From NCBI RefSeq assembly GCF_011300685.1, contig NZ_CP049864.1:922885-986884 (forward strand): a stretch of 64,000 nucleotides of DNA, written 5' to 3'. The position numbers and the translations under genes are program-made. This DNA comes from Lysobacter sp. HDW10 (GTDB lineage Bacteria; Pseudomonadota; Gammaproteobacteria; Xanthomonadales; Xanthomonadaceae). This document shows positions 1-64,000 of this stretch, in pieces. The stretch's first letter is position 1; each line of letters starts with the position of its first letter. The notes under the pieces are model-generated. The model was not told the DNA's origin. It made no database searches and was given only the letters and a program-made list of their open reading frames with translations.

Positions 1-550
1 GTGCAATGCCTGCGGCAAAAAGCGCTTCGGCGGCATAAATGTTGCCGACGCCGACGACGATGGCTTGATCCATCAAAAAGGTTTTGACACTCGCTTTGCG
101 TCCCCGCGAGCGTGCATACAGCCACGCGCCGTCGAAGGCATCTGAGAGGGGTTCGGGGCCCAAGCCTTCCAATAAGGTGTGCGTGGTGCCCGCCGGCTGC
201 CAAAGGAGTGCGCCAAATCGGCGCGGGTCGTTGAAGCGCACGATGTGGTTGTCTTCCAATTCGAAATCCACATGGTCATGCGTGCGTACCGGAGTGCCGG
301 TCGGGAGCACGCGCAAGCTGCCCGACATGCCAAGGTGCAGCAGTGCGCTGCCAGGCTCGAAATCGAGCAGCAAATATTTCGCGCGGCGGCGAACGCTCTG
401 AATCTGTTCACCCGGAAGGGTTGTGGCGATCTCCGGCGGAATCGGCCAGCGCAAATCGGGTCGACGCAGCACGACATGCTGAATGCGACGACCGAGCACA
501 TGCGGTTCGATGCCGCGGCGGGTGGTTTCAACTTCGGGCAGTTCAGGCAT
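1..550 (-). CDS. mutM: Formamidopyrimidine-DNA glycosylase, 3' end cut by window
   Basis: Base-excision repair glycosylase/AP lyase that removes 8-oxoguanine and ring-opened purines. The frame starts [13 protein letters not shown], the hallmark Fpg N-terminus: Pro2 is the catalytic nucleophile and Glu3 the acid. About 183 residues are visible, covering the N-terminal beta-sandwich and the start of the helix-two-turn-helix region (residues near [13 protein letters not shown]). The C-terminal zinc finger lies beyond base 1, so its integrity cannot be judged. It is divergent from the desaturase gene, with about 110 bases between them. The identification is firm because the PELPEVE motif is nearly unique to this family. 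Confidence 0.95.
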
Positions 551-658
551 TGCGAGGGTCCATGAATGTTGCGCCTTCGAACGGGTGCAGCGTACGTAAT
601 CGTAGGGTGAGATTCGAAGCGCCTGCCCCCATCATGTAGGTTCTCTGAAGTGTTTGGA

Positions 659-1876
659 ATGTTTGACGTGTCGCAAACCGTAGTGGATCTACTGACCAGT
701 GGCTTGACCGGCATCAGCTGGTGGGGTTTTGCGCTGTATTTGTTGTTGGCAACACAGCTGACGATTTTCTCAGTCACCCTGTATTTGCACCGTTCATTGG
801 CACATCGCGGTGTGGACTTTCATCCGGCGGTGGCACACGTGTTTCGCTTCTGGACTTGGGTCTCCACGTCGATGATCGGACGCGAGTGGGCGGCGATTCA
901 TCGCAAGCATCACGCCAAATGTGAAACGGAAGAGGATCCGCATAGCCCGATGCACAAGGGCATCCGCACCGTATTTTGGCGTGGCGTTGAACTCTATCGC
1001 GAAGCGCGCCGCGATCGCGCTTCGATTGATCAGTACGGCAAAGGCTGCCCTGAAGATTTGATCGAACGTAAGTTGTATACGCCGTACGCCACCTTCGGCC
1101 CTACCGTGTTGTTATTCACCCTGGCCGCTTTGTTTGGTTTGAAGGGCGTTGCGGCGTGGGCGATTCAGATGGCATGGATTCCGTTCTGGGCGGCGGGTGT
1201 CGTGAACGGCTTGGGCCATTGGTGGGGCTACCGCAATTTTGAAACCGATGACACTTCCACGAACTTGTCGCCTTGGGGTGTGTGGATTGGTGGCGAAGAG
1301 CTCCACAACAACCACCATGCTTTCCCGAGTTCTGCGAAGTTCGCATTGCGTAAGTGGGAAGTGGATATTGGTTGGTATGTGATCAAGGCGCTGCAGGCGG
1401 TCAAGCTCGCGCGTGTGCTGCGTGTCGCGCCCGGCCTGGACGTGCGCCCGAATATCCACATGCCAGACATGGATACGCTGAAAGCACTGCTCGCACACCG
1501 CTTCCAAGCAATGACAGATTTTCATCGTACGGTCGTAAAGCCCGCACTCCGCGAAGAAGCGGCATTGCGCGGGACCAAAGTACGTCGCTTGCTACCACGC
1601 AAACTGCAAAAGGGTTTGGTCGATGACGGCCGTTGGTTGTCTGCAGAATCACGTGCGCAATTGCATCAGTGGGTGTCGACCTCGCCGAAGATGCAGATGT
1701 TGATGGAACAACGCGCGAAGTTGGCCGCGGTGCTGGATGCGCGCAGCGCAAATGCCACGGAGTCTTTGGCCCGATTGCAGGCGTGGTGCAAGCAAGCAGA
1801 GGCCAGCGGCATTCAATCTCTGCAAGGCTTTGCGCAGCGCTTGCGCGGCTACGCCGTGCCCGCATTGGCCGTATGA
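659..1876 (+). CDS. Membrane fatty acid (acyl-CoA/acyl-lipid) desaturase, delta-9 type
   Basis: Introduces a double bond into fatty acyl chains at the inner membrane through a di-iron site. The three histidine boxes are visible: HRSLAH, HRKHH and HNNHH, in the usual order with hydrophobic segments between. At about 405 residues it is somewhat longer than minimal bacterial desaturases, with a basic, helical C-terminal extension of about 130 residues after the third box. I chose ATG 659 because a GAAG sits 8 bases upstream. A GTG at 650, adding three residues, is the alternative. The stop overlaps the next start (ATGA), suggesting co-translation with the EF-hand protein. Confidence 0.88.
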   Translation: MFDVSQTVVDLLTSGLTGISWWGFALYLLLATQLTIFSVTLYLHRSLAHRGVDFHPAVAHVFRFWTWVSTSMIGREWAAIHRKHHAKCETEEDPHSPMHKGIRTVFWRGVELYREARRDRASIDQYGKGCPEDLIERKLYTPYATFGPTVLLFTLAALFGLKGVAAWAIQMAWIPFWAAGVVNGLGHWWGYRNFETDDTSTNLSPWGVWIGGEELHNNHHAFPSSAKFALRKWEVDIGWYVIKALQAVKLARVLRVAPGLDVRPNIHMPDMDTLKALLAHRFQAMTDFHRTVVKPALREEAALRGTKVRRLLPRKLQKGLVDDGRWLSAESRAQLHQWVSTSPKMQMLMEQRAKLAAVLDARSANATESLARLQAWCKQAEASGIQSLQGFAQRLRGYAVPALAV

Positions 1877-2211
1877 CAGTCCTGCGTGCCGCACTCCTGC
1901 TGTTGACGTGCCTCGTGCCGACACTCGGGACGGCACAGGTGCGCACGACCAGCGAGTATTTGGCGCGTATGGATACCGATGGTGACGGCAAAGTGCAGTT
2001 GGTGGAGTACCAAAACTGGCTGATCTATGCCTTCGACGAAATGGACCGCAACAAAGACGGTGTATTGACCGCCGACGAACAGCCAGGCAAGAAAGGGCGC
2101 GCGCTCCAGCGTGCGGCACAGATGCACCTCTTCGCCGAGCGCTTCAAACGCCAAGATCGCAATCGCAACGGCAGTCTGGACGCCAAAGAGCTCGCAGCGC
2201 CCCCACAGTAA
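1873..2211 (+). CDS. Exported EF-hand calcium-binding protein
   Basis: A 112-residue protein with a signal peptide (hydrophobic stretch at residues 4-20 ending near GTAQ), followed by three EF-hand loops: DTDGDGKVQLVE, DRNKDGVLTADE and DRNRNGSLDAKE. Each has acidic or Asn ligands at positions 1, 3 and 5, Gly at 6 and Glu at 12. It probably binds calcium in the periplasm; its role is unknown. It starts at the ATGA overlap with the desaturase stop, so the two are probably one operon. An upstream in-frame extension lies wholly inside the desaturase gene and lacks export logic, so it was not used. Confidence 0.8.
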   Translation: MTVLRAALLLLTCLVPTLGTAQVRTTSEYLARMDTDGDGKVQLVEYQNWLIYAFDEMDRNKDGVLTADEQPGKKGRALQRAAQMHLFAERFKRQDRNRNGSLDAKELAAPPQ

Positions 2212-2288
2212 GACCATGACTGGTGGCAGGGTTGGGCGCTGCCTGACTGCGTTAATGTGAAAGATTCCACACAACACTGGGGTCTCTC

Positions 2289-3653
2289 ATGCGCAAAACC
2301 CTGTTAGCGGTTGCGCTTGCCGGCATGGTGGCGTTCGCGCCCGTGTACGCGCAATCCATTCACGTTCCAAAAATTCAATACAGCGAACGCGTGCTGGCCA
2401 ATGGCATGCGCGTGATCTCAGTGCCGGACAAAACCAATCCAACGGTCTCGGTCCAAGTTTGGTACGACGTGGGCTCGAAGAACGATCCGCAAGGCCGTTC
2501 GGGCTTCGCGCATTTGTTCGAACACATCATGTTCAAGAGCACCAAGAACATGAAGTCAGAGCAATTCGACCGCATGACCGAAGACGTCGGTGGCATGAAC
2601 AATGCCAGCACCAGTGACGACTACACCAACTATTTCGAATCGGTGCCCGCAAATCACTTGCAGCGCTTGCTGTGGGCAGAGGCCGAACGTTTGTCCAACT
2701 TGAATGTGGATGAAGCGAACTTCAAATCCGAGCGCGCCGTGGTGCAAGAAGAGTACCGCCAGAGCGTGCTGTCGAATCCCTATGGCAAGTTGTTCAACGC
2801 GCTCAGCACACTGTCGTACACCACGCATCCGTACAAGCGTTCGACAATCGGCAGCATTGAGGATCTCGACGCGGCTTCAGTGCAAGACGTGATCGACTTT
2901 CACAAGACCTACTACCGTCCCGATAATGCCGTGCTGATTGTCGCCGGCAATTTCGATCAGAAGCAGTTGGACGGATGGGTGGATCAGTACTTTGCTTGGA
3001 TTCCGAAACCTGCCACGGCGATTCCGCGCGTCACGGTCAAAGAACCCGTACGCACGGCAGACAAACGCTTCACGGTGAAAAGCCCCGTCGCACCGACACC
3101 GGGTTTGTTGATCGATTGGTTGGTGCCACCGTCGAATCACCCGGATATGGCCGCACTTGATGTCGCCTCTTCTTTGCTGTCGCAAGGGGAATCTTCGCGC
3201 CTCTATCAACGCCTTGTTTACAAAGAGCAGGTTGCGCTCGAGGCATCGGCCGGACTGGATGGCCGTGTCGATACGGGGCTCTTCTATCTGTTGGCGATCT
3301 TAAATGCCGGGCACACACCTGCCGAGGCAGAAGCCATGATGTTGGATGAAGTCAAAAAGCTCGCCACCGGTGAAATCACCGACGCCGAGTTGGACAAAGT
3401 CAAAACCCAAGTGTTGACCTCACGTCTGACACGCATGCAATCCGCGCAAGGCAAGGGCATGATGCTGGGCTCTGCCGTCATTATTGAAGGCAGTGCCGCA
3501 CGTGCCAACGCGAGCTTGGAAGAGTACCAACGCGTCACCGCCGCAGACGTGCAACGCGTTTTGAAGAAATACATTCTGGATGGCAAGAAAGTCACGATTG
3601 ACTATCTGCCGGAACAAGCCGCTACAGCCGACAAGAAAGGGGGCGCGAAATGA
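2289..3653 (+). CDS. M16 family zinc peptidase, catalytic subunit
   Basis: Periplasmic pitrilysin-like peptidase of 454 residues, with a signal peptide cleaved near VYAQ. The inverted zinc motif HxxEH is present as HLFEH (residues 75-79), and a candidate third ligand Glu lies near residue 154 in SERAVVQEE. It is the usual length for a one-repeat-pair M16B subunit. The next gene overlaps by 4 bases and encodes a related protein lacking the zinc motif, matching known M16B heterodimers in which the second subunit supplies the Arg/Tyr pair. The likely job is degradation of small exported or imported peptides. Substrate unknown. Confidence 0.92.
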   Translation: MRKTLLAVALAGMVAFAPVYAQSIHVPKIQYSERVLANGMRVISVPDKTNPTVSVQVWYDVGSKNDPQGRSGFAHLFEHIMFKSTKNMKSEQFDRMTEDVGGMNNASTSDDYTNYFESVPANHLQRLLWAEAERLSNLNVDEANFKSERAVVQEEYRQSVLSNPYGKLFNALSTLSYTTHPYKRSTIGSIEDLDAASVQDVIDFHKTYYRPDNAVLIVAGNFDQKQLDGWVDQYFAWIPKPATAIPRVTVKEPVRTADKRFTVKSPVAPTPGLLIDWLVPPSNHPDMAALDVASSLLSQGESSRLYQRLVYKEQVALEASAGLDGRVDTGLFYLLAILNAGHTPAEAEAMMLDEVKKLATGEITDAELDKVKTQVLTSRLTRMQSAQGKGMMLGSAVIIEGSAARANASLEEYQRVTAADVQRVLKKYILDGKKVTIDYLPEQAATADKKGGAK

Positions 3654-5095
3654 GAACCGCAAGCTTGCTATTGAATGGACTTGCGCTGTCGATTGCGTTC
3701 GCATGCTCGGCGCAGGCAGCAGATTTCCCGACCACACCGCCCGCACCCGGTCCTGCACCGAAGATCAATATTCCGAATGCAGTGGAAACGACTTTGGACA
3801 ACGGTCTGCGCGTGATTACCGTGAACCGTCCGGGCCTTCCGTTGGTCACCACGAACTTGATGGTGCGTGCAGGTGCAGAACATGACCCGACAGACAAGTC
3901 AGGTCTGACGTATTTCACCGGCGAGCTCATCACCAAGGGTGCAAAGGGCCGGAGTGCTGCACAAATCGCAGAAGCGGCTGAAACCTTGGGCGGCAGTTTG
4001 GATGTCACCACGGGTTGGGATTTCAGTGGCGTCGATATGACGGTCGCAACGCCCAAGCTCGATGCTGCCTTGGCCTTGATGTCAGACACCGTGCTGGCAC
4101 CCGACTACGCGCAAGAAGAATTGGAACGCTTGCGTACGCAAACCTTGAACGGGCTCAAGCAAACCATGAGCCGACCCAATGCCGTGTCGTCGATGGTGTT
4201 GTCGCGTCTCGTTTACGGCGGACACACCTACGGCCACCCGACCACAGGCACACCACAGTCGTTGCCGCGCATCAGTCGTGATGATGTTGCCAAGCAGTAC
4301 AAGGCGATGTGGCGTCCGGATCAGGCCATTCTTTTGTTCGCAGGGGATATCACGCCTGCACAGGCAAAGGCTTTGGCCAGCAAGTACTTCGGCCAATGGC
4401 AGGCACCCAACAGTTTGCTGCCTGAAGCGCCGGCAAAGCCGACGACGGTCGACAAGGGTGCGTTGTGGGTCATTAACCAAACCGGTGCAGGTCAATCCGG
4501 TGTCTCGATGGGCGTGCAATCGAGCGCACGCAAAGATCCTGACTACTACGCGGGCACCTTGGCCAATGCGATTCTGGGCGGATCTTACTCCGCACGTTTG
4601 AATCAGGAAATTCGCATTAAGCGCGGTCTGTCGTATGGCGCGAATTCTCGTCTGCAATCGCTCGCTGCGGGGGGCTCATGGACGAGCGGTGCACTGACGA
4701 AGAATCCGTCTTCGATGGAAGTGGTGGACTTGATGCGCACCGAGGCTTTGCGTTTAGGTAAGGACGCTGTGGGTGCTGACGAGTTCAGCGCACGCAAAGC
4801 AACCTTGACGGGCAACTACGCGATGGGTCTTGAGTCGACCGATGGTTTGTCTTCTGTCTTGGGTGGTTTGGCCGTGCAAGGCATCGACTTGAAGGAAGCG
4901 AATCGCTTTATTGACCGCATCAATGCCGTCACGCCGGCACAGGTACAAAGCTACGCAGGCAAGTACTTCAAGCCGGGTGCATTGAACTTTGTCGTGGTGG
5001 GTGACACGAAAGCGTTTGAAGCGAAAATTCCGAAAGATGCCGTTCGCATTGACGTGACGAAGTTGAATTTGGATTCGCCGGGCTTGGGCAAATAA
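3650..5095 (+). CDS. M16 family peptidase homologue, non-catalytic subunit
   Basis: A 481-residue exported protein (signal peptide ending near AQAA, then a Pro-rich stretch) with the M16 fold. Where the catalytic subunit has HxxEH, this one reads LTYFTGEL, so the zinc ligands are gone. It retains the C-terminal domain motif with Arg and Tyr (RLNQEIRIKRGLSYG) that completes the active site in M16B heterodimers. It starts within the stop of the upstream catalytic gene (ATGA). A strong hairpin terminator follows at 5129. I infer an obligate heterodimer with the upstream product. Confidence 0.9.
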   Translation: MRTASLLLNGLALSIAFACSAQAADFPTTPPAPGPAPKINIPNAVETTLDNGLRVITVNRPGLPLVTTNLMVRAGAEHDPTDKSGLTYFTGELITKGAKGRSAAQIAEAAETLGGSLDVTTGWDFSGVDMTVATPKLDAALALMSDTVLAPDYAQEELERLRTQTLNGLKQTMSRPNAVSSMVLSRLVYGGHTYGHPTTGTPQSLPRISRDDVAKQYKAMWRPDQAILLFAGDITPAQAKALASKYFGQWQAPNSLLPEAPAKPTTVDKGALWVINQTGAGQSGVSMGVQSSARKDPDYYAGTLANAILGGSYSARLNQEIRIKRGLSYGANSRLQSLAAGGSWTSGALTKNPSSMEVVDLMRTEALRLGKDAVGADEFSARKATLTGNYAMGLESTDGLSSVLGGLAVQGIDLKEANRFIDRINAVTPAQVQSYAGKYFKPGALNFVVVGDTKAFEAKIPKDAVRIDVTKLNLDSPGLGK

Positions 5096-5128
5096 GCCAA
5101 GTCGATCAAGCAAACAAAAGAGCTAGAC

Positions 5129-5161
5129 AAAAAGAAGGCCGCGAAAGCGGCCTTCTTTTTT
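5129..5161. terminator. Bidirectional intrinsic terminator
   Basis: A perfect 14-base inverted repeat (AAAAAGAAGGCCGC pairing with GCGGCCTTCTTTTT) around a GAAA tetraloop, with A-tract and T-tract on the two sides. It sits between the convergent M16 pair and the M13 peptidase, so it can stop transcripts from both directions. Confidence 0.88.
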
Positions 5162-5176
5162 GCTGCGGTGTGCGAC

Positions 5177-7282
5177 TTACCAGATACGGACACGTGCTTC
5201 CGGTTTCAGGTACAACTTCTGACCTTCCTTCACATCAAAGGCGGTGTACCAGCCATCGATGTTGCGGACCGTGCGAACGCGGAAGTTGCCCGGTGCGTGC
5301 ACGTCGCCGAGGATCTGCGCACGTAGGGCCGCGTCACGCGTCTTGCCACGCCAGCTTTGTGCGAAAGCGAGGAAGAAACGTTGGTCGCCGGTCATGCCGT
5401 TGATCACAGGTGCGGGCTTGCCGTTCAAGGACTTTTGATAGGCGTCATACGCCACGGCCAGACCTGCGAGGTCAGCGATGTTTTCACCTAACTCTTGCTC
5501 ACCTTTCAAGAACAAGCCCGGCAAAGCTTCATAGGCGTTGTATTGCGCGATGAGCTTCTTGGAGCTGGCCTTGAAATGATCTGAATCGGCCTTGGTCCAC
5601 CAGTTTTGCAACTTGCCATCCGCGTCAAACTCGGCACCCATGTTGTCAAAGCTATGGCTGATTTCATGACCGATGACGGCACCGATCGAGCCATAGTTTG
5701 CGGCGGCATCTGCATTCGGGTCGAAGAACGGCGCTTCAAGAATCGCAGCGGGGAAGTTGAGCGCATTTTGCAGCGGCAAGTTCACCGCATTGACGGTTTG
5801 CGGCGTCATCCACCATTCGCCCTTGTCAGGCGCTGCATTCAACTTGGCCAGCTGGTGCTTGGTTTCGGCCAGTTCCGCACGTTGATGGTTGCCAAGCGGA
5901 TCATCCGCTTTGATTTCAAGCGCACTGTAATCGCGCCAAGTGTCCGGGTAACCGACGCCGACTTTGATGGTGGCGACTTTAGCCTTGGCTTTGGCCTTGG
6001 TTTCGGCACTCATCCAATCCAATTTGTCGATGCGTTCCGGGAACACGGCCAAAAGGTTGGACACCAGTTGTTGGACTTGGGCGCGCGACGAGGCCGGGAA
6101 ATACTTCTCGACATACACCTTACCCACGGCATCGCCGAGGTCGTTGTTCACGCGCGCAAGGCCACGCTTCATGCGTTCGCGTTGCTTGGGCGTGCCGTTC
6201 AAGGTGGTGCCATAGAAGCCGAACGACAAATCATCAAATGCTTTCGGCAACAGACCTGCGTTTTCATTGATGGCATGGAAGGTCATCCAATCTTTCCACG
6301 CATCCAAGGATTCGCTGGCGGTGAGTGCCGACAAGCCTGAGACCGCTTTCGGTTGCCATGCAGTGATCGTGGCTTGTCCATCAAGACCGGCGGCTTTCAA
6401 GAACGTTGCCCAATCCAGACCCGGTGCTTTCTTTGCAAATTCAGCCACCGGCCACGGGTTATTGGCCTTATGCACGTCATCGGTTTCAGCAATCGGTGCA
6501 TGCGCGCGCGCAATTTTTTCTTCAAGCGCATAGATCGCTGCGGCTTTCTTGTCTGCGTCCGGAATCTTCGCTTGGGTCAACAAAGCAGCAATATAGGTTT
6601 TGTACTTGGCGCGGATCTCGGTCATCGCCGGATCTTTGGACACGTAGTAGTCGCGATCCGGCATGCCGAGGCCGCCTTGCAGCAAATACGCGGTGTTGTG
6701 TGCCGGATCCGACAAGCCTTGGCTAACGAAAATGCCGAATAGATGTTCGGTGTGATAGTTGGTCGCATTCAGCGGATCGACGTCGGCGCGAATGGTTTCA
6801 CCCAGTGCGCGTGCGAGATCGGTTTTGTCTTTCAACGCTGCAATGCTGTCCAACGTGGGCTGCAAGGGTGCGATGCCGCGTTGTTCAATACCCGCTTCAT
6901 CCATATAAGCGGCGTAGTAGTCGGCGATTCGGCGTGCGTCGGTGCCGGGCGCCGGTTTTGACGCCGCGAGGCCTTGCACGAGTTCCTTGGTGCGCTGTTC
7001 AGCTTTCTCAAACACCTTCAGGAACATCCCGGTGCTGGAACGGTCGTCCGGGATTTGTGCGGTTTTCGCCCAGCCCCCATTCGCATAGGCGTCGAAATCA
7101 TCGCCAGGTGCGACTGACGTATCCATGCCGGCCGTATCAATACCGGCTGTCACTTTCGCGGGCGCTGCTTCCGTCGCAGGGGTAGGCGCTTGCGCGGCAG
7201 GTGGCGGTGTTTGCGGACATGCGGTCAGGGCGCAAGCGACGGCGATCGCCAGCGCACCGCGTTGAAGGTATGGCAGGTTCAC
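5177..7282 (-). CDS. M13 family metalloendopeptidase (neprilysin/PepO-like) lipoprotein
   Basis: A 701-residue zinc endopeptidase that cleaves oligopeptides. The N-terminus carries a lipoprotein signal (hydrophobic core, then LTAC lipobox), followed by a low-complexity Pro/Ala linker, so it is probably tethered in the periplasm. In the C-terminal third, HEISH gives the HExxH zinc site and GENIAD the third ligand Glu and conserved Asp. NAVN and the C-terminal Trp are family hallmarks. Length matches full M13 enzymes. It converges with the M16 pair and is divergent from acs, with about 120 bases between the start codons. Confidence 0.94.
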   Translation of the reverse strand: MNLPYLQRGALAIAVACALTACPQTPPPAAQAPTPATEAAPAKVTAGIDTAGMDTSVAPGDDFDAYANGGWAKTAQIPDDRSSTGMFLKVFEKAEQRTKELVQGLAASKPAPGTDARRIADYYAAYMDEAGIEQRGIAPLQPTLDSIAALKDKTDLARALGETIRADVDPLNATNYHTEHLFGIFVSQGLSDPAHNTAYLLQGGLGMPDRDYYVSKDPAMTEIRAKYKTYIAALLTQAKIPDADKKAAAIYALEEKIARAHAPIAETDDVHKANNPWPVAEFAKKAPGLDWATFLKAAGLDGQATITAWQPKAVSGLSALTASESLDAWKDWMTFHAINENAGLLPKAFDDLSFGFYGTTLNGTPKQRERMKRGLARVNNDLGDAVGKVYVEKYFPASSRAQVQQLVSNLLAVFPERIDKLDWMSAETKAKAKAKVATIKVGVGYPDTWRDYSALEIKADDPLGNHQRAELAETKHQLAKLNAAPDKGEWWMTPQTVNAVNLPLQNALNFPAAILEAPFFDPNADAAANYGSIGAVIGHEISHSFDNMGAEFDADGKLQNWWTKADSDHFKASSKKLIAQYNAYEALPGLFLKGEQELGENIADLAGLAVAYDAYQKSLNGKPAPVINGMTGDQRFFLAFAQSWRGKTRDAALRAQILGDVHAPGNFRVRTVRNIDGWYTAFDVKEGQKLYLKPEARVRIW

Positions 7283-7399
7283 AAGAAGTATCCTTGAAGG
7301 GGTGAATCATCCATGCTGCGCCTCTCGCTGACGAGAGCATGTGCAAGAAGTCACTGGCAGCGGATAGCGGTTACAAACCATTGTTTTTGGAGACTTCCC

Positions 7400-9349
7400 A
7401 TGTCTGATTTGAAAACCCACTACGAAGTTGCCGAGACGTTTGCAAGTGGCGCAAATGTGTCGAGCCAGCAGAGGGAAGTCAATTACCGCCGTTCAGTACA
7501 AGATCCGGATGCGTTCTGGGGCGAGGTGGCCAAAGACTTCGAATGGATGCGCGCGCCGACGCGCATTAAGAACACCAGTTTCGATCTTGAAGATTTTCGA
7601 ATCCGTTGGTTCGAAGACGGTGAGATGAATATCAGCGTGAACTGTTTGGATCGTCATTTAGCCAAGCACGGGGACAAAGTCGCAATCATTTTCGAATCAG
7701 ATGATCCGGCGGCACCCTCGCGTCAATTGACCTTCCGTGAGTTGCATGCCGAAGTCTGCAAGCTTGGCAATGCGATGCGTAACTTGGGTGTGGGTAAGGG
7801 GGATCGGGTTAGCATCTATTTGCCGATGATCCCAGAGGCCGCCGTAGCGATGCTTGCGTGCGCGCGCATTGGTGCTGTGCACTCAGTGATCTTTGGGGGC
7901 TTCTCCGCGAACTCAATTGCAGATCGTGTGGCCGATTGCGGTAGCAAACTGATCATCACGGCAAACGAAGGCGCACGCGCTGGCAAGTACACGCCGCTCA
8001 AAAAGAACGTCGACGATGCCTTGAGTTTGCCGGGCACCACGACCGTGCAAACGGTGCTTGTTGTGCGGCATGGCCCGTCGACGGTCGACATGCAAATGCC
8101 GCGGGATCGATGGTATGACGCAGTGATGGAAGGTCAGTCGACCACCTGCGAACCCGAAGTGATGAACGCGGAAGATCCGCTCTTCATTCTCTATACCTCG
8201 GGCAGTACCGGTAAGCCCAAAGGTGTGTTGCACACCACGGCGGGGTATTTGATTTACGCGGCGTATTCGTTCAAGACCGTGTTTGATCTGAAAGACAACG
8301 ACATCTTCTGGTGCACGGCTGACGTGGGTTGGATCACCGGTCACTCGTACGTGGTTTACGGCCCCTTGGCAAACGCTTCAACGGTGTTGATGTTTGAGGG
8401 CGTGCCGAGTTGGCCGAATGCCTCACGCTTTTGGGAAGTGATCGACAAGCACAAGGTCACCATTTTCTACACGGCGCCGACCGCGATTCGTGCGTTGATG
8501 CGCGAAGGCGATGCGCCGGTGAAATGCACTTCCAGACAGTCGTTGCGCTTGTTGGGCAGTGTGGGTGAGCCGATCAATCCGGAAGCATGGCGTTGGTACT
8601 ACGACGTGGTGGGCGAAGGCCGTTGCCCGATCGTTGACACGTGGTGGCAAACCGAAACCGGCGGTATTTTGATTTCGCCGATTGCGGGCGCCACCTTGAT
8701 GAAGCCGGGTTCTGCGACTTTGCCGTTGCCGGGTGTGCAGCCTGCATTGGTGGATGCGGCAGGCAATATTTTGCAAGGTGAGGCTGAAGGCAACCTCGTG
8801 ATGATGGATGCGTGGCCCGGCATGATGCGCACCGTGTATGGCGACCATCCCCGCTTTTTGGAGACGTACTTCAAAGCCTATCCCGGCATGTATTTCACCA
8901 GCGACGGCTGTCGTCGCGACGCGGATGGGTATTACTGGATCACCGGTCGTGTCGATGACGTGATCAATGTCAGTGGCCACCGCTTGGGCACGGCTGAACT
9001 TGAAAGCGCCATCGTTTTGCATCCGTCGGTGAGCGAAGCGGCAGTGGTTGGCTATCCGCACGATCTGAAAGGCCAAGGCGTCTATGCCTACGTCACCTTG
9101 AACGATGGCATTGCGGCGAGCGACGCACTCGCAAAAGAAATCATTGCGCTCGTGCGCAAAGAGATCGGCCCCATCGCGTTGTTGGATCAACTGCAATGGG
9201 CAGACGCCCTGCCGAAGACCCGCAGCGGAAAAATCATGCGCCGCATCCTCCGCAAGATCGCCGAAAACGCCACCGATCAACTCGGCGACATCAGCACCCT
9301 AGCCGACCCCGCCGTCGTCGATGCCCTAGTAGCCAACCGCAAAAATTAA
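7400..9349 (+). CDS. acs: Acetyl-CoA synthetase (AMP-forming)
   Basis: Activates acetate to acetyl-CoA via acetyl-AMP. The 649-residue length is standard. The AMP-binding P-loop [11 protein letters not shown], the [10 protein letters not shown] adenylate motif, and the C-terminal TRSGKIMRR with the acetylation-sensitive Lys are all present. ATG 7400 was chosen because it has TTGGAG upstream and yields the family-typical N-terminus; an in-frame extension to 7313 is not supported. The stop codon runs directly into a REP-like inverted repeat (9348-9395), followed by a terminator shared with rpmG. It belongs to general carbon metabolism and shows no obvious operon partner. Confidence 0.96.
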
Positions 9350-9395
9350 CGGTGACAGGTACCGTTAATTTGAATTAACTGTACCTGTCACCGTT
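9348..9395. repeat. REP-like inverted repeat after acs
   Basis: Two 24-base arms in near-perfect inverted orientation (22 of 24 positions match) with no spacer. Each arm contains GTGACAGGTAC and ends in GTTAAT. The left arm has a further small palindrome (AACGGT...ACCGTT). It begins within the acs stop codon and precedes a separate rho-independent hairpin, so it is not itself the terminator. The form resembles repetitive extragenic palindromes mobilised by RAYT transposases. No second copy and no transposase were seen in the window. Confidence 0.7.
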
Positions 9396-9406
9396 ATTTG
9401 GGGTAC

Positions 9407-9434
9407 AAAAAACCCGCCGTTTAGGCGGGTTTTT
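9407..9434. terminator. Bidirectional intrinsic terminator between acs and rpmG
   Basis: Stem AAAACCCGCC / GGCGGGTTTT with loop GTTTA, flanked by A- and T-runs, giving a U-tract in either direction. It lies downstream of both convergent genes. Confidence 0.88.
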
Positions 9435-9453
9435 GTGGGGGGCTGATCAAGGA

Positions 9454-9618
9454 TTACTTGATCTTGCCTTCCTTGTAGATGACGTGCTTACGCACGACCG
9501 GGTCGTACTTCTTGATTTCCATCTTGCCCGGGGTGTTCTTCTTGTTCTTGTCGGTCGTGTAGAAATGACCGGTGCCTTCAGAAGAAATCAGGCGGATCTT
9601 ATCGCGCTTGGATGCCAT
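9454..9618 (-). CDS. rpmG: 50S ribosomal protein L33
   Basis: A 54-residue basic ribosomal protein starting [17 protein letters not shown] and ending EGKIK. It lacks the CxxC zinc pairs, so it is the zinc-independent form, as usual in gammaproteobacteria. A strong AAGGAGAAGAAACC precedes the ATG. It lies 12 bases downstream of rpmB on the same strand, the standard rpmB-rpmG order, and ends at the bidirectional terminator at 9407. Confidence 0.97.
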
Positions 9619-9630
9619 GGTTTCTTCTCC

Positions 9631-9867
9631 TTAGATCTTTTCGCCACGTGCACGCAATTCGGCGAGCACGGCGTCGATGCCGTTCTTGTCGATGGTGCGC
9701 AAGGCCTTGGTGGAAAGACGCAGCTTGATCCAACGGTTTTCAGAAGCGACCCAGAAACGGCGTTCATGAAGGTTGGGGAGAAAGCGGCGGCGAGTTTTGT
9801 TCATCGCGTGCGAGACGTTGTTACCCGTCACGGTACGCTTGCCGGTTACTTGGCATACGCGGGACAT
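9631..9867 (-). CDS. rpmB: 50S ribosomal protein L28
   Basis: A 78-residue large-subunit protein. [21 protein letters not shown] followed by the [10 protein letters not shown] stretch is diagnostic. It is the first gene of the rpmB-rpmG operon. An AGAGGTGCACA sequence precedes the start. The region upstream (9868-10064, about 200 bases) contains no convincing gene; a candidate promoter lies at 10030-10058, which would give a long leader. Confidence 0.97.
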
Positions 9868-10029
9868 TGTGCACCTCTATCAAAAACGGTTGTCGCCCGT
9901 AGCCCGGGTGACGGCGGCCCCGACAGCCCCAGCCATAGCTGAAGTTGTCACACGATTCGGGGTAAATGCGCCGGGGAAGACCGTGTTCCCGCCCCAGACC
10001 ACCTGACGGTAGGGCGCAGTGAGCCCGAC

Positions 10030-10058
10030 ATTGTGCCAGAAACGTCCGCGCCGGGCAA
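10030..10058 (-). promoter_or_regulatory. Candidate sigma-70 promoter for rpmB-rpmG
   Basis: Read on the minus strand, TTGCCC, a 17-base spacer, then CACAAT. It would start transcription about 155 bases upstream of rpmB, leaving an unusually long leader. The match is partial and rests on sequence inspection only. Confidence 0.35.
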
Positions 10059-10064
10059 ATCCGC

Positions 10065-11330
10065 CTACTTCGCCGCCGGTTCGATGCGCCAATACTGACC
10101 GAATCGGGTCTTGATCGCCCGCAGGGACGAGCGTTGCGCGGCCGACAGGCGCATCCGGAACATCGAGGCAATGTCCTTGATCACTGAAACCGACTCCACG
10201 AAATAGGAGTGGGCCAAAATGCTGTCATCGACGCGGGAGGCGTCGATGGTGTCGATGCCCTTCACGATCAGAACGCCGGACTCGGCATCGCCCGCGCGCG
10301 GGTAGCCATGCACCTTCTTGGAGGCACGCAAAGCCATATCTTTGGAAGAGGCGTAGAGGGTGACGCGGCGGCCCGCTTTGGAGAGCGCGGGCGCCAGGTC
10401 TGAACGGAAGACGTCGGCATCAATGTCCGGCGCGGCCAAGATCACCTCGCGGAAGCGTCCTTTTAGATCAGGGCGTTCGGCGATCAATTCTTTGAGTGCA
10501 CGCGTGAGTCCGCGCGTCCCCATGCTGTGGCCGATCAAATAAATGTTCGGCGATCCGGATTGATCTGCCATATCTGCAATGAACTGCTTGATGTGTCGTG
10601 TGGACCATTCGATATTGGCTTCGTCCACGGTGTACCCGGACAGCTTGGCTTGCGACGGCCAACTGAAGAACATCGGGGCGCCATCGAATGACAAGTCATA
10701 CGACAACTGCGCGGTGCGACGCGCGGCATCGGCGAAGGACACGTTGTAACCGTGCACAAACAAGAAAAGATTGCGACCTTTCGATGCGGCCACGCGTGCC
10801 TTTAAAGCGGTTAAAAATGCCGCCTTTGATTGGGGCGTGGTCTCTAGCAAGACGACGTGCTTCGTCGGGTCTTCGCGAAACTCCAACCGAAAAATCGAAG
10901 GCGCTTCGAGTTCGCCAGGCACATGGCCGCGAGGAATGCTGACGAAGGCTTGGCCGTATGCCATTGGGCCACGTGCACCGGTGTATTTTTCGTCTTGATC
11001 CACGGTGTTGAAGTTGCGAGCGGGGGCACGATCCGTTGCGTAAAACACGCGCATGCGCGCGTAGTTTTTCCGGTTGGGTCGTGCAGCACTCATCGGCTTC
11101 ACGGCGCCCGCTGGCCTTGCGCCACTGCGTGGCCTGACTGAACCTATCAGATTGCCGGCGTCGCCTTGCGTCGACTGAGGCGGAGGCGGTGGCATGGGGG
11201 GTGGTGGTGGCGGCGGAGGCGGTGCAGCCACAGGCACAGGCTGGGCGGATGCATTCGACTGTTGTCCCGTGGTGCTTGCGCAACCCACGAACAGACTGAG
11301 AGTCAGTACGCATACAAGCAACCGCTTCAT
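10065..11330 (-). CDS. DUF900-type alpha/beta hydrolase, probable lipoprotein
   Basis: A 421-residue protein. The N-terminus has a signal peptide with a lipobox-like FVGC, then about 20 residues rich in Pro (long runs between residues 34 and 52), probably a flexible tether. From about residue 90 the fold is an alpha/beta hydrolase of the DUF900 family: FLFVHGYN oxyanion-loop region, GHSMGTR nucleophile elbow with Ser, an AAPDIDADVF acidic strand and a late AHSYF His. Substrate is unknown; members are uncharacterised lipase/esterase-like proteins. It stands alone between rpmB and the LAB_N gene. Confidence 0.82.
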   Translation of the reverse strand: MKRLLVCVLTLSLFVGCASTTGQQSNASAQPVPVAAPPPPPPPPPMPPPPPQSTQGDAGNLIGSVRPRSGARPAGAVKPMSAARPNRKNYARMRVFYATDRAPARNFNTVDQDEKYTGARGPMAYGQAFVSIPRGHVPGELEAPSIFRLEFREDPTKHVVLLETTPQSKAAFLTALKARVAASKGRNLFLFVHGYNVSFADAARRTAQLSYDLSFDGAPMFFSWPSQAKLSGYTVDEANIEWSTRHIKQFIADMADQSGSPNIYLIGHSMGTRGLTRALKELIAERPDLKGRFREVILAAPDIDADVFRSDLAPALSKAGRRVTLYASSKDMALRASKKVHGYPRAGDAESGVLIVKGIDTIDASRVDDSILAHSYFVESVSVIKDIASMFRMRLSAAQRSSLRAIKTRFGQYWRIEPAAK

Positions 11331-11396
11331 AAGCCTGTCCCCTGATCAGGTGGTTTGAAACTTTAGGTCAAAACTATTGCGATGTACGTCGGTGGT

Positions 11397-11771
11397 TCAA
11401 TGCTCGCCGCGGTCGCGGTGCCAGCCCCGATGACGAATATCCGCATGAAGACTGTACAACGCGGTGAACGACGGAAACAGATTCTGCAAAATGCCGACCG
11501 AATCGTTCTTACCAAAAATGAAGTACGCCAAGGTCATCAAGCTGCCAGCGATGCTCATGTACCAGAACATGCGCGGAATCACCGGTTTGCGCGCACGCTT
11601 GGTCGCGATGAACTGCACCAACCAACGCCCGCCAAACATGAGGGCGCCAACCCAGCCGATGACTTTCCAGGCCGACATATGCATGCCGGTCCAGCTCAGC
11701 CACTCGATCGGCGCGTGCATCGCACTCGGTGGTGCGGCAGCGGCGACTTCTTGCACGACCTGAAGCAGCAT
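11397..11771 (-). CDS. LAB_N-domain membrane protein (lipid A biosynthesis N-terminal domain)
   Basis: A 124-residue integral membrane protein with three or so hydrophobic segments and the pattern FGGRWLVQF, RKPVIPRMFWYMSIAGS, YFIFGKNDSVGILQNLF that defines the LAB_N domain. In other bacteria such proteins accompany a dolichyl-phosphate-mannose-synthase-like GT2 and appear to act in lipid-linked sugar transfer. The start at 11771 shares one base with the GT2 stop (TGATG), so the two are translationally coupled. A longer frame reaching to 11816 would overlap the GT2 gene and was rejected. Confidence 0.8.
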   Translation of the reverse strand: MLLQVVQEVAAAAPPSAMHAPIEWLSWTGMHMSAWKVIGWVGALMFGGRWLVQFIATKRARKPVIPRMFWYMSIAGSLMTLAYFIFGKNDSVGILQNLFPSFTALYSLHADIRHRGWHRDRGEH

Positions 11772-12496
11772 CAGACTTCCTCCACCGGTGTACGACGACT
11801 GCGGGTAATGAGCCAAGCGACGCCGCGCAAATCACGCACGCCGACCAAGGCGCGATTCAAATTGTTGTACTTCGAAACACCGCTCGTGCGATGGCGGTGA
11901 TTGACCGGCACGCTCACCGTCTTCCATCCCGAACGTTGCATCAACGCGGGCAAGTAGCGGTGCATGTGGTCGAAGTAGGGCAGTTCCAAGAATGCGTCGC
12001 GTTCGAACAATTTGATGCCGCAACCGGTGTCCGGGGTCTCGTCTTTCAACATGTTCGAACGAATCTTGTTCGCCCATTTGGATGCCCAGCGCTTTGAACC
12101 GGAGTCTTGGCGGTTGACGCGCCAGCCGGCAAACAACTTGGTTTGGGCGTCGCCCTTGGCGCGTTCTTTCAGCAGGTTTGGAATGTCGGCAGGATCGTTC
12201 TGTCCGTCACCGTCGAGGGTGGCAATCCAAGGTGCGCGTGCGGCTTTGACACCGTTGCGCACTGCGGTGCTCTGACCACTGTTTTGAATATGGCGGATCA
12301 CGCGAAGTTCCGGCGTCGTCGCTTTCAAGTCACGCAAGACTTGCAAGCTATTGTCTTTCGACAAGTCGTCGACGTATACGATTTCGAACGGAATCAATCC
12401 GCGCAAAGCCTGCACGATCTCGCCGACGAGCGGCGCGATGTTGTCTTGTTCGTTGTGTACCGGCACAACCACCGAAAGTTGCGGTGCTTCGTTCAT
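11771..12496 (-). CDS. Glycosyltransferase family 2, polyprenyl-phosphate sugar transferase type
   Basis: A 241-residue GT-A enzyme: LSVVVPVHNEQDNI at the N-terminus, YVDDLSKDNS, and the DxD-like ATLDGDGQNDP. The DPM1/ArnC-like group transfers a sugar from a nucleotide donor to polyprenyl phosphate at the inner face of the inner membrane. There are no C-terminal transmembrane helices in this protein, but the coupled LAB_N gene may supply the membrane part. The start at 12496 overlaps the epimerase stop by 4 bases. Donor sugar unknown; the neighbouring epimerase suggests a uronic-acid or hexose derivative. Confidence 0.82.
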   Translation of the reverse strand: MNEAPQLSVVVPVHNEQDNIAPLVGEIVQALRGLIPFEIVYVDDLSKDNSLQVLRDLKATTPELRVIRHIQNSGQSTAVRNGVKAARAPWIATLDGDGQNDPADIPNLLKERAKGDAQTKLFAGWRVNRQDSGSKRWASKWANKIRSNMLKDETPDTGCGIKLFERDAFLELPYFDHMHRYLPALMQRSGWKTVSVPVNHRHRTSGVSKYNNLNRALVGVRDLRGVAWLITRSRRTPVEEV

Positions 12497-13470
12497 GCCT
12501 TGTCTCCGTAATACAGTTCGCACCATGTCACGACCGGCGGCAGCCCTTGTTCAAGCGGGGTCGCGGGTTCGAATCCGAATGCCGCATGCGCGCGCGACGT
12601 GTCGGCCATCGTTTCCAGCATATCGCCGGGCTGCATCGGTTTGTAATTTTTGTGGGCCGGTTTGCCGGCTGCGGTTTCAATCACGTGGATGAAATGCTCC
12701 AGCGCCACCGGCGTGTGATTGCCCAAGTTGAACACTTGGTGCGGTACGGCTTCAGTGGAAGGCGTTTGCAGTGCACCCAAAATGCCCGTCACGATATCGC
12801 TCACATGGGTGAAATCGCGACGCATATTGCCGTTGTTGTACACATCAATGCTGCGTTCTGCGAGGACTGCGCGCGAGAATAGAATCGGCGCCATATCCGG
12901 ACGGCCCCAAGGGCCATACACCGTGAAAAAGCGCAAACCCGTGGCTTTCATACCGTACAACTGCGCATAGGTGTACGCCATCAGTTCATTCGCGGCTTTG
13001 GTTGCCGCATAGAACGAACGCGGCTTGTCGATGCGTTGATCTTCTGAAAACGGTGTCACAGCCGAATCGCCATACACCGATGAAGAACTGGCGTAGACCA
13101 AATGTTCAACCGCATGCTGATGACACAGTTCGAGCATATGTGTGAACCCAACGACATTGCTGTCGACATAGGCACGCGGATTCTCGAGTGAATAGCGCAC
13201 GCCTGCTTGCGCGGCGAGATGGATCACGCGCGTGGGCTGAACTTCTTCGAACAACGCAGCCATGCCGGCCTTGTCGGTCAGATCGAGCGTGCGAATATCC
13301 GCATCCGGGCACAAGGCTGTGACGCGATCGCGCTTGAGCTGTGGTGCGTAGTAATCGTTGAAATTGTCCAAGCCAACTGCGGGAATGCCGCGCTCAGCCA
13401 ACGCTTGCATGACATAGGCACCGATGAAACCCGCTGCGCCGGTGACGAGCACGGGACGTGGATCGGTCAT
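12493..13470 (-). CDS. NAD-dependent nucleotide-sugar epimerase (UDP-glucuronate 4-epimerase-like)
   Basis: Extended SDR of 325 residues: Rossmann motif TGAAGFIGAYV, DNFNDYYAPQLKRDR typical of UDP-glucuronate 4-epimerases, catalytic SSSSVYG and YAATK (Tyr-x3-Lys), and FFTVYGPWGRPDMA near the sugar pocket. It probably interconverts UDP-glucuronate and UDP-galacturonate for a surface glycan. Its start overlaps the parB stop by 4 bases and its stop overlaps the GT2 start by 4, so it sits inside a tightly coupled minus-strand run. Confidence 0.86.
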   Translation of the reverse strand: MTDPRPVLVTGAAGFIGAYVMQALAERGIPAVGLDNFNDYYAPQLKRDRVTALCPDADIRTLDLTDKAGMAALFEEVQPTRVIHLAAQAGVRYSLENPRAYVDSNVVGFTHMLELCHQHAVEHLVYASSSSVYGDSAVTPFSEDQRIDKPRSFYAATKAANELMAYTYAQLYGMKATGLRFFTVYGPWGRPDMAPILFSRAVLAERSIDVYNNGNMRRDFTHVSDIVTGILGALQTPSTEAVPHQVFNLGNHTPVALEHFIHVIETAAGKPAHKNYKPMQPGDMLETMADTSRAHAAFGFEPATPLEQGLPPVVTWCELYYGDKA

Positions 13471-14357
13471 TTACGGAGGCGTTCCAGCAAGCCATCGAGC
13501 GCGTCGTGACTGCCGTAATGGATCACAAGCTTGCCCGTGCCCTTCTTGCCTTGTTGAATCTGCACGCGCGCACCGACGGTGTCACCGAGTTCGCGTTCCA
13601 GCGCAGCAACGTCAGCATCGTTGCTGATGGCAGGTTTGCGTGCGTTGGCGGTGGTCGGCACTTTGCCTGCGGAGAACGCTTGCGCACGACGTTCAACTTC
13701 ACGCACCGACCAGCCTTCTTTCGCGGCTTCACCTGCAAGCTTTGCAGCAAGTTCAGGGGCCAATGTGAGAAGGGCGCGTGCATGGCCCATTTCCAACTGA
13801 CGGCTGTTAATCAGTTCGCGAATCGCGACGGGCAATTCGAGCAGACGCAACAAGTTGGTCACCGTCGTACGCGATTTGCCCACCGCTTGTGCGGCTTCTG
13901 CATGCGTTAAACCGAATTCAGAAATCAACTGTTGTAGCGCGTTGGCCTCTTCCAAAGGATTGAGGTCTTCGCGTTGAATGTTTTCAATCAAGGCCATCGC
14001 AACAACGCTGCGGTCATCCAGCTTGCGGATCACCACCGGCACTTCAGTGAGGCCTGCACGTTGCGAAGCGCGCCAACGACGCTCGCCGGCCACGATTTCG
14101 TAGCTGCCTTTCGCAATCGCGCGCACCACGATGGGTTGGATGATGCCTTGAGCTTTGATCGAATCCGCAAGTTCGTCGAGCTGTGCTTCGGGGAACTGCT
14201 TGCGCGGTTGGTACTTGCCCGCTTGGAGTTGTTCAATCGGCAAGACCGAGAGCGCGTCGCCCGGCTGCGGCGTATCCGCCTTCGGAATGACGACGTCATT
14301 GCCGAGCAGGGCGGTTAATCCACGGCCGAGGCCTTTTTTCTTCGTGGGCGTACTCAT
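13467..14357 (-). CDS. parB: Chromosome partitioning protein ParB
   Basis: A 296-residue CTP-dependent DNA clamp that loads at parS and spreads to organise the origin region. Visible features: basic N-terminus with KKKGLGRGLTALLG, GERRWRASQ (the GERRxRA CTP/spreading box), ENIQREDLNPLEEA, a helix-turn-helix around THAEAAQAVGKSRTTVTNLLRL, and a C-terminal dimerisation segment. It lies 8 bases downstream of parA. No parS-like 16-mer was seen near the pair. Confidence 0.96.
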   Translation of the reverse strand: MSTPTKKKGLGRGLTALLGNDVVIPKADTPQPGDALSVLPIEQLQAGKYQPRKQFPEAQLDELADSIKAQGIIQPIVVRAIAKGSYEIVAGERRWRASQRAGLTEVPVVIRKLDDRSVVAMALIENIQREDLNPLEEANALQQLISEFGLTHAEAAQAVGKSRTTVTNLLRLLELPVAIRELINSRQLEMGHARALLTLAPELAAKLAGEAAKEGWSVREVERRAQAFSAGKVPTTANARKPAISNDADVAALERELGDTVGARVQIQQGKKGTGKLVIHYGSHDALDGLLERLRK

Positions 14358-14365
14358 TGTGTTCC

Positions 14366-15145
14366 TTACTCTGTTTCAGCGCGTTCGCGTTGACGACGGA
14401 CCAATTCCCCGGCGAGACCGAGGTAGGCAACGGCGCCTCGAGACGCGCGGTCGTACTTGATGATGCTTTGGCCGTGGCTCGGCGCTTCGGCCAAACGGAC
14501 ATTGCGCGGTACGACGGTTTGCAGCAATGCATCGCCGAAGTGGGTCTGCAATTCCGCTGACACCGAGGTGGCTAAGTTGTTGCGAACGTCATACATCGTG
14601 CGCAAGATGCCGTCGATGGTGAGTGCCGGATTCAACCTGCCCTTCAACGCATTGATGGTTTCAACCAAAGACGTAATGCCTTCCAGCGCGTAGTACTCGC
14701 ACTGCATGGGCACCAGCACGCCGTCGGCAGCGGTCAACGCATTCAATGTCAGCAACGACAGCGACGGCGGGCAGTCGACAATGATGAAATCGTATTGATC
14801 ACGCAGTGGGTCAAGCGCGCGCTTTAAGCGTTGCTCACGACCGGACTCATCCATCAACGCAATTTCCGCCGCGGTGAGATCAGTATTTGCCGGCATCAGG
14901 TCGTAGCCTTCCGGCGAGCGCACGATGCCTTCGGAGACATTCACTTCTTCAAGCAAAACGTCGCAGGTGCCGGCCTCGAATTCACGCTTATCAATGCCGC
15001 TGCCCATGGTCGCGTTGCCTTGTGCATCAAGATCGACCAACAGCACGCGTTGCGCAGTTTCTGCGAGGGCAGCCGCAAGGTTGACGGACGTCGTCGTCTT
15101 GCCGACACCGCCCTTCTGATTTGCTACTGCGATGATCCGCGCCAT
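14366..15145 (-). CDS. parA: Chromosome partitioning ATPase ParA (Soj type)
   Basis: A 259-residue deviant Walker-type ATPase that binds DNA non-specifically and drives ParB-parS segregation. Deviant P-loop KGGVGKTTTSVNLA at residues 10-23, Walker A' DLDAQGNATMGSG, Walker B DFIIVDCPPSL. ATG 15145 gives the canonical MARIIAVANQKGG start; the in-frame extension to 15187 was rejected. It is followed by parB, with rsmG 64 bases upstream in the same direction, the familiar gidB-parA-parB order. Confidence 0.96.
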   Translation of the reverse strand: MARIIAVANQKGGVGKTTTSVNLAAALAETAQRVLLVDLDAQGNATMGSGIDKREFEAGTCDVLLEEVNVSEGIVRSPEGYDLMPANTDLTAAEIALMDESGREQRLKRALDPLRDQYDFIIVDCPPSLSLLTLNALTAADGVLVPMQCEYYALEGITSLVETINALKGRLNPALTIDGILRTMYDVRNNLATSVSAELQTHFGDALLQTVVPRNVRLAEAPSHGQSIIKYDRASRGAVAYLGLAGELVRRQRERAETE

Positions 15146-15209
15146 ACTCAGCCTGATGGTCGGCCTGAAAATGGCCCGGCCGTCCATTATGCCAGCTGTT
15201 TGACGTGCC

Positions 15210-15851
15210 CTATCCCCGTCGGACGACCACCAATTCTCGTTCCGCGGCGAGGTCTGGCACCTGCAAAACGTGCACGGCCTCCAAAACCCAGCCCGCAGGT
15301 AACTCGCCTGCTTCAGCCTCTGTGGTGCGTGCCTTCATCGCGAGGAGCCTGCCTTCCGGTCCTAGCAAATGGCCGCCGAAGGCCAAAATTTCGGACAAAG
15401 TCGCGAGCGCGCGGGCTGTGATCTGGGTGTAGGCGCCGGGTTCGTCGACGGCTTCAATCCTCGATTCGGCGACGCGCGCATTGTCCAGTTTCAAGGTGCG
15501 GATGGCCTCGCGCATGAAGCGCGCCTTCTTCCCGTTGCTCTCAACTAGGGTGACTTGTATGTCCGGACGCGCCAGCGCAACGGGGATGCCGGGCAAGCCA
15601 GGGCCTGTGCCAAGGTCGGCCAATGCGCCCGACTGCAAGTACGGCAGGATGCTCAAAGAATCCAACAAATGCTTCGGAATCATCTCGGCCGGGTCGCGGA
15701 CCGCGGTCAAGTTGTAGGTGCCATTCCACTTGTGAAGCAGCGTGAGGTATTGCATCAGCGGGGCGGTCAATGCGGCCGCATGCAGGCCGAGTGCTGCAAT
15801 GCCGCGCTCAAGCGTGGGCGTCAAATGATCAAGGGAAGGTGCAGCATTCAT
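15210..15851 (-). CDS. rsmG: 16S rRNA (guanine527-N7)-methyltransferase
   Basis: A SAM-dependent methyltransferase (GidB/RsmG, 213 residues) that modifies G527 of 16S rRNA; its loss gives low-level streptomycin resistance. Visible: [23 protein letters not shown], the SAM-binding [15 protein letters not shown] and [14 protein letters not shown]. It lies 15 bases downstream of the phosphopantetheinyl transferase gene and upstream of parA, all on the minus strand. Confidence 0.95.
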
Positions 15852-15866
15852 ACCTATAAGTATGAA

Positions 15867-16451
15867 TCAGCCACCTTTGACTGCAAGCGCTGCGATGTAG
15901 CCGGCCTTGGGTGCCCATATTTGGATAGACCACGCGCTGATGTGGCCGAGTGCAGGATCCAGCGCATTGAGTTGCAGGTTTTGCCCGGCATCGGGCAGCA
16001 GCTCCAGTCGATCCAAACCAAAGGCGATGCCGCGACCATGCGCCTTCAAAATCGCCTCCTTGCAGCACCACAATCGGTGGAAGGCGAGGGCCTTTTCGTC
16101 GCCTTCGAGCTGTGCGAGCCAGGCTTGCTCGGACGGCGTGAAGTAGCGCTGTGCGATGTCATCGGCACGCCTGCGGGTTTGGACGCGTTCGATATCCACG
16201 CCCACGCGCGCGTGTTCGACATAGCTCGCTAACAAATAGCCACCGCTGTGGCTCCAGTTGCAATCAAGATGCGCCAAGGGCGGTTGTAGGAGCGGGCGAC
16301 CTTGGTCGTCGCGTTCGAAGTGAATGTCGGCCAGTGGCATTGCGAGCGACTCGGACAGCCATGTGCGCACCACGCTTTCCGACGTCGCCTGATCAGGCAG
16401 ACGTACGCAAACGGTGGGCCATTTGTGCGCGTTGGGCTTCGACGACGACAT
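15867..16451 (-). CDS. 4'-phosphopantetheinyl transferase (Sfp type)
   Basis: A 194-residue Sfp-superfamily enzyme that converts apo-ACP to holo-ACP using CoA. Core motifs: VGVDIERVQ (Mg-binding Asp/Glu), RYFTPSEQAWL, and WCCKEAILKAHG (the WxxKEAxxK signature). The Sfp-type fold would need about 200-240 residues, so this is a short but complete member. It is divergent from the aryl-ACP ligase gene (54 bases between starts) and is the best candidate for activating the aryl polyene ACP encoded at 24950. It may also serve other carrier proteins. Downstream it runs into rsmG. Confidence 0.85.
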   Translation of the reverse strand: MSSSKPNAHKWPTVCVRLPDQATSESVVRTWLSESLAMPLADIHFERDDQGRPLLQPPLAHLDCNWSHSGGYLLASYVEHARVGVDIERVQTRRRADDIAQRYFTPSEQAWLAQLEGDEKALAFHRLWCCKEAILKAHGRGIAFGLDRLELLPDAGQNLQLNALDPALGHISAWSIQIWAPKAGYIAALAVKGG

Positions 16452-16505
16452 GCGCTGCGTTTAAGCTATGGGCTGTACAGAGTGACATATTGATTCGCCA
16501 AAACC

Positions 16506-17831
16506 ATGACCAATGCAAGTGTGCCGTTGCTTCGGGGTGATCCCGCGGCCCCAGTGCTGTTGCGCACCGACGGCAGTGCGATCGATCGTGCCACCCTTCT
16601 GCGTCAGATCCATGCCTTGGCTGCGCAGTTGCCGGACGCGCCGTCGGTCATCAACGTCTGCGAATCGCGCCATCATTTTTTGGTTGCCTTGTGTGCGGCG
16701 GCTGTTCGTGGCCAAGTGAGCTTGATGCCGCCTTCGCGCGCGCCTGAATCCATTGCAGACATTGCCGCGCGCTATCCGGGCAGCACGGTGGTGGGCGATA
16801 ACGCGTCGGTGGCGGGCACGACGTGGATGTTGCCCGATGTGCTTGATGAAATTGATGTCGCTGATGTGCCGCAAATTGCCGCGGATGACACGGCGGTCAT
16901 CGTATTTACGTCGGGCAGCACCGGCACACCCTCGGCGAATTCAAAGGCGTGGGCGTCGATGCAACGCACGACTGCAGCGAATAAAGCGTGTCTGCAACAT
17001 TTGGCAGGGCACGACGGCAGTTCGCCCGTGGTGGCGACCGTGCCACCGCAACATATGTACGGCATGGAAACCAGTGTCTTGTTGCCGTTGTTTGAAGACT
17101 TTGCGATTCACGAAGGACGCCCGTTCTTTCCGGTGGATGTCGCCGACGCACTGTCGACATGCGATCGCCCCGCACTCTTGGTGACCACACCCGTACATTT
17201 GCGTGCACTGGTTGAGTCTGATGTTGTGTTCCCACCAATTGCTGGCATCGTGACGGCCACCGCGCCGCTCAGCGTGGAATTGGCTGCGGCTGCCGAAACA
17301 CGTTTTGCCTGTGAGCTGCGCGAAATGTTCGGCTCAACGGAAACCTGCGTGATTGCACACCGCCGCACCGCAAAAATGAAAACGTGGCAGTTGTATGACG
17401 ATGTGACACTGACGCCGGATGAAGAGGGCACTTGGATGACGCGTGAAGCCTATGCGAGCCCGATTCGCATCTCTGACATCGTTGCGTGCACCTCGGAGGG
17501 TCGCAAGTTTGAACTACTCGGACGGCAGGCTGACCTCCTCGAGATCGCCGGAAAGCGTGCTTCGCTGGCGGACCTGAACCGTTTGTTATTGCAAGCGCCG
17601 GGTGTATCGGATGGCGTGATGCTGCAAACGCACATAACAAATCGCTCTGGGACAAGGCGCATGGTCGCAGTGGTCTCCGGCGCATGCGATGACACACAAA
17701 TCATTGATTACTTACGGGATTTTATTGATCCCGTGTTCCTGCCTAAGCGCATTCATCATGTTGCTGCACTGCCCAGAAACGAAACCGGAAAGCTCAGCCG
17801 TGCCGACTTGTTAGCCTTGACGGGCGATTGA
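16506..17831 (+). CDS. xanA2: AMP-dependent aryl-ACP ligase of the aryl polyene pathway (XanA2-like)
   Basis: ANL-superfamily adenylating enzyme, 441 residues. IVFTSGSTGTPS is the AMP P-loop, MFGSTET the adenylate motif, and NETGKLSRADLL carries the C-terminal catalytic Lys. It is shorter than acyl-CoA ligases, as is common for aryl polyene ligases. In Xanthomonas, XanA2 uses ATP to load 3-hydroxybenzoate on the ACP XanC, and I infer the same role here from the nearby chorismatase and ACP. It pairs divergently with the phosphopantetheinyl transferase. The next pathway gene is about 5 kb away, beyond housekeeping genes. Confidence 0.78.
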   Translation: MTNASVPLLRGDPAAPVLLRTDGSAIDRATLLRQIHALAAQLPDAPSVINVCESRHHFLVALCAAAVRGQVSLMPPSRAPESIADIAARYPGSTVVGDNASVAGTTWMLPDVLDEIDVADVPQIAADDTAVIVFTSGSTGTPSANSKAWASMQRTTAANKACLQHLAGHDGSSPVVATVPPQHMYGMETSVLLPLFEDFAIHEGRPFFPVDVADALSTCDRPALLVTTPVHLRALVESDVVFPPIAGIVTATAPLSVELAAAAETRFACELREMFGSTETCVIAHRRTAKMKTWQLYDDVTLTPDEEGTWMTREAYASPIRISDIVACTSEGRKFELLGRQADLLEIAGKRASLADLNRLLLQAPGVSDGVMLQTHITNRSGTRRMVAVVSGACDDTQIIDYLRDFIDPVFLPKRIHHVAALPRNETGKLSRADLLALTGD

Positions 17832-17964
17832 CATTGCTGAACCTGATCCGGTTGTGGTCGTGCGTCACGCTGACTTCGTTACGCGTTCATCACGGGTGCG
17901 ACAAGAGACTGTGACCTAGCCTTCCAAGAAGGTGACTTCCAAAAACTACACGAGAAGGAACACT

Positions 17965-18222
17965 ATGAATTTCATTGTCATGTTGATCGTGGGTGGTGTT
18001 GCAGGTTGGCTCGCAAGCATCATGATGCGTCGCGATGGTAATCAAGGCATTTTGCTCAACGTTATTGTCGGCATCATCGGTGGTTTCCTCGGCGGCTTCT
18101 TGCTGCCGATGGTCGGATTGAATCTGGGCGCAGGTTGGGTCGGCTATTTGATCACCGCATTGATCGGTGCAGTGGTGCTGTTGCTGATCGTCAACTTGAT
18201 CACGCGCGGACGCGCACGTTAA
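17965..18222 (+). CDS. GlsB/YeaQ/YmgE family small membrane protein
   Basis: An 85-residue protein made almost entirely of three hydrophobic segments with Gly-rich helices (VGGVAGWLASIMM, IVGIIGGFLGGFLLP, LITALIGAVVLLLIV). This is the transglycosylase-associated or stress-response membrane family; its molecular function is poorly known. GAGAAGGA lies just before ATG 17965, so the in-frame extension to 17932 is unlikely. A rho-independent terminator follows. The 133 bases upstream hold no gene. Confidence 0.85.
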   Translation: MNFIVMLIVGGVAGWLASIMMRRDGNQGILLNVIVGIIGGFLGGFLLPMVGLNLGAGWVGYLITALIGAVVLLLIVNLITRGRAR

Positions 18223-18259
18223 GTTCTCGTACGTTTGCCAATTCAACTTGGCACACCGG

Positions 18260-18286
18260 AGCCCTGCATGGATGCAGGGCTTTTTT
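18260..18286. terminator. Intrinsic terminator after the small membrane protein gene
   Basis: AGCCCTGCAT / ATGCAGGGCT stem with a two-base loop followed by six T residues on the plus strand. It overlaps the last codon of the convergent xthA gene and may also act weakly for it. Confidence 0.85.
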
Positions 18287-19055
18287 ATGCGATCTCGACC
18301 CACACAGGCGTGTGATCACTCGGGCGTTCCCAAGTGCGTGGTGCCACATCAATGCCGGCATCAACCACCGTGTCTTTCAGTGCATCTGACACCAAGGTGA
18401 GGTCAATACGTAAACCCCAGCCGCGATTGAACGCTGCCAAGCGGTAGTCCCACCAGCTGAATTGACCGTCTTCTTCGTGTTTCAAGCGAAACGCATCGTG
18501 CAAACCCAGGCCGCTGAGTGCTGCGAGTGCGTCACGTTCTTGCACCGAACACAGAATTTTGTCTTTCCACCGTTTTGGATCATGCACGTCGCGGTCTTCG
18601 GGCGCGATGTTGAAATCACCCATCACAACGAGCTTGGGATAGCGCTCGAGTTCGGCAGCAACCCAGGCGCGCATGGCTTCAAACCATCGCATTTTGTATT
18701 CGAACTTTTCGCTGCCAACGGCCTCGCCGTTCACCACATACAAATTGATAACGCGGACACCATTCACCGTGCCGGCGATGGCGCGTTGTTGAACATCTTC
18801 GAAATTCAGGATGCCGCGATGGACATCTTCTGGCGGTTGGTCACCGCGTACTAACAGCGCAACCCCGTTATAGGTTTTCTGGCCCGAGAAGACCACGCGA
18901 TAGCCGGCCGCTTCAATGGCTTCAACCGGAAACTTGCTGTCTTCCATCTTGGTTTCTTGCAAGCCGAGCACATCGGGCTTGGCCGTCTGAAGCCATTCGA
19001 GCACATGCTGCAGTCGCACGTTGAGGGAGTTGACGTTCCAGCTGGCGATTTTCAT
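18285..19055 (-). CDS. xthA: Exodeoxyribonuclease III
   Basis: AP endonuclease/3'-5' exonuclease of the Mg-dependent EEP family, 256 residues. MKIASWNVNSLNVR carries the first metal-ligand Asn, LQETK the catalytic Glu, GDFNIAPEDRDVHDP the central Asp-Asn, and SDHTPVWVEI the C-terminal Asp-His. It acts in base-excision repair. The stop codon lies inside the T-run of the upstream terminator, so the gene is convergent with and abuts the small membrane protein gene. Confidence 0.95.
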   Translation of the reverse strand: MKIASWNVNSLNVRLQHVLEWLQTAKPDVLGLQETKMEDSKFPVEAIEAAGYRVVFSGQKTYNGVALLVRGDQPPEDVHRGILNFEDVQQRAIAGTVNGVRVINLYVVNGEAVGSEKFEYKMRWFEAMRAWVAAELERYPKLVVMGDFNIAPEDRDVHDPKRWKDKILCSVQERDALAALSGLGLHDAFRLKHEEDGQFSWWDYRLAAFNRGWGLRIDLTLVSDALKDTVVDAGIDVAPRTWERPSDHTPVWVEIA

Positions 19056-19118
19056 GTTTGGATTATGTCACCGTCCGAATGCAGCAGTTGAATGCGTCTT
19101 TAATGGCATCATCTTGGA

Positions 19119-20132
19119 ATGAATAGCATCGATCTGCGAAGCGACACGGTCACCCGTCCCACCGCCGCCATGCGCGAAGCCATGCTGGCGGCTGAAGTCG
19201 GTGACGATGTCTATGGCGAAGACATCACCGTCAACGCCTTACAAGTGCGCGTGGCCGAAGACCTTGGCTTTGAAGCCGCGTTGTTTCTGCCGAGTGGTAC
19301 GCAATCCAATTTGTGTGCATTGTTGGCACATTGCGAGCGTGGCGACGAATACATTGTCGGCATGGAGGCGCACACCTATAAGTACGAAGGGGGTGGCGCT
19401 GCCGTCTTGGGTTCTATTCAGCCGCAGCCGGTGCCGCAAGGTGCGGGTGGGGTGATGCCGCTGGAGGTGGTCGAGGCCATGATCAAGCCGATAGATCCGC
19501 ATTTTGCACGCACACGTTTGCTGTGTCTGGAGAACACGTGGATGGGCCAGGTGATGCCCATGGACTACCTTGCGCAAGCACGCGCCCTGTGCGACCGACG
19601 CAGTTTGGGTTTGCATTTGGACGGTGCACGTTTGTACAACGCAGCCGTCGCATCGGGTGTGGAAGCGAAAGACATCACGCGTCATTTCGACAGCGTGTCT
19701 GTGTGTTTCTCCAAAGGTTTGGGCGCCCCAGTCGGTTCGGTGTTGGCGGGTTCGCGTGCGTTGATTGAACGCGCGCGCCGCTGGCGCAAAGTGACGGGTG
19801 GCGGCATGCGCCAATCCGGCATCCTTGCCGCGGCGTGTCTCTACGCTTTGGACCATCACGTGGAGCGACTTGCGGAAGATCACGCACGGGCGGCACGTTT
19901 GGCGGAAGGTTTGCGCATCGCGGAATCAGTCAAAGTACTTGGTCAACACACCAATATGGTGTTCATCGAAGTCGCCACGCAGCATCTGGATGCCCTGCGT
20001 TGGCATCTCAAAGCGAATGACATCCGCGCGTCGATCGGCTATTTGCCGTCGATCAGATTGGTCACGCATCTCGATATCGATGATGCTGCGATTGATCGTA
20101 CGATTTCAGCTTTCCAAGAGTTCAAGCCATGA
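19119..20132 (+). CDS. ltaE: Low-specificity L-threonine aldolase
   Basis: PLP enzyme of 337 residues that cleaves L-threonine/allo-threonine to glycine and acetaldehyde. Motifs: DLRSDTVTRPTAAMREAM, GDDVYGEDITV, LHLDGARLYNA (PLP-pyridine Asp) and SVCFSKGLGAPVGS with the Schiff-base Lys. Full length for the family. The stop overlaps the carbonic-anhydrase start by 4 bases (ATGA), so the two are co-translated. Confidence 0.93.
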   Translation: MNSIDLRSDTVTRPTAAMREAMLAAEVGDDVYGEDITVNALQVRVAEDLGFEAALFLPSGTQSNLCALLAHCERGDEYIVGMEAHTYKYEGGGAAVLGSIQPQPVPQGAGGVMPLEVVEAMIKPIDPHFARTRLLCLENTWMGQVMPMDYLAQARALCDRRSLGLHLDGARLYNAAVASGVEAKDITRHFDSVSVCFSKGLGAPVGSVLAGSRALIERARRWRKVTGGGMRQSGILAAACLYALDHHVERLAEDHARAARLAEGLRIAESVKVLGQHTNMVFIEVATQHLDALRWHLKANDIRASIGYLPSIRLVTHLDIDDAAIDRTISAFQEFKP

Positions 20133-20683
20133 AAGACACCACCGTCCGACCCTATCTAAACCATCTGCCAACCCTGGGCGAGCGCGTCTATATCGACGAG
20201 GCGGCGCGTGTGATTGGTGATGTCGTGTTGGGCAATGACGTGTCGGTGTGGCCGTTCACTGTAATTCGCGGTGATGTGAACTTCGTGCGTATCGGTGACC
20301 GCACCAATATCCAAGATGGCACCGTGGTGCACGTGAGTCACGATGGCCCGCACGCGAAGCTGGGTGGATTCGCGACCGTGATTGGTGCCGATGTCACGAT
20401 TGGTCATAAAGCCATCGTGCATGCTTGCCGCATCGAAGACGCATGTTTAGTCGGCATGGGTTCGACAGTCTTGGATGGTGCGGTGATCGAGAAGCATGGC
20501 TTCTTGGGCGCCAATGCGTTGCTTGCGCCAGGGAAAGTCGTCGGTAGTGGTGAAATGTGGCTGGGCGCGCCGGCAAAATTTGCACGCAAGCTGTCGGATG
20601 CCGAGATCGAAGCGCTGTACTACTCGGCGGGGCACTACGTGAAATTGAAAGACGAGTACCTCACCGGCAAACGACGCGAGTAA
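20129..20683 (+). CDS. Gamma-class carbonic anhydrase family protein (YrdA-like)
   Basis: A 184-residue left-handed beta-helix protein with hexapeptide repeats. The His ligands that would bind metal are in HVSHD and GHKAIVHAC, the pattern of the YrdA/PaaY branch. Family members are trimeric and have weak or unproven carbonic anhydrase or thioesterase activity. Coupled to ltaE by an ATGA overlap. A hairpin at its 3' end may terminate the pair. Confidence 0.88.
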   Translation: MKDTTVRPYLNHLPTLGERVYIDEAARVIGDVVLGNDVSVWPFTVIRGDVNFVRIGDRTNIQDGTVVHVSHDGPHAKLGGFATVIGADVTIGHKAIVHACRIEDACLVGMGSTVLDGAVIEKHGFLGANALLAPGKVVGSGEMWLGAPAKFARKLSDAEIEALYYSAGHYVKLKDEYLTGKRRE

Positions 20684-20698
20684 ATCAGCGCGCGTCGT
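20671..20698. terminator. Hairpin between convergent carbonic anhydrase and aroE genes
   Basis: Eight-base perfect inverted repeat ACGACGCG / CGCGTCGT with a 12-base loop spanning the carbonic-anhydrase stop. There is no clear T-tract, so termination is only a possibility. Confidence 0.35.
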
Positions 20699-20700
20699 CT

Positions 20701-21513
20701 TTAGCGGAGTGCCGCGTAAACGTCTGCGGTTTCAGGGCGAACGCCGTGCCAGATTTCAAAGCTGTCGGCAGCTTGTTCAACCAGCATGCCGAGACCATCC
20801 GACAAGCGTGTGACGCCTGCTTTGGCAGCCCAAGTAAGCGTGGGCAATGCGCGTGCGCCATAGTTCAAATCGATAAAGGTCGTGCCTTCAGAGACCATGC
20901 TGATCGGCCAAGCGTCACACTGCGCTGAATCAGCCGGTGCGGCGGCGAAGACCACCAAGTCAAACATGCCTTGCGACGGCAGTTCTTCGATCGTGCAGGC
21001 ACGCGTACGATTTTCATCAGCGAGCGCGTCGATCAAATCATAGGCGCGCGCACGGGTGCGATTGGCCACCATCAACTGTGATACACCGGCATCCAACAAC
21101 GCGGGTGCGACAGCATTCGCGGCACCGCCCGCGCCGATAAGCAAGACGCGCGCGTCATGCAAGTCGACGGCCAGTCGTTCGCGCAGATCGCGCAACAAAC
21201 CGGAACCATCGGTGGTATCTCCTTGCCACTCGCCATTCCGTTGAAAGAGCGTATTGACGCTCTTGGCGCGCAATGCACGGTGCGTGTGACGCGTACAAAA
21301 TTCAAAAGCGGCAGCTTTGTCTGGCGCAGTGACATTTGCACCGACGCCCCCCAGTGCAATGAACGTTTCAAAGCTATCTTTGAATCCACGCGTGCTGGTA
21401 TCCGTGGTGCTGTACGCGAGCGCGATATTGCATTGCGCCGCAAACAATTCATGGATTCGCGGGGACAGCGAATGCGCCACCGGGTGGCCGAAAACAGCAA
21501 AATGCGCGGTCAT
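20701..21513 (-). CDS. aroE: Shikimate 5-dehydrogenase
   Basis: NADPH-dependent reduction of 3-dehydroshikimate to shikimate, 270 residues. Motifs: FGHPVAHSLSPRIH, GANVTAPDK with the catalytic Lys, TDGSG with the Asp, LIGAGGAANAV for NADP, and NRTRARA. ATG 21513 matches the family N-terminus and places the gene 8 bases after hemB; the frame is open further upstream but inside hemB. It is last in an apparent operon flavoprotein-xanB2-hemB-aroE, which would couple shikimate-pathway flux to chorismate use by XanB2. Confidence 0.94.
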   Translation of the reverse strand: MTAHFAVFGHPVAHSLSPRIHELFAAQCNIALAYSTTDTSTRGFKDSFETFIALGGVGANVTAPDKAAAFEFCTRHTHRALRAKSVNTLFQRNGEWQGDTTDGSGLLRDLRERLAVDLHDARVLLIGAGGAANAVAPALLDAGVSQLMVANRTRARAYDLIDALADENRTRACTIEELPSQGMFDLVVFAAAPADSAQCDAWPISMVSEGTTFIDLNYGARALPTLTWAAKAGVTRLSDGLGMLVEQAADSFEIWHGVRPETADVYAALR

Positions 21514-21521
21514 CGGGGCAA

Positions 21522-22526
<1,005 letters not shown>

Positions 22527-22529
22527 TTA

Positions 22530-23528
22530 TCAGGCGTGGACCCCGTCTATCTCGATCGCGAGTTCACTGCGGCAGATCGCCGCGTGCAGGATAATCCGCT
22601 GCGTTTCCTGCGGCAGCAGGCGTTCCAAGGCATCTGCGACGGTTTGCAGGTCTTCTCGGTCGCGCACATAGGCCTTCAGGTAGGCGCCAGAACCAAACCG
22701 TTCAGCTAAGTCAGGGCGGTGGGCGCGTGCGGCGTCTATCAGGGCATCGAAATTCCGGAAGGTCTCTTCGATTTGCGCGACGAGCATGCCCTGGTGCACC
22801 GAAGCGTGGCCCACCACGGCGGCGGTACCGGAGATCAACAGCGGCAGATCGTGACCCTGGGCCGGCAGCATGGCGCGCGCAAAGCTTGGCGGCTGCGGGC
22901 CGTATTGGCGCGGGTAGTGATAGGCACTGACTTGGCGCGGATTTTCAACGGGCGTGCCCGCATCGTTCGCGCTCAGCCAGTACACCTGCAACACCGCGTC
23001 CTCATCGCAGCGACCAATGGCGGTGGCCGCCGGCAGCTGTGACGCATCCATTTCTTGAAGCACGCGACCCCGGCCAATGCAGAACTGACGATAACGCTCG
23101 AGATCACCTTCGCCCTGTGTAATGGCGTCCAGATAGTTCCAAACGCGGAGCAAGTTGGGCGTATCGCTGTGTTGAACGTGTGTCCACAAGCTGCGATAAA
23201 TGCGTTCGGCCGTTGCGGCCACGCCTTCGTCGAGCTCTTCTTGTTCAATGGCGCCAAAACTCAATCGGCCATCGGTGGCCCAAGCCACACCCTCGGTCCG
23301 GCCGAACTGCACAGGCGCATCCGACAGCCACACTTCATAGGGCACATCACCCAGCGGGCGGAGCGGTACGCGCAAATAGCGCGGATCGGTGTCTTTCGTT
23401 GACGGCGGGTGATTGGCAAAACCAATCACGGCCAACACGTTTGGATTCGCCAACAATTCATCGGGCAAAGTGGCGTCGGCGTAGTACACCTTGAGCGATG
23501 CGGGCGGTATCACGTGTTGATTCGTCAC
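22530..23528 (-). CDS. xanB2: XanB2-like chorismatase (3-/4-hydroxybenzoate forming)
   Basis: A 332-residue member of the chorismatase family (FkbO/Hyg5/XanB2). The C-terminal half has a YjgF/Rid-like fold, ending with the AICRSELAIEIDGV strand whose Cys-Arg is typical, preceded by the TFRNFDALIDAA helix. Known XanB2 splits chorismate to pyruvate plus 3- and 4-hydroxybenzoate, feeding xanthomonadin and ubiquinone. The start overlaps the upstream flavoprotein stop by 4 bases; hemB follows after 12 bases. The clustered aryl polyene genes support the 3-hydroxybenzoate role, but product specificity cannot be read from sequence here. Confidence 0.86.
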   Translation of the reverse strand: MTNQHVIPPASLKVYYADATLPDELLANPNVLAVIGFANHPPSTKDTDPRYLRVPLRPLGDVPYEVWLSDAPVQFGRTEGVAWATDGRLSFGAIEQEELDEGVAATAERIYRSLWTHVQHSDTPNLLRVWNYLDAITQGEGDLERYRQFCIGRGRVLQEMDASQLPAATAIGRCDEDAVLQVYWLSANDAGTPVENPRQVSAYHYPRQYGPQPPSFARAMLPAQGHDLPLLISGTAAVVGHASVHQGMLVAQIEETFRNFDALIDAARAHRPDLAERFGSGAYLKAYVRDREDLQTVADALERLLPQETQRIILHAAICRSELAIEIDGVHA

Positions 23529-24859
23529 GGCGTACCCATCGTTTCGTCCAAGGTTTCAATCGCTACTTGGCGCTTACGTGTGCGCCAATTGCGCCATGCT
23601 TTCCCGGCCATGCCCAGTGAAGTAATCGCATAAATCAGGCGGAAAATGCGCAGTCGACGACGAATCACGGCGGCGTCGTCGAACACATCGCCTGACAACA
23701 AAGACACGACCGAACGCTCAACGCCCAAGATGTCGCGACGGTTTGAAAACAAGTGCTTCATGGTCGGCGACGTGAAGCGATAGATGAACCACTTGAACTC
23801 ATCAAGGCCCGTCTCGAAATGTTTCTCAAACTTGCGTTGTAAACGCTTCTCATCGGCGGGCTGTTTCAAGATGCCGTCCACTGCCTCGGCACATTTTTCA
23901 GCGCCATGCAGGGCCAAAAACACGCCCGAAGAAAACATCGGATCGACAAACGAATAGGCATCGCCCAATAGGGTCCAGCGCGGACCATTCATGCGCGTGC
24001 ATTCGTAGGCATAGTTGCCCGTGGCGTGGACGTCCGCCACGCGCGTTGCGCCCGACATGCGTTCGTGCAGCTCCGGCACGGTCGCGCAGGTTTCCATCAG
24101 GAATTCTTCAAGCGTGCCTGTGCGTTGCTTCAAATATTCGGGGTAGCACACCGCACCGATGCTGGTGATGCCTTCAGACAAAGGAATGAGCCACAACCAA
24201 CCATGGGTGTGGCGATAGATGCTGACATTGCCCGCGTCACGGCCTTCACGCATGCGGACGCCTTCAAAATGGCTGAAAACAGCGGCCGAGGCGTGCTTCG
24301 CATTCTTCTGTTTGAGTTTGAGCTTGTTGGCCAGGAACGTGTCGCGACCACTGGCATCGATCAGGTAGCGTGGCGTCCAGATGCGGTCACCTGCGCGCAC
24401 CGTTGGGGTGCCATCGGCGCCGAACTCAACAGCCGTGACGCGCGTGTTTTCATGCGCATCAACACCTGCCGCACATGCATTGTCGAACAGGATCTTGTCG
24501 AACTCAGCGCGCTTCACTTGGAAGGCAAATTCCGGCTGCTCGCGCAAACTCTTGCGGAAATCGAAGACCGAATAGGTGCCGTCATCGTTCGGGAAATCCG
24601 CGCCGAGCTTCAGAACACTGCAGGCGCGCACCTGGTCGATCACGCCCAAACGCTCCAGGACAGGCATGCCCTGAGGAAGCAGGGATTCTCCGATATGAAA
24701 ACGCGGGTGCGCGTCCTTTTCGAGCAAAGTGACTTTCCAACCTTTTCGCGCGAGCAAAGTGGACACGCTGCTACCAGCGGGGCCCGCGCCGATCACCAGG
24801 ACGTCAGGTGTGCTTGCTCCGCTTTTCGGAGCGCCTTCCGATTCATTCATATCCGGCAT
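23525..24859 (-). CDS. FAD-dependent oxidoreductase, tryptophan-halogenase-like, of the aryl polyene cluster
   Basis: A 444-residue flavoprotein. The N-terminal dinucleotide motif GAGPAGSSVS lies at about residues 24-33, GESLLPQG follows, and WLWLIP occurs at about 221-226, the WxWxIP motif used to recognise flavin-dependent halogenases. DASGRDTFLANKL and GDAYSFVDPMFSSG are the later FAD-binding strands. ATG 24859 was chosen because AGGA precedes it by 6 bases; further in-frame starts exist up to 24898. It is the first gene of the operon with xanB2 and diverges from the ACP gene. It could halogenate, hydroxylate or desaturate the aryl polyene. Confidence 0.8.
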   Translation of the reverse strand: MPDMNESEGAPKSGASTPDVLVIGAGPAGSSVSTLLARKGWKVTLLEKDAHPRFHIGESLLPQGMPVLERLGVIDQVRACSVLKLGADFPNDDGTYSVFDFRKSLREQPEFAFQVKRAEFDKILFDNACAAGVDAHENTRVTAVEFGADGTPTVRAGDRIWTPRYLIDASGRDTFLANKLKLKQKNAKHASAAVFSHFEGVRMREGRDAGNVSIYRHTHGWLWLIPLSEGITSIGAVCYPEYLKQRTGTLEEFLMETCATVPELHERMSGATRVADVHATGNYAYECTRMNGPRWTLLGDAYSFVDPMFSSGVFLALHGAEKCAEAVDGILKQPADEKRLQRKFEKHFETGLDEFKWFIYRFTSPTMKHLFSNRRDILGVERSVVSLLSGDVFDDAAVIRRRLRIFRLIYAITSLGMAGKAWRNWRTRKRQVAIETLDETMGTP

Positions 24860-24949
24860 TAGAGTTCCTAAGCCGTGCATAATAACGCCTTGGGTCACAA
24901 TTCAGTGATTACGCACTGCTGCGCGAGCAGCCCAACGGAACAGGAAACG
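24860..24949. promoter_or_regulatory. Divergent promoter region between flavoprotein-xanB2 and ACP operons
   Basis: A 90-base spacer separates the divergent pigment operons and must hold at least one promoter. Visible: an AT-rich GCATAATAAC giving a TATTAT hexamer on the minus strand, and a small palindrome CTGCTGCGCGAGCAG at about 24918-24932 that could be an operator. AGGAAACG precedes the ACP ATG. No good paired -35/-10 set was found. Confidence 0.45.
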
Positions 24950-25219
24950 ATGTCGAACCAAACTGCTGACGAACTTGAATTGGCCAAACTGCTTGTAGAA
25001 AGTCTGAACCTTGAAGGGGTTACCCCTGAAGAGATCGACGCGGAAGCACCGCTGTTCAATGCAGGTTTGGGCTTGGATTCGATCGATGCCTTGGAACTGT
25101 CGCTTGCAATCTCCAAGAAGTACGGTGTTCAGCTGAAGTCCGACAGCGAAGACAATCGCCGCGTGTTTGCGTCGTTGCGTTCTCTGAACGACTACGTGCA
25201 AGCGAACAAGGCGGCGTAA
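24950..25219 (+). CDS. xanC: Acyl carrier protein of the aryl polyene pathway (XanC-like)
   Basis: An 89-residue four-helix carrier protein. The phosphopantetheine site is Ser44 in GLDSIDALELSLAI. The acidic helix and FNAGLGLD context match ACPs of aryl polyene and type II PKS clusters. In Xanthomonas, XanC is charged with 3-hydroxybenzoate by XanA2. ATG 24950 has an AGGAA upstream; the longer frame to 24875 begins in the intergenic region. It is the first gene of a nine-gene plus-strand operon and the only ACP seen in the window. Confidence 0.86.
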   Translation: MSNQTADELELAKLLVESLNLEGVTPEEIDAEAPLFNAGLGLDSIDALELSLAISKKYGVQLKSDSEDNRRVFASLRSLNDYVQANKAA

Positions 25220-25914
25220 TGCCCATGGCGCCATTGCTGCGCCTCATTGGGGTCATTGCCTACTTCTGGATGGCGCATCGCGCCATCGAAACCGAAAGTG
25301 AAACGTTTGCCGGTATCGCGCTGGGCGCCTTGGTTTTGATCGTCTATGTCGGCCGGATTCTTGAATTGCACGTGAAAGCGCTGATTGCGACTGCTGTGAT
25401 CATCGCAGCGATCGTCGTGTTGACGTGGTCGCACTTCGCGCTCACCACCCTATTGTTCGTCCCCACCATCTTCTTGTTATTGGCAGCCAGCCTTTTCGGT
25501 CGCACGTTGATCAAAGGACGTACACCTTTGCTGGTGACGGCAGCGAGTCTGGTCGAAAACGTTTCACCTGACACGCTTGAGGCGGATGTGCGCCAATACA
25601 CGACGCGACAAACGCGGGCATGGGCTGTGCTGCTCGGCGTGCTGGCTGTGTTCAATCTGTTCTTGGCGCTGTTTGCGGTGCCGGATGGTGTGTTGACGCG
25701 TGCAGGCGTTGTAGTTGCACCGTGGGTGAGCTCTGAAGCGGCGACGCGATTCATGCCCTGGGTCATCTATGTATCGGTGACCGGCTTGTTGGTCGGGGAG
25801 TTCTTTTATCGGCAACATCGCTTCCCGGGTAGATATAAAAATGCGCTCGACTACATCCAAAAGTTGGCTAGGGTTCCGATGAAATCTTGGCAAGAGGCGT
25901 TTGCACAAACATGA
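25219..25914 (+). CDS. Integral membrane protein of the aryl polyene cluster
   Basis: A 231-residue protein with about six hydrophobic segments (first near LLRLIGVIAYFWMAH, last near FMPWVIYVSVTGLLVGEFFY), ending in a basic cytoplasmic tail with RYKNALDYI. It resembles the uncharacterised COG4648-type membrane proteins found in aryl polyene clusters. The start shares one base with the ACP stop (TAATG), and the stop overlaps the acyltransferase start, so it is firmly part of the operon. The role is unknown; membrane anchoring of the synthase is a guess. Confidence 0.72.
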   Translation: MPMAPLLRLIGVIAYFWMAHRAIETESETFAGIALGALVLIVYVGRILELHVKALIATAVIIAAIVVLTWSHFALTTLLFVPTIFLLLAASLFGRTLIKGRTPLLVTAASLVENVSPDTLEADVRQYTTRQTRAWAVLLGVLAVFNLFLALFAVPDGVLTRAGVVVAPWVSSEAATRFMPWVIYVSVTGLLVGEFFYRQHRFPGRYKNALDYIQKLARVPMKSWQEAFAQT

Positions 25915-26666
25915 GTGCCGGATTGATCTTCAAGCGCGTTTGGAATCTCGCGCAGTTTGCGTTCACCCTCGTCTACACCTTTGTATGCATTGGTTTGGTC
26001 CTGATCTATCACGCGATCAGCGGCAATACCAACGGTATTCTGCGCGCGGCTTCATGGCTTTGGGCGCGCGAACTGTTTTGGGGCGCACGCGCGAAGTTGG
26101 TTGTTGCAAACGCAGATGCGATTGATTGGTCGAAGTCGTATTTGATTGTGTGCAATCACGCTTCGGTCATTGATATTCCGACGATGTTCCAAGCCGTACC
26201 TGTGCCTTTGCGTTTCTTGTTGAAAGAAGAAATGAATCGCATGCCGATGGTGGGTTTGTACGCGCGCCGCACCGGCATGTTGTTTATTGATCGCGACAAT
26301 CCGCGCGCAGCGCCGAAGATGTTGCGTGACGCAGCAGCGATGTTGCAGTCCGGTCAATCGTTGTGTGTCTTTCCGGAAGGCACGCGCAGTCGGACCGGCG
26401 AGATCGGCGAGTTCAAGTCGGGCCCGTTTGAGGCAGCGATCAAGGCAGGCGTCGAAGTATTGCCGGCCTACATGTACGGCACAGGTCACGTCCTGCCAAG
26501 CGACGGATTTGCAGTGAACAGCGGCACTATTCGCGTGTACTTCGGCCAGCCCATGCCGACACGCGCGGCAGACGGTAGCAAGGTTGACCGCAACGAATTG
26601 GCACGCGCAGCGCAGACGCAAGTGGCGAACATGCGCGCGTCGGATGCGTCGGATGCGTCGCGATGA
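25911..26666 (+). CDS. PlsC-type lysophospholipid/1-acylglycerol-3-phosphate acyltransferase
   Basis: A 251-residue membrane-associated acyltransferase. Motif I NHASVID (HxxxxD), motif II around GMLFIDRDN, and motif III FPEGTRS are present, with an N-terminal hydrophobic helix (about 15-40). Start at 25911 through ATGA overlap with the preceding stop. In aryl polyene clusters such enzymes are thought to esterify the polyene to a glycerol-type lipid head. The C-terminus ends in a short Ala-Ser-Asp repeat created by a 9-base tandem repeat. Confidence 0.85.
   Translation: MSAGLIFKRVWNLAQFAFTLVYTFVCIGLVLIYHAISGNTNGILRAASWLWARELFWGARAKLVVANADAIDWSKSYLIVCNHASVIDIPTMFQAVPVPLRFLLKEEMNRMPMVGLYARRTGMLFIDRDNPRAAPKMLRDAAAMLQSGQSLCVFPEGTRSRTGEIGEFKSGPFEAAIKAGVEVLPAYMYGTGHVLPSDGFAVNSGTIRVYFGQPMPTRAADGSKVDRNELARAAQTQVANMRASDASDASR
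26637..26660 (+). repeat. Short tandem repeat at the 3' end of the acyltransferase gene
   Basis: GCGTCGGAT occurs twice in tandem and begins a third copy (GCGTCG) just before the stop. It encodes repeating Ala/Ser-Asp residues at the extreme C-terminus, a slippage-prone spot that probably varies in length without harm. Confidence 0.75.
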
Positions 26667-26941
26667 AGCTGTGTATTCGTCACGATCATCCGAGTTTGCC
26701 GGGTCATTTCCCGACGCAACCCATCGTGCCGGGTGTGGTGATTCTTGACCACGTACAACGCGCGATCGAAGCGCAGGCGGGCGTGGCCAATCAGTTGAGA
26801 ATCTCGCAAGTGAAATTCCTTCAGCCGCTGTTGCCTGATGAAATGGCGGAGCTTGCGTTCGAGCCCAAAGGCGATGGGTATGCATTTCGCGTCACGCGCG
26901 ATGCGGTGTTACTCGTGAATGGTGAGATGGTGCTGGGATGA
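26663..26941 (+). CDS. Hot-dog fold 3-hydroxyacyl-ACP dehydratase (ApeI/FabZ-like)
   Basis: A 92-residue single hot-dog domain. HPSLPGHFPTQPIVPGVVILD matches the FabA/FabZ active-site region with the catalytic His in GHFP and the P-x-VPG-V loop. It is much shorter than FabZ (about 145 residues) but similar to ApeI-type proteins. It would dehydrate the beta-hydroxyacyl-ACP during polyene extension; a thioesterase role is an alternative. ATGA overlaps at both ends link it to the two acyltransferase genes. Confidence 0.82.
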   Translation: MKLCIRHDHPSLPGHFPTQPIVPGVVILDHVQRAIEAQAGVANQLRISQVKFLQPLLPDEMAELAFEPKGDGYAFRVTRDAVLLVNGEMVLG

Positions 26942-27939
26942 GTGAAAAGTGGACCGAGCGGCCTGAAGGTGGGGGCCACTTTGCCATTTGGTTGATTCGA
27001 ACCATTGCGCGCAAGTTGGGTCGCAGGATTGCGCGTTTGCATTTGTATCCGATCACCGCCTACTTCTTGTTAAAGCGCGCGCCAGAGCGTCGTGCCTCCG
27101 TCGCGTATCTCGAACGTGCCTTGGGTCGAAAGACCACATGGTTGGATGGTGCCAAGCATGTGCATACGTTTGCATCCACGATTCTTGATCGCGTGTTCTT
27201 ATTAGGCGGCCCGCTCGATCGCTTCAATGTCGAGGTTGTTGGCGTTGACGAAGTGCACGCGAAGCTGGATGAAGGGCGGGGTGTGCTGTTGTTTGGTTCG
27301 CACCACGGCAGCTTTGAAGTCTTGCGCGTGATTGCGCAACGCAGGCCCGACTACAACATTCGCATTGTCCTCGACAAGCAACAGAATCCTGCGCTCACGC
27401 AGATTTTGGATGCCTTGAATCCCACACTTGCACGCAACATCATCGATGCCTCGCAAGACGGCCCGACGATCGTCACTGAGATTCAACATGCGGCCAGTCA
27501 AGGCGCCCTAGTTGCATTGCTGGTCGATCGCGTACGTCCGGATGAGCCGTCTATGCCGGCCGAATTTTTGGGCGCGACCGCGCGCTTCCCGACCTCGCCC
27601 TGGCTGATCGCGTCGGTGCTCAAGATTCCCGTGGCATTGGGCTTTGGCCTGTATCAGGGCGGCAACCGCTATAAGCTCATGTTTGAGCTTTTCGAAGACG
27701 TAGTTGAAATCCCACGTAACGCACGTGCGCAAAGTTTGCAGGCGCTCATCCAGCGTTTTGCATCGAGGTTGGAATATTACGTAAAGCTTGAACCTTACAA
27801 CTGGTTCAATTTCTACGATTTTTGGGAGTCTGAAGATGAACTTGTCTCACGTCACGCGCTGGATGACGCCGCTGTGCAGCGCCGTACTGCTGGCCACACT
27901 TTGGGCGCCGACAAGTCGCGCAGCCACACCGCAGGTTGA
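26938..27939 (+). CDS. LpxL/HtrB-like lysophospholipid acyltransferase, 3' end overlapping the next gene
   Basis: A 333-residue acyltransferase of the LpxL/HtrB superfamily. GSHHGSFEVLR is the HxxxxD/E-type catalytic motif, and VALLVDRVRPDEPSMPAEFLG and PTSPWLIASVLKIPV are the usual later blocks. The typical family ending appears at about YNWFNFYDFW. The frame then continues roughly 30 more residues, out of frame over the first 104 bases of the LolA-like gene. A TGA sits in the +1 frame just before the next ATG. The extension may be a lost or shifted stop. Confidence 0.82.
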   Translation: MSEKWTERPEGGGHFAIWLIRTIARKLGRRIARLHLYPITAYFLLKRAPERRASVAYLERALGRKTTWLDGAKHVHTFASTILDRVFLLGGPLDRFNVEVVGVDEVHAKLDEGRGVLLFGSHHGSFEVLRVIAQRRPDYNIRIVLDKQQNPALTQILDALNPTLARNIIDASQDGPTIVTEIQHAASQGALVALLVDRVRPDEPSMPAEFLGATARFPTSPWLIASVLKIPVALGFGLYQGGNRYKLMFELFEDVVEIPRNARAQSLQALIQRFASRLEYYVKLEPYNWFNFYDFWESEDELVSRHALDDAAVQRRTAGHTLGADKSRSHTAG

Positions 27940-28495
27940 CGTCAACTGGGTCTTGGCCAAGATGGCGCGCCCGGCGCCGATGCGGACCCAATTTGTAGAA
28001 GTACGCAGCTCGGACTATTTGAAAACGCCGATGCGCATCTTCGGTGAGTACAGTCGCCCGGACAATGCATCGATGGTGCGTACCGTCACCGCGCCGTATT
28101 CGGAAGTGACCACACTGCATGGCACCACGGCGACGATCACGCGTGGCAAAAGCGTACGTACGTTTTCTTTGAGCCGTGTGCCGGAACTTGCGGGGATGCA
28201 GTCCAGCTTCGGCGCGCTCTTGAGCGGTGATCAGTCTGCACTGAAGCGAGACTTCACGGTGAGCTCGAACGGCACGCGCGAGAAATGGACGGTGCTCATG
28301 ACGCCGAAGAACGCATCGCTGTCAAAGCAAATCAAGGACATCACGCTCTATGGGCGCGGTGCCGAATTGCGCTGCATCGAAACGCGCAGTCTTGCCGGTG
28401 GTCAAGTGCAACGCACTTTGCTCGCCTCGGCCGCTGCTGCGGTGAAGTCGCAAACCGCTGAAGACGCATTGATCGCCCTATGTCACGGCAAATGA
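27836..28495 (+). CDS. LolA-like outer-membrane carrier protein of the aryl polyene cluster
   Basis: A 219-residue exported protein: signal peptide with core SAVLLATLWAP and cleavage near SRAA, then a single LolA-like half-barrel. MRTQFVEVRSSDYLKTPM followed by a GEYSRPDNASMVRTV strand matches the pattern of LolA/DUF-type carriers found with MMPL exporters. It probably chaperones the polyene lipid across the periplasm. ATG 27836 has GAAG upstream; ATG 27863 would give an equally good signal peptide. Either start overlaps the upstream acyltransferase frame. Confidence 0.78.
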   Translation: MNLSHVTRWMTPLCSAVLLATLWAPTSRAATPQVDVNWVLAKMARPAPMRTQFVEVRSSDYLKTPMRIFGEYSRPDNASMVRTVTAPYSEVTTLHGTTATITRGKSVRTFSLSRVPELAGMQSSFGALLSGDQSALKRDFTVSSNGTREKWTVLMTPKNASLSKQIKDITLYGRGAELRCIETRSLAGGQVQRTLLASAAAAVKSQTAEDALIALCHGK

Positions 28496-30828
28496 AGCCG
28501 TTCTCCGCAACACAGCGTGTTGCGCTCGCATTGGTTTGGCTGGCGATTATTGTCGGCATCGGTTTTTGGCAGGCCAGCCATCTGCAAATGAGTGGCGACT
28601 TGCGGAAATTCATGCCGGCCGCCGAAACGCCGGCACAAAAGTTTTTGATGGATGAGCTCGGCGAAGGTCCGGGGTCGCGACTGTTGTTGATGTCGATTGA
28701 AGGTGCGTCAGAAGAAAGCTTGGCCGAGCAGTCGCGCTTTCTGCAAACGCGCTTGTCGGCGAATCCGGATTTTGTCTTGGCGTCAAACGGCGGCATGAGC
28801 GGCTTGGACGCCATTCCCGAGCACCTTCGTAGTTACCGCTATGTATTGAGTGATCGCGGCACGCAATTGGATCGCGAAAGCTTGTCCGCCGCCTTGCAAG
28901 AACGTTTGGCAGATCTCGGTTCGCCTGCGGCCGGTTTGATTGAACCGCTCTTGGGTTCGGATCCGACACTGGAAACACTGAACCTGGCCGAGCAATGGCA
29001 ACCCGCCAACGGGCCGCAAACCTTGGATGGGGTTTGGTTTGATCACGCGGGTAAGAAGTCGATCTTGATTGCGCAAACCCGCGCGGCAGGATTTGATCCG
29101 ACCGGTCAAGAACGTGCGGTCGAAGCGATTCACGATGCGTTTGACGCCAGCAAAACGCAGATCGCAGGCGCTGAAAAATCAAAACTGACGCTGACAGGGC
29201 CTGGCGCATTTGCAGTTGAAATTGGCGGTCGCACGTCGAAAGAAGCTTCGACAATCGGCACCATTGACGGTATTGCGTTATTCATTCTTTTGATCTTGGC
29301 CTATCGCAGTTGGCGCACGCCCATCTTTGGTGCGCTACCGCTGGCCACAGCGGGTGTCGCGGGCTTGGCCGCGGTTGCTGCGTTCTTCGACGGGGTGCAT
29401 GGCATTACGGTGGCGTTTGGTTTCACGCTCATTGGTGTGGTTCAGGACTACCCCATCCATTTGTTATCACATCAACGCAAAGGCATTACGCCGTGGGAGA
29501 ACGCGCGAAAGATTTGGCCGACGTTGGCCACCGGCGTCGCTTCTACCTGTATCGCGTACTTCACGTTCTTGGCATCGGGCGTCGATGGCTTGAAGCAGCT
29601 CGCAGTCTTCACTGTGGTGGGATTGGTCAGCGCCGCGCTCACCACGCGTTTGCTATTGCCTGCCTTGATAGACCCGGAGCCGCGTGATCCGGCAGACTCT
29701 CACGCATTGTCACGTTTGTGGACGCAGGTGGAGCGTTTGCCGAGCGCGCCTAAGGGCGTGCTCATTGCCATGGCCGCACTGTCCCTTGCGGTGATTGCGT
29801 TTGCACCGGCGAATTTCTGGGAAAACGATCTGTCGAAGTTGACGCCGGTACCGGCAGCGGCCTTGAAGCAAGACGAAGTGCTGCGCAAAGATTTGGGCGC
29901 ACCTGATGTGCGCTATGTCATTGCATTGCAAGCTGCGACCGCGGATGAAGCCATTGCCCGTTCCGAAGCTTTGGCGCCGAAGTTAGAGGCCCTTGTGGGC
30001 AATGGTGCCATTCAAAACTTCGATATGGCTGCACGCTATTTGCCGAGTGCGGCGACGCAAAAGGCGCGTCAGGCAGCCTTGCCCGCGCCGGAAACGCTCT
30101 CTCACTCTTTGGAAGCAGCAGTCGCCAACACGGCGTTCCGTCCTGATGTATTCGGTGCGTTCTTGCGTGATGTGGAAACCGCGCGAACCGCTCGACCCCT
30201 GCGCGCTGAAGACCTGAAGGGCACACCGCTTGCATCGACCTTGGAAGGCTTGCTGCTTCAACGCGATGGTCACGCCACGGCTTTGATCACCTTGTCCGGT
30301 ATTCGTGATGCGGCAGAAGTCCAGCGTGCGCTGCAGGGCACGGGCGTGCAGTTGATGGATCTAAAAGCGGCCTCCGAATCGTTGGTCGTCGAATACCGTC
30401 AACGCGTGCTGTGGTCCTTGTTGATTGCCTCTGTTCTCTTGGTCGCGACGGTGTGGTTCGCATTGAAGCAACGCGCGCGGGTCGTGCGTGTCTTGCTGCC
30501 GATGACCTTGAGTTTGTTGTTAATCCTTGCCGTGCTGCGCGGATTGGGCATCGAGCTGACACTGTTCCATTTGGTGGCCTTCATTCTTGCTGCCGGTTTG
30601 GGCTTGGACTACGCCTTGTTCTTCGAACATGCAGGCGATGATCGACCCGATCAGTTGCGCACCTTCCATGCACTCATCGTCTGTAGTTTGACCACGGTGT
30701 TGGTGTTCTTCCTCCTTTCTCTCTCCAGCATTCCTGTGTTGCGGGCGATTGGCGTCACGGTCACTTTAGGCGTGTTGTTCAACTTCGTACTGGCACTTTG
30801 GATTACACGGCGACCGACGCACGCATGA
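28480..30828 (+). CDS. MMPL/RND family exporter of the aryl polyene cluster
   Basis: A 782-residue inner-membrane transporter with the RND duplication: one TM helix near residues 11-30, a periplasmic domain, five or six TM helices around residues 255-400, then a second copy with TM helices from about 420 and 640-780. GDLRKFMPA and ALFFEHAGDDRPDQ are typical of MMPL proteins. It likely flips or exports the finished aryl polyene lipid. ATG 28480 overlaps the LolA-like gene by 16 bases; ATG 28492, forming an ATGA junction, is an equally likely start. Confidence 0.87.
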   Translation: MSRQMKPFSATQRVALALVWLAIIVGIGFWQASHLQMSGDLRKFMPAAETPAQKFLMDELGEGPGSRLLLMSIEGASEESLAEQSRFLQTRLSANPDFVLASNGGMSGLDAIPEHLRSYRYVLSDRGTQLDRESLSAALQERLADLGSPAAGLIEPLLGSDPTLETLNLAEQWQPANGPQTLDGVWFDHAGKKSILIAQTRAAGFDPTGQERAVEAIHDAFDASKTQIAGAEKSKLTLTGPGAFAVEIGGRTSKEASTIGTIDGIALFILLILAYRSWRTPIFGALPLATAGVAGLAAVAAFFDGVHGITVAFGFTLIGVVQDYPIHLLSHQRKGITPWENARKIWPTLATGVASTCIAYFTFLASGVDGLKQLAVFTVVGLVSAALTTRLLLPALIDPEPRDPADSHALSRLWTQVERLPSAPKGVLIAMAALSLAVIAFAPANFWENDLSKLTPVPAAALKQDEVLRKDLGAPDVRYVIALQAATADEAIARSEALAPKLEALVGNGAIQNFDMAARYLPSAATQKARQAALPAPETLSHSLEAAVANTAFRPDVFGAFLRDVETARTARPLRAEDLKGTPLASTLEGLLLQRDGHATALITLSGIRDAAEVQRALQGTGVQLMDLKAASESLVVEYRQRVLWSLLIASVLLVATVWFALKQRARVVRVLLPMTLSLLLILAVLRGLGIELTLFHLVAFILAAGLGLDYALFFEHAGDDRPDQLRTFHALIVCSLTTVLVFFLLSLSSIPVLRAIGVTVTLGVLFNFVLALWITRRPTHA

Positions 30829-31286
30829 CACTCGAACTCGACACCGTCCGCATCGAAGATTTGATTCCGCATAAGGGCGGCATGTGCCTGTGGCAGAACG
30901 TCGAAGCCTTTGACGACGAACACGTCATGCTGTCGACAAACAGTCACAAGGACAGCGACAACCCACTGCGTTCCGAAGGTGAGCTGCGCGCCATTCACCT
31001 GTGCGAATACGGTGCGCAAGCCATGGCCGTGCATGGCGGTCTATTGGCGAGAGCGGGCGGTGAAGCGCGTAAGGGTTATTTGGTTGCCTTGCGTGGCGTG
31101 GACATTCGCGTGCCGCGCTTGGATACGTTGCACGGTGCCTTGCAGTGCGAGGCAAGATTATTGATGAACAGCGCGTCCAGTCAGCAGTATGCGTTTCGCT
31201 TGCTGCATGAAGCAGAGTGCATTGCAGAGGGCAGGGCTGCGGTTATGTTGGCGCCGATCGGAGAGTCAGATGAGTCAAGTTCCTAA
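30825..31286 (+). CDS. ApeP-type hot-dog 3-hydroxyacyl-ACP dehydratase
   Basis: A 153-residue hot-dog protein. IPHKGGMCLWQNVE is the characteristic N-terminal block of ApeP-like dehydratases (PHR/K-x-P/G-M), and HLCEYGAQAMAVHGG carries a central Glu where FabZ has its catalytic acid. Together with the ApeI-like protein it would give two dehydratases, as in the E. coli aryl polyene pathway. The start at 30825 overlaps the exporter stop (ATGA), and the end overlaps the ketoreductase gene by 17 bases. Confidence 0.82.
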   Translation: MTLELDTVRIEDLIPHKGGMCLWQNVEAFDDEHVMLSTNSHKDSDNPLRSEGELRAIHLCEYGAQAMAVHGGLLARAGGEARKGYLVALRGVDIRVPRLDTLHGALQCEARLLMNSASSQQYAFRLLHEAECIAEGRAAVMLAPIGESDESSS

Positions 31287-32007
31287 AACACGTCGCGCCT
31301 TGGTCACAGGTGGTTCCGGCGATATCGGGTCGGCCATTTGTCTCGAATTGGCGCGTCAGGGGATGCAGGTGATCGTGCATGCCAATGGCAACCTAGCCAA
31401 GGCCGAAGCCGTTGCGCAACAGATTGTGCAAGAAGGCGGACAGGCGCGCGCCGTCGCATTTGATATCACGGATGCGGAAGCAACCTCTGCGCAACTGCAG
31501 GCCCTATTGGAAGATGCGGCGATTGACGTTGTCGTCAATAACGCCGGCATTCATGACGATGCGCCGATGGCGGGTATGTCGAGCACGCAGTGGCATCGTG
31601 TCATCGATGTGTCCTTGCATGGCTTCTTCAATGTCAGCCAACCGCTGTTGTTGCCGATGGCACGTCAACGTTGGGGGCGTGTGGTGTGCGTATCGAGTGT
31701 CGCTGCAGTGATGGGCAATCGCGGTCAAACCAACTACGCCGCTGCGAAGGGTGCATTGCACGGCGCCGTTAAATCCTTGGCACGTGAAATGGCGAGTCGC
31801 GGCATCACCGCGAATGTCGTGGCACCGGGCGTGATTCAAGGCAGCATGACAGCAGACGTGTTCGACCCGGAACATATCAAAGCGATTGTGCCGGCAGCGC
31901 GCGCGGGTAAACCTGAAGAGGTGGCAGCGCTGGTGGCGTTCTTATGCCGTGACAGCGCCGCGTATATCAACGGTCAAGTGATTGGCGTCAATGGTGGTAT
32001 GGCCTAG
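31270..32007 (+). CDS. xanH: FabG-like 3-oxoacyl-ACP reductase (XanH-like)
   Basis: Classical SDR of 245 residues: TGGSGDIGSA NADPH motif, NNAGIHDDAPM, catalytic Ser in CVSSVAAVMGN, YAAAKGAL (Tyr-x3-Lys), and VNGGMA at the end. It reduces the beta-keto group during polyene elongation; the Xanthomonas counterpart XanH is a FabG-like enzyme required for pigment. ATG 31270 has GGAGAG upstream. It is the last gene of the plus-strand operon and converges with the halogenase-like gene across an 18-base gap containing a hairpin. Confidence 0.85.
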   Translation: MSQVPKTRRALVTGGSGDIGSAICLELARQGMQVIVHANGNLAKAEAVAQQIVQEGGQARAVAFDITDAEATSAQLQALLEDAAIDVVVNNAGIHDDAPMAGMSSTQWHRVIDVSLHGFFNVSQPLLLPMARQRWGRVVCVSSVAAVMGNRGQTNYAAAKGALHGAVKSLAREMASRGITANVVAPGVIQGSMTADVFDPEHIKAIVPAARAGKPEEVAALVAFLCRDSAAYINGQVIGVNGGMA

Positions 32008-32009
32008 CC

Positions 32010-32039
32010 ACGCAGGCGCGAATCTTTAAGCGCTTGCGT
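32010..32039. terminator. Possible hairpin terminator between convergent pigment operons
   Basis: Arms ACGCAGGCGC and GCGCTTGCGT pair over 10 bases with one G-T wobble and a 10-base loop that contains the halogenase-like gene's stop codon. There is no clear T-tract on the plus strand, so it is only a plausible transcription-collision point. Confidence 0.3.
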
Positions 32040-33642
32040 ACCAAACGGCGCCCAACATCGGTGCAGCTGCCGGTGCTTCGGCCTTCGCGAACATGGCATC
32101 GAGCGCAGACAAATCGACTTCCGGACTGCGCGCACGGATGACGTCGGCGATTTCAGCGGCCAGACGCGTGAGCGTGTTGATATTGGATTCAATGCGCGCG
32201 ATGAACTCGGCGTCGGTCAGAACATCGGTCAACGAACGATTCATTTCTTTGAACCAGTCAATCTTGTACTGGTCGAGCAAACGACCGTCTTCAGGCGCGC
32301 CGAACTGACTTGCGTGGTGCCATGCACGCAGCACCGGTTGCATCAACAGATTCAAACGACTTGCGGCTTCCATCGGCCCGCGCAATCGTGCGAGCACGCT
32401 CAAATGCGCAATGCGCCCCGAGATATACAAGGGCGCAAGCAGCGCCCAATAGTAGGTGTAATCCCAGACAACCTTGACCGGCATGACCATGGCATTGCCG
32501 AAAAGTGCGTACTGGTCTTGGTACAGCGTCATGGTGTTCTCGTGGAAAGAGAACAACAGCTGTTGATAGATGTCCGCATGCATGTCGATGGCGTGGCCGC
32601 TCAAGTCTTTGCAAATCAGATCTGTGATGTAGGTGTTTGAGATGGCAATAAAGTCGCTGCCCGGCGAATAGAACGGATCCGGGAACACACCGGATTCACC
32701 CGTCAACGCCCAGCGGTGCTTGGAGAAAACCTGTTTGCAGTCATGCGAGAAGTGACGCATAAACTTGAAATCGATCAGCGCGTGTTCCGGCTTGCACAGG
32801 TCCGCATGCAACTGCGGCTGGTGCACAGACAGCCACTGCATGAACTTCTCATGCGTGTTCATCTGTTCAAGCGGATGGATGGCTTGGTCCGCGACGATGC
32901 CGATGGAGTGGGCGTTTGACGATAAGGGAATCAACCACAGCCAATAGCCTTCACCACACAGATGATTCGTTGAGCGCCAGCGCTCACGCGGCGTGCAACG
33001 GTCCAGCCACGCCTCGTTGTCGGTCCAGGTGTTCGGGTCTACGCAGCCTTCCACGCGCGCCCAAACGGCATTGACGTCGTGCGCGTTGGGTTTGGCAAGC
33101 GACAGTTTGCGTTTGAGGATATTTGCACGACCCGCGGCGTCGACGACCCAGCGCGAGGCCAGTGTTTCGCGCGCGCCACCTTGCTCGTACTCGACGCCAT
33201 GCAGGCCGCCTTGTTCGTCCAACTCAACTTTTTTGACGACGGCATCCATGACCACGCGCACACCTGCAGCCTCCGCGTGTGCCATCAATGAGTTCTCAAA
33301 ACGCCCGCGATCCAGCTGCCAAGATGCGGTGGGCAGCAACATGCTGACGCCCACTTCCGTGCATTGATCAATGCGATCGGATCCGTCATTGAAGAAGAAG
33401 CGGAATCCGAACTTGCGAATTTGATCTTCGTGCAAATGCGAAGCCAAATTGAGGTTCTTGCAGAAGTAATGCGCACCGATTTCGACCGTGGACTCGCCCA
33501 CTTTGAAGCCCGCATCGGGTGCCGGACCTTTGCGGCGTTCAAGCACCACGATGTCGGTGTCCGGGCGTGCGTGCTTCAACTGCAAGGCCAAGGTCAGGCC
33601 GGCCAAGCCACCGCCCAAAATGCAAACTTCTGTGCTCTTCAA
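32026..33642 (-). CDS. Flavin-dependent halogenase-like protein of the aryl polyene cluster
   Basis: A 538-residue flavoprotein with the tryptophan-halogenase fold: GGGLAGL at residues 10-16, KVGESTVEIG at 47-56, and WLWLIP at 234-239, the WxWxIP signature. FPDPFYSPGSDFIAISN is the later FAD/substrate region. Xanthomonadins are brominated, and the Xanthomonas pigment cluster yields chlorinated product in a heterologous host, so this is the prime halogenase candidate. The start codon is TTG, preceded by GAGG 8 bases upstream; no ATG fits the N-terminus. It is third in the minus-strand operon after KS-CLF and the GT2. Confidence 0.84.
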   Translation of the reverse strand: MKSTEVCILGGGLAGLTLALQLKHARPDTDIVVLERRKGPAPDAGFKVGESTVEIGAHYFCKNLNLASHLHEDQIRKFGFRFFFNDGSDRIDQCTEVGVSMLLPTASWQLDRGRFENSLMAHAEAAGVRVVMDAVVKKVELDEQGGLHGVEYEQGGARETLASRWVVDAAGRANILKRKLSLAKPNAHDVNAVWARVEGCVDPNTWTDNEAWLDRCTPRERWRSTNHLCGEGYWLWLIPLSSNAHSIGIVADQAIHPLEQMNTHEKFMQWLSVHQPQLHADLCKPEHALIDFKFMRHFSHDCKQVFSKHRWALTGESGVFPDPFYSPGSDFIAISNTYITDLICKDLSGHAIDMHADIYQQLLFSFHENTMTLYQDQYALFGNAMVMPVKVVWDYTYYWALLAPLYISGRIAHLSVLARLRGPMEAASRLNLLMQPVLRAWHHASQFGAPEDGRLLDQYKIDWFKEMNRSLTDVLTDAEFIARIESNINTLTRLAAEIADVIRARSPEVDLSALDAMFAKAEAPAAAPMLGAVWYASA

Positions 33643-33660
33643 AATTAGAACCTCAAACCA

Positions 33661-34425
33661 TCAGGATTCAAAAACGCGCGCAGGTTGACGGCGCACGTTA
33701 CGGTATTCGCGAACCACATGCCCGTAGGCAATCACTTGTCCCACCACGTGCGAAGTGATGTTGTACAAATCACGGCCCAGACGGAAATGACTCTTACGAT
33801 ATTCTTGCGCTGCATCTGTACACGCATAGCGTGCCTCGATCGGTACACACACGACACCGGCGCCCGCGCGACGTGATGCTGAAATCAGCAATTGCGCCTC
33901 GTACACGAAGCCTTCGCCCGGCACGTTATCAAGCGAGAACACACTGCGCGGATAAAGGCGCTGACCACTTTGCGTATCGACAACGCCGTAGCCGCAACCC
34001 CAGCTGATACCCCAGTCACCGAAATCATTACCGAGTCGGCGATACCAAGGTTGCGATGCACGTTTCTTCATGCGCGCGCCGATGATCACATCACCGGGAT
34101 GTGCATTCGCGGCTTCGATCAAACGCGGAATGTCTTTGGCAAGATGCTGGCCGTCGCCATCCATCGTCGTCACTGCAAGCGCACCCATGGCCAAGGCCTG
34201 CTTGAAACCATCGCGCAACGATTGGCCTTTACCCATGCGTTGCGAATGGCGTAGCAAGGTAATGGGGCGATCTTGAATGAGTTCGCTGGTGCCGTCGTCT
34301 GAGCCATCGTCGACCACGATCACGGTGTCGGCAAACTGCAAAGCGTCATCGACCACATCGCAGATACGCAAGCGCTCGTTGAGGGCCGGAATGACCACGG
34401 CGATATTGTGTCGATTCAAAGTCAT
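33661..34425 (-). CDS. xanK: Glycosyltransferase family 2 of the aryl polyene cluster (XanK-like)
   Basis: A 254-residue GT-A enzyme with no membrane helices: AVVIPALNERLRICD, VVDDGSDDGT, TTMDGDGQH (DxD). Xanthomonas XanK is described as a novel glycosyltransferase needed for pigment and for balanced exopolysaccharide. The equivalence here rests on the family and cluster position, not on an alignment. The start overlaps the KS-CLF stop by 4 bases. It may add a sugar to the polyene head or to a polyprenyl carrier. Confidence 0.75.
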   Translation of the reverse strand: MTLNRHNIAVVIPALNERLRICDVVDDALQFADTVIVVDDGSDDGTSELIQDRPITLLRHSQRMGKGQSLRDGFKQALAMGALAVTTMDGDGQHLAKDIPRLIEAANAHPGDVIIGARMKKRASQPWYRRLGNDFGDWGISWGCGYGVVDTQSGQRLYPRSVFSLDNVPGEGFVYEAQLLISASRRAGAGVVCVPIEARYACTDAAQEYRKSHFRLGRDLYNITSHVVGQVIAYGHVVREYRNVRRQPARVFES

Positions 34426-36464
34426 GGTGCGTGAATCAACTCAACTTGCAAGACGCGGCCAATACCGGCATCGAGATTCACGACAGCGTCTTTGCCCAAT
34501 GCCATGGCATCAATCAACGGGAGCATGCGCGACATGCGATTGATCTGCATCTTTTGGCCAAGCGCGCCTTGGTTCGGATCGGGATCACCGTCGACGAAGC
34601 GCGCACGCAGGCGCGTGCCGCCTTCGGCATTCGACAACACAAAACCCGCGCCCAACAAACCGCGGCCGGTACTCACCGTCGACAACGGACCGACCGAGCC
34701 GGTATCGAACGCCGACAACACAACGGCCTCTTCACCATTGGCCAGTTGAATCAGTGCTTCCATCAAACCTTGTGCAAAGGTCCAGTAGTAGGCCGTGACG
34801 GCACTGGAAGGGGCCATGCAGCCGTGCCCGATCGTCCAATAACCCGCTGCTGCGTTATGCACAGAGTTATGGAATTTGGTGGGCGAAATTGAATCCGGTG
34901 CGTCGCGCAACGTCGCGCAGACGTAATCCGTAATGACGAGGTCGCCATCCGTGCTCGCGAATATCGACGGTAAGGCTTTCGGGTCGCGGCCCGACATTGC
35001 AACGGCGGCTTGCGCCACTTCGAGAGCTACTGCGACGGATTCGGGTGCACGACGACGCTCGTTTGCCGGCAGCATTTCAGGCGAGGGCTTGGACGGCGCC
35101 GTGCCCAACAGTTCACCTGTTCGTGCAAAGGCTTGCGCGGCTTCCCAATTCGGAATGTCGTTGCACCAGAAGCCAAACCCTTCGATACGTGCCTCACGCG
35201 TGCCGTCCTGTGCTTGACGCGCGTGCGTGTCGACATGCGTTGGCTGCGTGATTTTGCCGAACACCAAGGAGCAGTTATTGCCGCCGAAGCCGAACGAATT
35301 GTTCATCGCAACGGACACCGATTTTTCTGCGGGCGCAAAACGTATCTGTGGTCCGCAAATGGCGTCCGGTGTTGCACTGTTCAAAGTGCGGGGCATGAAG
35401 CCCTCTTCCAAAGCAATCAATGCAAATACGGATTCGACGATGCCCGCTGCGCCCAAGGTATGACCGGTCCAACCTTTGGTTGAAGCCGCATGCAGGGTGT
35501 CAGGGAACATGGCTTTGACCGCAATCGCTTCCACTTGGTCGTTGGCCGGCGTCGAAGTGCCGTGCAAATTCAGATAGTCGACATCCGCAGGCGATAAGCC
35601 GGCACGGTCGAGTGCCGCTTGCATCGCTTTGCGTGCACCCAAGCCCTCGGGGTGCGGTGTGCTCATGTGATACGCATCGCTGGATTCACCGTGGCCCAGC
35701 AACATCAGCCCAGTGTCATTGCCATCGGCGCGCTCAAGTACAGCGAAGCCGCCGGCTTCACCCAAAGAAATGCCATTGCGATGGGCGTCAAACGGTTTGC
35801 ACGGCTCTGGCGCAACCAAGCCCAAAGAGTTGAATCCGAACAGCACGCTGCCACACAAGGTATCGACACCGCCTACCAAGGCGGCGTCTGCTTCCCCGGC
35901 GGCAATCAATCGGGCCGCTTGCGCAAACACTTTGGCGCTCGAGGAGCATGCGGTGGCCACGGTGATGCTCGGCCCGCGTAACTCTGTTGCGTGCTGCAAA
36001 AAGTCACCCAAGGAATTCGGGGTATGCACGATGGCGCGTGCGAGATCGTCGGCAAAGCTGCCGTCTTCTTTGAGACGCGTATAGGCTTCTTCCGTTGCAC
36101 CAATGCTCGCGGTCGAGGTGCCAATCACCAATGCAACGCGATCGGCGCCGTATTTCGCTTTCATGCGCGTCAGTTCCGCCCACACCTCGTCTTGCTGCAA
36201 CGCGAGCCAGGCCAAGCGGTTGTTGCGACATTCCCACAGCTGCCACGCCTCGGGCAACGGTGCGTCCTCGACACCTTCGACGCGGCCGATATGGCAGGTC
36301 AATGGGGCTTCACTGAAATCATTGGGTCTGAGACCCGAGCGTTCTGCACGGAGGGCGTCGACTTGCGCCTGGCGTCCTCGGCCCAAGGCAGTTGTTGCGG
36401 TATAGGCGCGTATCGCTAAGGGCGCTGTCCGGTTCTCGGGTTTTGCAGGCGTCACAGTGATCAT
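34422..36464 (-). CDS. Fused ketosynthase-chain length factor of the aryl polyene pathway
   Basis: A 680-residue two-domain protein. Residues about 1-405 form a complete FabF-like ketosynthase: nucleophile Cys173 in TACSSS, His301 in LHGTSTP, His335 in TGHTLGAAG, then NSFGFGG. After a short linker, residues about 424-680 form a second thiolase-like domain of the Ketoacyl-synt_2 type, without an active-site Cys, as expected for a chain length factor. In E. coli the equivalents ApeO and ApeC are separate subunits. ATG 36464 was chosen; a TTG at 36482 would sit inside the TATAAT box. It is first in the operon with the GT2 and halogenase-like gene. Confidence 0.87.
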   Translation of the reverse strand: MITVTPAKPENRTAPLAIRAYTATTALGRGRQAQVDALRAERSGLRPNDFSEAPLTCHIGRVEGVEDAPLPEAWQLWECRNNRLAWLALQQDEVWAELTRMKAKYGADRVALVIGTSTASIGATEEAYTRLKEDGSFADDLARAIVHTPNSLGDFLQHATELRGPSITVATACSSSAKVFAQAARLIAAGEADAALVGGVDTLCGSVLFGFNSLGLVAPEPCKPFDAHRNGISLGEAGGFAVLERADGNDTGLMLLGHGESSDAYHMSTPHPEGLGARKAMQAALDRAGLSPADVDYLNLHGTSTPANDQVEAIAVKAMFPDTLHAASTKGWTGHTLGAAGIVESVFALIALEEGFMPRTLNSATPDAICGPQIRFAPAEKSVSVAMNNSFGFGGNNCSLVFGKITQPTHVDTHARQAQDGTREARIEGFGFWCNDIPNWEAAQAFARTGELLGTAPSKPSPEMLPANERRRAPESVAVALEVAQAAVAMSGRDPKALPSIFASTDGDLVITDYVCATLRDAPDSISPTKFHNSVHNAAAGYWTIGHGCMAPSSAVTAYYWTFAQGLMEALIQLANGEEAVVLSAFDTGSVGPLSTVSTGRGLLGAGFVLSNAEGGTRLRARFVDGDPDPNQGALGQKMQINRMSRMLPLIDAMALGKDAVVNLDAGIGRVLQVELIHAP

Positions 36465-36481
36465 CGTTACGGATTCACCCA

Positions 36482-36487
36482 ATTATA
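36482..36487 (-). promoter_or_regulatory. Candidate -10 box for the KS-CLF operon
   Basis: A perfect TATAAT lies on the minus strand 17 bases upstream of the ATG at 36464. A convincing -35 hexamer was not found at 16-18 bases spacing, so this is a consensus -10 only. Confidence 0.45.
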
Positions 36488-36548
36488 GAGGGGGCTAGCG
36501 CATATGCCGCCGCCCTCAGTGCATTTCGTGAACGATTAAAATTGCCGT

Positions 36549-37235
36549 ATGCCGAGTCGACGCACCCACAAACGAAGCCTTTTGAAAGACGCGGACGTCT
36601 TACAGGTCATGGGTGTCGCCCTCTTGGCCTGCGTTGGAACTGCGGGTTTGCTCTATGCCTACTATTTCCTGCGTGTTTGGCGCACGGCGGTGACTGCGCC
36701 GGTGGTGTCTAACGAGACGCATTGCCTTTTGGTGTTCGGAAAGCACGCGCCGATGGGTCAGACCGACGCTGACTTCGAGCGGCGATTGGATCGGGCGGCG
36801 GCGGTTTTGAATTCAGGCGGCGGCGCCGAAGTGCTGTTATTGGGTGGGGGCCCCATGGGTGTGCCGACCGAAGCTGAAGTTGCGCGCGCCGGCTTACTCG
36901 CACGCGGGATTGCAGATAACGGTCGCTTTTATCTGGAAGACGCTTCGCGAGATACGCTGCAAAATCTGCGAAATGCACGCGATTTGATGCGATCGCACGG
37001 TGTTCAAGCCCCTGTGACCTTGCTGAGTAGCCGTTATCACCTGGCGCGGTGTCTGCAATTTGCGCGTCAACTTGGACTGGACGCTGACGTTTGCGCCGCC
37101 GAATCGCGTTTTACGTGGTCATGGCGTATGGCCGGGAAATTGGGATCGGAAGCGGTCTATGTGTGCCTGACAGACGTCGGAACCCGCTGGGCCCGCTTGA
37201 TTCGCTCGCAGAAGATGTTGTCCCGTGTGACCTGA
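36549..37235 (+). CDS. YdcF/SanA/ElyC family (DUF218) membrane-anchored protein
   Basis: A 228-residue protein with one N-terminal transmembrane helix (about residues 18-38), then a DUF218 domain: LLVFGKHAPM, EVLLLGGGPMGVPTEAEVA, EDASRDTLQNLRNARDLM, and LLSSRYHLARCLQFAR. Members affect envelope integrity or peptidoglycan-precursor supply in E. coli (ElyC, SanA); the enzymatic activity is unclear. It is divergent from the KS-CLF operon with about 85 bases between starts, and is followed after 90 bases by the S9 peptidase. Confidence 0.85.
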   Translation: MPSRRTHKRSLLKDADVLQVMGVALLACVGTAGLLYAYYFLRVWRTAVTAPVVSNETHCLLVFGKHAPMGQTDADFERRLDRAAAVLNSGGGAEVLLLGGGPMGVPTEAEVARAGLLARGIADNGRFYLEDASRDTLQNLRNARDLMRSHGVQAPVTLLSSRYHLARCLQFARQLGLDADVCAAESRFTWSWRMAGKLGSEAVYVCLTDVGTRWARLIRSQKMLSRVT

Positions 37236-37324
37236 GACAAGGTTTCCGAACTAATGGCACATAGAAGCGCGGGTGGGCTTTTGGTACGTTCAGGGACTAT
37301 GTCTCCCGTTCAAGGATCTGACCC

Positions 37325-39652
37325 ATGGGCATTTCGATTCGCGCGCTTCCACTCTCGGTGGCGCTGGTAATGGCAGGGCCTGCATTGGCGCAAAACGCCG
37401 CAGTCACCGACGCCGACTACGCACGTGCCGAGAAGATGTTGGCACCCGCTACGATGCGGCTCATCGATGATTCCGTATCCAATGTGAAGTGGCTGGATGG
37501 CGATCGCGTCCTCTTCGTCGAGCGCAATAACGGCAAGGCCGAATACAAGGTGTGGCAGTCCGGCGATCAACAAGCCAAGCGCGCTTTGGACGTTGAGCGA
37601 TTGGCCATTGAGTTGGCCAAGGCTTCGAACGCCAAAGTCGATGCCACGATGTTGCCGATGATGATGGGTGAGCTCTCACTCGAGAAAAACGGCAGTGTCA
37701 ATTTCACGTATGCAAAGAAGCGTTGGACCTGCGACGCGAACTACGTCTGTCAGGCCGCGGAAGGCAAAGTTGCCGCAGCGCCGGGGAATGCACCTGCAAT
37801 TGCTTCACCCAATGGCAAATACGAAGTCTTCATTCGCAACTGGAACTTGGTCTTGCGCGACCGCGCGACCGGCAAAGAAACGCAAATCACCAAAGACGGC
37901 GTGACCGATTTCGGCTATGCGACCGACAACGCCGGTTGGCAGCACAGCGATCGCCCGGTCGTCGTGTGGTCGCCGGATTCGACCCGCATTGCCACCTTCC
38001 AACAAGATCAACGCAAGACTTCCACGATGGCCTTGGTGTCGACCCGTCCGGGCGCACCCGTTGTCGAAACGTGGAAGTACCCGTTCCTCGGTGACAAAGA
38101 CATCACCACGATCGAACGCGTGATCATCGACGTGTCGAATCCCGCTGCGGCGAAAACGGTGCGTTTGAAGATGCCGGCCGACCAGCACCGTTCGACCTTC
38201 TGTGACGACGTCAGCTGCAATGGCGGCTGGGAAGACGTGCAATGGGCAGATGACGGTAAGTCACTGGCTTTTGTCAGCACCGACCGCGGCCACAAGAGTG
38301 CGCAATTGCGCGTGGCCGACATCAATACCGGCGCTGTGCGCGATGTGTATAAAGAAACCGTTGCGACGCAGTACGAAAGCGGTAACGGCAGCCCGAACTG
38401 GCGCTACATGCCTGAAACCAATGAGTTCATTTGGTTCTCGGAAAAGAGCGATTGGGGTCATCTCTATTTGCATGACCTGACCACCGGCAAGGTGAAAAAA
38501 CAACTCACTTCGGGCAACTGGAATGTTTGGAAGATTGAACGCTTCGACAAACCGGGACGCAACTTGTGGGTGCAAGCCGTCGGTAAAGAGAAGGGCGAAG
38601 ACCCGTACTACAAGCACTTCTACAAAGTGAACATGGGCACGGGCGAAATCACTTCGTTGACGCCGGAGTCCGGCGATCACATCGTGAGTGTGTCTGATGA
38701 AGGTTCGACCTTTGTTGATCAAGTGTCGACGATCAACACCGCACCGATGTGGACCGTGCGTGACATGAACACCGGTGCAGTGGTGTCTCAATTGGCGCAT
38801 GCAGATTTGACGCGCCTGAAGGCGTCCGGTTGGGTCGCGCCTGAACCCTTCGTTGTGAAGGGTCGCGATGGCAAGACCGACATCTACGGCCAAATGTTCA
38901 AGCCATCGAACTTCGACGCCAAAAAGAAGTATCCGATCATCACGTATATCTATCCGGGCCCGCAGGTCGGTTCGGTGCGCTCGCGCAGCTTCCAACCGGC
39001 GCATGGTGACCATCAAGCGTTGGCGGAACTCGGCTTCATCGTCATTGCAATGGACGGCATGGGTACGCCGTGGCGCAGCAAGTCGTTCCATGATGCCTAC
39101 TACGGCAACATGATCGACAACACCTTGCCTGACCAAGTGGCCGGTCTGAAGAACTTGGCGGCGAAGTATTCGTGGATTGATCTGTCACGTGCTGGCATGT
39201 GGGGTCACTCGGGTGGCGGCAACGCCACGGCAACCGCCATGTTCATGTACCCCGACGTGTACAAAGTGGGTATCTCTGAAAGCGGCAACCACGACAACCG
39301 TTTGTATGAAGACGATTGGGCAGAGCGCTATCACGGTCTGATGGTCGACAAGGGTGACGGTAAAACCAACTACACCAACCAAGACAACGCAGCGCACGCC
39401 AAGAACCTGAAAGGCAAGCTGTTCTTGATCCACGGCATGATGGATGACAACGTGCCGCCGCAAAACACCTTGCTGGTGGTCGATGCGTTGGTGAAAGCCA
39501 ATAAAGATTTCGATCTATTGATGTTGCCGCACGCACGTCACGGATACGGTATCGACAGCAATTACGTGATGCGTCGCCGCTGGGATTACTTCGTGAAGAA
39601 CTTGTTGGGCGCTGAACCGCCGAAACAATACGAAATGGGCCAGAAGAAGTAA
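37325..39652 (+). CDS. S9 family prolyl oligopeptidase (dipeptidyl peptidase IV-like)
   Basis: An exported serine peptidase of 775 residues. Signal peptide ends near ALAQ. An N-terminal beta-propeller (DPP-IV N domain) spans about 90-520. The C-terminal alpha/beta hydrolase carries Ser in GHSGGGNATA, Asp in MMDDNVPPQ and His in HARHGYG. It releases dipeptides from proline-containing peptides and probably works with the M16 and M13 enzymes in peptide scavenging. A terminator follows at 39678. Confidence 0.93.
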   Translation: MGISIRALPLSVALVMAGPALAQNAAVTDADYARAEKMLAPATMRLIDDSVSNVKWLDGDRVLFVERNNGKAEYKVWQSGDQQAKRALDVERLAIELAKASNAKVDATMLPMMMGELSLEKNGSVNFTYAKKRWTCDANYVCQAAEGKVAAAPGNAPAIASPNGKYEVFIRNWNLVLRDRATGKETQITKDGVTDFGYATDNAGWQHSDRPVVVWSPDSTRIATFQQDQRKTSTMALVSTRPGAPVVETWKYPFLGDKDITTIERVIIDVSNPAAAKTVRLKMPADQHRSTFCDDVSCNGGWEDVQWADDGKSLAFVSTDRGHKSAQLRVADINTGAVRDVYKETVATQYESGNGSPNWRYMPETNEFIWFSEKSDWGHLYLHDLTTGKVKKQLTSGNWNVWKIERFDKPGRNLWVQAVGKEKGEDPYYKHFYKVNMGTGEITSLTPESGDHIVSVSDEGSTFVDQVSTINTAPMWTVRDMNTGAVVSQLAHADLTRLKASGWVAPEPFVVKGRDGKTDIYGQMFKPSNFDAKKKYPIITYIYPGPQVGSVRSRSFQPAHGDHQALAELGFIVIAMDGMGTPWRSKSFHDAYYGNMIDNTLPDQVAGLKNLAAKYSWIDLSRAGMWGHSGGGNATATAMFMYPDVYKVGISESGNHDNRLYEDDWAERYHGLMVDKGDGKTNYTNQDNAAHAKNLKGKLFLIHGMMDDNVPPQNTLLVVDALVKANKDFDLLMLPHARHGYGIDSNYVMRRRWDYFVKNLLGAEPPKQYEMGQKK

Positions 39653-40891
<1,239 letters not shown>

Positions 40892-41731
40892 ATGACCGCG
40901 CGCATCGAACATCACGCATGCTTCGGCGGCACGCAGTCGGTGTATCGCCATCGTGCAGAAGCACTGGCGTGCGATATGACGGTGGGTGTTTACCTGCCAC
41001 CGCAGTATGCAAAGGGTCCGTGCCCAGTGATGTATTGGTTGTCAGGTCTGACCTGCACCGAACAAAACTTCATCACCAAGGCAGGCGCGCAGCGCTACGC
41101 CGCGGCGCATGGCCTGATCTTGATTGCACCCGACACCAGCCCGAGAGGTGAGGATGTTGCAGATGCAGAGGGCTACGACCTCGGCAAAGGCGCAGGGTTC
41201 TATCTCAATGCAACGCAATCACCCTGGGCCGCGCATTACCGGATGTACGACTACATCGTCGATGAGCTACCTGCTTGGGTTGAAGCGAATTTCACGACGA
41301 GTGGCGCACGTGCCATCAGTGGACATTCCATGGGCGGGCACGGTGCATTGATGATTGCGTTGCGCAATCCGGGCCGCTATCGCAGTGTGTCTGCGTTTTC
41401 ACCCATCGTTGCACCCTCACAAGTCCCTTGGGGCGAGAAAGCCTTCTCAAACTATTTGGGTGAAGATCGTGCAGCGTGGCGGCAGTACGACACGGTAGAA
41501 CTCGTAGCATCGGCGTTGACCGAGCGTTTGCCCTTGAAGATTGATCAAGGCGGGGCCGATGAGTTCTTAGACACGCAATTGCGCCCCGACCTGTTGAAAG
41601 CGGCTTGCGCAGCGAACGATCATCCGCTCGCACTCGGCATTCACGAGGGCTACGACCACACCTACTACTTCATTCAATCGTTCATTGGCGCGCATTTGGA
41701 CTATCACGCGGCCGCGTTACACGCGGATTGA
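40892..41731 (+). CDS. fghA: S-formylglutathione hydrolase
   Basis: Hydrolyses S-formylglutathione to formate and glutathione, completing the pathway begun by FrmA. Esterase-D fold, 279 residues: WLSGLTCTEQNF, APDTSPRG, nucleophile Ser in GHSMGGHGAL, Asp in GGADEFLDTQLRP and His in GYDHTYYFI. The ATG directly follows the frmA TAA, so the two are one operon. It converges with the rmlD-like gene with no spacer. Confidence 0.95.
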   Translation: MTARIEHHACFGGTQSVYRHRAEALACDMTVGVYLPPQYAKGPCPVMYWLSGLTCTEQNFITKAGAQRYAAAHGLILIAPDTSPRGEDVADAEGYDLGKGAGFYLNATQSPWAAHYRMYDYIVDELPAWVEANFTTSGARAISGHSMGGHGALMIALRNPGRYRSVSAFSPIVAPSQVPWGEKAFSNYLGEDRAAWRQYDTVELVASALTERLPLKIDQGGADEFLDTQLRPDLLKAACAANDHPLALGIHEGYDHTYYFIQSFIGAHLDYHAAALHAD

Positions 41732-42625
41732 TTAAGCAGATTTTTCCAGCGTCGTGTCTAAAGCCGCTCGCCAGTCGGGCAGACGCACAGCGTACGTAGA
41801 CTGCAAACTTTGTGTATCCAACACGGACCATGCGGGACGCTTGGCAGGTGTTGGATATTCATCAGAAGTAATGGATTCAACGGTCGGCTTGCGCGCAATC
41901 AGTCCCTGCGCAAAAGCCGACTCGAAAATGGCTTCTGCAAAACCATGCCAGCTGGTTTGACCCGTGGTCACCAAATGATGTGTGCCGCCTTGGCCAATCC
42001 CTTTCCGCAAAATCTGTGCAGTGATGTCGGCGATCAACCATGCGGGTGTGGGTGAACCGATCTGATCACCCACAACGCGCAAGGTGTCGCGCTCGGCGCC
42101 GACACGCAGCATGGTGCGCAGGAAATTGTGGCCATGTGTTGCGTACACCCAAGCGGTGCGCAAGATCAGGTGTTGAACACCCGAACTACGAATCGCCTGT
42201 TCGCCTTCCAATTTGCTTTGACCATAGATCCCCAAGGGATCCGTTTTCGCATTGGGTAGGTAAGGCGAAGTGCCTTGACCATCAAACACGTAGTCCGTGG
42301 AATAGTGCACCAGCGGAATACCGATCGCCTTGCACGCGGACGCCATGTCTTCCACAGCGTTGGCATTGATTTGTGTTGCGAGTGCAGGTTCGGTCTCGGC
42401 TTTGTCGACCGCCGTATAGGCCGTGGCATTGATCACGACATCAGGTCGGATCATTTCGATCACATGGCGCGCGGCGTTCGGCGTTGAAAGATCACAGGCC
42501 AAGGTGGATGCGCGGTTTAGCGGCTCGCCGCTGCGCGTAGTGACGATGAGCTCACCTAAGGGTGCAAGTGCGCGACGCAGTTCCGTGCCGACTTGGCCGT
42601 TGCCGCCAATCAAAAGTAACTTCAT
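41732..42625 (-). CDS. rfbD: dTDP-4-dehydrorhamnose reductase
   Basis: NAD(P)H-dependent last step of dTDP-L-rhamnose synthesis. SDR of 297 residues: GGNGQVGTEL, INATAYTAVDKAE, HYSTDYVFDGQGTSPY, YGQSKLEGE (Tyr-x3-Lys) and LRTAWVY. The family usually sits with rmlA, rmlB and rmlC; none of these is in the window, so the gene appears isolated here. An alternative product of the wider RmlD family cannot be excluded. Confidence 0.9.
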   Translation of the reverse strand: MKLLLIGGNGQVGTELRRALAPLGELIVTTRSGEPLNRASTLACDLSTPNAARHVIEMIRPDVVINATAYTAVDKAETEPALATQINANAVEDMASACKAIGIPLVHYSTDYVFDGQGTSPYLPNAKTDPLGIYGQSKLEGEQAIRSSGVQHLILRTAWVYATHGHNFLRTMLRVGAERDTLRVVGDQIGSPTPAWLIADITAQILRKGIGQGGTHHLVTTGQTSWHGFAEAIFESAFAQGLIARKPTVESITSDEYPTPAKRPAWSVLDTQSLQSTYAVRLPDWRAALDTTLEKSA

Positions 42626-42647
42626 GAAAATCTACTACTGCCTCAAT

Positions 42648-42989
42648 TCAAGCTGCTGTGACGTCTCTGAGTTGCCAAAAACTACCGGCCAGCAAACGCA
42701 GTCGATGGCGCAACGTGTCGCCGGTGAGTGATGTCGTCACCACCAGGTCGACGTGCAAGTCTTTTTGCTCGCCCACCACGGTGGCGCTGGGGTCGGTCGC
42801 GCTCAGCTGCACGTCAATATCTTCCGGATCGTCTTGGCCAGCCGCCCAACGCTTGTACAAGACGTCGGTGCGCAAAGCCGCTTCAAGCTCTTCCGCAATG
42901 CCGGCCGATCCGCGCGAACGGAACGCCAAAGGACCTGCACCCGCGAGCTTTTGCGTGTCAGGAATGCTCAAGTAGAAACGTGATGACAT
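42648..42989 (-). CDS. Conserved hypothetical protein, 113 residues
   Basis: I do not recognise a family. The protein starts MSSRFYLSIPDTQKLAG, is soluble with no signal peptide or membrane helix, and is moderately acidic with alternating beta-like segments (DIDVQLSAT, DLHVDLVVTTSLTG) and a basic C-terminal segment HRLRLLAGSFWQLRD. It lies 22 bases upstream of the rmlD-like gene on the same strand and may be co-transcribed with it. Codon use resembles the neighbours, so it is probably real. Confidence 0.65.
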   Translation of the reverse strand: MSSRFYLSIPDTQKLAGAGPLAFRSRGSAGIAEELEAALRTDVLYKRWAAGQDDPEDIDVQLSATDPSATVVGEQKDLHVDLVVTTSLTGDTLRHRLRLLAGSFWQLRDVTAA

Positions 42990-43059
42990 GGCGTGCCTCG
43001 AAACTGGATAGCTGCATTCAGGCTACGCTGAAAAGCGCTGACTGAATGTGAAAGCCGGC

Positions 43060-44343
43060 TCACCTATAGGCGGGCGGTAAGCCGGAATCATTTGAATTCA
43101 AGTACCTATCGCGCAATTCCGTTTGACGCGACTTCATCGGAATCGCGCGGCCGTCCAGCCACACTTGCTCCGCTACCTGGCCTACATCTAGCGGATCACC
43201 GGTCCACAGCACCAAGTCGGCCCGTTGTCCGACCGCAATCGAACCCATTTGATTCGACACACCAAAGACCTGTGCGGGCACACGTGTCATCGCATCAAAG
43301 GCATCGTTCCATGACATGCCGTGCGCCACTGCATTGCCTGCCACTTGGCGCATCTTGCGTGCGTTGTGGGATTGATCGTCGCCGCCTTGCGAGAAGGTCA
43401 CGATGACGCCTGCGGCACGCAAACGGGCCGCGCTTTCTTCGGTGGCGAACACTTGGTCGAAGTTGCCGGGGAGGTTGGCCAAGCTATCCACCAACACGGG
43501 CACTTTGGCGGCCGCAATTTGGTCTGCAACGCGCCACGCTTCACTGGCGCCAATCAGCGCAATGCGTACGTTGTGCTTCTTCGACCAGCGCAGGGCGCGC
43601 ACGATGTCTACGGCGCGATGCACGCGAAACACCACGCGTCCGCCACCGCCTATGTATTTGCGAAGTGCGGTGCGGCCTGCGGGGGTGAGCTTTGCGAAAT
43701 GCGAGTTCGGCGCAATACGACCGTTCAATTCATCGATCAACTGATCAAGAATCATCCATTGCGCGGCACGTGACAAACCGGACAATCCATCAGCCTCACT
43801 GCCGAGATTCACGAACAACATGCGTGCACCGATTGGATCCATGCTGCCATCCAAACGCACAATGCCGCCTTGCCCGCCAATGATCGAACCGCCCGAGCGC
43901 GGAATGGCACCCAGCACCGTCCAGCCAATTCCCTCTACGCGCGCGACCGGCACGAGCACGGACGCGGGATTGTAGGCGAGCGTCACGTCGAACTCCGGCC
44001 GCACCTGCATGTCTTTCGAACCTGCACCCAAAGCCAAGCCACTGTCTACGGTCGATTCTTCTCCGGACACTTCTTCAATGCCGATCTCAGAGACGCCGCC
44101 AAACAAGGTAGGGGTGAGTGGTTTGCCGCCGGCATCGACGCTCTGCACGCCGGGTGCATTCAAGCCGCGTCCAATGGCGGCAATCTTGCCACCACGGACC
44201 AATACGTCGCTGTTTTCAAGCGTGCCTTTGGCGGTGGCTGTGTGCACCTTGGCATTTCGAATCAGCACATCTTGCGCTGCGGCCTGCGATGCAAACAATG
44301 CAATTGACACTGCGGCAACGGCACGCACTACACGGCGATTCAT
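43060..44343 (-). CDS. Exported amidohydrolase-like protein, metal site degenerate
   Basis: A 427-residue protein with a signal peptide ending near SQAAAQ and an amidohydrolase-fold frame (N-terminal beta sandwich DVLIRNAKVHTA, C-terminal GSIAVGQRADLVLWTGDPLD). In the place where active members have PGxxDxHxH it reads LTPTLFGGVSEIG, so the first His pair is missing, and no obvious replacement is visible. It is coupled by a 4-base overlap to the canonical amidohydrolase upstream. It may be a regulatory or structural partner. Confidence 0.8.
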   Translation of the reverse strand: MNRRVVRAVAAVSIALFASQAAAQDVLIRNAKVHTATAKGTLENSDVLVRGGKIAAIGRGLNAPGVQSVDAGGKPLTPTLFGGVSEIGIEEVSGEESTVDSGLALGAGSKDMQVRPEFDVTLAYNPASVLVPVARVEGIGWTVLGAIPRSGGSIIGGQGGIVRLDGSMDPIGARMLFVNLGSEADGLSGLSRAAQWMILDQLIDELNGRIAPNSHFAKLTPAGRTALRKYIGGGGRVVFRVHRAVDIVRALRWSKKHNVRIALIGASEAWRVADQIAAAKVPVLVDSLANLPGNFDQVFATEESAARLRAAGVIVTFSQGGDDQSHNARKMRQVAGNAVAHGMSWNDAFDAMTRVPAQVFGVSNQMGSIAVGQRADLVLWTGDPLDVGQVAEQVWLDGRAIPMKSRQTELRDRYLNSNDSGLPPAYR

Positions 44344-45725
44344 CGTGCACCTCCGGTCATCAGGTCTTGGCCCAAGAGGAAATCCGATTTCGGCTGCAAG
44401 GATTTGTTACTGCGGTCGTACACCTCTGCGCCATCAATATAGACGTGCTCTGCCAAGGCGTAACTACTGAAAGGGCTGCCGTTCCAAATCACGACGTCGG
44501 CCATCTTTCCGACTTCAAGCGAGCCGGTGCGTTGATCAATGCCCATCGATTTCGCAGGATTCAAGGTGATCCACTGAATGGCATGCTCCGGCGTGACCGG
44601 GATGCCTACACGACGTGCGTTCGCAATCACCTTGGCGGCTTCTTGATTCAGGCGCTGAATACCTTCGGCTGAATCCGAATGCACGATGGCGCAACTGCCG
44701 GGGACGCGATCGACCAGCGCGACGTTTTCTTGAATGCCGTCGAAGGCTTCCATCTTGAAGCCCCACCAGTCAGCCCAGAGCGCACCACAGATGCCCTCTT
44801 TCGAGAGCTTGTCCGCAATCTTGTACGCCTCGACAGCGTGGTGGAACGCAGCAATTTTGAAACCGAACTCTTTCGACAAGTCGATCATGGTCGACATTTC
44901 ATCGGCACGGTAGCAGTGAATATGCACACGGATATCGCCATGTAGTGCACCGGCCAAGGTGTCGTTCTTCAGGTCACGCTTGCCCCCTTCTTCGCCATCC
45001 GAGTTGCGCTTCTTCATATATTCGGCAGCATCGGCGAATGCGGCGCGATAACCCGCCACATTGCCCATGCGCGTTGAAGGGCCACGCGAGGCATACACGC
45101 GTTTCGGATTCTCACCACAGGCCATTTTCAAGCCCCACGGTGCGCCCGGAAATTTCATGGCTTGATATGTGGTGGCGGGCACGTTCTTCAGCGTGACCCC
45201 GCGGCCGCCGATCAAGTTGGCAGAACCCGGTAGGACTTGAAGTGTTGTCACACCGGCGGCCAAGGCGGTCGAGAATCCCGGGTCTTGCGGCCACACAGAG
45301 TGTTCTGCCCACACATTCGGCGTGACCGGTTGTGTCGCTTCATTGCCATCGCTGTGCGCGTTCATGCCCGGGCTCGGATAGACACCGAGATGAGAGTGCA
45401 CATCGATGATGCCGGGCGTGACCCACTTGCCATTGGCTTCGACAATGTGCGCATCGTCGGGGACCGCCAAGTCGTGTCCGACCGCAGCCACTTGGCCGTT
45501 GCGCAACAACACATCACCATCGTCAATGCGTTCGCCGGTACCGGTCAGCACCGTGGCATGACGAATCAGAACACTGCGCGAAGGAAGCGCTGCGTAGGTG
45601 CTGGGATACGGATCCTCAGCAAAATTGAACGACTTTGTCGCTTTCGCTGTTGAAGGTTTCGTAGGTGTATGTGTGCATGCAGCCAAAAGCGTGCAAGCAG
45701 CGGCTGCTGCAACCCAAAATTTCAT
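44340..45725 (-). CDS. Amidohydrolase family lipoprotein
   Basis: A 461-residue exported metal hydrolase. The N-terminus has a lipobox LAAC after a short hydrophobic core. TPGIIDVHSHLGVYPSP gives the DxHxH metal motif; HIHCYRADEM and AAFHHAVEAYKI supply later His ligands, and AIVHSDSAEG the Asp. C-terminal LEVGKMADVVIWNGSPF is typical of imidazolonepropionase-like members. ATG 45725 was preferred to ATG 45734 because the GGGG stretch is better spaced. The stop overlaps the degenerate homologue by 4 bases. Substrate unknown. Confidence 0.85.
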   Translation of the reverse strand: MKFWVAAAAACTLLAACTHTPTKPSTAKATKSFNFAEDPYPSTYAALPSRSVLIRHATVLTGTGERIDDGDVLLRNGQVAAVGHDLAVPDDAHIVEANGKWVTPGIIDVHSHLGVYPSPGMNAHSDGNEATQPVTPNVWAEHSVWPQDPGFSTALAAGVTTLQVLPGSANLIGGRGVTLKNVPATTYQAMKFPGAPWGLKMACGENPKRVYASRGPSTRMGNVAGYRAAFADAAEYMKKRNSDGEEGGKRDLKNDTLAGALHGDIRVHIHCYRADEMSTMIDLSKEFGFKIAAFHHAVEAYKIADKLSKEGICGALWADWWGFKMEAFDGIQENVALVDRVPGSCAIVHSDSAEGIQRLNQEAAKVIANARRVGIPVTPEHAIQWITLNPAKSMGIDQRTGSLEVGKMADVVIWNGSPFSSYALAEHVYIDGAEVYDRSNKSLQPKSDFLLGQDLMTGGAR

Positions 45726-45797
45726 GACGCTCATCCCCGTTGATGAGCGTTCACCATAGCGAGTGGGTGGGGTCGGGGCAAGCCCAACCCGGGGCGA

Positions 45798-46712
45798 TCA
45801 GTAGCTCGGAATACTGGCGTCGATACTGCGCCACGCTTCGGTGCCGCCTTCAATGTTGTAGATCTCGCTAAAGCCGCGTTCTACAAATAATTGCGCCATG
45901 TTGCGACTCCGGCCGCCGACATGACACAAGAATGCCAACGGCGTGTCCTTAGGCAAGGCAAGCAAGGCGTCGACACCGTCGTCGATGTTTTTCAACGACA
46001 CCTTAGGTGATGCGATGGCGCGTTCTTCCGGCGGGCGCACGTCCACAACGGTCAGTGTGCCGGCAGCCACGCGATCCGCAACGACAGCGGGCGTAATGTC
46101 GCGAATGCCGGTGTCACGTCCGATCACCAATCCGCGGCCGCGTTCGTCATCGACAAAATCAATCTTCAAGCCTTTAGCGCGTTGTGCGGAAGGAAGGTCG
46201 AACTGAAACACGATGCCTTCAAGGCTCAGTTGAATTTCGCGCTCGTTGAGCGGTGCGAGTTGCAACTGCGTGGCGCCCGTGCGATCGATCAGGATTTCCA
46301 CAGCCGCTTGGCCACCTGCGTCGCGCAAGGCGCCTTGCAGCATGTCAATCGCCGATGCAGTGACGGTGATCTCAGGTGGCGTGCGATCAATCTCTGCGAG
46401 GCCGAGCATCTTTTGCAGCTCGCCGCTGTCGACCAGTTGCGCAATGATGTCGCTGCCGCCGACCAATTCGCTATCGACATAGAGTTGCGGAATCGTCGGC
46501 CAATCACCGAATTGCTTGATACCTTCCCGAATCTCCGGGTCGGCCAAGACATCGACGTGCGCGTAGTCGAGACCAAGACTGTCGAGCATGCCCACGGCAC
46601 GCGCGGAGAAACCGCATTGTGGGGCTTCAGGTGCGCCCTTCATAAACAGGACAACGCGACTTGCGCGCAACACAGACTCAATGCGTTCACGCAACGCTGG
46701 TTCAAGACTCAT
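45798..46712 (-). CDS. Grx4-type monothiol glutaredoxin fused to IscA-like and rhodanese domains
   Basis: A 304-residue three-domain protein. Residues about 1-105 are a monothiol glutaredoxin with the CGFS site (Cys33), which binds and transfers [2Fe-2S] clusters. Residues about 114-200 resemble an A-type Fe-S carrier (ITVTASAIDML... KIDFVDDERGRGLVI) but have no cysteines. Residues about 205-304 are a rhodanese with Cys263 in FLCHVGGRSRN. ATG 46712 has GGAG 9 bases upstream; a TTG at 46721 is less likely. A link between sulfur transfer and Fe-S delivery is plausible but unproven. Confidence 0.9.
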   Translation of the reverse strand: MSLEPALRERIESVLRASRVVLFMKGAPEAPQCGFSARAVGMLDSLGLDYAHVDVLADPEIREGIKQFGDWPTIPQLYVDSELVGGSDIIAQLVDSGELQKMLGLAEIDRTPPEITVTASAIDMLQGALRDAGGQAAVEILIDRTGATQLQLAPLNEREIQLSLEGIVFQFDLPSAQRAKGLKIDFVDDERGRGLVIGRDTGIRDITPAVVADRVAAGTLTVVDVRPPEERAIASPKVSLKNIDDGVDALLALPKDTPLAFLCHVGGRSRNMAQLFVERGFSEIYNIEGGTEAWRSIDASIPSY

Positions 46713-46840
46713 TACAAACAACTCCGTTCACAACAGGTAGTTCCAAATTACTGCGGCATTCTACGCCACTTTGCGGGAGTAACCCGCGAAAACAGGGGAA
46801 AAACGGCAGTCTGAACGGGCTCGCATAGAATGGGCGCTAT

Positions 46841-47620
46841 ATGAATACATTGCCTTTCCATGCGCCACCCAAGCACACCCATGCGGTTTGGCTGGGGATT
46901 CTGCTGTCCCAGCTGCTGGTTGTAGCGGTTTGGTATCGATTTGGCTGGCAATGGGGCGTGCCACTGCTGTTTTTGACGCATGCCGTGTTGATGTGGGGTG
47001 TCTTGTATCCGGGGTCCAAGCTGTATTCGCCGGTGCTGACACGCCTTCCGATCACCGACAAACGCGTCTGGCTCACGATTGATGATGGCCCTTCGGATGA
47101 AACGCCGGCCATTTTGGATTTGCTCGACAAACACAATGCGCGTGCCACGTTCTTCTTGGTCGGAGATCGTGCGGCCGCGCGCCCTGACTGGGCCCGCGAG
47201 ATCGTCGAGCGCGGACACGGCATCGGCAACCACAGTCATTCCCACCCGCAAGCTTGGTTTTGGGCCTTAGGGCCTGTGCGCATGCGTCAGCAAATTGAAG
47301 CGGCTCAAGCGCAGCTGACGACAGTGACCGGCGTTCGACCGCATTGGTTTCGTGCCGTTGTCGGTATGGCGAATCCGTTTGTATCGGCACCGCTGAAGGA
47401 CCTGCATCTGGCGCGCGTGGGTTGGAGCGCGCGCGGTTTTGATGCGGTGAAAGCCAATGACGCCGATGTGATCGCGCGCATTGAGAAAGCTCTTGCACCG
47501 GGGGCCATCATCTTGATGCACGAAGGTGCACCACACGGGCGCAATGTGTCGCAGCTGTCGCAGCTGTTGGTGCGTTTGGAAGCCTTGGGGTATTCGACGG
47601 TTTTGCCAGAGTCGCTTTAA
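46841..47620 (+). CDS. Polysaccharide deacetylase (NodB-domain) family membrane protein
   Basis: A 259-residue protein with two N-terminal hydrophobic helices (about 17-33 and 38-55), then a NodB homology domain: LTIDDGPSDETPAILDLL carries the catalytic Asp and metal-binding Asp, GIGNHSHSHPQ the two His, and ILMHEGAPHG the late His. The family removes acetyl or formyl groups from amino sugars; the membrane anchor and short length recall ArnD-like deformylases. It is monocistronic and its stop codon overlaps the convergent methyltransferase stop by 4 bases. Confidence 0.86.
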   Translation: MNTLPFHAPPKHTHAVWLGILLSQLLVVAVWYRFGWQWGVPLLFLTHAVLMWGVLYPGSKLYSPVLTRLPITDKRVWLTIDDGPSDETPAILDLLDKHNARATFFLVGDRAAARPDWAREIVERGHGIGNHSHSHPQAWFWALGPVRMRQQIEAAQAQLTTVTGVRPHWFRAVVGMANPFVSAPLKDLHLARVGWSARGFDAVKANDADVIARIEKALAPGAIILMHEGAPHGRNVSQLSQLLVRLEALGYSTVLPESL

Positions 47621-48291
47621 GCCCGGCGCGCCACCAGCAACCAATTGTTAAACGGCGTGCCACTCTTGAGTGGTGTGGTTTCAACGTTGAATCCGCCTTC
47701 CGCCAAAAACGCCTGCAGCACGTCCAAGCGTGGATAGCGGCTCGCACCCGTACGCATCCAGCCCCAATGCTTCGACATGTTGTCGACCCAGCCGGTAAAC
47801 GCCGAACTTGCATTGCGTTCTTCAATGCCCGTGCGAATTACAAACATGCCGTCCGCTGAAACGCGTTGCATGGCATCACGCAGCAATTGCCAGCGGGCTT
47901 CGTCATTCGGCAAGAACTGAAGCACGTCCAACAAGGTGACGCTGCCCGAATGTGCCGGTAAACCCTGTGTGACATCACGGCGTTCGAAGTGGACGTCGTT
48001 CAAGCGGTTCGTTTCAGCGCCGCGTGTTGCCATGCGGATTTTGCGTGCATCAAAATCCACGCCTGCATAAGGTGTGGTGACGCCCGTGTCGCGCAGCAAC
48101 TGTGCCAACAGACCAATGCCGCAGCCGATATCGAGCAAGGGCGCCGAATAGCCTTGCAGTGCAGTTAACACGCCCGGATACAACGGATCGGTTTTTAACT
48201 TGATGCGCGCATAGTGGTAGTAATAGCGATCAAAACTAAACCGTTGCGGGAAATAAGCGCGCGATACGCGTTCGATCTGATCGGCCTTCAT
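47617..48291 (-). CDS. Class I SAM-dependent methyltransferase
   Basis: A 224-residue methyltransferase with the SAM motif LLDIGCGIGLLAQLLRD, acidic loop GVDFDARKIRMA, motif around VTLLDVLQFLPNDEARWQLLRDAM. Substrate not predictable. The N-terminal block FSFDRYYYHYARIKLKTDPLY resembles methyltransferases found with lipid- or fatty-acyl-biosynthetic genes. The start overlaps the SGNH hydrolase stop by 4 bases, so it is the last gene of an aminotransferase-SGNH-methyltransferase operon. Confidence 0.85.
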   Translation of the reverse strand: MKADQIERVSRAYFPQRFSFDRYYYHYARIKLKTDPLYPGVLTALQGYSAPLLDIGCGIGLLAQLLRDTGVTTPYAGVDFDARKIRMATRGAETNRLNDVHFERRDVTQGLPAHSGSVTLLDVLQFLPNDEARWQLLRDAMQRVSADGMFVIRTGIEERNASSAFTGWVDNMSKHWGWMRTGASRYPRLDVLQAFLAEGGFNVETTPLKSGTPFNNWLLVARRA

Positions 48292-48911
48292 AGCGTGGCT
48301 TCAATCGAAGGCATGTGGCGCACAACCGGCAGTGCCTCTGCTGCCCATAGGGCATACATGGCACCCGAAGGATGCAGTGCGTCAGCGACCAACATGTCGA
48401 CCTCGCCACCAAAACGTCTTGATGCCGGCGTGATGTCTACGAAGCGCACGGCGAACCTGTCACAGACCTCGCGCGCAGCGGCATTGAACTGATCAATCTC
48501 TTCGCCAATCTGTTGCGGGTCGCGCTTTTGTTCGCGCGCAAATGGCGTGACGCCCCAATCCGGAATCGACAGCACGAAGACGCGATCAACATCGCCGCGC
48601 GCATAAAGGATGGCGCGCGCAAGCAGGCGTTCGAACTCGGCAACATACTCTTGCAACGACAACGCACGGTATTGGTTGTTGACGCCAATGAGCAAGCTGA
48701 CCAAATCCCACGTTTCGCCCAAGGGCTCAAGCGCATCGAGTCGCGATTGCAACTCGCCTGTCGTCCAGCCTGTCGTTGCGACAATATGCGGCAGCGCGAT
48801 TGCGACACCTTCGTTTCTCAGCGCGCGTACGAGTTGATGTCCCCAGCGGTCGTCTTCGTCAACACCTTCGCCGATCGTATAGCTATCGCCCAACTGCAAG
48901 AAATTCATCAT
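48288..48911 (-). CDS. SGNH/GDSL family hydrolase
   Basis: A 207-residue lipase/esterase-like hydrolase with no signal peptide. Block I GDSYTIGEG has the nucleophile Ser, a Gly/Asn-type block occurs in LLIGVNNQYR, and block V DALHPSG holds the catalytic Asp-x-x-His. Probably cytosolic esterase or thioesterase activity. Two consecutive ATGs allow a one-residue choice; either overlaps the aminotransferase stop. It is embedded in a three-gene operon. Confidence 0.87.
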   Translation of the reverse strand: MMNFLQLGDSYTIGEGVDEDDRWGHQLVRALRNEGVAIALPHIVATTGWTTGELQSRLDALEPLGETWDLVSLLIGVNNQYRALSLQEYVAEFERLLARAILYARGDVDRVFVLSIPDWGVTPFAREQKRDPQQIGEEIDQFNAAAREVCDRFAVRFVDITPASRRFGGEVDMLVADALHPSGAMYALWAAEALPVVRHMPSIEATL

Positions 48912-50137
48912 GCAGCTAACGCTGCCCGTTTCTCCAACACCCTGTCAATGCGCGTGAAGACATCACGCAAGACTTCCGGGCGTGGCAACAAGGTCACGCG
49001 GAAGTGGTTGCGATAGGGCACGTTGAAGCTCGAGCCTGGCACGATCAATACGTCTTCAGTTTCAAGCAATTCGAGCGCAAAGGCATGATCGTCAAAGCCA
49101 CGCGCTGCAGGACCCACAACGGCTGGAAAGCCGTACAAAGCGCCGGCAGGCGCGACGAGTGAAAGGTGCGAGCTTTCTTCGCAGGCCTCAATCAATGCAC
49201 GACGGGTTTCGTAGAGTCGGCCCGACGGCGTGCACAAAGGTGTAATGGTGTCGACGCCATTCAACGCCGCCTCAATGGCCACTTGGCCTGGCACATTGGC
49301 GCACAAGCGCAAGGCGCCCAAAAGATCCATTGCATGTGCATACGACTGCGTGGCGGCACGGTCTCCGCTCAGCACTGCCCAACCGACGCGCCAACCACAT
49401 GCGCGATGCACTTTAGACAAGCCGCCGAATGAAATACACGGTTGATCACCCGCGATCGGTGCCAAGGGCTCGAAGGTCGCATCGTCATACAAAATGTGAT
49501 CGTAGATTTCGTCTGCCATCAACAAGACGCCATGCTTGCGTGCAATCGCGACAATCGCTTCCAAGGTTTCGCGCGGGTAACTCGCGCCGGTCGGATTGTT
49601 GGGGTTGATCAACACGATTGCGCGCGTACGCGAAGAGATGAGGGATTCGATCTCACTCGGATCCGGTTGAAAACCGTTCTCTGGCAAACATTGGTAATAC
49701 ACGGGGCGACCGTCGTTCAAAATCGTCGCCGCACTCCAAAGCGGGTAATCCGGCGAAGGCAGTAAGACTTCGTCGCCAGGATTCAACAAGGCGCGCAACG
49801 AGATATCGATCAGTTCACTCACGCCGTTGCCAACAAATACCCGTTCAGCAGACACATCTTGTGCACCACGACGTACGTGGTGTGAAGCGATCGCTTCGCG
49901 TGCCTGCGGCAAGCCTTGTTGATGCGTGTATGGATCGGTGTCGGCAATGTGCTGCACGATCGCGTTTTGCAAATGCTCAGGTGCGCGAAAACCAAAGTTG
50001 CCGGGGTTGCCGATGTTGAGCTTCACCAAGGTGCGGCCCTGACTTTCCAATTCGCGCGCCCTGCGCGCCAAGGCGCCACGGATTTCGTATCTGACTTCGG
50101 ACAAACGTTCGCGCGTGGGTAAGGGCTGGAAAGACAT
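48908..50137 (-). CDS. PLP-dependent aminotransferase (class I/II, AlaA-like)
   Basis: A 409-residue fold-type I aminotransferase. LNIGNPGNFGFRAP, SPDYPLWSA, INPNNPTGASYP (with the Asn contacting PLP), LMADEIYDHILYDD (Asp contacting pyridine N), SFGGLSKVHRACGWRVGW (Schiff-base Lys) and FRVTLLPRPEVLRDV (carboxylate Arg) are all present. This matches AlaA/YfbQ-type alanine-pyruvate transaminases. ATG 50137 is preferred to the longer frame at 50188, which would cross into the rsgA side. It is first in the operon with SGNH and methyltransferase genes. Confidence 0.9.
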   Translation of the reverse strand: MSFQPLPTRERLSEVRYEIRGALARRARELESQGRTLVKLNIGNPGNFGFRAPEHLQNAIVQHIADTDPYTHQQGLPQAREAIASHHVRRGAQDVSAERVFVGNGVSELIDISLRALLNPGDEVLLPSPDYPLWSAATILNDGRPVYYQCLPENGFQPDPSEIESLISSRTRAIVLINPNNPTGASYPRETLEAIVAIARKHGVLLMADEIYDHILYDDATFEPLAPIAGDQPCISFGGLSKVHRACGWRVGWAVLSGDRAATQSYAHAMDLLGALRLCANVPGQVAIEAALNGVDTITPLCTPSGRLYETRRALIEACEESSHLSLVAPAGALYGFPAVVGPAARGFDDHAFALELLETEDVLIVPGSSFNVPYRNHFRVTLLPRPEVLRDVFTRIDRVLEKRAALAA

Positions 50138-50250
50138 ACGTCGGTTCAAAAGGCGTGAAACGCCCAAGATTACGGGAAACCTTGGCATTCCGCGATGGTT
50201 TCAGCGGCCTAAGGCTAAAATGCCTCGATGAAGATCAACCCCTACGCATT

Positions 50251-51285
50251 GTGGAATTGAGTACTGCCGGATTGGCATCGATCGGCTGGCCTGCTGCGCC
50301 GCCCGAATCTTGGCAGACATTGATGCGTGAACATCCTGAATGTCGTGTGGCGCGCGTGGTCGAACAGCATCGCGCGGGCTATCGGGTCAGCCAAGACGGC
50401 ATCGATGCTTTCAAAGTGGAATCGCCGCCGGAATGGACACGCCCCAGGGTGAGTCCGGATATTCGCGCAGGCGTGGGAGATTGGGTGTTGCTAGACGGCG
50501 TGCGCATCGTGGCCCTGCTGCCCCGCTATAGCGCAATGAAGCGCGCGGCTGCCGGCGAACACTACAAACAACAGTTGATTGCCGCCAATATCGATACGGC
50601 CTTTGTCGTCTGCGGATTGGACGACGATTTCAACCCGCGCCGAATCGAGCGCTATCTGATGTTGGTGCGCGCAGGCGGGGTGCACCCGGTCGTGGTGCTG
50701 ACCAAGGCGGATATCGGTGAACGACTCGACGAAGCGCGCGTGATGCTGGATGCATTGCCGGACGAAGGCGTTGCCGTCATCGCCTTGAACGCGTTGGACA
50801 GCAGTGCCGTCGGCGCCTTGGCCCCGTGGCTTGGCGAAGGCAGCACCGTGGTCTTGGTCGGTTCAAGCGGTGCGGGCAAGTCGACGCTCACGAATACCTT
50901 ATTGGGCGAAGCGCGAATGCGCACGGGCGCCGTTCGTGCGCACGACTCTCGCGGTCGGCACACCACCACGCATCGCGCCTTAATGCGTTTACCTTCCGGC
51001 GCATGTTTGATTGATACACCCGGTATGCGCGAACTTAAGCCGACCGGCGAAGAAGATGAAGCGGCGGTCACTTTCCATGACATCGAAGCGCTCGAAATCC
51101 AATGCAAGTTTCGCGACTGCCAGCATCTGAAAGAGCCCGGCTGCGCGGTCAATGCGGCCATTGCCGAAGGTCGCTTGGATCCGGCGCGCCTACACAGCTG
51201 GCGCAAGCTCCACGAAGAAGTCGCCTCGGCGGCTTTGGCCAAAACAGAAAGCCAAAAGATTCGAGGTCGCAGACCCAACACGTGA
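50251..51285 (+). CDS. rsgA: Small ribosomal subunit biogenesis GTPase RsgA
   Basis: Circularly permuted GTPase that checks 30S maturation, 344 residues. OB-fold domain (RAGYRVSQDGIDAFKVESPPEW), G4 LTKAD, G1 GSSGAGKSTLTN, G3 DTPGM, then the zinc module around CKFRDCQHLKEPGC with Cys-His-Cys ligands. The start is uncertain. I prefer GTG 50251 because the sequence then begins MELSTAGLASIGWP, aligned with the known N-terminus, and leaves room for a promoter. A GTG at 50155 would extend by 32 residues and put the start only 18 bases from the divergent gene. Confidence 0.9.
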   Translation: MELSTAGLASIGWPAAPPESWQTLMREHPECRVARVVEQHRAGYRVSQDGIDAFKVESPPEWTRPRVSPDIRAGVGDWVLLDGVRIVALLPRYSAMKRAAAGEHYKQQLIAANIDTAFVVCGLDDDFNPRRIERYLMLVRAGGVHPVVVLTKADIGERLDEARVMLDALPDEGVAVIALNALDSSAVGALAPWLGEGSTVVLVGSSGAGKSTLTNTLLGEARMRTGAVRAHDSRGRHTTTHRALMRLPSGACLIDTPGMRELKPTGEEDEAAVTFHDIEALEIQCKFRDCQHLKEPGCAVNAAIAEGRLDPARLHSWRKLHEEVASAALAKTESQKIRGRRPNT

Positions 51286-51304
51286 CTATGTCTAAGCTAT
51301 TCGG

Positions 51305-52627
51305 ATGAGCGAAGAACAGTCGAACTGGACGCCAGACATCGCGCACCACGCTGCGCTGGACGCACGCATGGTGGAAGCCGCACGTGGCTTGCGCCTATTG
51401 AGCTTGGTCAGTTGGCCAGCGCAATTGCAGCAACCATTTATCGAGTCATGGCAAGCCGGCCAACCGAAGTTGCCGGTGATCGACTATCCCAAACACGATT
51501 TCTCGGACGCACGTCGCGAACTGCAGGCGGTGATGCACGAAGCAGAAGCAGGGCACCCATTGGGTGATTACCTGATCGAAAGTGCACGCAGTTGGGACCA
51601 TGCCGCCGAATTGTTGGAGAACCTCGGCACCGCGCGGGTCACGGAATTATCGAAGACCTTGTACGGCACACCCGATGAGCAACTGCCGGGCAATGGCCCC
51701 ACCGCGCGTGAGGCAGCGACACACTTCATCACGATTGCAAGTGAGTTGGACCATGAATTGGTCTCGCCTGCAGAAACCGTTCCCGTGTCTGCCACCGCAT
51801 TAGCGCTACAACTCCAAAGCGACCTCGATGATTTCTTCGACGGTCGCATGATCACAGTTGAACTCGATCCCAACTTGATCGCAAAGGCCGCCGCAGCAGC
51901 CACGCGCATTCGCTTGCGCAATTCCGCCATTTTTACCGACTACGATCGCGCGCAATTGCTGCAACACGAAGCCTTGGTGCATTCGCTGACGGCTTTGAAC
52001 GGTCGTATGCAGCCGGTCGTGAAAAGTCTTGAATTGTCTTCGCCGCGGACGACCACGACGCAAGAAGGCCTCGCGACCTTTGCCGAGCAAATCACCGGCA
52101 GTACAGATATTCAGCGCATGAAGCGGGTGAGTTTGCGTATTGAAGCCGTTGCACAAGCGCTGGACGGCGCTGATTTCATCGACATCTTCAAATACTTCCT
52201 TGCACAAGGACAAAGCGTCGAAGAGAGCTTCGCCTCGTCACAACGCGTCTTCCGCGGCGTACCTGCAACGGGTGGTCTGGCCTTCACCAAAGACACCGTG
52301 TATCTGCGTGGCTTGGTCAGTGTGCACACCTTCTTCCGTTGGTCTCTGCGGCAAGACCGCTTGCGCCTATGTCGCCAACTGTTCTCCGGCAAGATGACGC
52401 TAGACGACGTCATGCGCTTTGAGCCCATGCAGGCGGCCGGTGTGATTGCACCGCCGCGATGGCTGCCGCATTGGGTGGAACGCGCGAATGGCTTGGCCGG
52501 TGTGCTGGCTTTCTCACTGTTCGCAAACAAGATTCGTCTGGATCAAATCACCGACAAATTGTTCCCGCATCACGCCGACCCTGAGGGCGAGCACGATGAA
52601 AAGGCGTCACCTGGGCTTGGTACCTGA
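51305..52627 (+). CDS. DUF1704/QEGLA-motif protein, putative HExxxH metallopeptidase
   Basis: A 440-residue soluble protein of the DUF1704 family (TIGR02421), annotated elsewhere as a flavohaemoglobin-expression-modulating QEGLA protein. It contains HEALVH at residues 221-226, an HExxxH pattern, and TTQEGLATFAEQ, where Glu254 could be the third metal ligand. The eukaryotic DUF1704 member MATCAP is a tubulin tyrosine carboxypeptidase with the same HExxxH arrangement, so hydrolase activity is plausible. It follows rsgA by 19 bases on the same strand. Confidence 0.82.
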   Translation: MSEEQSNWTPDIAHHAALDARMVEAARGLRLLSLVSWPAQLQQPFIESWQAGQPKLPVIDYPKHDFSDARRELQAVMHEAEAGHPLGDYLIESARSWDHAAELLENLGTARVTELSKTLYGTPDEQLPGNGPTAREAATHFITIASELDHELVSPAETVPVSATALALQLQSDLDDFFDGRMITVELDPNLIAKAAAAATRIRLRNSAIFTDYDRAQLLQHEALVHSLTALNGRMQPVVKSLELSSPRTTTTQEGLATFAEQITGSTDIQRMKRVSLRIEAVAQALDGADFIDIFKYFLAQGQSVEESFASSQRVFRGVPATGGLAFTKDTVYLRGLVSVHTFFRWSLRQDRLRLCRQLFSGKMTLDDVMRFEPMQAAGVIAPPRWLPHWVERANGLAGVLAFSLFANKIRLDQITDKLFPHHADPEGEHDEKASPGLGT

Positions 52628-52678
52628 GCGTATGGTGTCGCCGCGTTAGAATCGAGGTTCGTCCCAGAGCTTTGCATC

Positions 52679-54988
52679 ATGTCCGATCAGGAAAACTTCA
52701 AACAAGCCGCCCTTGACTATCACCGTTTGGCACCGGCGGGCAAAATCCAGATCTCGGCAACCAAGCCCATGGTGACGCAGCGCGATCTGTCGCTGGCGTA
52801 CTCGCCGGGTGTCGCGTACGCCTGTGAAGCCATCGTCGAAGATCCGAACGCAGCCAGTGATCTGACTGCGCGCGCCAACTTGGTGGCCGTGGTCACCAAC
52901 GGCACGGCGGTCCTCGGCCTCGGCGACATCGGTCCGTTGGCCGGCAAGCCGGTGATGGAAGGCAAGGGTGTGTTGTTCAAGAAGTTCGCCAATATCGATG
53001 TGTTCGATATCGAGTTGGCTGAGCGCGACCCTGACAAGCTCGTCGACATCATTGCCGCAATGGAGCCGACTTTCGGCGGCATCAATCTCGAAGACATCAA
53101 AGCGCCTGAATGTTTCTACATCGAGCGCAAGTTGCGCGAGCGCATGAATATTCCGGTCTTCCACGATGACCAACATGGCACCGCCATCATTGTGGGTGCC
53201 GCCGTGTTGAATGCATTGGAAGTTGCGGGCAAAGACATCACGCAAGTGAAACTTGCCACGTCGGGTGCCGGTGCCGCAGGGATCGCCTGTCTCGACATGC
53301 TGGTCGCACTCGGCATGAAGCCGGAAAACATCTTGGCTTTCGACCGCGAAGGTGTGATCTACAAAGATCGCCCGAATCTCGATCCCGACAAGTCGCGTTA
53401 TGCGCGCGATACAGACAAACGCAGTTTGGCGGAAATCGTTGAAGGCGCAGATATCTTCCTCGGCTTGTCAGCCGGCGGTATTCTGAAGGCAGAGATGGTC
53501 GAGAAGATGGCGACGCGCCCAATCATTCTCGCCCTGGCCAATCCCTATCCGGAGATCATGCCGGAGGACGCCAAGCGCGTGCGTCCGGACGCGATCATTG
53601 CAACCGGCCGCAGTGACTACCCGAACCAAGTCAATAACGCTTTGTGCTTCCCGTATATATTCCGTGGCGCTTTGGATGTGGGCGCGCGCGAGATCAACGA
53701 GGACATGAAGCTCGCCTGCGTGCGTGCGATTGCGAAGCTCGCACGCATGGAAGCGAGCGATCTTGGCAGTGCCTATGGCAACGACATTCCGAAGTTCGGC
53801 GATGAATATTTGATTCCGCGCCCCTTCGATCCGCGCTTGATCGAAGTGATTGCACCCGCTGTTGCAAAAGCCGCAATGGCGTCTGGCGTTGCCACGCGTC
53901 CGCTCAAGAACATCGCCGACTACGAAGAGAAATTGGCGCAGTTCATTCATCGCACCAAGTTGATGATGCGTCCGGTGTACGAACGTGCGGTGCAAGACGT
54001 GCAACGCGTGGTGTATGCAGAAGGCGAGGAATACACCGTGTTGCGCGCCGTGCAAGTCGTCATCGACGAGAAGTTGGCGCGTCCGATTCTGGTGGGTCGC
54101 CCCGATGTGATCGCCCGCCGTATCGACAAGTTGTCGCTGCGCATGCGCCCCGGCCAAGATTTCGATTTGGTCAATATCAATGATGATCCGCGCTTCAACG
54201 ACTACTGGCAGCAGTATCACCTGCGCAATGAACGCAACGGCGTGACACAAGACGCCGCGAAGAATTTGGTGCGTTCGCGCCCGACTTTGGTGGCCGCCTT
54301 GATGGTGGAACGCGGTGATGCGGATGCCATGATCTGTGGCCTGGTCGGTCGCTATCACAAGAAACTCGGCTATCTGCGCAGCGTGTTCGATCTCGAGCCC
54401 GGTGCGACAGGGACCGCGGCGATGACCGGCGTGTTGAATGATGCCGGCGCGTGGTTCTTCACAGACACACACGTGCAATATGACCCGAGTGCGGAGCGCG
54501 TTGCAGAAACCACCTTGCAAGCCAGCTATCGCATGAAGCTGTTTGGCATCCAGCCGAACGTTGCGCTGTTGTCACATGGCAACTTTGGGAGTCATTCCGA
54601 TGCATCGGCCACCAAGATGCAGGCCGCACTGAAACTCGTGCGTGCACGTGTGCCGGGTCTCTCGGTAGACGGCGAAATGATGGCTGACACAGCGTGGGAC
54701 GAAGCATTGCGCAAGCGCATCTTCCCGAACACCACCATGGAAGGCGTGGCCAACTTGTTGGTGATGCCGAATCTCGATGCCGCAAACATTGGCTACAACT
54801 TGGTGCGCGTTGCCACCAACGGCGTTGCCATCGGACCGATCTTGATGGGTCTGGATAAACCGGCGCACATCTTGACGCCTGCCTCGAGCGCACGTCGTGT
54901 GGTGAACATGACCGCCATTGCAGCGGTGGATGCGCAAATTCGCAAAGTGCGCGCGCAAGAACGCAGCAACAAAGCATCGAATGCTTGA
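52679..54988 (+). CDS. maeB: NADP-dependent malic enzyme with phosphotransacetylase-like domain
   Basis: A 769-residue MaeB-type enzyme that oxidatively decarboxylates malate to pyruvate with NADPH formation. N-terminal malic-enzyme domain: [22 protein letters not shown], Tyr/Lys active site, [11 protein letters not shown] metal region and [11 protein letters not shown] for NADP. Residues about 440-769 are a phosphate-acetyltransferase-like regulatory domain ([25 protein letters not shown]). The GT2 gene starts inside its last codons (8-base overlap). Confidence 0.95.
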
Positions 54989-55988
54989 AGCAAGTGTCCA
55001 TGGCGCACAACATGCGCCATCGGGCGGATGGCGAGCGACCTTTTTGGTCGTTTGCTATCAAATGTCAGAAACAGTTTTAGCGGCTGTCGAAGGCGCGCTG
55101 TCACAAACCATCCCTTGCGAAATCATCGTGTCGGACGACGCATCGTGTGTACAGACCGTGCCCAAAGTGCGCGCGTTCTTGCAGGGCTATGAAGGCCCGC
55201 ATCGCGTCATCGTGCGCAGTACCGCGCGCAACTTAGGCCTCTGCGCACACCTCAATGAGCTCGCGGCCATGGCCACTGCGCCGGTCTTGTTCAATTCGGC
55301 CGGAGACGATGTCTCACTCCCGACGCGCGTTGAAACACTCTTGCACGTGTTCGATACAGAAGCCGATGCGCAGGTGGTGGGATCCCGAGTCGATGACGTC
55401 GATGCTCAGGGACGATTGCTCGAAGCCAATACACGCGGTCTGCCTCCGACGGTCGATCAAGACTGGTTGATCAATCGCGGCAAACTGGCGACGATCCTGG
55501 GCGCCAGCATGGCAGTCAGAACCACATTGCTGACGGCACTGCCACCTTTGCAAGGCCGTGTGGAAGACAACATGCTGATGCTGCGCGGCGCATTGCTGGG
55601 TAGTTGTCGCTGTGTGCAAGACACATTGCTTAAATACCGACGCCACGACAACAACTTAGGCGATTGGGTGTTTGATCGAAGCAAGCAAGGTTATGAAGGT
55701 TGGAAACGCAGGCAATTGCGCGTCGCCGAGATGTACGTGGAGATTGCGGATGATCAAATGCGATGCATTCAAGCGCGTCCTGATCTTCCTACCGAACGCC
55801 TTCAACGTGGACATCAATTGCAAGCCCTGTATCGCATCGAAGCACGACAACGCATCACGATGATCGAACAACCGCGCATTCGCTGGTTCTCGCCATTGTG
55901 GCAAGGCTTGCGCACACGTGGCCTGCGCCGAAAGAGTGCGGAACGCGCGTTGAAAGTATTCCTGCCGAGAAAATTCTTCGGACGCTAA
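54981..55988 (+). CDS. Glycosyltransferase family 2
   Basis: A 335-residue GT-A enzyme. The N-terminus has TFLVVCYQMSETVLAAVEGAL, VSDDASCVQTV and LFNSAGDDVSLPTR (DxD-like). A later block reads SMAVRTTLL and EDNMLMLRGALLG, typical of rhamnosyl- or galactosyl-transferases in surface-glycan clusters. The C-terminus is basic. ATG 54981 overlaps maeB by 8 bases; the longer frame to 54918 lies inside maeB. It converges with another GT2 gene 10 bases away. Confidence 0.82.
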   Translation: MLEASVHGAQHAPSGGWRATFLVVCYQMSETVLAAVEGALSQTIPCEIIVSDDASCVQTVPKVRAFLQGYEGPHRVIVRSTARNLGLCAHLNELAAMATAPVLFNSAGDDVSLPTRVETLLHVFDTEADAQVVGSRVDDVDAQGRLLEANTRGLPPTVDQDWLINRGKLATILGASMAVRTTLLTALPPLQGRVEDNMLMLRGALLGSCRCVQDTLLKYRRHDNNLGDWVFDRSKQGYEGWKRRQLRVAEMYVEIADDQMRCIQARPDLPTERLQRGHQLQALYRIEARQRITMIEQPRIRWFSPLWQGLRTRGLRRKSAERALKVFLPRKFFGR

Positions 55989-55997
55989 CACGCAGGC

Positions 55998-56963
55998 CTA
56001 AGCGGCCGCAGGTTCCAATCTGGCGCGATGCGCCTTGCGTCGAATACGGCTCCAAAGCTTGATGGCTTTCGACCACCCCGGCTTGTCATCGGGCGGTAGG
56101 GCGCTGCGGTTCGACCACACCAATTGCCACGCGGGCACGAGTCGGCCTTTGTACGCCGCGAGCAGGGCTTCAGAGAACCGGCCGGCAAACTCCGCTTGGC
56201 GCAATCCGGTGGTTGCGTACGACCGGCCCACCGTGGCTAGGCTTTCCAACCAATTCGCATTTCGTCGCGCCGAGTGACGGTCGCCGCTGCCGCGACCCAA
56301 AGTCGTGCAGGCATGTTCATGGCGTCTGAACTGCACTAGGGGCGCGTCCAAATAGACCACGCCATTTCGACCTGCCGCACTCAGGGCAAGCCACCAGTCG
56401 TGGAAGAAGCCTTCGGGTGCGGGCCCTGCGACGGGTAAAAGCGACTTTCGAATGAGGCAGGCGTGACCGGACACCGTGTTTTGAAAGAACAACGGAATCG
56501 GATTTTTCCCCGAAAACATCACCAGCTCGTCCGAGACCGAGCGATTGAGCGGCTTGCCCGCTTCGTCGATGTATGTCGAGTCGCAGTACGCGATGTCAGC
56601 GGTGCCAATGACGGCGTGCAACTTGATCAGCTTGTCCAAAGCCCAGATGTCGTCTTGGTCTGCCGGGGCGATCCAGTCTGCTTCAGCCAAGGCCATGCAT
56701 TTTTCGAAACTTCTGAGGTGACCCAAATTTGTTGCATTGCGGTAGAGACGGATGCGCGAGTCAGCCGCTGCACGGGATTCGAGCAAGGCCCAAGTGTTGT
56801 CGGTCGACGCATCGTCCAGCACCACCAATTCGAGGTTCACACCTTGCTGCGCCAAGATGGAATCCAGCTGCGCTGTCAGGTGTGCGGCACCATTCCACGT
56901 GCACAGCGCCACACTAATGAAAGGTGGGGCGTCTATGCCGGAGGTGATAGTGACCTTAGTCAT
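55998..56963 (-). CDS. Glycosyltransferase family 2, rhamnosyltransferase-like
   Basis: A 321-residue GT-A enzyme: ISVALCTWNGAAHLTAQLDSI, LDDASTDNT, and APADQDDIWALDKL, the QDDIW box of rhamnosyltransferase-like GT2s, followed by GFFHDWWLALSAA. ATG 56963 was preferred over a longer frame to 57095, because the extra stretch runs into the aceE upstream region. Together with the rmlD-like gene it hints at a rhamnose-containing surface glycan, although no further cluster genes are present. Confidence 0.82.
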   Translation of the reverse strand: MTKVTITSGIDAPPFISVALCTWNGAAHLTAQLDSILAQQGVNLELVVLDDASTDNTWALLESRAAADSRIRLYRNATNLGHLRSFEKCMALAEADWIAPADQDDIWALDKLIKLHAVIGTADIAYCDSTYIDEAGKPLNRSVSDELVMFSGKNPIPLFFQNTVSGHACLIRKSLLPVAGPAPEGFFHDWWLALSAAGRNGVVYLDAPLVQFRRHEHACTTLGRGSGDRHSARRNANWLESLATVGRSYATTGLRQAEFAGRFSEALLAAYKGRLVPAWQLVWSNRSALPPDDKPGWSKAIKLWSRIRRKAHRARLEPAAA

Positions 56964-57100
56964 GTATGGAGCGTATGCAGGTTCGTGACGGGAATCAATC
57001 TTTGGCTGAAAAATATTTAATACGGGTAAAAATCCAAGCACTGCCCGAATGTCGCTCACCCTTGCTAAACTCGGGTCAATCCGATTGAAGAGCACACCGA

Positions 57101-59806
57101 ATGTCTTGGCTCAATGACCTGTTGCAAAACGACCCCGACCCCACTGAAACCCGTGAATGGATTGAATCGATCAAGGCGGTCATTGACCACCAAGGCGGGC
57201 AACGTGCCCACCAATTGCTGGAGGGCATGGTTCAGCTGACGCGTCGCGCAGGCGTCGATCTGCCGTTCGCGCCGACAACCGAATACATCAACACCATTCC
57301 GCCGGAGTTGGAGCCCAACTTCCCGGGCGACAGCAATATGGAATGGCGCATCCGTTCGATCATTCGCTGGAACGCCATGGCGATGGTCGTGCGCGCCAAT
57401 CGTAAGCCGGGCGATCTCGGCGGACACATTGCGAGCTTCGCTTCGTCGGCCACGCTGTATGACGTGGGCTTCAACCACTTCTGGCGCGCTGCGTCTGAAA
57501 ACCATCCGGGCGACTTGCTGTACATCCAAGGCCACAGCTCACCTGGCATCTATGCGCGTTCCTTCCTCGAAGGCCGCATCACGGAAGACCAACTCGACAA
57601 CTTCCGCATGGAAGTACACGGCAAGGGCATCAGCTCGTATCCACATCCTTGGTTGATGCCGGACTACTGGCAGACCCCGACGGTGTCGATGGGCCTGGGC
57701 CCGTTGGCGGCCATCTATCAAGCGCGTCATTGGAAGTATCTGGAAGCACGCGGCCTGATGCCGAAAACCGATCGCAAGGTGTGGTGCTTCCTCGGTGACG
57801 GTGAAACCGACGAGCCGGAAAGCTTGGGTGCGATTTCTGTCGCGGGCCGCGAAGGCTTGGACAACCTTGTCTTCGTCATCAACTGCAACTTGCAACGCCT
57901 CGACGGTCCGGTGCGCGGCAACGGCAAGATCATTCAAGAACTGGAAGGCAACTTCCGCGGCGCCGGTTGGAATGTCATCAAGTTGGTGTGGGGCAGCTAT
58001 TGGGATCCGCTTTTGGCGCAAGACACCGACGGCATCCTGAAGCGCATCATGATGGACACCGTCGACGGCGAATACCAAAACTGCAAGGCATTCGGTGGCG
58101 CGTATACGCGTGAACATTTCTTCGGCAAATCGCCGGAGACACTGCGCATGGTCGCCAACCTGAGTGACGACGACATTTGGCGTTTGAATCGCGGCGGTCA
58201 CGATCCGCACAAGGTGTATGCGGCGTACGACGCAGCGGTTAAGACCACGGGCATGCCGACGGTCATCTTGGCAAAGACGGTCAAGGGCTATGGCATGGGC
58301 GCGGCGGGCGAAGCATTGAATCCTACCCACCAAACCAAGAAGTTGGATGACGAAGCCGTCCAGATCTTCCGCAAGCGTTTCCAACTCAATATTCCAGACG
58401 AAGCCTTCGAAAAGAATTCGGTGCCGTTCTTCAAGCCGGACGAAAAATCGCCTGAAATCGAATACATGCGCGAACGTCGTGCCGCGCTCGGCGGTCACTT
58501 GCCGGCGCGTCGCAGAAAGAGCAAAGAGTCGTTGCAAGTCCCGAAGCTGGACACTTTCGAACGCTTGCTGAAAGACACCGGCGAACGCGAAATCTCGACC
58601 ACCATGGCGTTCGTTCAAGCCTTGGGTATTTTGTTGCGTGACAAAGATGTCGGTCCGCGTTGCGTGCCGATCGTCGCCGATGAAGCGCGCACCTTCGGTA
58701 TGGAAGGCATGTTCCGCCAGTTGGGTATCTACGCGCCGCAGGGTCAGAAGTACAAGCCGGTGGACGCAGACCAATTGATGTTCTATCGCGAAGATGCGGC
58801 CGGACAAGTGTTGGAAGAGGGCATCACCGAAGCGGGTGCATTTGCATCTTGGATGGCAGCTGCGACCAGCTACAGCACCAACGATCTGCAAATGTTGCCG
58901 TTCTATATTTACTACTCGATGTTCGGCTTCCAACGTGTCGGCGACGCCGCATGGCAAGCCGCGGATATGCGCTCACGCGGCTTCATGCTGGGCGGTACCG
59001 CAGGTCGCACCACTTTGAATGGCGAAGGTCTGCAACACGAAGATGGTCAGTCGCATGTGCAGGCATCGATCATTCCGAACTGCCGCAGCTACGATCCGAC
59101 CTTCGGCTATGAAGTCGTGACCATCTTGCAACACGGCATGCAGCGCATGCTGACCGAGCAGGAAGATGAGTACTACTACATCACCCTGATGAATGAGAAC
59201 TACACCCATCCGGCGATGCCCGAAGGCAGTGCGGAAAACATCATCAAGGGCATGTACTTGTTGCGCGAAGCGCCAGCCGCCAAGGGCAAGAGCAAGTCGG
59301 CCGGTGGTTTGAAAGTGCAGTTGATGGGCAGCGGCACGATTTTGCGTGAAGTCATTGCAGCGGCAGATCTGCTTGAAGCAGAGTTTGGTATTGCAGCTGA
59401 CATTTGGAGCTGCCCGAGCTTCAACGAACTCGCACGTGACGGCGAAGATGCCACGCGCTGGAATCGTCGCAATCCTGAAGCGAAGTCGCCGCGTAAGTCA
59501 CACGTCGGCAAGTTGCTTGAAGGGCGCGAAGGTCCGGCCATTGCGGCGACGGATTACATCCGTACATTCGCAAACCAGATTCGCGAGTTCGTGCCGATGC
59601 ACTATGTGGTGCTAGGTACGGATGGTTTCGGTCGCAGTGATACGCGCGCCAACTTGCGTCATCACTTCGAGGTCGATCGCTATCACGTTGCACACGCGGC
59701 CGTCGTTGCCTTGTTTGAAACCGGCAAACTGACTGCGAAAGATGTGGCGCGCGCCATCAAAGTTTGGAACATCGACGGCGACAAGCCGAACCCGCTGTAC
59801 GTCTAA
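57101..59806 (+). CDS. aceE: Pyruvate dehydrogenase E1 component (homodimeric)
   Basis: Thiamine-diphosphate E1 of the pyruvate dehydrogenase complex, 901 residues, converting pyruvate to acetyl groups for E2. TPP motif GDGETDEPESLGAIS...NCNLQRLDGPVRGNGK; SHVQASIIPNCRSYDPTFGYE and ALGTDGFG-like VVLGTDGFGRSD near the C-terminus are typical of AceE. GAAGAG precedes the ATG by 8 bases. The 137 bases upstream are AT-rich and likely hold the promoter. aceF/lpd are not in the window. Confidence 0.97.
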   Translation: MSWLNDLLQNDPDPTETREWIESIKAVIDHQGGQRAHQLLEGMVQLTRRAGVDLPFAPTTEYINTIPPELEPNFPGDSNMEWRIRSIIRWNAMAMVVRANRKPGDLGGHIASFASSATLYDVGFNHFWRAASENHPGDLLYIQGHSSPGIYARSFLEGRITEDQLDNFRMEVHGKGISSYPHPWLMPDYWQTPTVSMGLGPLAAIYQARHWKYLEARGLMPKTDRKVWCFLGDGETDEPESLGAISVAGREGLDNLVFVINCNLQRLDGPVRGNGKIIQELEGNFRGAGWNVIKLVWGSYWDPLLAQDTDGILKRIMMDTVDGEYQNCKAFGGAYTREHFFGKSPETLRMVANLSDDDIWRLNRGGHDPHKVYAAYDAAVKTTGMPTVILAKTVKGYGMGAAGEALNPTHQTKKLDDEAVQIFRKRFQLNIPDEAFEKNSVPFFKPDEKSPEIEYMRERRAALGGHLPARRRKSKESLQVPKLDTFERLLKDTGEREISTTMAFVQALGILLRDKDVGPRCVPIVADEARTFGMEGMFRQLGIYAPQGQKYKPVDADQLMFYREDAAGQVLEEGITEAGAFASWMAAATSYSTNDLQMLPFYIYYSMFGFQRVGDAAWQAADMRSRGFMLGGTAGRTTLNGEGLQHEDGQSHVQASIIPNCRSYDPTFGYEVVTILQHGMQRMLTEQEDEYYYITLMNENYTHPAMPEGSAENIIKGMYLLREAPAAKGKSKSAGGLKVQLMGSGTILREVIAAADLLEAEFGIAADIWSCPSFNELARDGEDATRWNRRNPEAKSPRKSHVGKLLEGREGPAIAATDYIRTFANQIREFVPMHYVVLGTDGFGRSDTRANLRHHFEVDRYHVAHAAVVALFETGKLTAKDVARAIKVWNIDGDKPNPLYV

Positions 59807-59807
59807 T

Positions 59808-59834
59808 AAGACAAGCGCACTTAGCGCTTGTCTT
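59808..59834. terminator. Bidirectional terminator between aceE and tex
   Basis: AAGACAAGCGC / GCGCTTGTCTT perfect 11-base stem with loop ACTTA. The T-run after it is short, so efficiency is uncertain. The loop contains the tex stop codon, so the tail of tex overlaps the stem. Confidence 0.62.
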
Positions 59835-62148
59835 TCGCCTTGGCAAATGCATCTGCCAAGGCGGAATTGATCGGCGCGGCGACGGGTTTCGCCGCGCGCT
59901 CTTGGCGCATGGGTCGCGGCCCTTGATGTTTGGCGGGCTGCGACGTGGCGGGTGCGGGTGCATCCGTCAATCTGCGTGTCAAAGCAATGCGCTTGCGCGC
60001 GACGTCGACCTCCAACACTTTCACTTTGACGATGTCGCCGGTCTTTACCACTTCACGCGGGTCTTTGATGAAGCGGTCTGACAAAGCCGAGATATGCACC
60101 AAGCCATCTTGGTGAACGCCGATATCAACGAAGGCGCCGAAGGCAGCGACGTTGCTGACGACACCTTCCAACACCATGCCAACTTTTAGATCCTTGATGT
60201 CGTGCACACCGTCTGCAAACTGCACCGCTTGAAATGCGGGGCGCGGATCTCGGCCCGGCTTTTCGAGCTCAGACAAGATGTCACGGACGGTCGGTTCGCC
60301 GAACTGCGCGTCTGTAAACTGCGCGGGTTTCAGCGCACGCAAGGTGGCGATATCACCGATCAAGGCATCTGCGTGCTTGCCGGTGGCGGCCAGAATACGT
60401 TCAACGACCGGGTACGCTTCCGGGTGCACGGACGAGGCATCCAGCGGTTGATCGCCTTGCGTGATGCGCAAGAATCCTGCGCATTGCTCGAAGGTCTTGT
60501 CGCCGAGGCGCGGCACCTCAAGTAATTGCGAGCGGGCACGGAAGGCACCGCGTGCATCACGATGGATCACGATGTTTTCGGCGACCGACGATGACAAGCC
60601 CGAGACACGGGTCAGCAGTGCCGCAGACGCGGTGTTGACGTCGACACCCACGGCATTCACGCAGTCTTCGACGGTCGCATCCAATGCGCGTGCCAACTGG
60701 TACTGATCAACGTCGTGTTGGTACTGACCGACGCCAATCGCTTTGGGTTCGATCTTCACCAATTCCGCCAATGGATCTTGCAGCCTGCGTGCAATCGACA
60801 CCGCGCCACGCAAAGACACATCGAGATGTGGAAACTCGCGTGCGGCCAGTTCAGATGCGGAGTAGACCGATGCACCCGCTTCACTCACCACCAGCTTGTT
60901 TGGCGCCTGACCTGCCATGCGTTTGATCAGGTCTGCGGCCAATGCATCCGTCTCACGGCTGGCCGTGCCATTGCCGATCGCGATCAATTGCACCGCATGT
61001 TGCGTCACCAACGCCTGCAAGGTTGCCAACGATGCATCCCATTGCTTCTTCGGCGCGTGCGGATAAATCGTGTCGGTGGCAACGCACTTGCCGGTGGCAT
61101 CGACAACGGCGACTTTCACGCCGGTTCGCAGGCCCGGGTCCAAGCCCATCACGGCTTTCGCGCCCGCCGGTGCAGCCAACAGCAGATCTTTCAAGTTGCT
61201 ACCAAAAACACTGATCGCTTCTGCATCCGCTCGCTCACGCGCTTGTTGCATCAAGTCGATCATCAAATGCAAATGCAGTTTGGCTTTCCAGGTCAATCGA
61301 CAGGCCATGAGCAGCCATGCATCAGCCGGACGTTGTTTGGCACGCACACCGGCGTGCACGGCCACTTGGCCTTCTGCGAACTGATGACCTGCGTCCGGGT
61401 CAGCGCCGGGCTCGAGGTCCAGAGTGATGAATGCTTCGCGACGTGCGCGCAAGAGTGCCAACATCCGATGCGACGGGATCTTGGCCAACAATTCCGCATG
61501 ATCAAAATAGTCGCGAAACTTCGCGCCTTCTTCCTCTTTGCCTGCCACCACTTTCGCGCGCAAGACACCGACGTCATTCAGCCATGTGCGCAATGATTGA
61601 ATCAGTCCCGCATCTTCGCCCCAACGTTCGATCAAGATCGCACGCGCGCCTTCGAGTGCGGCTTTGACGTCTGCGACGCCCTTTTCCGCATCGACGAAGC
61701 TAGCGGCAAACGTGTCGGGGTCGTTGTTCGGATCTGCCAACAAGCCATGGGCCAAGGGTTCCAATCCGGCTTCGCGTGCAATCTGAGCGCGCGTGCGTCG
61801 TTTGGGCTTGAAGGGCAAGTACAGATCTTCCAGGTGCGACTTGTTGTCGGCCGCTTCAATGTCGGCGCGCAATGCGTCGGTCATCTGACCTTGCGACTCG
61901 ATGCTCGCCAAAATGGATGCGCGTCGATCTTCCAATTCGCGCAAATACAACAGGCGCGACTCAAGCAAGCGCAGTTGGGTGTCATCCAGGCCCTCGGTGA
62001 CCTCTTTGCGGTACCGCGCAATAAACGGCACCGTTGCACCGCCATCCAACAAGTCGACGGCGGCCTTCACCTGCGCAAGGCGGGCTGCGGTGTCGGTGGC
62101 CAGAGTTTCAAGGATTCGGTGCTGTGCGGCGGTGCTGAGAGCGGGCAT
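59821..62148 (-). CDS. tex: Tex family transcription accessory / RNA-binding protein
   Basis: A 775-residue conserved nucleic-acid-binding protein. Helical N-terminal domain; YqgF-like RNase H fold at about 325-450 ([33 protein letters not shown]); helix-hairpin-helix repeats around [20 protein letters not shown]; and a C-terminal S1 domain ([21 protein letters not shown]). A low-complexity basic tail follows. It converges with aceE. Confidence 0.95.
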
Positions 62149-62267
62149 CTAATGACAGGGTGACGACTGGGCCGCCAATTATGACGGGCGACCGCCGGGT
62201 GCGCGACCGACCGTGGGGAACAGAAGCCGTGTGGGATAATCGAGCCTGAATTCATTGGCTTTCATGT

Positions 62268-62861
62268 ATGTCGACACCGGTCCAAAAACGTCTTAACCCG
62301 CTTCAAGGCTTGATCTTCTCTTCTCGTTGGCTGCAGTTGCCGCTCTATCTCGGGCTGATCATCGCGCAAGCCATCTACGTTTGGCAGTTCGGTGTCGAAC
62401 TTGTGCACTTGGTTCAACAAGTGTTTGGCGGCCATGAACCGCCCGTCGGCGAAGTCAGCAAGTCGGCCGAAGTGATCATCATGTTGATCGTCTTGGGACT
62501 GATCGACGTCGTGATGATTTCCAACCTCCTGGTGATGGTGATTGTCGGCGGCTATGAAACTTTCGTTTCACGTTTGAACCTTGACGGCCATCCGGATCAA
62601 CCGGAGTGGTTGAGTCACGTGAATGCCAGCATGCTCAAGGTGAAGCTGGCAATGGCCATCATCGGCATCTCTTCCATTCATTTGCTGAAGACATTCATCG
62701 AAGTCGGCGACCTTGGCACACCCAATAGCCAATTCACACAACAAGGTGTGATGTGGCAGACGATCATCCACGTTGTATTTATCTTGTCGGCGATCGGTAT
62801 TGCTTGGACGGATCGCTTGATGTCGCACGTGGACAACGGGCGCGAGCACGAACAGCACTGA
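62268..62861 (+). CDS. YqhA/UPF0114 family membrane protein
   Basis: A 197-residue membrane protein with three to four hydrophobic helices (near LPLYLGLIIAQAIYVW, IIMLIVLGLIDVVMISNLLVMVIVGGY, LAMAIIGISSIHLL, IIHVVFILSAIGIAW). SSRWLQLPLYLGL and GGYETFVSR are conserved UPF0114 blocks. Function unknown. The stop shares a base with the uvrD start (TGATG), so the two are coupled. Confidence 0.88.
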   Translation: MSTPVQKRLNPLQGLIFSSRWLQLPLYLGLIIAQAIYVWQFGVELVHLVQQVFGGHEPPVGEVSKSAEVIIMLIVLGLIDVVMISNLLVMVIVGGYETFVSRLNLDGHPDQPEWLSHVNASMLKVKLAMAIIGISSIHLLKTFIEVGDLGTPNSQFTQQGVMWQTIIHVVFILSAIGIAWTDRLMSHVDNGREHEQH

Positions 62862-64000
62862 TGGATGTATCGGGACTGCTTGACGGCTTAAATACCGCGC
62901 AACGCGAAGCGGTTTCCGCACCGCCGGGTCACTATTTGGTGCTGGCGGGCGCGGGGTCCGGCAAGACCCGTGTATTGACCCATCGCATGGGTTGGCTGAA
63001 CCAAGTGCACGGCGTGCCTGCGCACGGCATTTTTGCGGTTACATTTACCAACAAAGCCGCGGCCGAAATGCGTCACCGTGTGCAGGACCTCATGCCCGGC
63101 AGTCGCGGCATGTGGGTCGGTACGTTCCACGGGCTTGCGCATCGCTTGCTGCGCTTGCATTGGCAAGACGCGAAGTTGCCTGAGAGCTTTCAGATTCTCG
63201 ACAGCGATGACCAACTGCGCATGGTCAAACGGGTGCTGCAGCAACTTGAGATCGACGACGCCCGCTTCCCGCCGCGTCAGATTGCTTGGTGGATCAATCA
63301 GCAGAAAGATGAAGGCCGTCGACCGCAACATATCCAAGCGGGCAAGGACGAACTCTCAGAAGTGATGTTGAAGGCCTACACCTTGTATCAGCAGCGCTGT
63401 GACAACGCGGGCTTGGTCGACTTTGCAGAAATTCTGCTGCGCGCCCATGAAGTGCTGCGTGATACACCGGTCTTGCTCGCGCACTATCGCAATCGCTTCC
63501 AAGACATTCTGATCGACGAGTTTCAAGACACCAACGCGATTCAATATGGGTTTATTCGACTGCTGGCGGGCGATACCGGCCGCGTCTTTGTCGTTGGCGA
63601 CGATGACCAAGCCATTTATGGTTGGCGCGGTGCCAAGGTTGAGAATGTTCAGCGCTTCTTGCGCGACTTTGATGGCGCGCAAACGATTCGACTTGAGCAG
63701 AACTACCGATCAACCGCGAACATTCTGAGTGCCGCGAACGCCGTCATTGCACACAATCCGGAGCGCCTAGGTAAACAGCTCTGGACAGATTCGGGTGAAG
63801 GCGAACCCATCGACCTCTATGCCGCCTACTCGGAAATCGACGAGGCGAACTACGTGGTGGGTCGCGTCAAGCATTGGGTGCAGTCGGGTGGGGCGCATCG
63901 GGATTGCGCGATTTTGTATCGGAGCAATGCGCAATCGCGTGCATTTGAGGAAGCCCTGATCGTCGCGCAAATGCCCTATCGCGTGTACGGTGGCGTTCGC
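62861..64000 (+). CDS. uvrD: DNA helicase II (UvrD), 3' end cut by window
   Basis: 3'-5' SF1 helicase of nucleotide-excision and mismatch repair. About 380 residues are visible: Walker A LAGAGSGKTRVLTHR, motif Ia VTFTNKAAAEMRHR, Walker B DEFQDTNAIQY, motif III GDDDQAIYGWRGA, motif IV QNYRST. The N-terminus MDVSGLLDGLNTAQREAV is close to the E. coli UvrD start, separating it from Rep. It begins at the TGATG junction with the UPF0114 gene and continues past base 64000. Confidence 0.95.
   Translation, partial: MDVSGLLDGLNTAQREAVSAPPGHYLVLAGAGSGKTRVLTHRMGWLNQVHGVPAHGIFAVTFTNKAAAEMRHRVQDLMPGSRGMWVGTFHGLAHRLLRLHWQDAKLPESFQILDSDDQLRMVKRVLQQLEIDDARFPPRQIAWWINQQKDEGRRPQHIQAGKDELSEVMLKAYTLYQQRCDNAGLVDFAEILLRAHEVLRDTPVLLAHYRNRFQDILIDEFQDTNAIQYGFIRLLAGDTGRVFVVGDDDQAIYGWRGAKVENVQRFLRDFDGAQTIRLEQNYRSTANILSAANAVIAHNPERLGKQLWTDSGEGEPIDLYAAYSEIDEANYVVGRVKHWVQSGGAHRDCAILYRSNAQSRAFEEALIVAQMPYRVYGGVR

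Follow-up and report, generated by a model that had tools for sequence, protein, structure and literature searches.

The window analysed here is a 64,000-nucleotide stretch of Lysobacter sp. HDW10 (NZ_CP049864.1, positions 922,885-986,884, forward strand), and all coordinates below are positions in this window. The block at 22.5-36.5 kb encodes a XanB2-type chorismatase, a dedicated acyl carrier protein (ACP), a β-ketoacyl-ACP reductase (KR), dehydratases, and an ApeO-type KS carrying a half-size CLF on the same chain. Acyltransferases, a LolA-like carrier, an MMPL exporter and a glycosyltransferase complete this set. A phosphopantetheinyl transferase (PPTase) and a ligase with a putative aryl substrate lie at 15.9-17.8 kb, and five general genes stand before the main block (Table 1).

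Table 1. Features of the pigment locus in window coordinates.
Feature	Position	Strand	Evidence and remarks
4'-Phosphopantetheinyl transferase (PPTase)	15867..16451	-	Pfam ACPS 5.2e-24
Putative aryl-ACP ligase	16506..17831	+	Pfam AMP-binding 4.5e-18
General genes between the modules	18285..22517	unspecified	Pfam; outside the pathway
xthA-like	18285-19055		Pfam Exo_endo_phos
ltaE-like	19119-20132		Pfam Beta_elim_lyase
Hexapeptide protein	20129-20683
aroE	20701-21627
hemB	21522-22517
XanB2-type chorismatase (3-/4-hydroxybenzoate from chorismate)	22530..23528	-	Pfam FkbO_Hyg5-like_N 3e-37
HAL1, FAD-dependent halogenase-like, XanB1 position	23525..24898	-	Pfam Trp_halogenase 9.7e-27
Acyl carrier protein (ACP)	24875..25219	+	Pfam PP-binding 1.1e-8; true start probably inside this ORF
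Membrane-protein-like ORF	25219..25914	+	No Pfam/NCBIfam family; in 38/47 loci
AT1, PlsC-type acyltransferase	25887..26666	+	Pfam Acyltransferase 2.1e-30; in 12/47 loci
DH1, FabA/ApeI-like dehydratase, 92 aa	26663..26941	+	Pfam FabA 2.9e-6
AT2, LpxL-type acyltransferase	26938..27939	+	Pfam Lip_A_acyltrans 1.5e-11
LolA-like periplasmic lipid carrier	27788..28495	+	Pfam LolA_3 5.1e-72
MMPL-family exporter	28480..30828	+	Pfam MMPL 2.4e-13
DH2, putative second dehydratase	30798..31286	+	Position only; kept between exporter and KR in relatives
β-Ketoacyl-ACP reductase (KR)	31189..32007	+	Pfam adh_short 3.7e-50 from residue 37; true start probably near 31270
FAD2, second FAD halogenase-like protein	32026..33642	-	Pfam Trp_halogenase 4.8e-13
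Family 2 glycosyltransferase	33661..34425	-	Pfam Glycos_transf_2 3.8e-22
Fused KS-CLF, one ORF, 680 residues	34422-36464	-	Pfam KS and CLF domains
KS half, residues 1-403	35256..36464	-	Pfam ketoacyl-synt N and C; Cys173, His301, His335 by motif
Linker, 20 residues (404-423)	35196..35255	-	No in-frame ATG, GTG or TTG
CLF half, residues 424-680	34422..35195	-	Pfam Ketoacyl-synt_2 2.2e-21; no start codon of its own

The initial annotation had proposed a xanthomonadin-type cluster in the main block, preceded by the PPTase and ligase and the general genes. Domain content (Pfam and NCBIfam for the block, Pfam for the pair) bears this out, and every gene it named was found where it had been placed. 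Its dehydratases hold in part: DH1 is FabA-like by Pfam, whereas DH2, which matches nothing in Pfam or NCBIfam, is identified by its position only. The AMP-binding protein is called an aryl-ACP ligase by analogy with XanA2 and ArcT, the transfer from XanA2 being our assumption; strong matches occur in 130 of 198 family genomes. For xthA, ltaE and carbonic anhydrase, too, the gene names are presumptive, Pfam giving families only. The chorismatase scores 205.5 bits against NCBIfam chori_FkbO_Hyg5, under that model's own cut-off of 325. XanB2 matches were found in 183 of the 198 family genomes, and a XanB2 search of the genome contigs gave two loci.

Sixteen pigment-gene queries and hemB (17 in total) each matched in the sister species G149 and in G046 and G106, with the same gene order save for an inversion of the whole block, and we reject a chance grouping of genes on these grounds. 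Block order is kept in nine relatives (G149, G046, G106, G079, G006, G064, G138, G130 and G166), spread over two contigs in G130 and in G166; AT1 is absent from the block in G079, G130 and G138, and FAD2 in G138. Gene content, synteny and, in HDW10 and G149, the KS-CLF fusion are read directly from the DNA. The block and the PPTase-ligase pair very probably constitute a xanthomonadin-type aryl polyene cluster with a two-module layout and a single-chain KS-CLF condensing enzyme.

Layout of the two modules across the family

The two-module split is ordinary in the family. The ligase and XanB2 lie at least 3 kb apart in 70 of the 98 family genomes that have both on one contig, making the split the commoner state wherever a judgement was possible; the Xanthomonas-type order, with a distance below 3 kb, is the minority state (28/98). 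All eight sampled genus members are split. The layout had been suggested to differ from that of Xanthomonas, and it does, the ligase being separated from XanB2 by a 4.7 kb gap rather than adjoining it, an adjacency that is no defining feature of such clusters in the family; the split itself, however, is not special. The ligase adjoins XanB2 in G006 and G064. The intervening general genes recur in other genus members, with extra genes in G046 and G106 and no ltaE in G130, G166 and G182. A literature search for hemB within the pig cluster found nothing on gene layout among the entries listed, and one for xanA2 together with xanthomonadin found no paper. Pathway loci can also vanish within the genus, with no KS-CLF match at E 1e-60 in G182 and G205.

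The title of the initial annotation implied that a housekeeping island had recently been inserted into a contiguous cluster. Some lineages do keep the ligase and XanB2 close, as the 28 genomes under 3 kb illustrate. In the 20 split genomes inspected, however, the ligase has recurrent neighbours of its own: 18 have the PPTase next to it and 17 have gidB close by, while xthA flanks it on the opposite side in 16 and the hexapeptide gene falls inside the 20 kb in 14. Its distance from XanB2, by contrast, ranges from 3 kb to megabases among split family genomes. Recurrent neighbours combined with a variable distance fit two separate homes better than one insertion. We therefore reject a recent insertion as very improbable, and the inserted-island idea is corrected accordingly: in the majority of judged family genomes, the main block and the pair of ligase and PPTase each occupy a place of their own.

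The fused KS-CLF

The unusual part of the cluster is the KS-CLF fusion, not the split layout. Both domains named in the initial annotation are present, but they form a single ORF instead of two genes, a fusion that it did not mention. The ORF runs from an ATG with no internal stop, and its KS motifs are intact. The CLF half shares 46-65% identity with 23 CLFs that relatives encode separately; the [ST]FAQ motif is matched by 44 of 55 CLFs, its glutamine not being invariant. This motif comparison covers KS sequences with a start codon found (seven were left out), and the joint KS/CLF alignment was used with reduced KS rows, the CLF rows falling on the CLF half. The sister species G149 is the one other fused genome found; its fused ORF has 721 residues, with 81% identity to HDW10 in the KS half and 74% in the CLF half.

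Separate genes prevail elsewhere. Among the matches listed, at least 129 relatives in the family have KS and 125 have CLF on the same contig; the two are out of frame in 124 of these 125, the one in frame being G149. Set aside from this count were G024 and G030 (KS and CLF on different contigs) and G141 and G161 (no CLF match). Direct reading of loci gave 48 separate, two fused and one G149 locus without the genes, and a second set gave 9/9 separate, G166 being common to both sets; in all 56 unfused genomes read directly, KS and CLF are out of frame. Scanning the class gave 83 CLF matches in 82 of 369 genomes, with open frames of at least 600 in seven: G000 (HDW10), G010, G570, G341, G391, G417 and G565. 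KS and CLF are separate in G010 on direct reading, and the other five, together with the shorter G467, G466 and G445, were out of frame when fetched (8/8). In the phylum scan, CLF occurred in 61 of 398 genomes, among which G874 alone added a further long frame; this locus and two shorter ones were out of frame (3/3). The remaining class- and phylum-scan matches were judged on frame length alone. We reject fusion as a common family feature, KS and CLF being separate in nearly all relatives compared. A literature search lying mostly outside subscription journals found no report of an aryl polyene pathway with KS and CLF fused, including in the accessible text of PMC12664062, PMC9582728, PMC13311259 and PMC8358021.

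The starts nearest to the linker are TTG400 and GTG401, at the KS C-terminus, and TTG453, inside CLF; a separate CLF from TTG400 or GTG401, with a short extension, is unlikely. The G149 linker is longer than and different from that of HDW10 and contains a dispersed palindromic repeat, present as at least 64 pieces at at least 40 merged places in that genome (40 of 61 candidates scored). Five other copies were inspected in G149, one lying within a 135-residue open frame and four in no frame of 120 or more. A search of ten genomes found a single 23-base place in HDW10 and none in the eight others, so there is no demonstrable repeat remnant in HDW10. A speculative origin, which we consider unlikely, is that a dispersed palindromic repeat inserted, in a common ancestor, into a translationally coupled KS/CLF junction and joined the frames into a single-chain synthase; the insert would make up most of the G149 linker and have shrunk to 20 residues in HDW10, and the fixed 1:1 pairing would alter pigment chain length or output.

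The fused ORF might instead be an artefact of assembly or sequencing, in which a stop was removed or a frame shifted. Such an error is possible in any single genome, yet G149 is fused too, with its different and longer linker, and what sets the HDW10 junction apart from relatives is a 20-residue linker and not one base, which leaves this explanation hardly credible. Decay is another reading, in which the KS stop was lost in a small-genome lineage that is shedding its pigment locus, leaving a non-functional protein. The lineage genomes are among the smallest in the genus (2.18 and 2.1 Mb; G205 2.2 Mb), and the locus can be lost, as in G205 and in G182, which also lacks a CLF match at 1e-20. Against this, the remaining pathway ORFs of HDW10 are open, with G149 matches spanning nearly their whole length, the KS motifs and CLF sequence are kept, and the fusion is common to two species at the divergence given above; we regard decay as quite improbable. 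The fusion does not by itself prove that the chain stays uncleaved.

An AlphaFold2 model of the fused protein, built on 31 sequences, reached pTM 0.81 and mean pLDDT 77; the other four models had lower mean pLDDT (63 to 71). Foldseek placed 6riw, the KS-CLF fusion from PfaC, first of the 50 matches listed (query-length TM 0.70, against 0.45-0.48 for the other 49). This is a 923-residue chain with 15% identity, and as its alignment had an rmsd of 9.9, the domain arrangement is tentative. By sequence, the protein is closer to ApeO than to PfaC, being 34-38% identical to ApeO-type KS, with the VIA-align matches listed spanning the KS half only. We infer that the fused protein would fold as a KS:CLF pair, replacing the two-protein heterodimer.

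Proposed pathway and the halogenase-like enzymes

The pigment roles of XanB2, KS, CLF, ACP and KR are taken from characterised relatives; those in the other steps, like bromination of the product, are inferred. XanB2 would convert chorismate to 3-hydroxybenzoate, which the ligase would load onto ACP activated by the PPTase. The fused KS-CLF would then extend the chain by malonyl units, with KR and the two dehydratases introducing one double bond per step. The FAD enzymes may halogenate or oxidise the ring, the acyltransferases and glycosyltransferase may join the polyene to a lipid, and the MMPL exporter and LolA protein may carry it to the outer membrane.

HAL1 (GAGPAG, WLWLIP) and FAD2 (GGGLAG, WLWLIP) both carry the GxGxxG and WxWxIP motifs, which we take to mark flavin-dependent halogenases. 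WxWxIP is present in all 31 HAL1 and 34 FAD2 matches among 47 loci. KxGxxF, which stands in for the catalytic lysine at its presumed position and is unaligned to the known lysine, occurs in 30/31 HAL1 and 31/34 FAD2 matches. The best solved sequence matches of the two proteins are mostly halogenases, that of HAL1 being the halogenase 8zop (1.1e-55), and a brominated pigment is plausible on this evidence. Both enzymes could instead be hydroxylases or other oxidases and the pigment unbrominated, a reading that we consider possible, if somewhat doubtful, given the shared WxWxIP and the halogenase matches. Their weaker matches include hydroxylases and reductases, G138 (6.2 Mb) has HAL1 and no FAD2, and the accessible text of PMC3691225 describes a Lysobacter enzymogenes pigment with no bromine pattern. 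Given that missing pattern and the HAL1-only state of G138, HAL1 alone may not brominate.

Comparison with known systems

The pig cluster of Xanthomonas axonopodis pv. manihotis, in the accessible text of PMC3838355, shares with HDW10 XanB2, XanB1 (reductase/halogenase), ACP, a membrane protein, two acyltransferases, a 95-residue dehydratase, a putative secreted protein, which we take for the counterpart of the LolA-like gene, an exporter, a halogenase and an AMP-ligase. There, XanB2 and the AMP-ligase have consecutive locus numbers, whereas in HDW10 five general genes come between XanB2 and the ligase, which is paired with the PPTase. The Xanthomonas KS and CLF homologues are described as separate (PMC3691225, accessible text); those of HDW10 are fused.

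The pigment locus of Lysobacter enzymogenes OH11 (ORF1-ORF17), according to the same portion of PMC3691225, likewise shares a type II PKS with KS (ORF17), CLF-like ORF16, ACP, KR, two DH, AT, a LolA-like protein, an exporter and a XanB2 homologue. Deletion mutants lacking KS, ACP, KR or ORF16 made no pigment, and those lacking the xanB2 homologue made about 90% less. In chloroform the Lysobacter pigment has absorption maxima at 430 and 453 nm (PMC3691225). OH11 has adjacent but separate genes for KS and CLF, and no halogenase gene is described as found, whereas HDW10 has one KS-CLF gene and two halogenase-like genes.

A recent review (PMC12664062) puts the number of KS-CLF structures at no more than three, the pairs being difficult to produce and purify. 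A natural single-chain KS-CLF could ease stoichiometry, engineering and structural work. The HDW10/G149 sister pair offers a case of two overlapping genes becoming one, with a repeat element in one linker. The ApeO-ApeC heterodimer (6qsp) consists of two separate chains, whereas HDW10 encodes one chain in one ORF with a start-free linker. The KS-CLF didomain of PfaC (6riw), from a PUFA synthase that we take to be a different kind of synthase, is fused as in HDW10, a resemblance in manner of working only.

A predicted single-chain ketosynthase and chain-length factor

The genome carrying the locus (2.18 Mb) is a single contig. Its aryl polyene cluster and layout are ordinary; all 16 pigment-gene queries and hemB were matched in three relatives (the sister species G149, G046, and G106), in identical order. 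The likely pathway follows from characterised relatives: excerpts of the Lysobacter enzymogenes mutant study (PMC3691225) report that the pigment requires the ketosynthase (KS), ACP, KR, and the chain-length factor (CLF)-like ORF16, and that 3-hydroxybenzoate rescues the ORF5 (xanB2) mutant.

Features of the pigment locus and of the loci compared with it
Feature	Sequence	Position	Strand	Basis
PPTase and AMP-ligase	window	15.9-17.8 kb		Pfam scan
Five general genes	window	18.3-22.5 kb		Pfam scan
Pigment block	window	22.5-36.5 kb		Pfam scan
HAL1, halogenase-like	window	23525-24898	-	
Membrane-protein-like ORF adjoining ACP	window	25219-25914		
AT1, PlsC-type acyltransferase	window	25887-26666		
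FAD2, halogenase-like	window	32026-33642	-	
Complete KS, then half-size CLF, one ORF	window	34422-36464		
Linker repeat copy	L049 (G149)	10491-10652		
Retained genes of G182	L060	4756-13461		

The single-chain KS-CLF predicted from this sequence is a new variant, in two sister species; the scans made found none beyond HDW10 and G149. In relatives KS and CLF are distinct genes that in most cases overlap or lie within a few bases of each other, and in 9/9 loci inspected the KS stop overlaps a possible start (ATGA in eight, GTGA in one). The CLF frame differs from that of KS in all 56 separate-gene genomes read directly (48 plus 8 more). By coordinates, among the matches listed, 125 family relatives carry both genes on one contig; in 124 of these the two are out of frame, G149 being the sole exception. 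In a KS tree of 50 rows the two fused sequences group together at 100/99, so a single origin of the fusion would be the simplest reading.

The HDW10 linker comprises 20 residues and contains no in-frame ATG, GTG, or TTG; the closest upstream starts, TTG400 and GTG401, lie in the KS C-terminus, and the next downstream, TTG453, within CLF. The G149 linker (64 residues) consists mostly of a 162-base palindromic repeat. This repeat family (about 105-160 bases, ends GCGCCTCATC/GATGAGGCGC) occurs in at least 40 places in that genome, with a single 23-base match in HDW10; a search of eight further genus members found no copy. This distribution marks lineage-specific spread. The linker copy holds an in-frame ATG with AAGGGG upstream, from which the G149 CLF could start as a separate protein; the HDW10 linker lacks such a start.

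Motifs and predicted structure of the fused protein

ACSSSAK, NLHGT, and GHTLGAAG are present in 48/48 KS sequences of relatives checked, and the fused protein carries CSSS at 173, HGTSTP at 301, and HTLGAAG at 335. Its CLF half retains an ERRRAP stretch, which may hold an arginine pair equivalent to the one proposed for ACP contact in the excerpted text of PMC8358021. The [ST]FAQ glutamine is residue 563. Since this pattern was unmatched in 11 of 55 relatives (FAE in seven, four unmatched by search) and the glutamine is residue 153 rather than 166 in G138, we do not claim its identity with Q166 as numbered in the excerpts of PMC3691225.

The best AlphaFold2 model reached pTM 0.81 with a mean pLDDT of 77, against means of 63 to 71 for the remaining four. 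Its best structural match in Foldseek was the KS-CLF didomain of PfaC, likewise fused (TM 0.70 by query length, rmsd 9.9); the other 49 rows among the matches listed gave TM 0.45-0.48. Because the KS half accounts for only 59% of the query length, this score implies a match to some of the CLF half as well. Most probably the two halves form the usual KS:CLF pair, either inside one chain or across two.

Position of the ligase-PPTase module

The initial annotation had described a cluster split by a housekeeping island, with a layout that may differ from Xanthomonas. The split is real: ligase and XanB2 lie 4.7-15.5 kb apart in 8/8 genus members compared, HDW10 included. The ligase was matched in 140 family genomes, of which 10 with weak matches (E >1e-30) were set aside; in the remaining 130, the two genes share a contig in 98, lie on separate contigs in 28, and XanB2 has no row in four, among the matches listed. 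Distances in the 98 were <3 kb in 28, 3-10 kb in 14, 10-60 kb in 47, and >60 kb in nine, so a split (70/98 at 3 kb or more) is itself ordinary. We also inspected 20 kb around the ligase in each of 20 split genomes, picked for genus spread and long contigs. PPTase stood beside it in 18, gidB near it in 17, and xthA on the opposite side in 16; G022 and G033 had none of the three. Neither these surroundings nor the distances gave any sign of an inserted island, and together they suggest two modules with separate homes, the ligase-PPTase pair and the main pigment block. As to Xanthomonas, the difference holds for X. axonopodis pv. manihotis, where, in the excerpts of PMC3838355, the ligase adjoins XanB2, as in G006 and G064, whereas HDW10 has two separated modules.

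In two genus members, G046 (L050-L051) and G106 (L052-L053), 7-10 kb of additional sequence separates aroE from the hexapeptide gene, so the region that divides the two modules varies as well. The genus member G182 (estimated completeness 100%) retains PPTase, ligase, the general genes minus ltaE, and XanB2 in order; KS-CLF was unmatched there at E 1e-60 and CLF at 1e-20. Its ligase frame is open, and the ligase may therefore have another role, or the pigment-gene loss may be recent.

Halogenase-like pair and accessory genes

The membrane-protein-like ORF, present in 38/47 loci examined, had no family match in Pfam or NCBIfam and shares 30-46% identity with its counterparts outside the sister species. 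AT1 is patchy (12/47 loci, some incomplete) and was not found in G079.

HAL1 and FAD2 both contain GxGxxG and WxWxIP. They occur in 31/47 and 34/47 loci, respectively, some loci being incomplete, and WxWxIP is present in all matches. GxGxxG is found in 31/31 HAL1 and 14/34 FAD2 matches, perhaps because many of the latter start downstream of the motif. FAD2 was not found in G138, a 6.2 Mb relative. According to the excerpts of PMC3691225, the halogenase gene found next to the KS-CLF genes in other clusters is missing from L. enzymogenes, and the pigment of this species gives no bromine pattern. On these grounds we infer that FAD2, rather than HAL1, is the better candidate for bromination. In carrying HAL1 and FAD2, the HDW10 cluster thus differs from that of L. 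enzymogenes as described there.
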